From positions 9,460,501 through 9,524,500 of the forward strand of contig NC_089731.1 in NCBI RefSeq assembly GCF_035083965.1: a stretch of DNA of 64,000 nt, in the 5' to 3' direction. This document shows, one piece after another, positions 1 to 64,000 of the stretch. The translations under genes and the position numbers were made by a program. The notes under the pieces are model-generated. The model was not told where the DNA came from, did no database searches, and saw nothing but the letters and a program-made list of their open reading frames with translations. The stretch comes from Branchiostoma lanceolatum (taxonomy: Eukaryota > Chordata > Leptocardii > Amphioxiformes > Branchiostomatidae). The first letter of the stretch is position 1. The number at the start of each line of letters is the position of its first letter.

Positions 1-602
1 CGGTTGTTTTTCAGCGTTTTCGCACTCATTGATTCTTATAACGTGTCTACGGTTGTTTTTCAGCGTTTGTGCCCTCATAGATTCTTATAACGTATCTACG
101 GTTGTTTTTCAGCGTTTGTGCACTCATTGATTCTTATAACGTTTCTACGGTTGTTTTTCAGCGTTTGTGCCCTCATTGATTCTTATGAAGTGTCTACGGT
201 TGTTTTTCAGCGTTTTCGCACTCATTGATTCTTATGAAGTGTCTACGGTTGTTTTTCGTCGTTTTTGCACTCATTGATTCTTATAACGTGTGTACGGTTG
301 TTTTTCAGCGTTTGTGCACCCATTGGTTCTTATAACGTATCTACGGTTGTTTTTCGTCGTTTTTGCACTCATTGATTCTTATAACGTGTGTACGGTTGTT
401 TTTCATCGTTTGTGCACCCATTGATTCTTATAACGTGTGTACGGTTGTTTTTCAGCGTTTGTGCACCCATTGATTCTTATAACGTGTGTACGGTTGTTTT
501 TCAGCGTTTGTGCACCCATTGATTCTTATAACGTATCTACGGTTGTTTTTCATCGTTTGTGCACCCATTGATTCTTATAACGTATCTACGGTTGTTTTTC
601 AG
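1..602. repeat. 49-bp minisatellite, about 12 copies
   Basis: Units begin with cggttgtttttcagcg and end with ttataacgtgtcta; the start recurs at 1, 50, 99 and onward every 49 bases. Copies differ by a few substitutions (cag/cgt/cat after the T run, gtgtcta/gtatcta/gtgtgta at the end). The array begins before the window and stops abruptly at 602, inside a unit. Most units carry a pyrimidine run followed by CAG, like a 3' splice site. Confidence 0.95.
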
Positions 603-916
603 CGTCTCTACCGCCAAGCTTGGCGCCACCAGCCAATCAGGGTCGTCGCTCCATCTCAGAGGGGTCTCCACGGGAAGTAGACATGCCGAAGATGACGTCA
701 TTGCATCTTCGAGCAGACGACGAAAGACCTAATCGTATCCGAAGAATGCCGATGGAAGCCGACTCGGAAATTCGTTTAACACCATTTTTGGTAGTAAAAC
801 GGAAAAAGATAGAGACAGTGGAAGATGCCAAGAGGCTTCAATTGAAGATGGACAAAAAGTCCACGCAAATATCGAAATTCCAATCTAGCAAGGAAAACGC
901 TCTACATGTACCATAG
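603..916 (+). CDS. Possible terminal exon of an unknown gene entering from the left
   Basis: An open frame runs from the acceptor-like tttttcag (ends 602) to a TAG at 914-916. A poly(A) signal lies 50 bases further on. If translation instead starts inside, the first ATG is at 683 and gives 77 residues. The product is basic and charged: an RRMPMEAD stretch, a VVKRKKIE patch and a Lys/Gln/Ser-rich tail, with no membrane segment. I do not recognise a family. The case rests on the open frame plus acceptor plus poly(A) signal; the acceptor is itself part of the minisatellite, so it could be chance. Any upstream exons would lie left of the window. Confidence 0.35.
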
Positions 917-965
917 GTCAATTATGGAAGATGTTCATCATGGGCTAGCTATATTTATGCATGTC

Positions 966-971
966 AATAAA
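966..971 (+). terminator. Poly(A) signal AATAAA
   Basis: A canonical AATAAA lies 50 bases after the stop of the putative terminal exon and fits the 3' end of that transcript. Confidence 0.4.
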
Positions 972-2117
972 ACGCCTCCTGTCGACTTATGAGGAAATAA
1001 CGATATAGCGGCCATATAAAAGAAATGTATATATAAATCAAATAGTCTACAGAATCATTGTATGTTTGTAATAAGATGCATGCATAATTGATACAACGAA
1101 ACATTTCTTTTCACATTTATAATACTCTGAGTCATCGTGGAGGGATCCAAAGCTACATGTATGTGCTGTATAAATACTTCAAGAAGGAAAAGGAGGAGCA
1201 TTACCATGATTTGAATTATTGCAACTGCCATTTCTATGCAATATTTAGTGTCTTACTTCAACTAAAACAGACTTATATCTTATATCATACTGCATGAGAT
1301 ATACATGACTCATAACAGCATTCACTATATCATATTACATATGGTAACCAACACAAAGGTATTAAGCGTTCTGACGTTTACAATGTCTTCATGCATCATT
1401 ACATACCCCTGAGTAAAATATAATCTTCATTTAAAGTTTGAATTCCGCAGCTGTGACGGTCTTTTGGTTGCAAAATCTCCTCACAACGTTGAGAACTGGT
1501 ACTGCAGTATTAGCCTCTTGTCGAGTGCCGTTTGGCCCTAATTGCCAAGTGCCAAGGTTATGTTTTGTTACTTGCAACACGAATATTCAGAAATATATTG
1601 GAAAAATTTGTTGAATGTTTATAAGTTTTCATAAATATTCATAAAATGTTTATAACTAATCATAGATACATGTATTAACAAATTTGTGATGAAAATTCAT
1701 CAATATCATCCGTAAGTATTTATACATATATTCATTTTCAGAAATTCAGAAGTATTCAGAATATTCAGAAAAATCCGTACATGTTTATGATATTCATAGA
1801 TAACCATAAATATTCGTACATTTTCATAAATCCATAAATTCATATATTTGTGAATTCAGATATGATAAAGGGAGGAAATTTTGAAAAAAGGAATGCAACA
1901 AACTATTACCTATAAAAAACTTCGATGGTCCTGGCCAACGTTGCTTCTACAAATAGTACTATCTGTCTGATGTAGCATGAGATTGGGAGTGATGTGTCAG
2001 AAAATGGTGTCGCATGACAAAAATGGGTATAATTAGACTTGATATAGTTGGCAACATGCCATAACGTTGATCCGCAAGACTGTAGCACCAGCATTTCACA
2101 GCGGTGGAGAGGACGCC
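972..2117. other. Intergenic, AT-rich; degenerate attcata repeats
   Basis: No convincing gene. From about 1575 to 1870 the sequence is built of diverged short words such as attcataaat, atattcagaa and tgtttataa, which look like an old AT-rich simple satellite. The last 250 bases lead into the CTHRC1-like gene and should hold its promoter and 5' UTR; I see no clear TATA box. Confidence 0.6.
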
Positions 2118-3819
<1,702 letters not shown>

Positions 3820-5012
3820 GCTTCCTGTTAAGTAGCCAGTACAATGAACATGATGTTACAATTAGCAAAACTTCTTCCAAACTAAAAACATTTTGATTTA
3901 AATTCAGCGCAGTATAACGTAGCATAACGTGAATTGCATACTTGCTGAAATAATGCCATACGTAGCTTCCTGAGAGTGACTTGATCAGTTGAAAAGCAAT
4001 GACATCATAATCAGCCGTTTCTGACGGATACACATAAGACATGATAAGAGACCAAGGTATTGTTTTGACGGAAGTATGTGGTCGCCAAACTCTGCTTGAA
4101 ATTCAGTTCCTAAAGTTTGTAAGTGATCATACTTTTCCGGACTAATTCCAATATGACCTTCCGGCTGCAGTACACGATGTTGACATTTTAAGGTTTCTGG
4201 CATGTTTGACACCAGGAGGTGCGGATTGCATTTTGCTTTCAAGGCCAAGACATCTATATGGAGAATTCTGTTGTTGTCTAACCGGGCTTTTGGACACCTG
4301 GTCATGCATAGCAAGCAAATATGAACAAAGTTGTCAAAAAAAGAATCATGCTTAGGACAATTCTGATTATTACTACATTATATTACCTTGGGTAGGGAAC
4401 TATTTAGTTTTGTTGAGTTGCTCTGTTATGAATCTACCTTACATCTAAATCTATTAGGTCGATTTAGATGATTGTTTAAACAATAGTTTAATTCTATGAT
4501 AAATACATATATGTATATACGTTCAGCTATTCATTCGCAACTATACAAAGCTACATGATACACAAAAACATAACATATGCAGAATATACATTTACATAAA
4601 TGATAGATGTACATAATGGTACAACGTACCGTTTGACCTTGGGATTCACCTTGAACCATCTGTGCACCGCCCTGTCATGTAATGTCAAAGTACTAGTACT
4701 GACAGGTGCGTTCTACCATACAGACCTTGACATTTACTTTGCAATTACTTGCCATGGCATGTTGAAGCTTGAACAAAGTTTGAATGTCATACCTACCCCG
4801 TCACCCTAACATCATGCTCATTTTGCTTATTATGTTTATCTTCACGGAAGAATATCGGTTTTGCTCAGTTTCGTCTTCTTTTTCTCCAAACAAATAAGGT
4901 CAATGACCTTGACCAGACGGCTATCACCATGGTTCATGGGGACACCCTGTGGTGTGCGATTATATTTCGTAGCAAGTGGCAATACGTGGGTTGGTTGCCA
5001 AATGTATACATG
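3820..5012. other. 3' flank of the CTHRC1-like gene, no gene seen
   Basis: It should contain the 3' UTR of the CTHRC1-like gene. Short open frames on both strands lack splice or family support. A small palindromic stretch (atctaaatctattaggtcgatttagat) lies near 4443-4470. Confidence 0.5.
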
Positions 5013-5446
5013 TTTATGTCATGCCTGGGCCTGATACGGGTGTTCCGGACCGTGTGATAACTATCCGGATCACATAGGGTTCGGAAGTGTTATCACACAG
5101 GCTTCCATAGAATATTTCGAACGCATTTCGAGCGCGCCGGTTGTGCGGCCGTCGGAAATTCGAATACCGGATTCGGAGATTGGAATCAATGTTGCTACAG
5201 TTTCTTGTTCGAGGACACAAAACTTCCTCAACTTCTGGCGCATTCCGCATTGAAATGTATGTTTTCGCGGGTGGGTATGACCAAGGTATGACATAAATAA
5301 AATACAACACGTTGTATTCCGCATCACCCTCGGTCCCAGCCCTCCCGCGGGTCGGATCGCCCTCCGGCCTACGGCCGTCGGGCGATCCGACCCGCGGTCG
5401 GGCTGGTACCTCGGGTGATACGGAATACCCCGTGTTGTATTCTATA
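5013..5446. mobile_element. Foldback (MITE-like) element, full copy
   Basis: First copy of a 434-bp unit. It starts tttatgtcatgcctggg and its first part ends with the inverted counterpart ggtatgacataaataaa near 5280-5297. The second part is a near-palindrome: aatacaacacgttgtattcc at about 5300 pairs with ggaataccccgtgttgtatt at 5422-5441. Between them a GC-rich palindrome pairs gggtcggatcgcc with ggcgatccgaccc. There is no coding potential; the reading frames inside are repeated by-products. Confidence 0.8.
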
Positions 5447-5817
5447 TTTATGTCATGCCTGGGCCTGATACGGGTGTTCCGGACCGTGTGATAACTATCC
5501 GGATCACATAGGGTTCGGGAGTGTTATCACACAGGCTTCCATAGAATATTTCGAACGCATTTCGAGCGCGCCGGTTGTGCGGCCGTCGGAAATTCGAATA
5601 CCGGATTCGGAGATTGGAATCAATGTTGCTACAGTTTCTTGTTCGAGGACACAAAACTTCCTCAACTTCTGGCGCATTCCGCATTGAAATGTATGTTTTC
5701 TCGGGTGGGTATGACCAAGGTATGACATAAATAAAATACAACACGTTGTATTCCGCATCACCCTCGGTCCCAGCCCTCCCGCGGGTAATACGGAATACCC
5801 CGTGTTGTATTCTATAT
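5447..5817. mobile_element. Second copy of the foldback element, 64 bp deleted
   Basis: Nearly identical to 5013-5446 and directly adjoining it. The start recurs at an offset of 434 bases and the end at 370, so 64 bases are missing. The lost part is the GC-rich palindrome at the tip of the hairpin. The two copies differ by only a few bases elsewhere, so the duplication is recent. Confidence 0.85.
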
Positions 5818-6016
5818 GTACATGAATGTAAGAATAAACAGAGCAGTAGTTTGTTTGGCTAGACGATGTGAAGGCAAACATCATGAATTCGCTTGCGAAT
5901 ATTTCCTTTCTACTCTGTAAATCCACAATAACCTACAGTATATTTCTAGTTAGTGGTCAGTATCTTCACTATCGTTATACGCCATTCGCTTGGCTAGACT
6001 AGTGGTTGCAAGAAGT

Positions 6017-6230
6017 TAATTACCTTTGCCAGAATGGCAAAAGGTAATGTTTTGCCTGGTTTGTGTGAAATGTGGTGTTTGTAAACAATATAACTCAAAA
6101 ATGCCTTGCCGCGTTGTGTTGATATTTGCCATGTGGTTAGTTGTTGATAGGAGCTCTAATGGGTCCGATTTTGGGGTCCCTATCGGCTTGTAATGGTACT
6201 GTAGCGCAACGTTCGGGAACTTCCGTGTTT
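6017..6230 (+). repeat. Dispersed repeat, copy 1 (hairpin-ended)
   Basis: It begins with a hairpin (attacctttgcc / ggcaaaaggtaat) and continues with gttttgcctggtttgtgtg, ataactcaaaaatgcc and aatgggtccgattttgg. The same words in the same order occur, inverted, at 16.96-17.33 kb and in part at 25.74-25.94 kb. I cannot name the family. Confidence 0.6.
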
Positions 6231-6254
6231 TTTTTTTTTTTTCATCTGAATATG

Positions 6255-7353
6255 GTAACGGGGGGTGTCCATAGTCCGGTAAGGTCCATAGTCCGGTAAG
6301 GTTTTAAAAATCATTGTTGTGGAGATATGCATGGGTAGCTGCATATGATAAGTACACCTAGTTATGGACTAAACCTTCATGTAAATCACCACGAAGTTGG
6401 AGTATGTGTTGAAGTTGGTAAGCCCCAGCGGATAAAGATTTCAAAAATTGCACAAGTTTGACGCCTTCCGTGCAGGTTGACGAGCGAATGCATCGAGAAC
6501 ATGCCCTTCGAAACTCTTTAATTGTTCATCGTAGAAGACAACATGTAAAAAGATACTACCACATATAGGAAGGACATTCATTAGACTTCCTCTTAAAACA
6601 AACCTATATACCATATTTCCCTTTAAAGTTGGATAATCGGAGTTAAAATGCCGCCGCAGTGTTCATCCTGTCGCCGCCACCATCTTTACCAATGACGTAG
6701 GACGGCAGCCAAAAGAGGTGTCTAACACAATTAAATTAGTCAACCCGCCTGTAGAGCGCCGACCATTCCAGAAAATTGAACCCTACCGACTGAAAAAATC
6801 CCATAGATATTGCTGCTATCAATGACAAGGTTGAAAAGACCATCATTGAAGCCGAAAGCGTAAAGGCATACGATCGCAGGCAACGTAAACAATGTCCCGC
6901 CATTTTATTTGCCGGCGGCAGGTTGATCTCACCGTGACAAGGGAAATTTCTATATCACCGTATTTGAACAATTACTGTAATACAAAATATGGCACATATT
7001 TGCGATAAAAAATGATATTGCAAGGCTTTAGTGTAATTCTATTTACATGGGATGCTTAAACATCAACTGTAATGACCTGCTTGTCACCTTACCGGAGTTT
7101 GGACCCCCTTTTTGTGTTAGAACGTTCCACTAGAATGCAAACCCCAAAACTGGCGTGACTTCTGTGCGTAATAAAAGAAAGTGCGGAACGCTACTGTTTA
7201 AATGAAAACTATGTATGTGAAGCTTTAATCACAGTTATATGCCTGTTACAAGATCTAAGCTTGTTTTTGGTGGGTTCAGGGCAAAATGTACGATGATAAA
7301 AGACATGCGCATTCACTTAGAACAGTTACCGGACTATGGACACCCCCCGTTAC
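6255..7353. mobile_element. Non-autonomous DNA transposon with 28-bp perfect inverted ends
   Basis: Positions 6255-6282 (gtaacggggggtgtccatag...) and 7326-7353 are perfect inverted repeats of 28 bases. The sub-motif gtccatagtccggtaag is repeated in tandem just inside the left end, and a diverged copy (caccttaccggagtttggacc) lies inside the right end near 7086. No transposase frame is present in the 1.1-kb body. A TA dinucleotide is part of both ends, so a TA target duplication is possible but not provable from one copy. Confidence 0.85.
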
Positions 7354-7724
7354 TGTCACCAAATCGGAGTGGTAGATAGATCTGGGGATGACAAAGAAGT
7401 GACAGAGTAATGAGCAATTCTGCACAAACTCATTGTCAATAGAGATTTTATTTTTGTGACATTTGCAAGCTATACAGAAATATGCTTTATAAGTCACATA
7501 GCATGCACATCATGTGATTTTCATAGTTGTTGATTATATTTTTGCTACAATATACTAGTAAGTTCTTTGCATTCAGTCTTTGAAATAAATTTTTAAATAA
7601 AAAGTTATCTAGCTGAAGATCACTATGAAGACATACGAACCGAAAGCAATAGTATATGATATTCAGTTTTGACGTGTTCAGGTTATAGCTTGCCATTAAT
7701 CATAAAACGTCGAGAGTGAAACGT

Positions 7725-7874
7725 GAGCGGACGTCATCCATAGAACGCACGCACCATAGCCTCCTCCCGTTTACGTCATTGATACGCTACGTCACGACGT
7801 TCCGGTGCGTGGAGAGGCTGCTGCTCAGCCCATTTTAAGCAGACTGCCTGCAGTGCCTATCACTTTCAGCTCAG
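7725..7874 (+). promoter_or_regulatory. Cluster of three CRE/ATF-like sites
   Basis: Three cAMP-response-element-like motifs lie within 65 bases: gacgtcat (7730), ttacgtca (7771) and ctacgtca (7787). They sit in a CpG-containing stretch upstream of an ATG at 7875. This arrangement is typical of CREB/ATF-bound promoters; activity is inferred. Confidence 0.4.
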
Positions 7875-8222
7875 ATGTCCTTCCGATGTCGTTCCTTACC
7901 AACAGCAGGCAGTAGCCTGATGGAACAAAAGCCTAAGTTGATAAGGTTACCCTGGCACTGTTTGTATCATCGACCTATCGATTATCTGGTCTGTAAAACT
8001 GCAGTACGAATTTCTAACGATCACCATCCTCGGGTAGATTTTAGATGGTATGGCCTTCTCAGCTGCGAAAACGTGACATTCTCACCACTTCAGACGACAG
8101 TATCGTTCGACGGGTCAAAGGCCACCCGCTACGACGCATGCGGGGTAGGGATTCGTAACGTGTATGCTTATCTGACATTGGAACAGTCGAAGTCACCTTG
8201 CCTTGTCTCTGCCGGCCGCTAA
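7875..8222 (+). CDS. Doubtful small ORF, 115 residues, unknown
   Basis: The frame starts ATG (7875) just after the CRE-like cluster and ends TAA. An AATAAA follows at 8342-8347. The protein has six cysteines, no signal peptide or membrane segment, and no family I recognise. Promoter-like upstream sequence plus a poly(A) signal make a small transcript possible; it may equally be non-coding. Confidence 0.2.
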   Translation: MSFRCRSLPTAGSSLMEQKPKLIRLPWHCLYHRPIDYLVCKTAVRISNDHHPRVDFRWYGLLSCENVTFSPLQTTVSFDGSKATRYDACGVGIRNVYAYLTLEQSKSPCLVSAGR

Positions 8223-8347
8223 TGATTGATAGCTCGTTGAAAGTGCAAATGGGCCACGTTTTCTGGTCTCTGTATTCCGTTTGATGTGGGTGGGATCGCT
8301 TGTCACCGCACTGCTTTCATGGTATTTCCTTTGCCGTACTAAATAAA

Positions 8348-9812
8348 ACATCCAATTTTTTTCCCCACAAAATATTACCGGTTATAAAGAAGACGCGTAC
8401 GTGTACCTAACGGTCACAATCACTGGCGAAATTCAGTGCAATCTAAACATGATTACAGGCATTTGTTTTATCAACAGCACACTTATAGGCTTTATAAACA
8501 ACCATCAATCACAAAATGATATATGAACAGACAATTTGGGCCCATTCTGATTATGCCTCTACATTGTAGATAAGCAAAGGCACAGAGATCTAAACACCAC
8601 AATTGCTCTGATTTGTTTTCCGTGGGAGGGGGGGGGGGGCAATCACATCAATTCTACACTGTTATCATTCCATCAAACGGCCAAACCAACATGTCCCGGC
8701 TGAATTCGAAACCATGTTGTCACGAAGTATCTTAGTCAAGACAAAGTATTTCGTTCCTGTTTGATGTTTAATGTGTTTTTAAAGTGAAAGCTATGATTCA
8801 TTCCAAAGTTTGAAAGCTAAAGGGTAGCTGAGCTATTCTAGTGCTAATGAACAAAGAAGAGTGAGTGTAATCAAGGTTTCACATTGCACGACTCGTATCG
8901 ATTTTGTCTCTACTTGGTGATTATATGTTTGATTTGTGACGTAATGTCTGAGAGATTTTGAATTGAAATTTAACAGTTTCGAAATAAATCCGTCTATCGC
9001 AGTCTTATATGTATCGATAGCGTACGAAATGTGTCATTTGTACAAAGATGGCAAGGAATTAATTTGTAATACCTTTTTTTTCCTTGACATTCTTTTTGTG
9101 CACAGAGGGGGGCTATGTCGAGGTTCATAAACATATCTAAAGTATATGTACGTATATTTAGAAATCATGGCAGCGTCAAATTGGCTTGTCATAATTGATA
9201 ATGCGAAACTGATTATTCATAGGATGTCAGGGCAGACCCATTACCAACTGTACGTAGAGTTTTGATTTAGTTCAATAATCCTTGTTCTTTGTTGTGATGG
9301 AACATTTATTAACGCATTGCCCCTCCCTAGTCGGTTTTATATCTGTAGTTACAACCCGCTGAACTATCACGTTGGCAGTAATTCTGCTCCTTCTGACTGA
9401 GAACAAGCTCTATCATCGCCCCTATCCCACTTTCCGGCTCCAGCGTCCTTTGCATCCGAGCACGTGAGTAGGCTTCCGATTCATCGGGCACCGGAAGATC
9501 ACACAGCGGAAGAGGCACTGCAGGGAGAGGGGCCACGGTGAGATCGAACACCCGCAATCTCATTACGTGTTCCTTCCTTCACCTGGGTACATCTTAGCCG
9601 TGCCTCTTGGGGGAAGCTGGCCTCCCTCGCCGCCGGATGTACTAATGCGTCGTCACATCCATTGTAAATAGAGCGCCGTGTCGTATATGATATAGGGTAC
9701 CGGCATTCTGTTCGATCTGTCATTGTACTAGCCGGACTAGCGCGTACGAACGGGGCACAAGCAAGGACAATCGTAGGAAACAGTGTATTGCTACCCTGGA
9801 CAGCCTACAAGT
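8348..9812. other. Intergenic; upstream region of the membrane-protein gene
   Basis: It holds a G homopolymer (about 8628-8639) and otherwise unique AT-rich sequence. The last 400 bases are GC-richer and should contain the promoter and 5' UTR of the gene starting at 9813. Minus-strand open frames here have no supporting splice sites. Confidence 0.5.
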
Positions 9813-12800
9813 ATGCGGGAAACGACGAAAGAGATGCCAGAAAAGAAGGGGAGGGGCAAAGTCAAGATGGACAATTTGGAGATTCCACCTGCAGAACAAT
9901 CTCCAAACCGGGACCCTGGTGTGCTGACGCCGGGGGACGTCTGTCTCCCCGGGGTTGTGACACAGAACGGTACCGATCACACGGCAGAGCCAGCTAGCGG
10001 GCCGAGAACCCAGCCACGGCGGCCAACAGAACTGAATGTAAGCGACAGCTCCCTCAAGTCTTCCCGAGCGCGAGTGCCAACGGCCTACAAGAACTCCTCC
10101 TCGGCCAAACAGGCCACGACTGCGGTTGTACACATCCCAGAGACGCAGAAATTACAGTACCTCATGCCGCCGGAACCGCATCCGCCGATCATTAAACCGC
10201 AGAGAGCCAACGACTCAGGCGTGGAGAGCTGTGAGAGTGAAGCGGGCACGAAATTAGAAAGTACGCAAGAACCTCAGAAACCTATCGTCTTCACATTCGA
10301 GGTACCTTACGCGTTGGTACAGCAACGGTATGACCAGCCGCACTTGGTTGTTTTTGACAGCGACGACAACAAGGATGACGTGCAAACACAAAAGACATCC
10401 GGTACCGAGAGTAAAGAGTCTGTAGTAACTGTGGGTAGCCGTGGTACTGAAACGCGATCCAAGGAACGCAGATACTGTGATGGCTGCACTCTTACCATAG
10501 TTCTGATCGTCATCATAGTGGTGGGGAACATCATCGGCGCTGTGTACGTCTACCACAAGTACAACATGATCAACAACAGTTTACCAGGTATGTCATTCAG
10601 CTACATCGTCAAAGAAAATCAAAACAACAGGAGTTACAATGCTCCACAGCTTACAACAGATTCGGCGACTCACAAAAGATCTACATGTATTTGTATTTGT
10701 GTTTAATAGATATAAATGTAGCTTTCTTAGAGTATTGGCTAAACCGAGGTACCATAAATGTGGTGAAAAATTATAAAATTTCAAAATTTCCCCGGCCAAG
10801 TATTGTCACAAACTTTCTGTCTTTTGCGTTAAAGGGAGAGGGAGTTGTCAAGACATTTGTAACGGAACTTCCGGTCAGCCTTGATGCGAAAGCACGTGGC
10901 ATGGTGAGTTTTCTTCATTGAAGTCCACTCAGTCGATGTCCGTGCTTCTCGGCTAATCTGTACCCATCTTTGCGTGTTGTTTATTCTCTTCAAGCCGTTG
11001 AAATCACCCTTATATTTATTAATTAGCTTTCTCGTGTAGGTTTTGTATATAAAGCCTTAATTTACAATTTCTGTCAAAGAAAGGTGATTGACAGGACAAA
11101 CTGACGTAAAAAACTCTGAATAAGATGGCGGAAATATATGCTCCCTTGTGTCGAAATTCGAGGAAGCCGTACGTACTCCATAATCCACCCAGAAACTGGG
11201 ACAGCAGGCCCTCAGGAATTCCATCGCTCACAAAAGGGTGACTCGTAGGTTAATGAAAACAAACTATTCTGTCATTGCAATGTCAAAGGAAGAGATTAAG
11301 ATAAATCGTCGTGCTTCTCATCACTGCAATTTCAAAACACATCAGGTGAAATGGAAATTCTATGAAAGGACGTTCGTTTCGGAATGATGGATTTGGCACA
11401 AATGCATGGGTATGTGTTAGCAACGGTAACTGGTTTCAAACACTCGAGGAAAAAAGGAAGGACGCAATTTGATGGCATGTTCAGTGATTGGAAAGCAATG
11501 TCATCTCCATTGAACCTGGTATTTATGCGCAATATTCTAGTGGAATGATTCACTCTCTAACGACCCCAAACACAGTGGCCCCAAAGCGGCCAATTTTCTC
11601 TGACCTCTGCAGTCAAGTAAAATGTATTCGCGATGAGCAATGCCTTCCCAAACGTGAAGAAATGACATCAAGAAGATATCGTGCGTCAGTTGATTGACTC
11701 GACATTAAGAATACATCACAGAGCAGAATTATGTAACAGTACCACGGGAAAATGATATATGTAGTTGGCTTCTACATATTAGATGCTTTTCGAAGATCAG
11801 TACAATTCCTGATTGCATATGACAACGAAACAAATGTCCTCTGTACGCCTAGTGACCTTACATTCACCGCTAATCAATGATAGAGTACCCTGGTTGGTAC
11901 ATTGTGAATGGGCCCGCTGATATTGGATTAGTCATGAACAAACTATTCGCACGAAAGAACAGTTGCGAGCAGCGAACAATCTGCTATCTTTACTCCAACG
12001 TGATGGATTCCGGGATTACAATTCGCGAAGTTGAGAGTCTGTCAATGCCCAGACATGTTTTCACCGGCGTCAAAGTTCCGCATACCGGTAATCCTGGTTA
12101 AATCCGGCCAGGAATAGAGCGCTTCAACCCGTTTTCATGCACCGACCCAACTCACGGGTCACATAGGATACGCCAAAAACAGTCCAGCGCAAACCTACGT
12201 CTGACTTAGTTCTCAAGCCTCGGCAGAATACTAATTTCACGTTTGGCCTCCGCTCGCTGCCTGTCTTGTATGCATTGCGAGCATTCCGACGCCATTAAGC
12301 TGAAGTGCGAGCTCCGAGCTCCAGAGAAAGGGCTCGGGTGGAATTGTTCATGACGTCAATCTTCCCCATTAGCGTCACATAAGAAGGCTGATTACACGAC
12401 GGGACTTCCATGAAATAAATTTTCCATGAAACTGCCCCCATTGCAACCTGGCATCAAAAACCAATTTAAAAACGTTCAGAGAGTGGACCGGAGATGTATC
12501 TAACGTCTCTTCAAGTTCCTGAAATGACTTTTCAGAATTTAATCTACGCCTATCCTTCCTGTCTGATTAGACTTATTTGAATTCCTTCCTTTCCTAACCG
12601 TTAGACCTACCGATTTGTTGGGACAAAATTCCTCCACTGATTCACGAAGCGCTGCCAACACCCCCCCCCCCCCCATCAATTTGTTAAATCAAATTGTCCA
12701 GGCAAGCATTACATGAATGCTATCATCTTCCAGACAAACCCCATTTTCAATTACATCTGCAGGCCAGTGATGCTGAACTAACATGACTGCCTTGCAGCCA

Positions 12801-13114
12801 TTCCAACTTTATGTCTGTCCCAATCTTGTTCATAAATCCACAGACATATAAACTACACAGGCACGCACAGGATATATCTGTATACACCCACTTGGTCTGA
12901 CACCTAGATATACGGTTTTACAATGAGCTCTTAATGATATGTTTCATTGCCTTTTGTTTCAGCCACGATTTCCCCTGTCTTAACAACAATCCACACCACT
13001 CGTGAGGCGGAAGGACAGCGCGACGAGTCGCCGACCTCCTCAGCCGTTAGGGATGCAGACGACACAATCTGGGTCAGATATACTAGTGCAGTTACCTCAG
13101 CAGACTTCCGGTGA
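9813..13114 (+). CDS. Type II single-pass membrane protein of unknown family
   Basis: Two exons, 9813-10587 and 12963-13114, joined CCAG|GTATGT to TTTCAG in phase 1; 308 residues. The ATG is the first in frame after an upstream GTG. Residues 1-221 are hydrophilic, rich in Pro, Ser, Thr and Glu, and end in a basic patch (SKERRYCDGC). Residues 226-247 (TLTIVLIVIIVVGNIIGAVY) form one clear membrane helix. Positive charge before it predicts a cytosolic N-terminus and about 60 residues outside. The second exon continues in frame to TGA with Thr/Ser/Asp-rich sequence. Cys222 and Cys225 next to the helix could be palmitoylated. DSGVES (134-139) fits the beta-TrCP degron. No homologue is recognised; coding status rests on frame length, composition and the clean splice. 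Confidence 0.75.
10588..12962 (+). other. Intron 1 of the membrane-protein gene
   Basis: A 2.4-kb intron. It contains short open frames without consistent splice phases and a C homopolymer at about 12660-12674. A CRE-like tgacgtca occurs near 12350. Nothing else was recognised. Confidence 0.6.
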
Positions 13115-14838
13115 CGTCAGCGCGCAGCTTCCGGTGTGACGACAGGAGGCCCTGCGATGTGAAGAGGTGATAATTTCCCGCGCAAATAGTTCAGGTAGAA
13201 TCCATTTCAAGGCACTACTTGGGGTATTTCGAACATTTCTTGAAAAACATTCGAACATTAAGCAATTTTCTATCATTGCTGCTTGCACCACAATGGACGT
13301 TTATATATAGTCAGTCAGTCTGTACAGACGTTTAAACCTGCCAGTACAGAATCATTTTTTAAATTCAAAACAAAGTCAACGACATTGCACCTAATACTGT
13401 CATGAATTGAAAGTGATTACTTTAAAGATTACAATTCATACTATAACTATCTATTCCTTCAAAAGGTGTAACAATCTGGGAATATTGTAGAGTAATTTCT
13501 GATTTTTGTTTCAAATTCTATCGAAATTTTCTACAACATGATATAGACGGTAATGTCATGATAAATTTTACACATGTTGGAAAAGGTGCAAGATATCTCA
13601 AGCAGTGTCTTGGAATAGACATAAACAAACCTATTGCAATGATAGTACTGTAAAAGATACTACATACGTGTCACACGAACATATAAACACTGCAATTCAC
13701 TGAAGAATTCTTAGAAACCAATATGCAGAAGTAGAACTATTTTTGTAGAGATTCAACACTAGATGCTTATATTTTGGACATTGTCACGACATGTCTCATC
13801 TATTGATTTGTAGATCTGTGAATAGAAATGGAGAAAATATCCCATCAAAGAGTTAGGACAGAGCTTTGATATTCTACACACGAATCTATGAAACTAAATC
13901 CCGTCCATTTGCATGTGACATTCAAGACAGAGTGAACGAATACCATGCACTTTATTGTGTGCCACAAAGGGACTGTACGATATCTAAATGACTGTGCGAT
14001 CAAGGTACGCATAGTTCTACTAAAACAAAAATAGTATTCTAATTGTGACGCTCGACCCATTGCGGTATTTTCTCCTCTATACCATTCCTCAGTATCAGCA
14101 AATTTCAACTCTCCAGCAATTGCTATATATTAACTGATGCCTGATGTATATTCTATGTTGTCACCTTGGTTGACTGTAAATAACGTAGGGAACATAATAC
14201 ATACTGGAGGATTATGAAATATTTGTAGCGTTATGTATCTTGCAATACTGTTTTATCATGATGGGTTAAAATGCATTCTTTACTTTTACTGTTACAGTAT
14301 GTTAATATTTGAACCAAAATGTCTTGAAATGGCGAACGTTCTTCGTGCCAACTTTTTTCCCGATGAAATAATGTTAGATTCCAATTCAGCCTGCATAGTG
14401 TCATTTGCCAGCGGAAATGCTCGTCCTTCGGGCATGCGCAGTGTAACGTTATTTAATGAAGAACGATTCACCATCTGATTTCGTTGTTCAAAATGACATC
14501 ACTGTTTTTGCAATCACTGACCTAACGGTAGGGCACCATTGATCTCATTAGAGGTCATATCCCCTCGAAATTTCAGCAAATAAGATTATAAATCGATTCG
14601 TATATGTGTAAATACCGCGTTTGTCAAAAGCATTTCTTCCGACAGGGGCGTATGATCTGATTGTATGTCCTTGTTAGTGTATTTCTACGTACTTACTCGG
14701 GACACTAACCCGTGGAGGGTCGTTTAGGCTGTGTGCAAGCATAAATTGGAGACATTAAACATATACTAGCGCTGCCGACCACTTTCACCAACATGATGAT
14801 TTTGCAAACGTCGACTTTAACCCACAAAAATGGCGGAC
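13115..14838. other. 3' flank and intergenic, no gene seen
   Basis: Mostly AT-rich unique sequence after the membrane-protein stop. Short open frames on both strands, including an overlapping pair at 14.23-14.48 kb, lack any support. Confidence 0.5.
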
Positions 14839-14864
14839 GCTATATTACGTCATAGTCACGTGAC
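14832..14864. promoter_or_regulatory. Paired CRE and palindromic E-box (site A)
   Basis: TTACGTCA (14845-14852) is followed two bases later by the palindrome GTCACGTGAC (14855-14864). The latter is the core recognised by USF/MITF/TFE-type bHLH-ZIP factors. An aaaatggcgg (YY1-like) word lies just upstream. No gene model starts nearby. Confidence 0.4.
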
Positions 14865-16012
14865 TAACAAACATTAGAATCTTTACCAGACCCTCCCACT
14901 GGCCAAGAAGATGTAGAAATGCCCTCCCCTTCCGTACGCCGATGCGCCCCGGCGAAATATCGCACAGTCCCTCGTATATCCCAGAGAAAATACCGAGGTG
15001 GGATTACTCACAAACAGGCACTATGGTTTAATATCACTGGACAGATCATTCGAACGACAGAACTTGCCAGCGATGTGGAAATTATTTTCAATAAGCGATA
15101 ACGTCTTATGAAAATAGCATTGACTATAGATACATTGCAAATTCTCACTAGTCTCAGCGAAAGAAATTAGAACTGGCTTGTCCCAGGAAGGATGGACTAT
15201 GAAGATTTGTAGAGGCAGTGTATAAAGGCAGTGTATAAAAAGGAGGAAAAGAAATATATACTTGTTTTGCACTATGTGTAAACATTGTACAGTTATCATG
15301 GCAATATACATTTCTGAGGTGACAGAAAAGACACAAGAGTTTTTGATTTAAAGAACATTCACATGTAGTACCATTTCCACAGTGACGAACTCACCCATAT
15401 TTCATTTTTTGGTCCGCCCCCCATGGCTTCGTTGTCACTAACGTGACTAATTTGAAAGCCGAGATATGAAGTTGCTAGCTGCTATGCATGACCGAAACAC
15501 AAATCGTGTGTTTCAAAGCATCGAATGCCAGCGTGTGGCGTACCTAACAAATACCATTTTACAACATAGCGTAGATAACTTTTATACTGCTGCTATTAGG
15601 ATAGACATGGTCTACATTTTCAGCAAAACACACTACTGTAAGCTAACGACTGATTGGTTAGTCTCGTCTGCGGGTAATGTATGGGTCGAGTACTAATAAC
15701 CAACCACTGTAGAAAAATAGACCAATAAAATTTGGAACTGAGAAACCATGAAGCCCATGTGTTTTTACTACGATAAAGTCGTTGAATGCACGTGATATCT
15801 ATATGCCGATCTAAGTTTCATTTTTAAGTTTTGATTTGCAACACAAATACTGGGGCTGGGAATTTTAAGACGGTAGCTACGGCTTAATGATTACTTACAG
15901 GTCCTCCTTTTAAGATGAGTGACCCAATTACTTGCCCCTGGTGACGTTACTACCACGGGATTCAACATATGCCTGAAAGTCTCCCGCGCCATGGCATGGC
16001 TTAAGAAATTAC

Positions 16013-16042
16013 TGACGTCACGAGACCGTAAAGTCACGTGAC
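16013..16042. promoter_or_regulatory. Paired CRE and palindromic E-box (site B)
   Basis: A consensus TGACGTCA (16013-16020) is followed by the same palindrome GTCACGTGAC (16033-16042) as at site A, 1.2 kb away. It may be a distal enhancer or the promoter of an unrecognised transcript. Confidence 0.4.
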
Positions 16043-16334
16043 CGATGTCGTTGGGTCAGTCATCATGATGAAGATCGCACGTGTTTGGTAATTTAGTCCT
16101 TGCGTTTGTTCGCAGCCTCGTGAATCATGTTAACTGCAGCACTAGCTTCCATGCAAGCAGCAAGACCTGTAATATGTTGGGGAGTATAACTTCTGACATT
16201 TTCCCTAAGATGAAGATAGACACGGGTGCATGGTTCATGCCGGTGGTGCAGGTTTACACCCGACTGGGTGACATTTTCACGGGGATGAAGACTCACTCCA
16301 GCGCGTGACCCTGGGCGGGAGGCTGTCAGTTGTC

Positions 16335-16480
16335 ATGATTGTGCATGTGGCGTGCACGGGCTAGCTGTTCACAATCCCGCTTTCGGATGGAATTCGAATC
16401 CCGGCCGATCGGGTGGTGATTTAAAACACCATTTGCACGCTAACGGATGGGCTTTCAGTCTTTCCGTTGTAAGCCGGCGA
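16335..16480 (+). repeat. Possible tRNA-derived SINE fragment
   Basis: tggcgtgcacgg resembles a polymerase III A box. About 40 bases on, attcgaatcccggcc resembles a B box (GGTTCGANTCC). The rest is too diverged to assign. Confidence 0.3.
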
Positions 16481-16954
16481 TCCGCTATTTGAGGACCCAC
16501 TATTTGAATTTAAAAGAACCCAGTGCTATGCGTCTCAAAAAGAACATGAATCACGCCCTGGTGTGCGCCTGCCAAAGGCTAAAACGGAATGTCCTCCATG
16601 CATTGTTTGTCACTTTTGGGGGCACTTGAAGCCAGCGAATCTATCCATGCATGGAATGTCTGTAGGTAGTTTAATCAGTTAAAAAGGTAATGTAAGCTGT
16701 AAGCTGTAGAGTAGGATTAGAGTACCTTTTGAAGGTCCGAGAATTATCCAGAACTAATCTGCATTCCCATTGTGCATATCTGTGAATAACATACAAACTC
16801 ACTTGCATATTTTCAGTTTACAAGTTCCGAAATCATGACCAGATGGATTGTGCGACATTTTGTAACTAGAGTTCGACAACCCACGACCTCATACATTCGC
16901 CGAGTGATGCTAGCCTTTTCGAGTGACATATCATGAATGTTTCTCATGTATTAT

Positions 16955-17332
16955 GCAAATAAGGTCCTCATTTGCATAAATCATATCAATTGATCCTTTT
17001 CTCTACCAACACCTTTTTGAGTTATTCTCTTTCAAATTTGAAACAGAATCGGCTCTTGCAGTTCCAAAAGCCGCTAATGGGCCCAAACCTACGCGACCTA
17101 CTCTCCCTCCCAAGAGCTACCACTCAAAAATCATGCCCTTAGCATATTCAGAACACGAGATATCAAGCCCGGATGTTCCACTGCAGTACCATAGCAAGCC
17201 GCTAGAGAGCAAAAATGATACCAAGTATCAAGACAGTCCATCCAGGTATTCTCGAGTTATCGTGAGACACACAGACAGACAGACACACACACGAACGATG
17301 ACGAAAACATAACATCGGCGAAGGTAATAACG
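16955..17332 (-). repeat. Dispersed repeat, copy 2 (inverted)
   Basis: On the minus strand it reads attaccttcgcc, a gtgtgtctgtctg run, ataactcgagaatacc, gggcccattagcggcttttg and agagaataactcaaaaagg, ending near ttatgcaaatgagg. It shares ordered words with the copies at 6.0 and 25.7 kb. The (cagacaga)/(cacacg) simple repeat at 17263-17295 is part of it. Confidence 0.6.
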
Positions 17333-17985
17333 TTACGTGATCTTACGTGGTTTGTTTTTCTTTCTTTCTTTGTAACGTTAAACGTTTTGGTTTATCGCAC
17401 TGCCACGATATCTTTCTGAAAAGCCCTTGGCTTTGCCAGAAAGACATTACATTACACGACACATTTTGATGAGTTCTTGTTGAATATGAATAGAAGCATG
17501 TATGGTTCGTCCGTTGTCAATGGCTTCTAGAGCCCCGGGCTTTGTGCCGAGATTGACGGCTCTGTGGCGCCGGTATGACAAACAGTTATATCAGACTGCA
17601 CTACTCAAGTGAAGACGGCTGATAACGAGAGACTGAGGCTCATGTACATTGTATGTATGCGGTTTGCTGAGGTGAAGGTGACGGCGCTGTGGGTTGGGAA
17701 GCCCCAACTGTGCATTTTAATGTCACTACATTTATTTCTAGTGCTCATAGCCTGCTTTTGCGGGCTAATTTACTTGTACCTTAATTATAGTGTTTTCGGT
17801 TTTAGTTGTTATGCCTTTGCTACCTAGTGACCTATGTCAAGTTGACATCAGAAAAGACGTTTTGTACATGCTTGGAGTTTAATTTTTTTCTTGTTATTGT
17901 TGTGTCCTCCGTCAAAGCTTTATGACGTTTTGATTTTTGATGGTTAGATTTTATTAGAATTGCAACAGTGCAATGGGGCACAGTC

Positions 17986-18166
17986 AGCTATTGCTGGTGT
18001 CGTGACCCACACATAATATACCCATTTTTACACTTGGGTGGAGTGAGGAAAGTCGTGTTAAGTGCTTTTTCCCAAGGGCACAACATCGGTGGGGCCAGGG
18101 GATTTGAACCCGGGACCGCTGGGTTCTGGGCAAGAAAACCATGCCGTTACGCCACACGACGCAACG
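17986..18166 (-). repeat. tRNA-derived SINE, copy 1
   Basis: On the minus strand it has an A-box-like tggcgtaacggcatgg and a B box ggttcaaatcc (plus-strand 18100-18110). A conserved body follows, seen on the plus strand as tacccatttttacacttggg, agtgcttttt and cccaagggcac. The same body and B box recur at 32.5 kb, which identifies it as an interspersed element. Confidence 0.8.
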
Positions 18167-21100
18167 ACGTTTTAATATCGCTTGAATGGGAGACGATGTA
18201 ATAATGATAATGACAATTTACGGAGCAGCGTAGCGTAAAGCTAATATTAAGGACGCGTAAAAGGTCACTATATACGACACTTTTAAGCGTCTTTTAAACG
18301 CGTTCCGCGGATCCTCTGAAGCTGAATGGGGGGAGGGGGGATTGACCACTGTGACCGCATTCTAACTTTGACTCTTTTTTAAACGAGGCGTCAAGAAAGT
18401 TTGTAAGCTTAGTTGATCCTCATCGATTCATAAATGCAATCAATCTGAGCACCGGATCCTTTTATAGATAATGACGGATTGCAGCCTTAAGACACGATAA
18501 GTCTGATATTGTGCCACATAGTCTTAATGGATTATAGCCCACGCACACTTATATTGATTTTTGACCCATTTCCCCGAAGAAAAGGAAAGGTCCTTCTTCT
18601 GGATCGATGGATATATGTTTGGGACCCACCTTGCACACATGCACAGCGCTTCCCCATTCACACCCTTTCAGGAAAGTAGGGATACCGTAGCCTTTAATCC
18701 ATCGATCCTATCCCCAGTCTCCTTTGGTCGCTTCCTTCCGCAAAAGGGCAGAGTGGGGCCAGCATAGTGGGGCTGGAAGCAAGGCTAAGAATACCGACAC
18801 AGAGTGGAAGAAGCAAGATAAGATGTGTTGCAGTTGGTTTTTCCTTATCGGTTTAGACCACGTTCTGTCCAATTCTCACTGTGTCCTATTTGTAAATTAT
18901 GCTGAACGGATCTTACAAGCGTCGGTTACCAAGAATCCATTTTTGATATGATAAGCCAGAAAGCTTTTAATTTAGAAAACACCTACGTGAAAAATGAAGG
19001 CTGCCACACCCTATCGCGGGGTACATTATGAACTCACAGCACATATATACGTATATACATGACAGCGCTTGGGATGCTGAGTAGATATAGAAAAATCTTA
19101 AGTCTTAAAAACCTCCAGCAGCAGATTGACCTATGGAAAGATTAAACATTGTGTGATTGCTCTTGAACAAATTATGCCGTTCCAGTGCTGTTTCTTTCCC
19201 TCTATTCTTTTTAAGGATAACGTTTATGCAGGTGATGTCTTACATCACAGCAGTTGCCTCTATCAATGGTCCCAATACAGAATTGTATCAACGTTACATG
19301 GAAAGCGTTTTCTGAATCAATTCTTATAACATTAGTCCACACGTACGTATATATCGCTGCCATCCTTTACAGCATCAGTACCCATGATTTGACGAGGGAG
19401 ACAGAGAGAAAAGAAGCAAGATGTGCCTCAACAAAATCACGTTGTTTTCAATAATCATAACTGGAGTCATGTGTCCGTAACGCATGTTGTAGTTCGTTTT
19501 TTCTTGACTAATGTTGTATGTAGCGACGGTCTAAAGTTTGGTGACTTGACTTGTCTACGCTGTGTTGGAGCAATCATGTATGGTAATTTGTCATCGGTCA
19601 CGGTGGCTTCTTGATTGTCACAGGGATGTCAGAGCATTGCCGCGTGCCGTCACTCATCGTTTGTTCGCAGTGAAATATATGAATTTACATCTCGGGATGC
19701 GTCATAATCTCTATATGATATCAACATTCCCTAGCCTTGGGCCTACCGGAAGCCAAGGATAGATGCCCGGGTTGGGTCACTGCGACATACAGCCCTCAAG
19801 GTATGCATTTCCGACCACACAGGATACAGATTACCATCAAACTCCAATATCATCATCATCTTGCCGTGAATGTTTCATGGACGTTAACTCTAACTCCAAT
19901 TTAAGACCAGGTTTTGTCAAGGAAGATGTATACCAGGGCCCAGTTTCTTTTGAACTCTGATGATTATAGGACCACTGGCAAACGCTATAATCGAAAACCT
20001 ACGTATTCGCCCTCAGTCGATCAAGATAATACAAGCTCTAGCCTTTGTTGGGAGGTAGTACGTTGACATGCTCATGTGCAAACCTATAGGAACAATCTTG
20101 TCCACGCATATGCAGTGCCTTGTACAAAAGGTAATATTTTTATAATACTCATCATCATCATCAACTTTTCATGACAGAACAAGGTAAACATATTGAATTG
20201 ATTTATGGTGACTTCGCCGGGTAACGTTAGCAAACGCGCGGTCAAATGTTTGTAAAACGTGCCACGAATACATTGATGGTGCACCGGTGTACATTCATAT
20301 AGAAAACATTAAAGATGTAGAAGCTTACTGTTATAGAGACGGATGACACAATAAAGGGAAACATTGTTGGCATCCTTGTAGTTTATTAGGGACGCCAACG
20401 GGATGACGTATGCGGATGTACAGATAAATTGCTGATGTTTATCTGTCCTTTTGTATCTCGTAAATTCTTGACGCAATTTGATAGTCTGTCGTGAAGAGAC
20501 CTACATAAATCTAACATTGCAAACTTGATAGATATGTCATTTCAGAACAGGACAGGCATGCGTTAAGAAACGTGCGTAGACAATCTTGTCTGGCGCTCCA
20601 GTGTGTATTGTCTTGTTGCAATGTTTGATAAAGACTCTTTGTGTGTTCTACTAAGGCCTTCAGTCGAGCGCCACCTAACACACATGTCCTGCAATGTAAC
20701 TCTCATTGTGTGCGTAATAATGATGCACACGCGCTGCTATCAATTCAATACGCACATTAGTATCAACAAATATTAATTCGGTAAGTTCTATAGAGATCCC
20801 GGTAGCCACAGAATGTCTGAAATAGCCAAGTGATGATGTGTGGCTGAAGCAGCACTTAAAAGCCTAGTACATGCAACAGTGCTGAAACCTTGATGCATGA
20901 CTGCAACAGTCAACGACCTTATGTTGTTTGTTTACTCTAACGTATTACCTTACAGCCATTCATGGTTCCGTGAATGATCAAGTATTGATATAACCATGAT
21001 GCCTGGTACCCCAAAACTTCCCATATACTCTGCACAGAATACCGCAATAATCTGTACAGAGGTTTGGCAAACGTTTTATATGAATGTTTTCATTGACGAG

Positions 21101-22002
21101 TGAAAAGGTGACTGCGAACATGCACAAAGGAGACGGGCCTTCACATTGCCTAGTTAACAAATGAACTTGTTTACTGTGTAACCAGACTCGAATATGCCAT
21201 GTACACGTACAAACCCACACCTGGCTGTTCCGTGTAACGGACGCTCCCCACACACAGTCGTCACACTGATGTGATAATAATCGTATCTTAAAGTGATATC
21301 AGTGTCACATATGCAAAAGAACGTTGTAAATAGAATTCAAATATCTTTACCGAATTTCGATGATTAGTCAGTATCACTTGTACGAACAAATGCAATTTAC
21401 CATGCTTCCACATTGAAAGGGAGGAACAGCATTGAACAGGTCAGGACCAATGTTTCATTTCCGCGTCGTGGTACAACATCATTGTACTTGTAGCATTGTC
21501 CTGCGGATACGGGTTCTACTAATAAGACATTCGGAAGAGAGTCCGACGAAGTGGAGTCACTTGCCAGAAGGTGTGTTTTCTTTACATGTCCTACCGCAGT
21601 AATGCTAGCTCGGTGGGTGGGTTATTAGCACTACTGAATTTAAACTTGTCTTCTCCGGTCTTACACTTAGGAGGTACCAAGGATAATGTCCTTGGGAGGT
21701 ACAGTGCATTCTGCCCACAGATATTCAATGATTTAATACTGGCGGTACACGCGACAGTTAGAGCTACAATACAGGAGTCGCATACTTTTATGATCTTCGG
21801 TGGAAACAAAACCCTTTCACATAACTTCAGATTTTGCCAAAAGTTCTTAATAAAAAGCGAGAGAGATGAGTGGTGCCAAGTAAACTCTGAACTGAGGTAA
21901 CTTGATCTTGAGCGCAACACCATTTTGTTTGTCGTCAACTCAGGAGTCATCGGGTTCATCGGCAAAAACATCACATTCTTTACGTTTTACACGTAGAAAA
22001 CT
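18167..22002. other. Gene-poor intergenic region
   Basis: No exon with consistent splice sites was found. Simple repeats include a short atcatcatcatcatc run near 20148-20163. The last few hundred bases are upstream of the FkbM gene and should contain its promoter. Confidence 0.5.
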
Positions 22003-25000
22003 ATGAGGCTCTCGACGCTCTTTCGGCGTGTAGCACTGGGAAGAGGCATCTTTGTGTTGGTAGGATTTGCCGCTGGCATCTTGTCGTCCTACCTACTGAA
22101 AACACCGACAACTCAGCAAGTGGTGTCACCACGTCGGAGCGCAAGCTGGCTGAGGGGACCAGCAAGACAGCATGGTGATAAAATTGCTTCTCAAAATAAA
22201 AGGTACGTGATATCACAGCAAATAGTGTGCTTGCAGTCTAGTGTCCGCGATGTTGGCGGTTAAGCTTAAAGACGTGTGCCAAGTCATTATGTGAGACATG
22301 TTGGAAACTATTAATTCCAGGCTTCTTTCTTCCTTTGGGTAGCACCAGGTCCGATTTAGAAGCACTGTAAATAATTCTCCTCAATATTCAAATTCATTAG
22401 GGTCTCTAAAGCAAAGCCTTGCTGCTCCTTTAATAGTTCTTGTGTTAGTTTGACAATGTATGCATCTGTAAACTACTCTCTTGCCATGTACTTAACCCAG
22501 TGGACATAAATATATGTGTACAAGAAAGGTCTGATTCCAGCACTTTTCAAAAGTGACAGTCTCTGATATTAATGAGTTCGTGACCTTATTGGTACGACCT
22601 TTGCGTACTTCCATAGTCAATCGGCATTTAGAACTCATATCTCGAACAAGAGACAGTATTTCATTTTGCGGATTGATGGATGCAGAATGGGTTGCCATTT
22701 CAGGTTTATGGGTGACTTAGCGCAGGCACGTGGCAAACGTAAAGTCCTGCTGGACTGTGGAGGAAACGTGGCCTCTACTGTCCAGCTGTTCAGGGAGACC
22801 TATCCGGACGGCAAGAACTACATCATACACTCCTTTGAGCTGGACGATCGTCTGGCCCCGTACTTCGCTCCCTACTCGAACCACGTTCTGCACTGCCCAA
22901 CCGCCGTGTCCAACAAGGATGGTGAGTCTTAGCCTCTACCAGGCTCCACAGGTCGCTGGAAAAATAGTACAAATTACACTCCTTTAGCGGACTCCACTGG
23001 CATGTTATCCGTCTATTTGACCAATTTCTGCTATTTTTCCAGCGTCCCATGGAGCCTGGTAGAGACTAGGTGAGTAACCCAGAGGCTTGCATGTCTGTGT
23101 GCCCAGGTGTGTGTTCGTAGTTATTTGATGTAACTTGAGGCTGGCAGGATGGTAAGACTGGTTTTGCCCGAGTGAAAGGTTGGTACCGCAACCTTGACCC
23201 GGCCGGATCCAATTGCAAAGTCCCGCACGAAGCTTAAGGCAGGGGAAATGGATTAGTGAGAAATTAGAAAAAAAATCTAAATATTTCACGGATGTGTGAG
23301 ATCGTCGATTTCTTGTTCGCCAATGTACTACCTCGGATAGATTTTTCTTTAAGGAGGAAGAAAGGAAAGTAAAAGTAAACATGACAAAAACAATTTGTTG
23401 GCAAATATTGACAATCCTCGCACCAACGTTACGATGTACTTGGCACGCTGTACAATGTTGAACGTTCTAAACTTGCCCGGTATAATTAGGTAACATGACG
23501 GCGTACGCAGAGTCAGCTTGGTCGCCAGAAAAGGGAAAGACCAGTGGCACGGACATGCAGTGGGGAGGGGGAACCCTGTACGCACTCAAGAAGGAGATAC
23601 AGGACAACATCACGGGAGGCAGCCGGAAGCTGACCTACCGACGGACGGTACCTACCGTCGACCTGTCCCGATGGATCAAAGAGAACACGGACGTAGACGA
23701 CTATGTCATTTTCAAGCTTGACGTGGAGGGCGCAGAGTATGACATCCTGACAAAGATGCTGAAAGAAGATACTTTTAGATGGATTGACAAGTATGTAATT
23801 TATGCGTTTCTACCATTTAGCATTTTCTTTGAGCGATCCTGTTGTTGTTCACAACATGTACACACTACACTAAAAAAAATACAAACTAATCAAGCAACTG
23901 TATCAGTCCTTGGTTATACCTAATACACCTTAATATGCCCAATGTATACCTAAATGCGGTATTCTGGATCTGTTGTGCGTGATTTCATGATGCTCATCAA
24001 CTATACGTTATGTTCTTTGTGTCAGATATTATGGAGAGTACCACGGGTGGCAGACTGTCGCGGGATGGAACAAGGCAGACAAGGCCCAACTCATCGAGGA
24101 GGTGGAAGCCAAGGGTAAACCTCTGTTGAGATGGACGGGAGAGAGAAGGACATATGAGGACTTTGATGTTTTGCACCCGAAACTGGTACGTTATACGTTA
24201 GTTATACGTTAATAAAAGTCATGTGACAGTGTCTCAGACGTTTGAATAAGAGAGACGTAGAAAAAGGCACAGACACATTTGTAGCCTCCACATGAAGAGT
24301 AGTATATTTAGGCCTTTCATACGGTCTAAAAGTATGTGATTCTTGCTGTTTCTGCCCATTTTGTTGTGTTTCAACAAAGTAACAAGGACTGATTCGAAGT
24401 AATTATTAGTTTGTATTCACGATAGATGCATATGCTGAACGTAATCTATTGTTTCTCGCGTGTATGTCCATCCTAGGTTGGCTCTGTTGGAAAACCCGGT
24501 GTTGTCTACAATAACTGCCTCGGGTCGGCCCAGAAGCGGCCCAAACTGGCCTTGGTGGTTGAGGTCGGCATGAACGCTAAGGCCGCTCGCAAGCTGGTGA
24601 CAACTCTCGCCGCGCACACAAGCAACATCCCCCTGGCCCTGTTCGTGTATGGAGACTTTGTCGAGTTGTTTCAGCAACAGGTGAAAGAATGGGCTGAGAT
24701 GTTTACCATCGGCATGCGTGAGGTACGTTTATTATTATTATTATCATTATCATCATTAAATCATTGTGTACGTTAGTGAACTTATTTGTATATATGCGTA
24801 GTTTTCAACATTGTAATTGTATGTGCTGTGTTAGACGCCCAAAGCCAGCTACTGCTGCCTGGGTGGTCATGTATTGCCTGCTGCAATTTGAATAAAGAGT
24901 AAAAAAAGAAAAGAGGTACTTTCAATTTTACCATTTAATGTTCACTGCATGGTGGTAGTCAAATACTGGTCAATGCTAAAAATTCAGCTCATCTGTGGGC

Positions 25001-26231
25001 CGTCCATAGTCATGAAGAAGGCCAAAAGTCTGTTAGCCTGACCTTATTTGAATTCATAGATAGCTCAGTAACATTTCTTAACTGATAGTCAGGCCGTACT
25101 CCCATGGCAATGTATTTTGCCTTTGTATTTCTATTTGTATTTGTATAGACTGATTTTTCACGCAGTGCATGACACAGAACGAGGGTTACCACAATTCAAA
25201 ATGTATCATTTCAGGAGACTGAAGACACCAATACATATGTGTACGGTATAGATGCTGGTATCTCCAAACTACAAGTCGCTGTACTTCTGTTGTGCCAATA
25301 AATAAATACTGTTGTTGTATCGTGACCCATCTTAAGTCAACTTGTGTTTAAAGCATGAGAAAATGATTTCATAATTTTTGTTGAACTCCCAAAAGAGTCA
25401 GCCCTTCCCGCCTGGGCACTTCGCACGACAGGCGCCAGGGTGGATCCGATTCAGCATCGTCAGCGCCATGGAACGGCTCTGCGACGCTGGCCTGCAGTCT
25501 ACATTGTACCTAGCGGAGAACACAACAAAGACGGTTATACAGGTCGCAAAGAATCGAGGATTGAGCCTCGTTCAGCCGACAGCTCGCTTCCCGCCAACCG
25601 AAGGTATGTCATCGAGACAGCTTCGATACGTTCAACGTGGTTATCGTGACTTCGGTTTGGATAGCTATCGATTTGGATATCTCGTTATCTCCACATGCTA
25701 TGGTCGTGATTTTTGAATGTTGGACAACTCTTGAGTATTGCAGGCATGGGCCCCCTATTGGATTTTTTGGAACTGCATGGGTCAATTTTGTTTCAGATTT
25801 TGGAAGAGAATAACTCAAGAAAGGATTGATGGATCGTTATTAATTTTGGTGTGTACATAACTTTAGTGATGATTAACATACTTAACTGTTCATTATGTGA
25901 ATCAGCATCTAATTTGCATAATCAATAAGGAAATCAAATCAATCCACTGCATCCCATGATAGGACTGCCAAACATGTGACATACACAAACCCTTTGATTT
26001 ATGTTTACAGAAACACCCTTAACAGAGAAAAGTTACTACCACTATCGAGACGTGGAGAGGGTCCCCAAGGCTCTCCGTGTGGTCGCTGACAGACTGGGTG
26101 ACACGGGGGGCATCCTGAGTCTGGATTCGGACCATCCAGATAGCTACATGATCGCTGCCTTCCTGTTGGACTATTTGGTGGAGAACTCTGGCTTTGAACT
26201 TGTCAGCATTGAGGAATGTCTGACAGAATAA
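22003..26231 (+). CDS. Golgi-type FkbM methyltransferase fused to a deacetylase-like domain
   Basis: Seven exons: 22003-22202, 22704-22921, 23490-23790, 24026-24185, 24477-24722, 25402-25603, 26011-26231. Phases 2, 1, 2, 0, 0, 1 all match; 515 residues. An acceptor at 25395 would add two residues to exon 6. A short basic N-terminus precedes a membrane anchor (about 13-34), predicting a type II Golgi/ER protein. Residues about 78-265 match the FkbM (Methyltransf_21) fold: VLLDCGGN (81-88, SAM-binding motif I) and LDVEGAEY (216-223). FkbM enzymes typically O-methylate sugars or small molecules. Residues about 314-515 resemble a NodB polysaccharide deacetylase barrel: KLALVVEVG, IPLALFVYGDF (344-354) and GGILSLDSDHP (475-485). 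The metal-binding Asp pair and the HxxxH motif are absent, so it is probably inactive. FkbM assignment is strong; the second domain is tentative. Confidence 0.88.
22934..23064. mobile_element. Small foldback MITE in intron 2 of the FkbM gene
   Basis: The left arm (22934-22967, ctctaccaggctccac...gctggaaaaatag) is inverted at 23031-23064 with few mismatches, separated by about 63 bases. It starts 12 bases after the exon 2 donor site. There is no coding content. Confidence 0.75.
25742..25935 (+). repeat. Dispersed repeat, copy 3, in intron 6 of the FkbM gene
   Basis: It contains gggccccctattgg, ttttttggaactgcatgg, agagaataactcaagaaagg and gcataatcaataagg in the same order as copy 2 at 16.96-17.33 kb. 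Confidence 0.55.
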
Positions 26232-26528
26232 TTATCAGAGATGTGACAGGGTCCTGTATTACATAGAATGTTATCGACGAGCGATCGACGAAGATCACCT
26301 AGTGTTCAAACATACAAAAAATGTATCTGAAGGCAGCTCGAGAAACTTATTCTAAAGGGAGACTGGATTCGAATGCCTGTCGTGCAGTTTCACAAGAATT
26401 TGCACTGAAATTCATATCATATTCATCTTGTACATACATGTATCTTCGATAATACGACAGTACACAATGACAGCGTTAAAATTGCAACAGCTCTTGTATT
26501 ATAACATGCTATTTTTCTATCATTCTCC

Positions 26529-26534
26529 AATAAA
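26529..26534 (+). terminator. Poly(A) signal of the FkbM gene
   Basis: A canonical AATAAA lies about 300 bases after the FkbM stop codon. Confidence 0.5.
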
Positions 26535-28500
26535 AGAGTATGGAAGGTAGACTTTCCTACACCTCAGTATACTTTGCTCACAACGTCTACAAATCTCATT
26601 GCGATCGAACAGCGTCCAACAGCTTTAAAATGAATTCAAAGCACGTTTTCATGAACGCCATGTCGAATCGAAGGATCAAACCGCCTTGAAATAAAGTCTC
26701 TACGTTGTAATTATTGATTTGGAAGGCGTAGGTACGTGTAATTATCTCCATGAACACACGATGAAGGTCACGTGCTGTTATCCCGGACTACCCTTTTCCA
26801 CGAACCCAGTAAGACCTGGCAAACTTGATTTCTATGGACGCCCTCCTCGCGCGCATTGATCTTGGCCAGTTTCCCGAAAAGGAAGATGTCGGGACAAGCA
26901 AACTGCTAGCAACGATATGCAAATATGCACCTTGGAAGCAGGTTGCAACTGTCACAATATTAGAAATGACTGAAGGCAATACGGGAAGGTTACTAATAAT
27001 ATCAACTGATATGTAGACAGAAGAGGCTTTTATTTGTTATCTATTGCATTAAGTAAAACATTAATTGTTTGATATAGAGTGTTTTGTTGGCAGCAAGTTA
27101 CAGTTCCAAAAGTCGGAATGTCTCTGATTTAAGTAAATGAAGATGTCTGAAATATTCCAGCACAACAGATCTTCAAAGTAATGAAGAAAAAAAACGCCTG
27201 GAAATATCCACTCAAAATGAGGCAGAAGAAAATCCAGCCAAACTTTTCAAATCAATTTTCTAAAAATCAATCAATACACTTCCCCCCGTTGATACATTAT
27301 TTGCTGTGTGACTACAAAGCTGGTCGTCTACACTGATGGTCAGTTAGTTATACCAGTAACTTGACAAACATAAATGTAGATAACAAAACAATGCATCAAT
27401 TTTACAGATGGCCACTTTATTTACTCTTCACAAATCACAAAATACTAAGTTCTGGAGAAAATCTTGGATCTACTAACATCTGCACTCTTAGAGTATCAGT
27501 AGTTGCAGATGCACAAGCATAATCTTATGCGTAACATAAAGTACTTTACACACATCTATATACACAATGTAGAATCAACATAAATCTTATTTCTGCAGCA
27601 TCTTTTGTAAAAAATATCTTCATGCTGTTTTTTTTGGCATCAAGATAACATGTATACTAATTGCCATGCCATCATTCATGAATTCAAATAAAGGAATAAA
27701 TACGAGATTATTTTTACACAAACAAATTCTTATTACCTCCTAACATTTCAGTAGTCTGTGTGCTAGCATTTGACAGGGGGCTATCGAAACAGTCAGGTAA
27801 GGAGAATTTGGCTGTGAGCAAGAAAACGTAAACATCTTATGACCTACATAAACATCATGTCAAACTCAATACTATGCAACTGCACTGAGGGTCTATTGCA
27901 TGCCAATATTGCTTTTTATTGCATACAGCAGCTGGCATATAGTACAGTTGATCACACCACAATTTTCCAGTTATTCTTATCTTGTTTTCTACAAGTAAGC
28001 TTATGGGGAAGATAATTTCATCAACAATATACATGTCATAGAGGGTAGTAAGTTTCAATTTTTTCCAAGCGATTATGAAATAGTAAAAAGGTAAATTTTT
28101 AGGATAGCAAATGGTAAGTTTATGGTAGGTTGGATCCACATGACACACATTAGAGATTGAAGAAAAATGCATGGTTACTCATGTAAATACTGATACACAT
28201 GATGTAATAAAAACCATATATATGTATATGAGAAAGAACATAATGAATTTGCAGCCATTTATACATGTAATATACATATGTTATAATGGATGTTAACATA
28301 ATTAAGCATGAGTATTTCCTTCGTCTAAAAGTGTCAAGTTTCCAATGTTGAACCTCTAATGAGATGCTACATTTTCCTGAAATAATGCAAACGACATACA
28401 TAGTTTGAGAAAATACTGCAGTTTTTGTCTTAATCAGTAGATGTGCATGAGTATTGCAAGTCCTATGTTTAAAACCTTCTGAGAATTTTTTTTTCAAAAA
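26535..28500. other. Region between the convergent FkbM and MIB2 genes
   Basis: The two genes end toward each other. A 60-codon plus-strand frame near 26834 has an ATG and helix-like sequence but no other support. A TTTATT at 27416-27421 could be a distal MIB2 poly(A) signal on the minus strand. Confidence 0.45.
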
Positions 28501-28505
28501 TATGT

Positions 28506-28511
28506 TTTATT
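28506..28511 (-). terminator. Poly(A) signal candidate for MIB2
   Basis: Reads AATAAA on the minus strand, about 520 bases beyond the MIB2 stop. Confidence 0.45.
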
Positions 28512-29033
28512 CCAGTACTGTGCTACAATGTCAAGAATGACATGGTTTTTCTCTTCTGAACTTGGAGCAAACTTGTCATCCATATCATTATGTGTGAAAA
28601 ATAAGAATTACTCTTAGCTCTTAGAAAAGAATAATGCTAATTTCAGAAAATAGATATGGTAGATATAATCATGCAGAGATAAAAATTGCTCACATTCAAT
28701 TCCCATACAAGCAACATCAACTTATACACATGCATAAATTGTAATCGCACTGGAAAGAAGAAAAATGTATACATGTTGTACAGTTGTACATACACTTTGA
28801 TACAGGAAATACATGATGATAAGCACAACAACAAGAAGTAACTGATCAAAACCGTACATCAAGGCATAGCATTCATGTACCTTTCCAAAAACACTTTCTT
28901 TCTTGCTGAACTGTTGGCTCCCAGTATAATTTAACCACCATTGTTAACATTGAAAGGTTCCATCTCTATATCAGTGACATGTTTACATGGTTATGTTGGT
29001 AAAAAGATAAGCATTCCTGTCCATGCACTACTG

Positions 29034-32000
29034 TCATAGGTAAAGGGAGATTTTCTTTGTGATGGTCTTCCTACACATGGGGCAGTGTTTGAGTGTACGG
29101 GAGCACTGTTCACACGTTGCGTGGCCGCACAGGAACGCCACGTTACGCTTCCGTTCCAGGCAGATCATGCAGAGCGCCGATTCCTCCATCTCCCGTACTT
29201 TTCGCTCCAATTCGACGACCTTCTCTGGGAGGATGTTTCTGGTTGGTTGAACTTCTACTGGTTGACCATCTGCAAAGATGAAACATAAGGTAATCAACAA
29301 CTTCTGGAATAAAGTACAATAAAATGAATCTTCTAATAGATATTACTGAATACCTGCAATGATTACAGTTCAACTTGACTTGACAATTTTCATTGAACTT
29401 GAAGTGACAAATTTTACTCATGGGAAGAGACCTTGGGATATATCACATGTAAAAGTGTACATGCATCAATGAAAAGTGATGAGTGTTACACACTATTGTA
29501 TAAATATTTTCCTCAAGAAATACACAGTAAGTGATTGTCTTTTTTTCCTGACTCAACCAGGGTTCAGAACTTGGATGTTACAGTTGACTTCCTTACCTAT
29601 TTTGACCTTCCTGGTGATGGGTTGTTGGCACTTGATGCACTTCTTCATCCTGGTAGAACACTCTGGATGTGACAAACACATAAACATTTGTTACACTATA
29701 ATGTTTGTTCATAGTCATATCAACAATAAGCTACTTAACTTTAAATAATCTCTTAAAAATCAGCATTTTTTGTTCAGGATAACCGACTAATGTCAGTTTC
29801 TCCGTAATTAATTGTCTTCTATTTTTTTTATAATATAATATTTCAAAATATGTTGCTGAGATGTCACCATGACAGGGACTAAGCAATATTGTGCTGAAAG
29901 ATTTTTGTGAAAAATTCCCTAGAGGAAAGTTTAGAAAAAAGGCACCGCAAATGCTTCACATATCATATTTTTCAAAAGTGATACCCCCAATGTACCAATC
30001 TTTATCCAGGTGTAGTTTCATCATTCTTTAATGAATATCGGCTACCTGGATGTATAACCTTCATCAGCTTGCTATGCACTGGTAGGTTTTGATATTCCCT
30101 TACCTACACAAACAATGGTGTGATTACAAGGCTCAAACTTGACATTGGCCATGTTATCATCACACACTATACACTCTGTACAATCCTCTTCTGCATCTGG
30201 AGGACTGCGATCTCTGGGGCCCTGGTTGGAGGGACCTGGTCTCGTTCCGTCAGCCTGGCTCCGTGAGCTTTTGGCTTCCATGTCCCTATTAACATGAATA
30301 ATTCAGTCAATCAAAACTTTACATGGTTGGCTCTGCAAACCACACAGACCCTACTTATTTCAACCTAGGACACAACAGATAGAATACTGCAAATCTTGAA
30401 ATGTTTGTTTGCAGTGGTTTTATCTTCACGGTTTTCACAGACACCTCTCCACCATGACTTCATGACATTGCAACTATGCATGAATCCAATGTATTACACT
30501 GTACTACAGAATTTAAAACACTGTGCAGACCTTTTTCCCCCTTCTATTGTGAAATTAAGTCCCCACGAGAATAGATAAAGTTACAGTAACAATTAACTAC
30601 TTGTAAATTTCACCCAACAAAAAAAAACTGCTAGAAATCCTGACCTCCTGGCACTGGCGAACTGTTGGATGAGCTCTTTAATTCTTGGGTCTGTGACGAG
30701 GTCCATGGGTGTCTGGCCTCGCTGGTTGGCAGCGTTCAGGTTGGCTCCTTCCTGTACCAGGAAACAGGCAATGGCCGCTCCAGCATTCCCTCCAGTGTCT
30801 CCAATGCCCATAGAGGAGTGGATCTGTATCATGCAAACATTTGATGGCCTTTATTAGAACACATATGGACAGATCATGCAGTCCAGCTTTAGCCACAACT
30901 TGTGCATTTAGATAAACAATTTTTGAAAAGGTTCCTGTTCTGTGACAGTGCAGGATATTTTTTTCTAATTATCAAGATGCATTGCTAACCGAATGTAAAG
31001 GTCCATTGAGTGAGGGTAGTAGTATATAGTAACAGACATAAAGAACAAAAATCAACAGCATTTGTTAGAGGTATATAGGCTAAGCAAGGTCAGCTGGGTA
31101 GGGTAGTGTCTGTTGCCATAGCAAAGCAAAAACAGTTATGTACATGTAACAGCTATCAGAGATGCAGGACCTATACAGTAGGTGTGAAAAGTTGAGTAAT
31201 GCAATGTAAGTTATAACCAGCTGCTGCCAGGTACTGTGTAATGCCTATCACCTTCTCCTAAATTGGAGTTCTTGCTTTTAGTTAAATTTCATAATTCTAC
31301 CAGTGTTGTGTAAAGGTTAAGTAGTTGTAGATTAACTCGAAATCTAGGTAAAAAAACAGCAAATAGCCACCAATGCAGACCCAAAGTCAACATACACAAC
31401 AAACTTAACAGAGAACAACAGGCAATGGAATACAGGGGGGAACCAGGATGCATGGCAAGAGAGGAAAATGCTATGGACACCTGTTTGTTCATGTTGGCTA
31501 GCTGTTTGACCACAGAGTCCCAGATATACTGGGCCATACCACTCAGGGGCTCCTGGAAGGGGAGGTACGCTAAGAGCTTCTTGGACGGAAGGGAATAGGT
31601 CTGGATAAGGAAGGCAATGGTGGAGAAAAGAGAGACATTACACATGGAGGAGGTGTAGAAAATAGAGACGTCACATATGAAGATGGCAAAGGAAACAAAA
31701 ACTTCACAAATAGCGGAAACTGTACCAGTTTGATGCTTGAACTTCTAGAATGACACAAAGTGGGAATGACATAAACATCTTTCAGAGTTGAATAAAGCTA
31801 AGAAAATTCAATTTCCTACACATTTGCTAGGATTACATTTCCAGGACTGGACCTCTACAAGGTTTCCTTGCAGAATGTAATATTCAAATTTCATGTGCTA
31901 CATGGTACATGGTGATATGCTTACCTGAAAGTGTCCTTCCAAAATTTAATTTCAATTTCAATGTGACAGATATTTCTTCACCTCTAAAGCAATAGTGAAA

Positions 32001-35000
32001 CACATTCCAATTGAGACTTTTTCAGCAAAAACAAATTGTACAGATACAAAAACTGTCTGCAAGAAGTGGACAAAGATCTGTGGAAGCAGACGTGTACACT
32101 ATGGCAACAGGTGCTCACACTTGCGACTTGCGGTGAGTTGGTGAGGTTGGTGTTGTCGGACTGCCTCATGAGCGCCAGGTGCAGGCAGGTGTCGCCCTCC
32201 TCATCCTCCATGTTGACGTTGGCGTTGCGTGAGACCAGCAGCTCGATGACGGAGGTGTGGCCCTGGCTCACGGCCAGGAGCAGCGGGGTCTGGTGCCGGT
32301 TGTTCAGGATGTTCACCTCACAATGGCCCTAGAAATGTGGGGGAAAAATAGAGAAGTGAGCAAAATTAAAAAGGTAGGTAGGTAAAGGCAGTCCCAGAGC
32401 CTTTTTGAGGCTGTAGGGGCAGTGGGTTGTTGTCCACTGCATCTAAGGCTCGGTATTGAAGGTGGAACCCATCCCTCTACTTCCACCGCCTTTTACCTCT
32501 CCAACCAGGTACCCATTTTTACATTTGAGTGTAGCAAGCAAAGTCCTGTTAAGTGCCTTTCCGAACATTGGTGGCATGTCAGGGGATTTGAACCCAGGAC
32601 CCCTGGATTTTGGGGCAATTACTATTACACCAACACAATGGCACAACACAAGCAAAACTGCTGACAAAAAAACATATTGCATCCACTCCCATGACACCGT
32701 GGCAGGATGGTTATACACAAATGGGGGTTGTACTGTAGGATGTGTGAGTCTTCTTTTAGAGCAATGTGTACATGTGTGCCCCTAGCAACTAACAAGGGAA
32801 CTGCAAGGACTGGTCTCTGTGAATGCTAAAGACTACCCATGCCCAGCATAACAAATGATTGATTAGTAGATTGCTCGAGAAGAGGCAGACAAGCAAGCAA
32901 GCAAGAACCAACCAGGCAACAAGGGAACATAATCAACCCTCTAGAAGGTAATAAGAAGTTGCCCACCTGTGTAATTAACACATCAGACACCTCCTTGTGA
33001 CCGTTAAGAGCAGCCAGGTGCAGCGCTGAGTACCCATCATCCTTCCTCTCATCAACCAGCTGTGGGCAGATGGCCAGGATCTTCTCTGCAGCACTGTGGA
33101 CAAAGGTAGAGATAGGACAAATGGTAAAGTTAGGTACAACAGCACATCACAGGAAAGTAAGCATTAAAGGTTGTGTTCACATGATATATAAGGTTAATAA
33201 CACGTATATAGGTTCATATTTGTGTTGAAAGAGAGATCATATGCAACAGCCGTTACACTGACTTTGACCAAAGAGGACGAAAGAGACTCCATAGCTATAA
33301 AAGATTTTAATAACAGGCTAAATACAGTACATTGTGTATATTCATTATGTTCTGGGAATGTGCTAGGTACGTACGGGTTTGGCTTACTAAGTATATGCAT
33401 GAAAAGCTAAACAATTCTATGGATGAATTGCTATGGAGACTACAGATTTCATGTTAGATACAAAAAAACAAACCGATAGACAGTTTTCTACCGTGGTAAC
33501 TTTTCAACAGTTCATGACCTCTTCTATCAATTTGAGATTCTTTTGTATACAGTTAATGGAGACTTTTCAATCTGTAGTATTATTGCTTAGCAAGATACAC
33601 GTATTGCTGTGTATTGCTGCCCATCCATCACAACAAGAACATCTTTTTGCCTAGTAACGAAGATAAATTAAGTAATGTTTGATGAATCATACTCACTACT
33701 TATTGCCCTTCAGGGAGGCGTGGTGCAGTGGGTTGAACCCGCGGTTGTTCCGCAGCTGGAGGTCAAGAGTAGGGACTGCCAGCAGCATGTCTAAAATATC
33801 CCTGTTGTCCTTGGCAATGGCATCATGTAGAGCTGTGTCCCCATAAGAATCCTAACAACAGAGAATTTCAACAACTCAACTAAGGCCTGCAATGTACAAT
33901 ATGAGCAATCGCAATGATGTCACGGTGATGCAGTGGCAAGCAAAAATCAGGTGGAAAGCAAAAGACTGATTAATGATTAGATTTGCTAATTTAGATATCA
34001 ATCAGTAATCTGATCTGCTAATGTCATTTTGCCTACCAGTCCTCGAATACCCTGGATGTAAACAAGAAAAGCAATTGCTTGTAATACGTTGTATTGCAAT
34101 TGATGCCTGTTTGACGACAAATCATTCTTAATCTTTGGCATGTTTGACCCACAAGCCACCTCAGATCATGGGACCAATATCTATTGGTAAGTCATCTGAA
34201 GAGGCCATACATGTAGGTGGGGCTTAAATTTTGAAAGTGACAGTTTTATGGTGTTGGATCAAACGTTTTAACTTCAATGAAAGTAGATATGGTATCAAAC
34301 TTTCTACTCAACATTAGACCAATGATTTCTGAATCTAAGTCATGAGATGCTCCTTTTCATCCACACTCCATGAAGCAATCTTTTGTCCCAAATTCTATTC
34401 CTTACTTAATCATGTAACAACACACAACAGTGTTGTACCTGTAACAACACACAAGTGTTGTACATGTAACACAACAGTGTTGTACATGTAACAGCACACA
34501 ACAGTGCTGTACCTGCAACAACACACAAGTGTTGTACCTGTAACAATACACAACAGTGTTATACCTGTAACAACACACAGCAGTGCTGTACCTGTGTGTT
34601 GATGTTACAGTTGTGGTTGAGCAGCACCCTGACACAGCGGACATGGCTCTTGTTGACGGCCACGTGCAGCGCTCCACAGCCGCTGTTATTGGTGACGTTC
34701 ACGTTAGCACCCTTCGTCAGCAGCAGCTCCGCTATCTCCGGCTGGTTTCTATGGCAACAGAAATCAACAAGTTCAAGTGTGACGCATGCTGTTCTTATTA
34801 CAAACCTAACAAATCATTTGTATACAGTAACTGTAAACCTTGAAAATATCGTGGTAGTCTAATTTTATTTTGGCCTTTTTTGCAGTCACCTCTCCACTCC
34901 AAATTCATGACACAGCAAATGTCTCATTTGTGTGAATACTGTACAACAGAATTATTTTAACCTGCAAATTTAAAACACCACTAAATTTGAACCTCAGATC

Positions 35001-38000
35001 ATACTGATGTACAAGTACAACCAATGTACAGTTTGAAAAATGGTTATATCAACTTACCCAAAAGCAGAATAGTGCAAGGCTGTGTCACCATCATCGTCCT
35101 AGTCAACAACAAGACATACATGAAGTTGGACTCCCCGGTACAACATCATGATAAACTGTAAAAAAATCTTAATACGTAACATATTCTACATTCTTCACCT
35201 ATTGCTACATACAACTTCAAAATGAATGCACAGAGTGCAGACCTCTGTATTTATTTATGAAAGAAAATTTAGTTGTTATTTTGTCTCAGATAGATACATG
35301 CGAATTTGTTGGACAGGTCTGACCATGCTACATGCCCAGGGTGCAAACATGACTAAAAATAATTTTATTGCACTGACCTTGACTTCCAGACTGGCTCCAG
35401 CTAGAATTAAGACCTTGACCATGTCCAGATAGCCTTGATGGCAGGACACCTGAAGTGCAGTCTTCCCAGAACTCTTTGTATCCACCTGCAGAAATAAGAT
35501 GACATCATCTTTGACTTTGGAAAAAGAATACACCAAAATACTATGAGTGAAAGTCTCCAACAACTTAATGATGCTGTAGCAGACAAACTTCTACCAAAAG
35601 AATAAAAAATACCAGAAGGTCAAATATTCAAGGATACAAGTAACATGAAGATTGCTTGGACGATTTAACACTTCTTCAAGCGCTCTAACATATCATCTAC
35701 ATTTGTATAGATTTTACAGACAAACCAAAAATGGATGTGATTCTAGAATCAAAAAATCTACAGACATGCTGTACATGTTTCCTTCAACTTTTATCCATTG
35801 ATTGAATTTGAACAACTCTTGATGCAATGTATCGCCTACCCTGTCAGGGTGTTTGGTGACCAGCTCATGAACCTTCCCAAGATGCCCCTGGGCTGCTTCG
35901 CTGACCAGTTTGTCCGGAGTGTTGTTGTCCACCTGGATGGCTCTTATCTGTTCCAGCAGGGACAGGACAGTGTCTGAACAAAACAAAACAAAACAAAAAA
36001 CAAATTTGTAAATCTTTTTAAACTGGCCTGGTCATTCCCAATGCACAGTAACTTGCATGGGAAGCAGGTCTGGATTCCAATTGTCCTCCCAAAATCATTT
36101 AAGATTTCCTCCCTTGGTTAGTAAAAGATATGAAATATGAAAATCAATTCATAGAATTTTTAGCTCTCCTGTATTCAAACATATGGACTATGCACGCAAA
36201 CATGTACAAGTACAAATTTGGTCAGTCTACATTATTCTACATGTATGTCAGCAGTACAATCTGCTCTAAGGTAGAAACTTGTGTTAATTTCTCCCCTGGA
36301 ACTTACTACTCTGGTGGCGTTCCCTGTCCGGTGCCATGGTGTTGTTGGTGTCGATGGTAGATCGGGGTACCATGGTGATGTTGGCGGGGTTGAGCGTCCA
36401 TGTCTGACCATTCACCAGCACTCTCAGGTCTCCATCATGGTACACCTTCTGTACAGTACCCAGCTGGCCTAGGGTCTACAACAAGGCAAAATGAAAGGCT
36501 CATATTTGCAAGAAAATGCAACTCTTTAACTTTGCTAAAGCAGAACTTATTTCTTTATTTATTTTCTGCATTAGACTTGCCTTTCTTTCATCACTGTACA
36601 TGTATGCGACTATAATAAGTTCTTTATTCACAACCAGGGAGTGACATAACAGACAATGTTTCAGTGATCGTCTGTCACCTTCCTCAGAGCAATAATAACT
36701 GGTTCTAGTTTGCACTGCAAGGTGTCACTGCTGCAGTCTTAAAAATGAGGCCCCAAACGTGACTGAGTTTATATCCCCCTCATCATGTCTGCTGTAATGC
36801 AACTCCTTGGTTGTGAATAATGAACTTTGATATTCATTCATTTATAACCCTGATGAAATTATTCATGGCTGTACGTATATTCACAGATGTTTGTCACTGT
36901 TTTTAAAAATCTTTCTCCTATATGGGCCAAGTACATGAACCTGACATCAGAAGAACAATACACAGGGGAATAAATGAAACATACTGATTTCATTGCATCT
37001 GTCCACTCCCCATGTCCAGCCTGCAGTCTCCTCACTTCCTCCATCTTGTCTGAAATCCTGACTGTATCACCCACTGAAAACATGTCCACCTGAGGAGTAA
37101 ACATTGTAAAAAGGCTTCACCGATGATTCTCAAAATAGGTTATACAACTTTATACCAAGTGTTACAATTGCAGCTTATATGCAAATATACACCAGCCAAC
37201 AACATACATTACTTATGAAGAGAATAAAACAAATTCTATATCTTCCTGTTCTTAAGTGTGTTCTTTTCCTTAATTCATCACCTACCTTTGTGAGAGCAGC
37301 TGGGTGGAAGGTCCATCTGTTGGAACTGCCATCATACTGGACCCTGATGTCCCCCCTCTCAGTCACACGGTGGACTGTTCCAGCTTTTCCTATAAACTGT
37401 GTACAGCATTGGAGAGTAATGACATATGCATGGTTATAAGACCCTGTTAAATTAAACTGATCAAGCTACTGAAACAGCAAGAACATTTGCTGCCCTATGT
37501 GCCACCATAGCCATTACAAGGGTCTAAACAAATGAACGAATAAGACATATCAACAATTAGATTCAAAAGTGACAAAAGTACATAAACAGATTTTTTTCTT
37601 AAAAGTCATCCGATTTTAGTCCAATGTAAACAAGTCAGATGGCAAAATCTTTAAGGATTTCATATAACCTTATCATATCAATAAGCTGAAGGGGGTCAGC
37701 ATAATTTCTAACACCACCTTTCCTTTGAATTCTCAACATCGATCTAAATTTTTACCTCCACCATTTTGGGGTTCCAGCCACCATGCCCCTCTTGTAACTG
37801 TTTGAGAATGTCCACGTCAAGCTGAACCTTGACCTTGTCTCCGACTTTGAAGTTTTGTCCTGCTGCACTACTGACCGGCTCTATGTGGCTGACAATGGTC
37901 TGGTGATGGTGATAACCTAGTGAGAGGTGTTGAAGATTTGGATAATGATCAACGACATTTCTTTCATTTTTGTTACACATGTCTATTCCCCAGTGCTCAA

Positions 38001-39734
38001 GCACTGCATCAAGATTGAATGTAGAACTTGGGAAAAAGAGTACTTGACATTTAAAATAAAACTACCGAATTCAAAAGCTCCAGCCTCCTTAACAAGCTTC
38101 TATGCAGTGATATTTACTTCACCGCATACAGCAGTGATAACAAATAGCTTCACCTCCGAAGCATCGCCAAAACCAGAAAATCTACCAACCTAGTTTAGGC
38201 AGATGATCTTTGTAGTAGTACCCTCCTGTTGCATCCTGGGTGTACTTGACATCGACCTTGCCCTTGTGACCCAGCCTGTACACGTTGGTTGCCCCTGACG
38301 ACCAGGTGACCTGAACCACGCTGTTTCCTGATTCGTTGTCCCAACCGCGGACCTCGATAACCTTCCCAGTGTTCCCTGGGCCTCCTATAATCAAAACCAC
38401 AACAGAGGTCGTTTGTCAAATATGTCTGAGATCGATCCCTTTATTGGATAGAGATTAATTTCTGACATTTAACATTCCTCTCTCCACAACAAGAATTGAA
38501 CCGAGGTAGTGCATTCTTGGGATGTGCAAACTTGTAATCAGTTTGAAAAATGAACAGCAAGATGGAGTTACCTATCTCATAATAGTACTTATGAGTTATG
38601 ACGACTACAGAAAAATTCAATTTTTAGTCAATCACTTGCTAGATATATATATGACTTACCTTCTGAAGCCAAAAAACTTGAAAATTCATTTGTAACATTT
38701 TTAGTTACCTTATTCATAAACACTGAAACAAATTTGTTTAAAAAACATCCTCCTGACTATGGCTACGAAGAGAAAGCCTCACCATCCTGGTTGCCCCAGT
38801 CCCAGTCTGGCCCCCTGACAACACGTGCACCAGGGAAGATCCCTCTGGACTGCACCTTCACAGAGCCATGTCGTTTTGGCACTCTTACCCTGTGGAAAGG
38901 AAAAGGTTAATTACTTTTGTATGTCAATAATGTGAAAATTCTTCTTTGCATGTGCATATGAAAACAGAAATCAGGGACAGTACTGCAGACAATAACAACA
39001 ATATGGTACTTAATACTATTTTATTACATATCCTCTCCCCCACATAAGTGCTACATGGGTATGTTCAATGTTAATATAAAATTCATATACTAGTATTCTT
39101 TATTGTTAATATTATCATTCTATAAGATTCAAGCAGCAAGCTTAAGCACCATAATGGTGACTTTTGGTGCAGCTTCCCTCACTAAATACTTTCTATCAAT
39201 AAGTATGTCATGATAATACTAAGTAATAGCTAATTAAATTATACCTTAACTTATGCATCAAATTTATCACAGTGAGTCCTTACCATATATTCTACACATG
39301 TCACGCACATTTTGTTTATAGCAAGGACAGACAACTTACCCCGCTGACTGTGCAGTCTCATATCTTTCAAACTGGTGGGTGGTGACATGTTTGTCATTCA
39401 TGTAACAAACTGTGCACAAGTCAAAGTCGTGGCACTCCGTACATTTCCAGCGGATACCGCGTATCCCGTGCTGTTTGCAGTCGTCGCAGATGATATTCGG
39501 GTGCTTCACGCCAATGGGGGCATTGTCGTACACCAAAAGGTCGTAAGACCCTTGGTAGCCAACACGATAGTTTGTACGCATTCCGGAGTCCCACTGGACG
39601 ACGGCGGTTTTATCGGGAGACGCCGTGCTCCCCGGTCTGCCAATTTCGACCACGGTTCCGATGTGGCCTTCGCCATCGTCCTGGTTCGCCCACTTCCAAT
39701 CAGGGCCTCGAATGACGCGTAAACCAACCTCCAT
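29034..39734 (-). CDS. MIB2: MIB2, mind bomb E3 ubiquitin ligase 2
   Basis: Nineteen coding exons in transcript order: 39734-39340, 38889-38783, 38384-38190, 37916-37756, 37396-37286, 37089-36985, 36475-36307, 35973-35840, 35485-35378, 35098-35058, 34748-34592, 33851-33697, 33093-32967, 32328-32119, 31552-31481, 30823-30645, 30285-30104, 29662-29597, 29269-29034. They total 2910 bases, 969 residues, all phases matching. Domains: MIB/HERC2 (about 4-70), ZZ zinc finger (Cys83, 86, 98, 101, 107, 110, His116, 120), second MIB/HERC2 (about 150-232), MIB repeats (about 245-400), ankyrin repeats (about 430-810), RING (847-881) and C-terminal RING (Cys925, 928, 939, His941, Cys944, 947, 954, 957). 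Two RINGs and phrases such as VKHPNIICD and GHKGKVDVK point to MIB2, not MIB1. The family ubiquitinates Delta/Jagged to promote their endocytosis in Notch signalling. Exon 15 has an in-frame alternative acceptor. Confidence 0.96.
32420..32645 (-). repeat. tRNA-derived SINE, copy 2, in MIB2 intron 13
   Basis: Same family as 17986-18166: B box ggttcaaatcc on the minus strand (plus-strand 32584-32594) and the tacccatttttacatttgag body. This copy also keeps the far part (tggaacccatccctctac...ccaccgcc). It is inserted in the sense orientation of MIB2. Confidence 0.8.
34411..34591 (-). repeat. Minisatellite at the MIB2 exon 11 donor site
   Basis: Seven units of 22-28 bases, each close to ctgtaacaacacacaacagtg on the plus strand. 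On the gene strand most unit borders read ACAG|GTAC or ACAG|GTAT, and the last border is the real exon 11 donor (CACACAG|GTACAG). The array therefore consists of copies of an exon-intron junction. Confidence 0.85.
35977..36001. repeat. (aaaac)n microsatellite in MIB2 intron 7
   Basis: About five aaaac units lie immediately upstream of the exon 8 acceptor. On the gene strand they form its T-rich polypyrimidine tract. Confidence 0.85.
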
Positions 39735-40666
39735 CGTCTTAGTCCTGTCAAGAAATAGAGCCGCCAGGTCAATTTACACAAAATGACAGATTTGATTGAT
39801 TCCACACCTCTCTATTTAATGCTAGGGCAGCTTGATAACTGGATTAACTGTATTGGACTAAGTGATGGTGGAATAATTCAATCAAGAACACTCTGTAACT
39901 GAATGGCCTTTTGACTTTGCATCATGACATGTATTTCTAGAGCATTGGTACAGGCAGGTACTTTGCAGATGCAGGGCTCTAGTAATAGTTTCTGTTTTCT
40001 TTTCTTTTTTGAAATATTGATTCCCAAAAGCTTACATATATGTTTTTTAGCCTGCAAATTTGTTAGATTTATATTTTATACTTATATTTTTTCTGTAATT
40101 TCATATATTTTTCTGTAAATGGCATGTTACATGCAAGTATTTCCAGTCCTGAAATGGTTGCTTATTCATGATAAAATATCACAGCATTGCTGTATCTTGT
40201 TTCTTTCTTACTCCTCTCTTCAATGGGTGTGGACCACTTCGATTTCCTTCAAAAGGACATACGACCGTTCCATGCCATTTCTGTGAATCACTGACTCTAA
40301 TGAAGCCAAACTGAGTACCAACCTCCTCATCTTACAATTTGAAATAGACTACAACAGATCATAAATCATACTGTTGCAAAATATTCCTTTATCTCTGCAA
40401 AGATTCGGAACATATTGCAAACAACAACAAATCATGCAGCAAACATAAGTGGAAAGATTTGATGTGTCACGAATTAAAAGGTTTAGTTCATGTGAAAATT
40501 GGAAGCGTCATCCGAAAACGAGACTCTTTTAATTGTAATGATAAAGCAAAGGTTTAATACCAATATTCCATGCTTGAAATGTCTAGCAAAAAGCTCTATC
40601 GATTTATCAAGAACTGCATAAGAAAGGGATCAAACGACCTACTTTGATGTCTTCCCAAAAATGATA

Positions 40667-40855
40667 TTACGAACCTTTAACCTCAAGAAACGAGTCAGCA
40701 TTTTTCAGAAACTGTGCCCTGAAGTTCAGCAGCGTTTCTAGGTGCTTGACGTGGCCTAGAACGTCGAGAATTGCGGACGAAAACGTGCAATACTTCCAAG
40801 AACCGTGTAGGACGACATTTCTCGTTTCCTGGCCAGTCGTTATGGACGAGTCCAT
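40667..40855 (-). other. Possible 5' exon or upstream ORF of MIB2
   Basis: An ATG-initiated frame of 62 codons on the minus strand, 0.9 kb upstream of MIB2 exon 1. It is helix-like (HVKHLETLLNFRAQFLKNAD) and ends at a TAA just after an AAAG|GTTCGT donor-like site. MIB2 exon 1 has its acceptor at 39750 and ten bases before its ATG. Splicing here would join out of frame, so this is either a non-translated leader, an upstream ORF or an exon of another gene. I recognise no family. Confidence 0.3.
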
Positions 40856-40860
40856 TCGTC

Positions 40861-43094
40861 AACAATTATAGGTAAATCTTCCCAAATATTGTTGTGTGAA
40901 ATCTAAGAAGTGGTCAGAACTACTATCAATATATTAACATGCTTCCCTTAATTTCTACCATAAAAAAATGAACAATATTTCATAGTCTTAACGCATCCAT
41001 CTTCGGTTGAATTATAATGGTTTCCTCCTTTGCTTTCAGTGGAGGATTCCCCCAAATTATTACGCATGCGCTTAGATCATAGGACGTGATTCCGTAAATA
41101 CACATATCTATTGTCGTAAATACACATATGTACGATTGTGAATACACTTGTTGAAACTGTATACTGTATTGGTAAAGAGATTACGTAAAACTGTTCAAGC
41201 TCCATTATATATAGTCTAGCGGTCTATGGAGAACATGTTTTATATTTTCAACCAGGTGAGGTAACGTAATACACCTGCAGAGCTCATATGATCATAACCA
41301 GAGCATAACAGTCAATTATTTGGCGCCTTCATGAAAAATTCTCATCAAAAATGTTTTTTTTTTCCAATTCCTAAGAGGTTGAAATGCCCATGCATCATGA
41401 CATTTCAACTTTTGGTGCAAAAGTTACTTCAAAGCATCAATTTGGATAATTGACTTTTCTTTCGCCTACTTGTGTTGTCTCGACATGCTTCTAAATAATC
41501 CACATGATTAACTTTTATCATTACTTTTTAAAACGAAAGTTGAATTGATCCATTGTTGGGGACAATGTTACATAGGATTTGAGGATGTTCTGTTAATCAG
41601 TTTCACGCCTTTTTACATTGTACTCATCAAGGAGATTCTATTGTTCGTATCCTTTAGTTAAAAAGTGTTCGATTGAATCATTTTGTCCTTTGATGAAACT
41701 GCGCAAGGCAAAACTTGGGAATATAAAAGAAAGGGATCCTTATACTCAAGGTCATTCTGGGATAAACTACAGGAAAGAGCTCAGGGCCGGACTGAAACCT
41801 GGGACAACTTTATTTCGATCAAGTATCGGGTGAAATTGACCACCCCACAAATGACGTTTTATGTTACGACCGTAAAATAATTTTTGAAAAGATGATTTTT
41901 TATAAGAAATAAAGCAATCCAACGGTGTCCTTATTGTGAGATTCATAGAAATCATTTTATTTGATTATTTACTTTGCTGTGATAACGCGACCTTGAAATA
42001 TTCGGTCCCTTGTTGTTGTTATTAATCCAAGCAGATGTGTGCGGTTTGGCTTTATTTTGTTCGTCTTCTCGCTCATTGCGTTGCGTTTCATTGAACGCTC
42101 CTACGTGAGAGAAAAACATCAAAAATACACTGAAACAGCGAACAGGAGCATACATCTCTCAATGGAGCCTACTTGTTGTGGTCTGGATGTTTTTATAGTT
42201 GTCCAATATTCTATATGCGCCAAATATGGGCATACAGAAGCCCCGCTCTCCAGCAGGAATGTTTCCAGTGGCTGTCGGCAGTCACGTGATGACCTCTTGA
42301 TTGACACCCCTGCGGCATTATTAGGCAAATGAAGTACCGGCTGTTCCGTTCATCACTGCTACCCGCTCGGGAAACCATACAATTGCTGAGATTTGTCTGG
42401 AGTTGTCTATCGTCAGAGGGCAACGCAAAAGGGTGACAATCAAACTGATCGTAACTAGACATAGCACTCAAATCATAGTTAAAAATCAAGAATAAGAAAT
42501 AACAGTAAGAGATAGTTTTATGTAACGTTACTTTGAATTCTGAACCTTACTTCCACAAGTCACATGTTATTAGAGAAACTCCGTACTGGGATTAAAGTAA
42601 TGAAACACTTGCTGGTACCAGTTTAATGATTAAAAGAATTTCTATTTCTATTCAGAACCTCTGCCCTATTGCGGGACTGATCTCCAGATTATGGATAGAC
42701 ATATAAAACTCAATGCGCACTTGATGTATGAAAACGGTAGTATGAAAACGGACCCGTTCGCTTTCAAATATAAAGACAATTTGTTTAAAGACTTCTGATT
42801 AAAAAGACTGTTTTGTTTCACCCAAGGAATCTCGAGGCTCTTGAGATGATCAAGCGTCCAGGAGGTTGTATGTCTTGTGTTGATTTGATGTAATCCGTCC
42901 GTCAAGGAAATGACTAGCCATGTAAGAACGCCTTCCACAGGGGGAAGCGGCCGTGAATGGAACAGCGCAAATAAGTGTCAGAATTACGTCGCCACATTTG
43001 CATATTGGGAATCGGACTGAAGACTGCGGCCATTTCGGGTGCTATTTTGGCCCAATATCCCCTCAGTTTCCCCTCCCTGGTGCCGTCTCCGGCC
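40861..43094. promoter_or_regulatory. Divergent promoter region between MIB2 and dishevelled
   Basis: About 2.2 kb separate the putative MIB2 leader from the dishevelled ATG. Near the dishevelled start the sequence is GC-richer and holds aattacgtcg (CRE-like) at about 42983 and a gcggccatttcggg (YY1-like) word near 43028. The middle part is AT-rich with no gene seen. A shared regulatory region is inferred from geometry only. Confidence 0.4.
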
Positions 43095-46000
43095 ATGGAG
43101 GAGACGAAAATCATTTACCACATCGATGATGAGGACACACCGTACCTAGTGAAGCTCCCAATCCCCGCTGATCGCGTCACACTGGGCGACTTCAAAAATG
43201 TCCTCAACCGGCCCAACTATAAGTTCTTCTTCAAGTCTATGGACGATGATTTTGGGTAAGTTTTTGGGCAGCTAGCCCCTGATTGGCGTGATAACCTTGA
43301 TATTTGCTCATTGTGGTTAAACTTCAGGTGTTTGGTGTGTGGTTTAGAGTCGTTGGGTGGTCGATCGGGGATCTCTAGCCCTCCCCAAGCTTCCCCCACC
43401 CGTCTTGTTCATAGGAAGTTTTCCATTTTGGGCTCGACCTAGCAGCTAGGGATAGCTTGGTTTATTTAGTTTGTAGTTGTGGGATCATGAAAAATTCATG
43501 GCATCTTTCATGCCGTTTCTTTGCTTGAAACTTACGCGATCTCAAGCAGTCATTTGGGGTGCCCACAAGGGTAGATTTACAGTCACATAAACCCTCAGCA
43601 ACTGGCTGTGATTTGAAACAAACGCATGTGTTTCTCCTCGCATCGTTCGTGTCAGACATGCTGCTTTACCAATTCGCAATCGCGCTTGATTGAAAGAGAC
43701 ATATTGGAGATTCTGACCTCCGAAATTAGTCCATTTATCGCCGAGAGCACACTAGAAGTGGTATAAATACAGAGTCGATAATGTGTCTGCGATCTTAGCG
43801 TGGTTCATGGACCACTTGGGGTCAATTTCACACAGGAATGTTGTCCATTTCAAAATGAGGTCGATTTCCTTGCCATGAGAAGCTGTTCCTTGCATAAACA
43901 TTGTGGATTTTGCGAAAAACGTGCTTTAAAAAAGAGCTATTTTCTTACTACACATGATCAGGAGTTAGCTGAAAGCCAATGAGGGATAGATAAGGGACGA
44001 AACGTCCATCGTAGGCAGCAGAAACTGGCTGTACGCGTGGTTGTGTTGATTTGTGGTGATTACTGACCCTTGAATTTTCACTCCCAACACAGACAGCAGC
44101 CATCTTGAATCAGAAATGACCTCGCACGAAAGATCCTTGCAACCTTCCAAGACTTGTTTTTAAAGCCCGGCTTCTTTCGTAACCAAGGCATGTGTTCAGG
44201 ACACAAAATCTTGAACACGTGCCATTTACAATCTTATGAGAATTTGGTTTAGAAAGCATTATTATCCCCCTGGTATTGGTGAAGGCATCAGAGGCTATAT
44301 CCCAAGCCTTTTGTTGAAGTAATGGATATGAGTTCGGGTCTTATGAGTTCAAAGTGAATCAATCATACGTTGGTTAGACTTCTTATGTTGTGTATCAAGA
44401 AAGGGGGAAAGACAAAGCTCAAGACACATTGCAGTCTGGCCGAATTTACATTGCAATGACTTTTCACACAAAAGGAAGCCATAGGCTGATCGATTTGCTG
44501 ATAAATTTGTCACCAAAGAAAAGAGGCATTGTAATTGTACAGATAGATACACTGGCAAAAGTACAAGTATGTGTAAACATCCTTGGTAGAGTGTTTGTGT
44601 GGTCCTGGGTTTGATATACAGGATAATGATGTACAACAGTCTACCAAAGAAGTACATACATATGGAAAATGCATCACAGCTAAGGGTTAAAAGTTAAAAC
44701 AGCTCAATTATTTCACCAGTAGAGTTGAAGTTCAACTTAAGAGTTAGGAGCAGTATGGAGTTCTCATTTATTTGGTCTCTCTTGTTGTGGGACTTATCTA
44801 AACGTTGTAAAACTTTGTGCACCTGCAATATGCACTTTATATGCAAGGACTGAAATTAGAGATGAAAAAATGCATAGAAAAATTAGAAATAGAATTTATA
44901 GATCTAAAGCTGCAATTTATATTTGCAAACAAAACAAAGCTATTGGCCATTACATTGTGATAAACCACCAAATGTCAGGCCTAATCTTTTATAATTTGAT
45001 TTGCAACGAAGATCACTCATCGTTTGAATGTTCCTCTTCTATGTTGGTCAGGCATAGACATGCATCGCAAATTTTCTTGAAAACATTTATCAAACTTCAA
45101 GACAGTCCTTCTACTTAACTGTACTAGTACTGTGACTAAAATTGCAACAGTTTCACTCAACCAAATACAGATCCAAATCTTAGGAATTTTATCAACATGC
45201 ACTTTTCCAGGTAACGATAAATGGTAGTAGTTCATACTTTACAATTGTTTCAATTAATCAACTTTATTGCTCAATATTGTACTGTTTACAACATGTTGCA
45301 GTATAAACTGTACTGTACAACAATGACATACACAGACATATTACATCTTGCTACTCATAAATCCGTCACTTTGTCTTGCATATTTTATTATAGTGGCACC
45401 ATAAAGCGCTATACATTGTCCTAATGTATGTTATAGCGCCTTAAATGTTTGGGAATAGATACACTTCTAAAGTTCTATTTTGAAACAGTATTTTGGTGCT
45501 TTGTTATGATGTTAAGTCCTTCCATTCATTTCCATGTGGCAATTTTTTTAATCATAACACTGGTGTTTGAGCAGAGTGGGAAAATTTTGTTGGGAAGGTT
45601 GGCTTAAATTTCACGTCTCATTCTGCATTCTGATGTTTGTATGCTATGTTTTATGATTTTCCTGGTAAACTGTATATCCATACCCTATTGATAAAGTCAA
45701 ATAAACCATGTTTATTTGTTACTTTGATATTATTTGGATCCACTGTTACTGAATTCTGTATTGACTATTGTTGCCTTGTGTTCTTTCAGGGTCGTTAAAG
45801 AAGAAATAACAGACGAGACAACACGACTACCCTGCTTCAATGGGCGCGTTGTGTCTTGGGTAAGTACCGAGTTCTGAACGAGATACAAATGAAGTACAGA
45901 TCTGGCTTCCCCAGAACTATGTGTATGGCATTTCTCCCCACACAGACAGTTGTCTAGCCAAGCCATAAAAATGTCTCCTCCAGTATCTGTTCTGAATGAG

Positions 46001-49000
46001 ACATAAGTAACTGTCAGGACTGATAAAACACACAGCTCAAAATACCCACCTGCAACCTGCAATTTAGACAAAAGCCTTAATTGCAGGTGACTATTAGAGA
46101 CATGCAATTTGAAGTTCCAGAATGTTAATGCTGGTGTTACTATTTCATTTGTAACAAATTGTTTGAGATGATGATCTCCTCTCCAGAGAATTTTGGTTGT
46201 AAGGGCTTATCGTACATGGAAGCTGATAGTTGATAGTTGTTCAGAAAGAAATGTTTTGGTAAGAGAAGTACCTTCCCAACTTGCTCAGCCATTCCAACAT
46301 TACCAAAAATTTAGTTTTCACCAACTCGTAACATAATCTTCAGGCAATGCAAGTCCAAGTAAGATTTCTTGCATATGTAGTACAGTTCTTGCAGCAATAT
46401 GAGTATCACAAAATATTTTGCCCTCAGAAACAGGATGTAAAAAGCTGTTTTGTGTGGGTGGGGGGAAAAGCCAGACTAGAACTTAAAACTGGTACACCAT
46501 GGTTCAGACTCAACAGTGTTCGATGATACCAATAAACTGAACAGGACCAAACAGCTGTTTCAGAAACTGTGCAGCTATGTACCATAGTCTTTGGGGAAGT
46601 GGTGTGGCGATTCTCAGACAGTGTGGGAAGGGTGTCATGTGACCCTGTTAGCCAATCATCTCCAGGCTTACACAGGCAGCGTAATGACATTTTGGCGTCA
46701 GTCAGTTCATTAAGCCTAGTGTCATATATACTCTGGATTTCTTTTGGCAAGAGTTATTGCTCTGTTTAAGATTCCTAATGAGCTCAAAGCATTTCTGTGG
46801 CTATATACTATGTATAGTCCACTGGGGAAAAAGCACCGTTGACTGCAGATATGCGCTATGCCACTATGAACATAGGGCTTGAATGAGCCTATGATATGTT
46901 AAAGTCTTCAAAGTTCTTATATTTGTTCACAGATCTTTGAGTTTTTACCTTCTTGCTTCTCGTCATGTCCTAAGTATGTTTTAAAGGGCAACATTCAAAC
47001 ATTTAAAAAGCATCGTTGTTCAAGACTGAACTACCAATCGGCTATCGGTAATAAATTTGCCAGTAGCAAAAGATTCACCTGTGCATTGCGCTGAGTAGCT
47101 GGACATAGTTGTTGTACATGACATATAGAAAGACAGGTCGTAGTCTGATTGATATCATGTCAATAGAATATTGCTTGCTTGAAATTTTTACACCAATATC
47201 ATCATTTTGCATGTCTAATTGTAATGAAATTCAGAATGAACATGCTTACCGAGAAGAGAAGGTGTGACCCAGTGTGCTTGGCTAGATTGGCTAGCCGTAG
47301 GGAAGTGGTATTGCACTACTAGGTCACAAAAAAGCGCCATTCTTCGTCGGACTCTGAGGTTCAACCTTGCACTTACTAAGTATTACTACTAGATTAATTT
47401 GATGTGTACGTTTTTACTCCAAGTGACCCAGGAATAATATTATTTATCACCTTATGAGCAAGCTTGCAAGTCAAAGGCATAAATCATTTTGAAGTTATCC
47501 TGATATTGAAAACTGATGAATATGGCACAAAATAGCCACCTTCAATTTGAAATTTGTGGTACTAATTGTAGGTAAAAAAACTCACCAGAAAAGGTATAAT
47601 TCTGAAGGCCCAAATATAGTCCAAGGCTGCTGCTGGTTATGAGTCATCATTTAGTCACATTCCGTCATGCTGACGCTAGTGTTCCTGCAACTTCATTTGT
47701 AACAAAAGATGGCTGTCGTGCTTTCTTTGTACTACTACTACTAGTATTAGCTTTTCCTACAAGGAAGCTGATGTGTCTACATGTTTGCTAACACTTCTAT
47801 TTCCATGTTGGGAAAGCAGGGATACACATCACGGATAGTTGAGAAAATATTTTGCTGAAACAAAGCCCTTCCAATTCCCTCAAATCAATGGCTGATTCCA
47901 TTTATTTTTCTAGTTTACTGCATTCATCTGTCTTTTTTTTTTATCTGTCTGGAAAGATAGACTGGTGATCTTGATATGTATGTTTATGATACGTAAGTAC
48001 ATTATAATTTATGTAATGTTACTATATCAGGGTGCGAAATACTTTTTTGAGCCAGGTTGCCCATGTTGCAACCAAGGGCAAATGCTAGGTTGCACATCCA
48101 AATTTCAGGTTGCTCCAGCAACATTCACCGATTTCTTCAAATCAAGCTCGTATGTAGCGTATAATACTACTAACATTTCAAAATATATATTAGATAGTAT
48201 TGTGTTCCCATTGACCTAACAACATCTTGTTTAGCTGAGGGCAGTGTGTTTTTGTCTTTTTCAGCTCAAATTCCACGATCTATGAAGGGTTTTGGATGGT
48301 TTAAAACGAAAAAGTGTTGATTTCTTTATTTCAATTGAAGATTTACCGAATTTTATGAGAGTGACACTGTGTTTTTGTGAGCTTCCAGGGCTCCGATTGA
48401 AATCTTTGGCTCAAAATATAAGGTTGCACACTGCGCTACCTGGGTTTGGAATTAACTTGCACCAACCGAAATCTTGTTGCACTGTGCAACATGCAACCAG
48501 GTATTTCGCACCCTGTATATATAAGCATACTATATCTGTTCTAATCAATTGATACGAGCAAACTTCAGCTTTCACATATCACTTTGCCACCTGATTATAT
48601 ACATGCGTCAAGTGATTTTTCACAGGAGGAATATTTTTATCAGTTTGTATTTTTTTCTATTTCAATCTCTGTAGCAAGCATTGGCTCCATTAGAAAAACT
48701 TGGTCTCTACAATGTTCCTAGTGCTCAGAACAGACCAACATATAAATCCTGGGATCATTTGTCAGCTCCATATTTGGATGATGTTAGCATAGTCGACTTC
48801 CAAACGCATAATCTGTGTTGTGCATGCTTGTCATGTGAGATATTGCCTTCGGTGGCCCTCGTTTGGAAAACACCACATTTGTACAAAGCAGCTGTAAACT
48901 TCCAGTATTGTTGACAGTTTTACATTATTTTTTGTAGCTTCTCTTGTTTTTGTACATGTGGAAGGGAAAGATGATTTTTTTAGTTTCACGTTGCTTGTGA

Positions 49001-52000
49001 AATTTATAACTGTACTTCACTTTTAATTGTTTGTGATGGGAGCATGGTTTTCACCCGCTGACAGATGGTATTTTCTCAACCATGATATTAAACGTCATAC
49101 AGCAATGTTTTCATGTTATGTTTACAAGTTCAGCAATATTTACATTTGCTGTATTTACATTAAAACATCATGCAGCAATATTTACATATAGTTGCACCAG
49201 GGGTCGTTCCCACCATGTTCTGTGCCATTATGCCCATACATTATAGTGAGATGTTATATTAACATTCCTGCTTCTGTCTTGTAGACTGACTTTTAAGATC
49301 ATGATATCTCCAGACAAAAATAATCCTTGCGGAATTAGTTGTCACCCGCATTATGATATTATAGAAATGTATTTTTATGTTACTAGTACTCACCGAGTGC
49401 TACGCAACAAAATGTAAATAACAGGAATCTCGCAATTTTGACGTTGTGATAGTTGATAAAGATACAAATTATGCATAATGATAAGAGAATGATAAGAAAT
49501 TTACAATCTGTATCTGTGTAGCCAGTATAACTGCCCTTCAGTGTGACACACCAGCTTCGCAGGCACGCATCGTTGCAGCAGTTGGTTGTATTGCACTAAA
49601 TGACCTTGTCCTGTCACACCTAACTTTTACACATCTGATTCCAAGCTTTATCTAGACATACAAAAGTATCTTAAATGTGGTTAAAACCCACTAGTTAATC
49701 CACACACATTAACATTGACAAATGATTTTATTTAAAGAAAATCTGCTGCCCCACAGTAAGAGAAGTTATAACATTTGAGGTGATTTGATACATACAAACC
49801 TGTCCTTATACATTCAGACACCACACATTCACAAGTCTGACTCTGAGCTCTTCTGTCAACCTCGGCCAGAGGACATGCATTTACACGTTAGATCTAAAAT
49901 GCCAACAGAGATCTAGGTGGGATATTTACCCTTAGTATTTGGCTTGTACACTGACTTGGTTTTAAACAGTCTGCCTTTGTCTTGTACTGATAGAAATGGA
50001 CAGCTATTGCTTGTAAATCCTAAGATGTAAGTACCCTTCAATAGATGTATAAGCCTTTCTAATGACAAAAGTTTTGGCAGAGCTTATGCATAGATCAGAG
50101 CATAGACTATTGAACAAGGAACAGAGTGGGAGGGGGGTATAGTAATACAGTAGAAGCTGTGAAGAATAATGATATATGTCTTGTTAAATATTATGTCTGA
50201 ATACTAGTGAATAAGTATATGTAAGATAACTGATAGGAACTGGATATTCTTTTAGACGTGAGTCTTTTAAGGTATCCATGTTAGATTATGTGTAGTGACC
50301 TCTAGTGGCTTATTCTAAAGAATATAAATTCACGGTCTAGAAGTAGGGCCGGAATGTATGATCCTCTGTAGTATGCCAAGGTCCTGTCTACATACAATGC
50401 TCACAGCAACTAGGTTTTGCTTTTGTTTTTTGTTTTTCTGATAGTGCAGTCAACCCAAAGTTAGTCAGCAAACTCTTATATTACATTTGTATCATGTTGG
50501 TACTTTTTTTATTGGAAATAACTTAATTAGTGGTTTAAAAAATGTCATAATCTTGGCCAGTTCCTGGCTGCTATAACTGTCATTAAAACTGATGATATTT
50601 AGTCTATTAGGAGGAAATTCAATCTGAACATAAAACATTGTGTGGTATGCCCCAAATGTGTTCTGAGTTGCATGATGGAACTCTTTCTTGTTAATGATAT
50701 GAGAATCTGTCTCACATACTGTGCTAAGATGTTTGATCTCTGAGCCCCTTGGGTAAAGAAGTCTTTACACCTTAAATTTGAAAGAAGTCATGCTATTTGA
50801 CCCCTCCACGACCTTTCACAGTAGGAATGTTTTGGTAGTGTCAAGATGTAGGGAACTGAGGTTAAAAATAGATGTCCTCATTTACATGGTAAATTTAGTG
50901 TCGAGCTTTAGTTGTTATGACTGTCTTTATACTGTCAGTACATGTAATGCATTAGACATAAAGCATCCTAACTAAAAACCTCTTTTTCTTTTTTTTTTTC
51001 AAATGAAGATATGATTATGTACCAATATGAGCTTGTCTGTTACTCATTAACCAGATAGGCATGTCATTCATAGATAGGGAATAAGTATGTCATGTATATG
51101 TAGGTATGTGCTACCCAGATGTTGTTTGGAAAGTCCATCCTCCCCTACCTTCCTCTCTGGAAGGACGTTCCTTTGAAGTTTCTCCTTCTCCAACATTCCC
51201 CTAATTGAAAGCAGTGGTGAAGTCTTGCTGAGAGTATTTGGTTTACTCATAGATGAAAGAATTTGATGATAAATTTACAAACAAGTAGGTCCTTATGTTT
51301 GATCAATTTATCACAAAAATATAACCATTGCAATGAAACGTGGAACTTGTTGCTGTGTAAAATAATGGGTAGATGTTAGCTGATATTGTTGGATTAAGGA
51401 TACTATTTTCAATACATAGATAATGCAAATAAGTTTGCATATATATGTGAATGCCACAATCTTTTTCATTACGAAAGCATACATGTACCTCAAACAGAAC
51501 TTTTATCATCAAAGCGTACAGAGCAAAGCTGTTTTTTTCCACTAGACATACAAATTAATCATGATGTTGTGTTGTGTTTTGGATGTTATCGAATAATAAG
51601 GAGAAATCTCATAACAAAAAAAGCCCCACCTGTTAAGAAGATTTTGAGATGATAGAATTCCAGATTCTTTAAGAAAAACATACAAGGAATCTAGTTATAC
51701 ATAAAAGGAATGTAGTTTTGTCTAACTCTGGAAACCCAATGCCAGTCCAAATCATACGGTCCATCTCAACGTTACCAAACAAAGACTAAAAGGTGTGTTA
51801 ACAGTTATTACACAAACTCCCCTGGTAACCAATACAAATTGGGTGCTCCATGTCACCCCTAGAGTGGTAAAGGTTAATAAGAAAATGATGACTCTCAACA
51901 GTATCGTGTGATGTTACTACTAGACAACTAACAAATCCAAGGAAATAAGTATTTATCACTTGCCAGTTCCCACAACTTATTAGCCTTTAAGTTTAAGGGG

Positions 52001-55000
52001 ATTGACATTTTTTGTGTGTGACTTGATGATTATTTTTATCTAATGGAATTGTATATTACAATCATGTAGACAGTAGATATCATAAATTATAAAGGCCCAT
52101 AAGCTTTTTCGTAATGACTTTGTACACTCTCCTAGGGTATTTTGTAGTTATAGGAGTTAAGTCATGTTTTAGTGTGTTAGTCTGTATTTGTGTGTGCGTT
52201 TATGGGTATGTGTTTCTGGCCTACTTTGGCCAATAAATTGAGTAAAGGGGGTGAAGTCTGCCATCTCTGATTGTCTTGTTCTCCGTATTTCTGTACAGTT
52301 GGTTCCAGCTGAAGGGACCCTCTCGGACACATCGTCGCAATGTACGGACCCCCAAACAGACCTGCCGCCAGCCTTAGAGAGGACAGGGGGCATCGGGGAC
52401 TCCAGGCCGCCTTCCTTCCAGTATGTCAACTTAAACTTGATTGTTTATTTCATATACGATTAATAAGAAGTATTGGCACCTTTTCAATGGTGAAGTAAAG
52501 TTTCATTTACAAACTCTATAGAATGCCAGCCTGGGAAAGAAAAAGAACAGAACACAAGTGTCATTTTAGAAACATTTCTCTCCGTAATGTTAGAGTTCAT
52601 TGTAGCCATTTTGATTTTAAGTGGGATGTAACAATAGATTGTTCATCATTGAATTCGATAGGTTACTGCTGGGCAAAGCGTCAAGTATCAAGGAAATAAA
52701 TTTGATTTTACAACATTATTTTAACTTTTTTGTCTCCACAGTGCAAACGCAGCAGAAAGCCGGGACAACCTAGACAGAGACACAGAATCTGAATCAGTCC
52801 TCTCACATAGAAGAGGTACGTTGGGTTAGTAGATACTCTTTCTGTTGTCTTCTCTATGCACAAAGTAAGCTGTAGTTGCTCCATGGATAACAACCACTAG
52901 AGGGCCTCGCTGTACTGCCAGATGCTTTGCTGTGTATGTGCAGTGAGGCCTCCTTGTGGATAGTAGAAGAACTGCAGGTAGGTGTTGCATAGTCAGCATC
53001 TCCAGGCTGAAATATGGCAGGGAGTCTATTCAAACTTGTACCATAGGCATCTGCATGTAGGCTTGAAGCTGGTAGCATTTTGGAAAAGTTAGTTGTATCA
53101 ATATGCATTTTGATCGGGAAAGACATTTCAAATTGACTGGTTAAGATCAAGAATGAACTCAGGGCACCTTGCCAAAAAAAGGAGGCTGATAAAGTGAATG
53201 AATGCAAGATGTTCTCCACAAGGTAGCATGGAGGTCATTATGATACCTTGTACTTAACTGTCACTATCTTGTTTCAGATCGTCACCGAAGAAGGGACAGA
53301 CATCACGATGATGGTATGTGCCACAGATACATGAATACCCTACACATTTGTGCACACACCACTCCCTCCACAGTTGGCAAAAACACAGTAATCACACTGA
53401 ACATTTGCTGCTTTCAATTGGACTCTGCCTGTACAGTTAATTCAGGGATTCATTTAGGCTAATTCAAACCACACTCAAACAGCGGTGAGACAATTAGAAG
53501 TTTCAGACATTGTCACGAAAGAGGTAACCCAAGAGTTACTTGTAGGCGTATCCACTCTGTTAGAGGCTGCAGACTGGCCAGAAAACAACCTCAGCCATCA
53601 GAGTGTTTTTTGGCTGTGCGTTATGCGAGCACAGGAGCCATTGTAACCAGGAATCTTCTCTGTGTATACACGCCATGGTTTTGCTGTATCGTGTATGTTA
53701 TGTAATTGTCTGCCAAGTCTCGCGAGCTGACATTTGAATGGTGAACTGCTGCTTGTGAAAACTGCTAAGAGTAAGATATTCGGTGTGACACTTCGTTAAC
53801 AGTGATGGCTTCCAAATTTGAAGGTAAGTCTCAGTAGTATATCAACCTGTTGATAACCTGCAAGTCTTGGCAATAGTGTTATCCTAAAGTAAGCATTTCT
53901 CTTTCCCTTATCTTCAAAGGTAACTAAGTCGTGTTCCCTTGGGCCCATATTGAAATGTTGCAAGTTTCCACAGATGTTTTTTGTCCTGTCTCTTTTTGAT
54001 TATTTTGGCTGTGAGTCAGTGAGGTAAGAATGTGAGAAGTTGTTGGTGGACTGCTGCACTGCCACTAACCTTAATGTCTTCCAGAACCTGGTCGGGAGGG
54101 AGGATTGAGACAATAAATTATGTCGGTCTCCAGAGGTGTTAGAGTTACAGGTTCTTACCTTTATGAGGAACACATGAAGATAACAGCCTTGTGTGTCTCT
54201 TTTTGTGGCGGAAAATTAGGGGAGGGGGGCACGGTGCCAGGTCTTCCATGCCACTGGCCTGTCCTGGCACTATTGTATGCGGTAGTGGAGCATTTATGTC
54301 ATGGTTTGGCTGTAGTCCATGCCTGCACGCACCTGTGTAATTTCCGGGGACTCCAAGACGGCCCATAAGTCTGCTACCTGCAGAGTCCTGTCTGTGTGTG
54401 AGGTCTCATGTCTGGGCTTCATTTAGGGGGAGGGGATTTTTTGTTCTGTCAGACTCAGAGCCACTTCGGTGTAGCATTTCAATCATCTACACAGTCATTT
54501 CCACCTTATATCCATGGTGTATAATCTTGATTGTCGGGTAGTTGTATGTCTAAAGGTAAAGCAGACATTATCAATTGAGGTGAAGCATATTGCTTTTAGT
54601 TTTATTGCTGGTGCAGCATATTGTTGGAGCACTTCATTTAAGTCATCTTGTTATTGCCATTGTCGTCTGTGACAAAGGCAGCCCCAGCACATTAGACTTG
54701 ATGTGTGTAATTAGCCCCAGTGTAAATAAATCTGCCTAAACAAACAGACTGCCTTTGTTCCATTCTACCCAAGCAAGCTTGAAGAAAAAGTTTCGAAATC
54801 TTGCAACCCTGATTTATGATAGTTAGGCCTAGTCTGCTAACGTACCTGCATCAAGGAATGTTGGGTGTATATGTTGCTATAACCAAAGATCGATAGGTAA
54901 AAACACCAGTGAGAAATTTCTCTCTAATCTTCCTGTTATACAGGAACTTTTGTAACCTGATATTTCCCCGACACTAAAAGTGTGTGCACTTTGTTGACCA

Positions 55001-58000
55001 AAGAGATTCATGCAAAGACATGGAAGAACTTCAAAGAGTCTGAACTCTGCTGTTGACAGACATGGTGTACCAGGCTACCCTGGGAAGGAGAGTGTCCTGT
55101 ATGAGGGATGGGGGTGGTGAAAGGTGACTGCTCAGTATCAGCTGAAATGGTGTAAACTGTCAGTGATGAACCACAGGCTATTGTCTATGCAGCGCTGGAT
55201 CTTCCTGAGAAATGGACATGTTTGGACCCTTGTTGTACCACACTCTTGCTTTTCAGTCCTTAATCCAGGACAGGAGGGTAGAATTTGAATTTTTCAAGAA
55301 GGTCTATTGGTGAGTTATGGAAGAAATTTCCCAAGAGGAATTATCAGTAGAGGAAAAGTCTCAGACCCAAATTTTATTGCCCAGAAAATTTGTGATGAGT
55401 AGCTCTGAATGCAGTCTGAAAAATTCCAATCTCCTTTAAAGATAACAAGTATTTTCCGCAGTTCTACATTAAATTGTATTGAAAAATTGTATTTTTTGTC
55501 TTCAAATTGAAGTAGTAAGCAAAGCTCACACAGTAGTTTTATTAGCATTGATGTAGAAGTGAGTCTTGCAGGTGGTCAAGAGAGTTGTTGGCTGCTCTCC
55601 AAAACAGGTCCAACAACCCCTGTCAACACTATGAAAAGAGAAAACAAATATGTTAGGAATCTAATACCCCTGCAAAATGTACATGAATTTTGAACCATGC
55701 TGTGATGCCTCAGAATACATCATTTTGTATGGGGCAATATTCTTTACTTAATGCTGATTGGACAGTATAAATCACATGATCAGTCAAGCACCCGATTGGT
55801 CATCATTGTAAAAGGAAAGTTACAGGAAGTAAAAGACATTTTCTCTATAACCTGTTGTGACCAGCTAATATCTCATTTCACCCCGACATGACTATTTTTA
55901 GACAGTCTTTCCTGTGTTGGTATCAATGTGCTGAGTCAGTTTACTCTCATTGTGGGTTTTGGTCCAACTCAAACAATTGGAACATTTGGATCATCTCAAT
56001 ATTTGACCTACTTGGGGATGAAAAATCTGATTAAATGGGTGTTACATCAATTTCTTGGCTGTATTTTTGTCAGCTGACATGGCCCACATGCTGATAGAGG
56101 AGAAAAGATTATTATTACATATTTTCTTTTCCTAAAATGATGGGAAAATCATGATTTTATGTTTGTATGGTTTCACTGCTCTGATGTAATTCTGATAGGT
56201 ATTTTAGATATGCATGCCAATGTGTATACTACAAGTTGACACTTGCTCCTTTTTTTAATCTTATGTCTTTGAACTGGAATCATTTTTTTGTTAGGCATAT
56301 CCTACAAGAAAATGATAAGCCCTTGAAGTTGAAAATTAATGAACGAAATATGTTCATTCAGACAGGAAAGCAAAATGGTCTCCTCTTCCCCCCCCCCCCA
56401 CATCCCTTCACTCAACAGTCAACAGTCTAACTTTTTTATACTTCAAGTTTAAGTTCTCCTCTGTGATCCTGTTCCAAATGGCCATGTTATCTTTGGTAAG
56501 ACATACCAAGCACGGGCACATCAGAAGGCTTGTTTATTTTTCCAAGTTCATTTGGTGATTTTCCCAGTCCTACTGGCCATAAGTACCCGCACAAGTAACC
56601 GGATCGTAGCAGGCAGTGTGTTGTGGGTGCAGTGTTGGTGGTGAAAACCAGCTGTAATGTCTCAGGGCAATCGGATAAACTGTGAGGGACAAAAACCAAA
56701 CTCTGTTATGAGAACACTGAAAATAGGATGGCGACCTCCAACATGTAGCAGACAAGACACAAAAGCTTGGGAAATTTTCCCACCCTCTTCAGGGCTCCTT
56801 TCGTGTTTGCCTACTAGACATGCTGTGTACTTGAGATAAAGGAAAAGACGCAAACTTTTGTTTCAAAGAGTAGATTTCTGTAACCTACAAGTGTATATAA
56901 CGTTCTTCATAGAAGGACCACTTAGTCGAACCATTTACTGTGATAGTGTAGGAGAGGCCGTCTGTCAAAACTCTGTACACTGACAGTCTTCTGCATGACA
57001 TACCGTGGGAGACCGCACATACCTCAGTTTCTTCTACCCTCAGACCTACTTTACCATGGAATGACCACCATGATGATAACAAGCTTGCCTAAAAATCGCA
57101 TGCTTAAGATTTTATAAAGAAGCAGTTACAAGTTGTTCTAGATTGACATAAAAGCATGCAATTTCAACTATTTTTTTAAAAGACCACCATGCCACAACAT
57201 CTTATTCAACATCACAGTCGTGAACTGTACAATGTCTACACTAAGAACTTTTTTCTTGTGATATTTCCTTACATGTTTTGGATAGTGTCAGTAGTCACTT
57301 CAGCCCCCTGAGACATTGCTTCCTAATTGTAATCTGGATTGTTTGAGGATCCCTGCATTTGATCTCTCATCAGATCCGGCCAAGTGGAAATCTATGGGGA
57401 CACCTTAGACCCTTCCCAGTCAAAAACTTCCGACCTTGTTATGACCCGTTCTGACTATCAAAAGACGCTGCGCAAATATTGGCTTTGCCAAGACCAGAAC
57501 ATATTCTTTGCAACAAACATCCTACTAACTACATGTACATTAGCCAGTGTTCTCGCCAGGCCTTTTCAGCATAGGGGCCCCCTATGCTGTGATTTGGACC
57601 CCCTATGCTGTGATCTGGACCCCAATGCTGTGTTTCAACCAGCATAGGGGTGTTTCTTTCTGGAAAGAACCTTGTGACCCTTCATAAATCTTGTAAAAAG
57701 TTCATATTTGGCTTTAGAATGAGGCTGTAACAGGGGAAAAACTTTACTTCACAAAATTTATCCCTCAAAATGCAGGAAATAGTGTCTCATTGGGTTATGA
57801 ATTCAAAAATTTTCCGGGGGAACAAGCCGGACTCCCTACTCTGTGGTTATTTCTTCGTAGCTTGCGCCACGTAAAGTTGGCCTTCTGTACCTGACCCCTA
57901 TGCTGTGAAAAAATTCTGGCGAGAACACTGTTAGCAAAGATTAGATAAAACACACACAAGCCTTTTGGTGAGTTATGGCCACAAATAATCCATAAAGATT

Positions 58001-61000
58001 GACGCTAGACATAGAAAAAAATAAAAGTGAGTGAAAGCCAACAACTTATTCCTATCAAGAAAACATTTCATTGGGTGATCAGCGTTATGTCAATCGCCCG
58101 ATGAAGTGGATTCCAAATTTGCAAGTGCGGCACCCTGTGACAATACACACAGTATTCTTCATGGGAGAGGTGTGGCTACACCCCTCTCCCTCCTCGAAAT
58201 CATATCTCCTCTTTTGTTCTAACAGATGAAATCCTACACTCGGATTGAGCTGGCTTTTACCCCTTGAAACATTCCTACAGTGCAGGGTGTGGAAGGGTAG
58301 TTTCAGTCGCTGCAATTACGTGGAACATTTCCTTCCTTTGGCAAACTGAATTGGCAACGGGGCCACGCTCTTTTTGAGCTGTCATGTCGGGCTGTGTTTG
58401 ATATGTCACAATCTTGCCAATAGAAATACACCATGCACTGCAGGATTTTGAGATTTACTATCAATTCCATTTTGAAGCTTTGATGGTGTTAACAGTATAC
58501 GTTAGGCCATAAGTGTATTCTGTGATATTGAGGCGGACCTGTTTTGAACTGCATTGTGTTTACCTGCATAGCATGTTCGGTGTTGTTGGCCTCAATCCCT
58601 GGATTGTATCCCATTCAGTTTATTGACAATGGTGGATTTCAGAATTGAAAGTCATTGACTTAAGATTGTACGATTATAGATCTACAGTACAAATTGAAGA
58701 AGTGTACTTTTTGTTGTGTCACAAAATAGGCATGGCAGGACAAAGAAATACACAGAAGTACATGTAAGCACAAAATTAGTGTGTCCTTCGTTGGAAATAC
58801 TGAAGGAGCAAGTAAAGTAGACTCGCTGGCATGGGCTCTACAATAGGGAAAAGGGCTTCCAAATCTTCAAGGGAACCTGATGAAAACTGTAGGTAGTAGG
58901 TTTATTATTTTACCTGCTCCGTAGGATTTTTGGGGATAGGGGAGTCACAAGTAGTATTGATTTGTGTGTATATTATTCACTTGTTGCTGAGTGATACCAG
59001 GCTACAATATACTCTTGTACATCTCAGTCAGAGAGCATTTTAAAGTAAATAGAAGCCATTATGTCCATTCCATTCAAAAATCAGTCAGCAAATGTTGCAT
59101 GGTAAGGATTACCATGTGACACTTTTGCTCCAAGCAAACTGAAACTCTAGCTGGGGTAAGTTATTCGAAAGTGGCCTGTAAATAAACAGGAGTAGTTCAG
59201 GTTGGTCAGTACCATGCAGAGGAAGCGATCACCTTGTGTTTGTTTTTGCAGACAAGGTAATTTGTTGGTAAGTCTTGAGGTGACTTCTGTTGGTGTGTTT
59301 ACACACTTTGTATATACACACAGGAAGAAAGGGGAGAGGAGGGCCTCTCTTTTTCTCAGGTGGCAGGTTTTATTTATTTATTCTTTATCGTGATCATTTG
59401 TGTAAACTTGTTCTAGTGATCAGCAAAGCTGGTGAAATACTCTGGCCTGGTGAGTTGCTCAGACCAGTTTGAGTTCTAGCTGACCGTTCAGTGCCCCATA
59501 TGTTGGCCCACTGGTCTAGCAACAAGTTGTTATCCCATGGGAAACACTGGAATCTCCCAAAACAAGAAACTGTGTCATGCCCTGTGCACCCAAAAGATGT
59601 TTTATATCTTGTCGGAAGACCTTGGCCGCCTTCTCCTTTAGAGAGTAAAATGGTTTCTTGTTGACTGTAAACTTCGAACTGAAGCTTTGGCATGCGGTGG
59701 TGCTTGAACCCCTTCCTGCCCCCCCTCCTGCCAGAGTGGTTCAGCCCAAGAGAGTTCTTTCACCCGACTAGAGGATTTGTTGGCTGCCTGAAGAAAAGGG
59801 AAACAGTACTGACAATAGCCTGGAAGTTCTGCACAGGGAAGCAGTGTGTGGGGAGGAAGACTTGAAACTTGCCAGACGTCTGTACAGTTGGAAGGCTGTG
59901 TGGGGAATAGAAGAGGTGGTGGCAGGCCTTGGGTTGTGTTTGTGCGGCAGAGAAAGGAGGGTTTGAGATCGGAGTAGGTCATGCGTGTCACCAAGGTTGC
60001 AGCCCACATGTGTGCGAGGCAGACGGATTACCTCCAGTTTTCTTGGGATCTTCAGGAGGATTTTGGAGAGTGGTTCTGAAGTGGGCACGATGTGGTGTTG
60101 GAAGGTGCAGGGGGGCTCACAGATGTGCCTGTATTTTCCCACGCCGTGTGCAGCGTGCCACATGCAGCAGAAAAAGACGTTCAAGTGTCATCCTGCAAAA
60201 CAGGGACCCCGGATTCTCGTAGGTTACTCCCAGGGACCCCAAACACATAGAAGTAAGCGACTCCATTTTGTGAACCTGTTCTGCACAAGGCTAGGTATAA
60301 CTCACTCTGACACAACAGTCAATTTGCCTAGTTAACTTGCAGTTTATTTGTTCAAAACATATGGTCTATGTATGATCTGGGGAAACATGTAGAGTTACTT
60401 TATCTTCTTGTATTCTCTCACCATCATGATTGGTAGGTGGGTTGGACCATAGGGTCACAGACCACTGCAGCTATGACAAGGTGTTAGATGTTTTCTTTGA
60501 AGAAAATCAACAGTGTCTTGGTGCTAGGTATTTATTTTGATCTCACAAGTGTGTGGGGATTATATATCCAGGCCAAAGGAAAACAGCCAGGGCAGGAGAG
60601 TCAAGCTAGCATTTAACTGTGATAGATCTGGAGATTTCTCCCATTTTGCCTGTCCATATTTCAAATAGTGTCTGCTTGTTTGGAAGGGACAGGCAGGTCC
60701 CCAAAATAGGGGCTGTATGCAGTTATGGATGAGAAAGTATTTCAGGTACTCGTGTCATCTTTTTTATCTTGTCATTCCTTTCTCTGGCACTGTGGTTTTC
60801 CCATATGCTGGGGTTAAAATTAGGTGGCTGAGCGGCCTTTTAGAGCCATTAAGATAACAGTTTGGGATGTTTGAATACCATGTAAATGCCTTTCGTAAAT
60901 TTCTTTTTGTTTTCTAGATCTACCACCATGTTTTATTGAAATTTATTGATTCCTAAAGGATTTTTCTTGTCAATCGCTTTCAACATAAAAATGTATAAAC

Positions 61001-64000
61001 CAGGAAATAAGTTAAAAGTTCATTCATGTCAGTTGCTATGTCACAGCATTATGTCACTGTGATTTATACCTATCCCTTTATTCTAAACCAGATATACCTG
61101 ATTGTCCTAAAGAACGGTTGTTGTTTATGGTCTGAAACCATACCTTAGTTATATTTTTTGTGGTACCTTATGGCAGCAATTGTGGTTATTTGGGGTTTGG
61201 GTTTGTGGTAATGTTTGGTTTGGTTCTGTTTTCATTAGGGGAGGGGGGAGCTGCCCCACCTAATACTTTCCTGCATTTTTCATTGGTCATGCACCCTATC
61301 CTAATTTCCTGTCCTCACTTATCTCTTCAACTCATCATTACCCATCTTTGCCCAACCAATGAGGCACTGTTTTGCAGCAACCTTTCACATCACAACCTTC
61401 TGGCTTCAATTTGTTCTGTATCCTGTTTGGCTGTGCAAAAATTGCCATGTCCAATCAATTCTTGTGCAGGGAAAATGTAGGCTTTCTTCCATTTTGTTTG
61501 TGACATGTGGCTACCTCAAAATGTGCTATGAAGAATTTTCAATTTTCTTCTTCTGTTTGGTGGCTATTCTGAGGGAAACAAAATGGGGGCAAGAGGGCAA
61601 GGAAAAATAAACAAGGGGATGGGGGAGGGTTAACCATGTCCAGCCATCCAGGTAATATTACATGCATATGAAATGAGAATATGATAGCATGAGGTATCAT
61701 TTACATATTTAGTTTCCTCGGAACAATTTTTGATATAGCAAGTTCTGAAGGAATTGTAAATTTATTCTCACAATGAAAAACAATGAAATGGTTGAAAATT
61801 TTAAATAGAAAATTGATAACCCAATTTAGCTCAAATACCTTTTATTACGATCTTATTTCACTAATTGATAATGATAACAATACAACCAACCTATTAATGC
61901 TTTCTTAACATTCTCTAGTAGTGTTTGATTGTTGGTTTGATACATTCAGTTTCCCATGTTTGGGAATATGGAAAAAGATACTGTCCAGAAAAGGCTGTCT
62001 TGGGAGGAACTCAGCTGTTTCATGGTATTTAGCATCTCAAGTATGAAATGCAATGAGACATGGAGCGCAGGCAACAGCATAGAGAAGGCAGCATGTCTGT
62101 GCCATTGGAATTCAAACACTGTCAGCTCTGGTAACATTTTCCCACACTTGGGAGAAGTATCAGTGAAAACAAGTACAGACAGTTAGTCTATCATCCAATA
62201 GTGTCACAACTGGAATGTTCCTGTGGAGGCAAGATGGACAGGTATATATCTAAGACTTGTGATATAGAAGGTACTATTTGATAGCATCTTCTTTCTTTTT
62301 AAGCTACTATCTGAGTAGACTATCTGGATGGCTCTCAGAATGGTTTGCATTTTTGTGGTATACACTGTACTTTCTTATCTACTTGTCCTGGGAAAACATC
62401 TTTGTTTTAGACTGAACTGTAGCTAAAAGTTACAACCCCGGGTAGAAGCATGGATGGTGCCCCATGCAAGAGCATTCCCAGAGGCCCAACCCTATGAATC
62501 ACACACACACACATGGAGAAGACATTACCCTAGATTGAGAGATAGCATGAAGAATTCCATGATATTAGCCAGAGATATTTTGAGCTTTAAAATTTACCAA
62601 ACTACATTGTTGAATACTGGTAGCTACGTATGAAAAGTGCCTAAGTATAGGTTAGATTTATCTCTACCCAGATATGAAGTCTAGGCCTTTTGATATGGTC
62701 CTACCGGTAGTGTAAACAGTGCTTTGGTGGAAAATCTAGCTAGAAATATCTTTTCTTGTCAGGACCCATAACAAGGTCCATATGGGGAAAGGAAAGATAG
62801 TGTTCCCTGATTGTCAGGTTTATCAGGTCCTGAGGTGTGGAGATGAGATATCGTGGGTCAGTTACAGTCATGGATAGCCTGGATACCATCCTAGTTGGGG
62901 GGAGGGAGGGATTGGAGAAACTGGGGGAGGGAGGGTAAGCCTAACTAGCATGGCTTCCAGGCTAAGTGATTTATGGTTCACAGAAAATGTGATGTATCAT
63001 CATGTATCTTTACATCTGACCTTACTTTACAATCATTAGAGCATTTCTTAACAATAAAAAATAGTTCCTAGTGAATGTAATACTGTGAACGCTATTCTTG
63101 AAGTTGAACAGGCTTTCAGCATGAACCAATGTAGAATGGAGAAGTATTCAATGGTAATATAGGAAGTAGCTATACACTAGTAGCAGGCCCCATGAGGTAA
63201 TTATTACCCATTAGACTGTTTGGATTTCAAAGGTACTGAGTAATTATGGGCAGGAGTTATTGCCCAGACTAACCAAAGTAATGGAAGGGGTCTCCTTTAC
63301 TTGGGGCTGTACTATTTCTTTGTAGTCGAGGAGACATTTCAAGATTGTAGTACACTAACAGTAAATTTATGGGCCTTTGCATTTAAAGTACAAGAAGCGA
63401 AGTTTTTTTAACAAGAATTATGATCCAAGGATATGTCTAACTTCAGCAATTATTTTTGTGACATTCGTCTGTAGCAGAATACTGCAACTTCTTCCAAGGA
63501 CATGAAAAGGGTCTCAGAAACAGTAGGAAACAGTGTTTTGTCCTACTGTAATTGTTCTTGAAAGTGATGACAGGCTAACTTTGTACTTTGACCTGGAGGT
63601 CATGTGGATTACTAAACCTTGGAATGTCCTTGCTTTAACCCATCCTTACTTTACAAGAAGGTTACCTTTTCATGTGTGCATTGTGAAAGCAGTCCAGGTG
63701 TCTATAAACAGGATATCTCAAGAAGCTATGAGTAGAGTGAAGATAGACCCCAGCAAATGTTTGAAGTGATTAGGTTATAATAGAAGAAGATTAGATTATC
63801 AATGTTGGAACAGACCTTGATATAGGTCCAGGAATTTCTAGAATGGGAATGGTTTTCAAGCAGATAAAGCTTTGAATATAGGAGCAGAGCCCAAAACATT
63901 TTAAATCTCTTTCATTAGAACAACTATTAATGAATCATGTGTTACATTAGCCTAGGTGAAATGCAGATTAGTTAGTAAGCAGGCCGCTCCAGTGAAGTTC
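43095..64000 (+). CDS. DVL: Dishevelled (DVL), 5' part: DIX domain and start of linker
   Basis: Exons found: 43095-43255, 45790-45859, 52299-52420, 52742-52815, 53278-53313. Phases 2, 0, 2, 1 match and exon 5 ends in phase 1; 154 residues. The gene continues beyond the window: PDZ and DEP domains are not present before 64000. Residues 1-77 are the DIX domain, starting METKI-like ([17 protein letters not shown]) with the [13 protein letters not shown] and [12 protein letters not shown] signatures. The linker has [19 protein letters not shown] and SHRR, almost as in vertebrate DVL. Dishevelled relays Frizzled signals to the beta-catenin and planar polarity branches; DIX polymerises with Axin. 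The ATG has a strong context (gccATGG). The frame is open upstream, but family conservation fixes this start. It is a single pro-ortholog of DVL1-3 by inference. Confidence 0.95.
45405..45439. repeat. Short hairpin in dishevelled intron 2
   Basis: agcgctatacat pairs with atgtatgttatagcgc with a small bulge. It is probably the end of an old repeat. Confidence 0.4.
45860..52298 (+). other. Intron 2 of dishevelled, 6.4 kb
   Basis: Contains one 488-bp transposon (48028-48515) and otherwise AT-rich unique sequence. No second gene was recognised on either strand. Confidence 0.6.
48028..48515. mobile_element. hAT-like MITE with 5-bp target duplication
   Basis: Ends CAGGGTGCGAAATAC (48028) and GTATTTCGCACCCTG (to 48515) are perfect 15-base inverted repeats. 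They are flanked by TATAT on both sides (48023-48027, 48516-48520). Inside are further inverted blocks such as ggttgcccatgttgcaacc and gttgcactgtgcaac. There is no transposase. Confidence 0.85.
57545..57930. mobile_element. hAT-like MITE with 5-bp target duplication TTAGC
   Basis: The left end CAGTGTTCTCGCCAGgcct is inverted at the right end (aattCTGGCGAGAACACTG). Inner blocks cagcatagggg and cccctatgctgtg are also inverted. TTAGC flanks both sides (57540-57544, 57931-57935). The inner unit ccccctatgctgtgatttgg is repeated three times near 57577-57635. There is no coding frame. Confidence 0.85.
62875..62964. mobile_element. 90-bp foldback element with a G-rich loop
   Basis: tagcctggataccatcctagtt (62875-62896) is inverted at 62943-62964 with three mismatches. 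The loop (62897-62935) consists of GGGGGG, GGG, GGG, GGGGG, GGG and GGG runs. Confidence 0.7.

Follow-up and report, generated by a model that had tools for sequence, protein, structure and literature searches.

The window analysed here, a stretch of 64,000 nucleotides of the Branchiostoma lanceolatum genome, contains two adjacent signalling genes, ordinary and seemingly intact, that are divergently encoded. The minus strand carries a MIB2-type E3 ubiquitin ligase gene and the plus strand a dishevelled (DVL) gene. MIB2 is an E3 ligase acting on Notch ligands and other targets; dishevelled is the Wnt hub. The head-to-head arrangement had been proposed in a preliminary description of this DNA, and Pfam searches of the reading frames together with the joined gene models confirm it. 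The features of the two transcription units are as follows.

26920..29033, minus strand: probable 3' untranslated stretch of MIB2 and end of the CpG-poor transcription unit (CpG share, HMM, AATAAA)
29034..39734, minus strand: coding part, complete, of the MIB2-type E3 ubiquitin ligase gene (Pfam on frames, exon joins, Pfam on the joined protein, PDB)
39340..39744, minus strand: MIB2 exon with the start codon at 39734 (acceptor TTTCTTGACAG, score 4.6, just upstream of 39744)
43095..43255, plus strand: DVL coding exon 1, with the start codon and the first part of DIX (Pfam, PDB, exon joins)
45790..45859, plus strand: DVL coding exon 2, end of DIX (Pfam, exon joins)
52299..52420, plus strand: DVL coding exon 3, start of the 'Dishevelled' domain (Pfam, exon joins)
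52742..52815, plus strand: DVL coding exon 4 (spotted by eye in the three-frame translation from its likeness to known DVL, joined in frame)
53278..53313, plus strand: DVL coding exon 5, 36 bases, arginine-rich (exon joins)

The MIB2 model joins 18 exons into a protein of 933 amino acids, the sole stop codon being the terminal one at 29034. In this protein, Pfam recognizes two MIB_HERC2 stretches flanking a ZZ finger (78-121), two tandem stretches of SH3_15 (the mind bomb repeat), ankyrin repeats (Ank families with E down to 2.3e-46) and two C-terminal RINGs, seen as zf-C3HC4_3 in two stretches. Drosophila and vertebrate Mib2 are likewise composed of MIB-HERC2, ZZ, MIB-HERC2, mind bomb repeats, ankyrin repeats and two RINGs, and no difference from the make-up described in the available part of PMC5345843 was seen at the Pfam level; Drosophila Mib1 has a third RING (PMC5345843). 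The model matches MIB1 in PDB (E 1.2e-120, residues 3-382). Over the N-terminal region, a pairwise comparison with approximate human stretches gives 149/232 (64%) for MIB2 and 120/221 (54%) for MIB1. All introns are of the GT-AG type by construction, as the enumeration was restricted to GT and AG sites, and every join had to keep the frame open. Junctions 3, 4, 10 and 14 were hand-picked over the top score for their resemblance to known MIB proteins, the score of junction 13 is just -0.1, and a motif search led to one more exon (35098-35058) at junction 9. Downstream of the stop codon, the region 26920..29033 has a CpG share of 14/357. The low segment of the HMM begins at 26920, and AATAAA occurs on the minus strand at 28511, 27920, 27421 and 27034.

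The five coding exons of DVL, which span 43095 to 53313, can be joined in frame and encode 154 amino acids. The joined protein contains a complete DIX domain (1-77 of 77, E 8.2e-32) and the beginning of the Dishevelled basic region PF02377 (positions 1-66 of 160, E 2.4e-24), the latter profile passing through exon 4. Exons 4 and 5 allowed six open combinations; the combination chosen has GTACGT and GTATGT as its donors. Exon 1 alone matches DVL2 and DVL1 in PDB, and Dixin much more weakly. No match to PDZ or DEP was found in the three plus-strand frames downstream within the window, although a domain split over small exons could escape such a search. Presumably, the gene continues with PDZ and DEP past the window end. 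Both ends of the previously described span 29034..53313 coincide with ends of the coding models; the DVL gene itself appears to be cut off by the window end.

The start codons, confirmed by direct reading of the sequence, are at 39734 (minus strand) and 43095 (plus strand). The difference of 3,361 bases agrees with the 3.4 kb given previously. This is a distance from ATG to ATG, and start codons are not transcription starts; it probably overstates the gap between the promoters. In the interval 39.7-43.1 kb there is no further gene recognizable by Pfam: the minus-strand matches are those of MIB2 itself, and the plus strand has none. The scans for tRNA and Rfam landmarks gave no matches; alignment-based family scans name families without positions. 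Could the two genes have been brought together by an erroneous assembly join? This is extremely improbable. Nothing in favour of such an artefact was found, the window has no run of N, and both genes have reading frames that are open from their start codons. The GC content jumps between 0.31 and 0.52 in 250-base windows at 38.6-44.6 kb, a variation that speaks neither for nor against a join.

The region around the 5' ends contains the following candidate elements.

39745..40465, minus strand: probably intron 1 of MIB2, within the 5' UTR; low in CpG, as are the MIB2 introns
40468..44184, no strand: CpG-rich gap covering both 5' ends, interrupted in the HMM at 41253-41591
40993..41071, minus strand: weak candidate MIB2 promoter with YY1-like and NRF1-like words, one mismatch each

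The splice acceptor TTTCTTGACAG sits 10 bases upstream of the MIB2 start codon and implies an upstream non-coding exon. The next 0.7 kb or so is CpG-poor: the CpG share is 5/121 in 39745..40465, compared to 61/1339 in the MIB2 introns and 93/443 in 40466-43094. The HMM places the border with the CpG-rich gap at 40465/40468; the P value for this border is optimistic, as the border was picked by the HMM on the same data. Given the acceptor and the CpG-poor stretch, the transcription start of MIB2 is probably located beyond 40.47 kb. The segmentation as a whole consists of two CpG-poor units abutting one CpG-rich gap. Gene-body methylation has been reported for amphioxus, and this is the pattern that it would leave (PMC6292497, in the part available). 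The gap 40468..44184 is presumed to hold both promoters.

The preliminary description further suggested that the two genes share a divergent regulatory region. No positive support for this was obtained. The 5' end of MIB2 is probably situated well upstream of the ATG, and the only promoter-like words near either 5' end are weak, with one mismatch each, and about 2 kb apart; if anything, they suggest two promoters. Exact YY1, NRF1, GC-box, CRE, ETS and longer Su(H) words are absent from the 3.4 kb between the start codons. TATA, CCAAT, short Su(H)-like and single TCF or E2F words do occur there, and were set aside, being without a chance expectation. At one mismatch, there are YY1-like words at 40993-41003 and, near the DVL start, at 43026-43036, both on the minus strand, and an NRF1-like word at 41062-41071. 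Similar matches occur elsewhere in the window (20 YY1-like ones with 12 expected, two NRF1-like ones with 0.43 expected), so these words are suggestive only. An exact match to the YY1 pattern is found at 44096 (minus strand), inside intron 1 of DVL. The repeats in the gap form six two-copy families of 17-30 bases and six inverted pairs of 18-22 bases, with no mobile-element signature seen among them.

The simplest reading of this region has one promoter near 41.0 kb and another near 43.0 kb, at a distance of about 2 kb. Each gene would have its own promoter within one CpG-rich gap, that of DVL near 43.0 kb, and MIB2 would begin with a non-coding exon past 40.47 kb, perhaps at about 41.0 kb.

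One alternative is a true bidirectional promoter, with the 5' exon of MIB2 close to the DVL start at about 43.0 kb, one open region driving both genes and selection keeping the pair together. In such a promoter, the transcription starts on the two strands would be no more than about 1 kb from each other. Indeed, in amphioxus 25% (3,950/15,884) of neighbouring genes are reported to have bidirectional promoters, and 372 of these promoters were called putatively ancestral (PMC6292497, in the part available). Like the genes considered here, those pairs are divergent neighbouring protein-coding genes. In addition, the MIB2 start is probably upstream of its ATG exon, and the minus strand of the YY1-like word at 43026-43036 is the direction of MIB2. 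However, the reported pairs are defined by CAGE and have 0, 1 or 2 nucleosomes between the promoters (PMC6292497), whereas the present pair is known by its start codons, and its gap is likely larger, far larger unless the 5' intron of MIB2 is long. The search for a 5' exon of MIB2 yielded only weak minus-strand donors (3.4 at 39808, 2.8 at 40643 and four lower), too weak for such an exon to be proposed; in the crude matrix used, no donor between about 39.8 and 42.5 kb scores above 3.4. Finally, the exact YY1 and NRF1 patterns are absent in the gap, and the NRF1-like word at 41.06 kb is away from DVL. A bidirectional promoter at this locus seems quite unlikely.

In human, DVL1 (1,260,521..1,274,358, minus strand) and MIB2 (1,540,747..1,555,848, plus strand) are both assigned to 1p36.33 in Table 1 of PMC3893467, as had been stated previously. 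The likeness to the amphioxus locus extends to the arrangement: both gene families are in one band, and the 5' ends face each other. On the other hand, 266 kb separate the two 5' ends in human, an interval in which the table lists MXRA8 and VWA1, compared with 3.4 kb between the start codons here. Thus the human genes share the divergent orientation, but not the adjacency (PMC3893467). In the two-lined caecilian, chromosome 15 carries both Tas1r2, with MIB2 at its flank, and Tas1r3, with DVL1 at its flank. In Xenopus tropicalis the linkage is unreadable, as DVL1 is on an unplaced scaffold (PMC8717283, in the part available for both species).

The human and caecilian positions, on which the dating is based, suggest that the MIB2-DVL linkage is likely old, of chordate age. 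Such a linkage would be the ordinary, expected case among the known chordate linkage groups, where linkage is conserved and gene order is scrambled (PMC7269912, in the part available). The present pair would behave in the same way, linkage being kept between amphioxus and vertebrates while the order shifts; however, the published groups are whole-chromosome patterns, and here we deal with a single pair.

The same scrambling may be read differently. The two genes could have resided on one ancestral chromosome and become adjacent recently, by an inversion in this lineage, and their proximity in human would then be fortuitous, both genes belonging to one linkage group. Between amphioxus and other lineages, most of the gene order inside linkage groups is reported to be scrambled (PMC7269912), the human genes are not adjacent (PMC3893467), and the immediate neighbours in amphibians differ, being GOLIM4 for MIB2 and CPTP for DVL1 (PMC8717283). 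Against this, the human genes have the same divergent orientation, and their distance of 266 kb is tighter than random placement in a linkage group would usually give. By a rough hand estimate, which takes about 20,000 human genes, a member of the same linkage group would by chance lie no more than about 0.3 Mb from one or another of the three human DVLs in 2-8% of cases, and in fewer if orientation is considered. The other inputs are 112 genes in 6.8 Mb (PMC3893467) and 17 linkage groups (PMC7269912), the upper end of the range corresponding to denser bands. At this level coincidence is still conceivable, and the pair was also noticed after the fact. We consider recent adjacency unlikely, though deserving to be taken seriously.

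The reading that we favour, with some reserve, is that of a chordate-age divergent pair whose members have their own promoters and which was loosened in vertebrates. The pair would descend from a chordate-age linkage, and insertions and rearrangements in vertebrates would have loosened it, as one published table suggests; the outcome in human would be the still divergent DVL1 and MIB2, 266 kb apart (PMC3893467). A stronger version would hold that the pair is pre-vertebrate, that a shared regulatory block co-tunes Notch-ligand turnover with Wnt/PCP signalling, and that the pair was split after the vertebrate duplications, its orientation surviving in 1p36.33. This version is very doubtful.

The literature, in the parts available, which included PMC8717283, PMC3893467 and PMC11594159, yielded no account of the MIB2-DVL pair for any invertebrate, and supplementary lists of gene pairs may contain it. 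The available text of PMC13317027 mentions neither dishevelled nor mib2 nor mind bomb, and that of PMC8851819 does not mention dishevelled. At present, the finding is mainly a probable conserved linkage, of the expected kind. If the two genes prove adjacent in outgroups, this would be one more dated chordate or bilaterian gene pair loosened by the vertebrate duplications, and one that spans two developmental pathways.

The minus-strand gene belongs to the mind bomb family. Pfam places MIB_HERC2, mind bomb repeat (SH3_15), ankyrin and RING pieces on this strand at 29-39.8 kb, and 18 joined exons encode a 933-residue protein whose only stop is the terminal one, at 29034. By Pfam, the product has two MIB_HERC2, one ZZ and two SH3_15 domains, ankyrin repeats and a pair of RINGs. 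The solved structure of human MIB1 is a match for the N-terminal 384 residues (E 1.2e-120). Since Mib2 is described as having two RINGs versus three in Drosophila Mib1 (PMC5345843), the RING count of the predicted protein points to the MIB2 type. Identity appears higher to human MIB2 (149/232) than to human MIB1 (120/221), both human stretches being provisional. A minisatellite at 34411-34595, with a repeat unit of approximately 27, 52 or 74 bases, extends over position 34592, where the model places the donor site of a MIB2 ankyrin exon.

The DIX and 'Dishevelled' domains of the dishevelled gene (DVL) were found by Pfam on the plus strand at 43.1-52.4 kb. Five exons, from 43095 to 53313, join in frame into 154 residues, which contain the full-length DIX domain (E 8.2e-32) and cover 66 of the 160 positions of the 'Dishevelled' region, from the first. 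Downstream, PDZ and DEP were not found by Pfam in the three plus-strand frames up to the window end, and the CpG-poor state of a two-state model (CpG against TpG/CpA) runs on to 64 kb with a few short breaks. Thus the gene seems to be incomplete here, cut off by the window end.

The start codons, MIB2 at 39734 and DVL at 43095, are divergent, with 3,361 bases between them. The gene models and domains, together with these starts, bear out the head-to-head arrangement proposed in the preliminary description between 29034 (the MIB2 stop) and 53313 (the end of DVL exon 5). The gap at 39.7-43.1 kb has no Pfam match on either strand, apart from MIB2 itself.

Amphioxus 5mC is reported to lie almost entirely in gene bodies and to correlate negatively with CpG density (PMC6292497), and thus, in an amphioxus-like genome, borders between CpG-poor and CpG-rich segments can reasonably serve to mark transcription units. 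In the two-state model, the CpG-poor state occupies mainly 26,920-40,465 and 44,189 to the window end, with interruptions by short CpG-rich pieces that include several exons. The CpG-rich stretches include 40,468-41,249 and 41,598-44,184, separated by a short CpG-poor break. Over the 721 bases just 5' of the MIB2 start exon, CpG makes up 5 of 121 CpG/TpG/CpA sites, versus 93/443 in the remainder of the gap (Fisher P 2.5e-6, which is optimistic, since the same data served to choose the border). This share is intron-like (61/1,339 in MIB2 introns), and there is a splice acceptor at 39744, at the start exon. MIB2 therefore appears to begin further upstream, probably with a predicted non-coding exon beyond 40.47 kb.

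The gap contains the following candidate promoter words, each with one mismatch:

40993-41003, minus strand, YY1-like word in a CpG-rich stretch
41062-41071, NRF1-like word in a CpG-rich stretch
43026-43036, YY1-like word near the DVL start

The counts of such words are just somewhat above chance, and thus they are hints only. They are consistent with separate promoters about 2 kb apart, which would lie near 41.0 kb for MIB2 and near 43.0 kb for DVL. No feature of the gap sequence shows the two promoters to be one, and the suggested shared divergent regulatory region is unsupported. Regulation of both genes together via the gap is speculative. The Notch-ligase label given earlier to MIB2 needs care. 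DVLs are reported to interact with NOTCH proteins and repress them (PMC11594159), and thus a functional link between MIB2 and DVL is conceivable.

Several other features were observed in the window. The CpG content falls at 26.92 kb: positions 1-26919, the CTHRC1/methyltransferase half, are mostly CpG-rich, and the MIB2 and DVL bodies are CpG-poor, a pattern that mosaic gene-body methylation would leave. A CTHRC1-like gene (2526-3795, plus strand) with a collagen repeat and a CTHRC1_C domain is separated from the DVL start by about 39 kb. CTHRC1 acts as a Wnt/PCP cofactor; its presence in the same window may or may not be due to chance. The plus-strand open frame 9777-10703 (309 residues) has one hydrophobic membrane-like stretch by eye, and no Pfam family exceeded its cut-off there. 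An exon at 23486-23920 (plus strand) has a Pfam match to FkbM-type methyltransferases; the neighbouring open frames at 22.6-26.2 kb, which have no Pfam match, seem on visual inspection to belong to this gene, which would be tail-to-tail with MIB2. In the region 5010-5743, two directly repeated 300-base copies (99% identical) flank an inverted repeat (73-base arms, 85% complementary), and the whole resembles a recent mobile or duplicated element. Positions 1-605 are a CpG-rich tandem repeat of about 12 copies of a 49-base unit.

The preliminary description placed human MIB2 and DVL1 together in 1p36.33, and Table 1 of PMC3893467 agrees: DVL1 is at 1,260,521..1,274,358 (minus) and MIB2 at 1,540,747..1,555,848 (plus). 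Their 5' ends point towards one another, and the table lists MXRA8 and VWA1 in the interval. The pair is thus divergent as in amphioxus, but with 266 kb between the 5' ends instead of 3,361 bases between the start codons. By a rough hand estimate, the chance that this human proximity is a coincidence is a few per cent. In amphibians, according to PMC8717283, Tas1r2 is flanked by MIB2 and GOLIM4, and Tas1r3 by DVL1 and CPTP; both Tas1r genes are on chromosome 15 of the two-lined caecilian. In the spadefoot toad rows of the same source, which give no flanks, the two Tas1r genes share one scaffold at a distance of about 2 kb, a hint that MIB2 and DVL1 are closely linked. The 17 chordate linkage groups are reported to retain their membership with gene order largely scrambled (PMC7269912), and 25% of neighbouring amphioxus genes are reported to be in bidirectional promoters, with 372 such promoters putatively ancestral and most of these lost in vertebrates (PMC6292497). 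Retention of the MIB2-DVL linkage would thus be plausible and ordinary, and the human and amphibian positions make plausible an ancient linkage of an already known kind.
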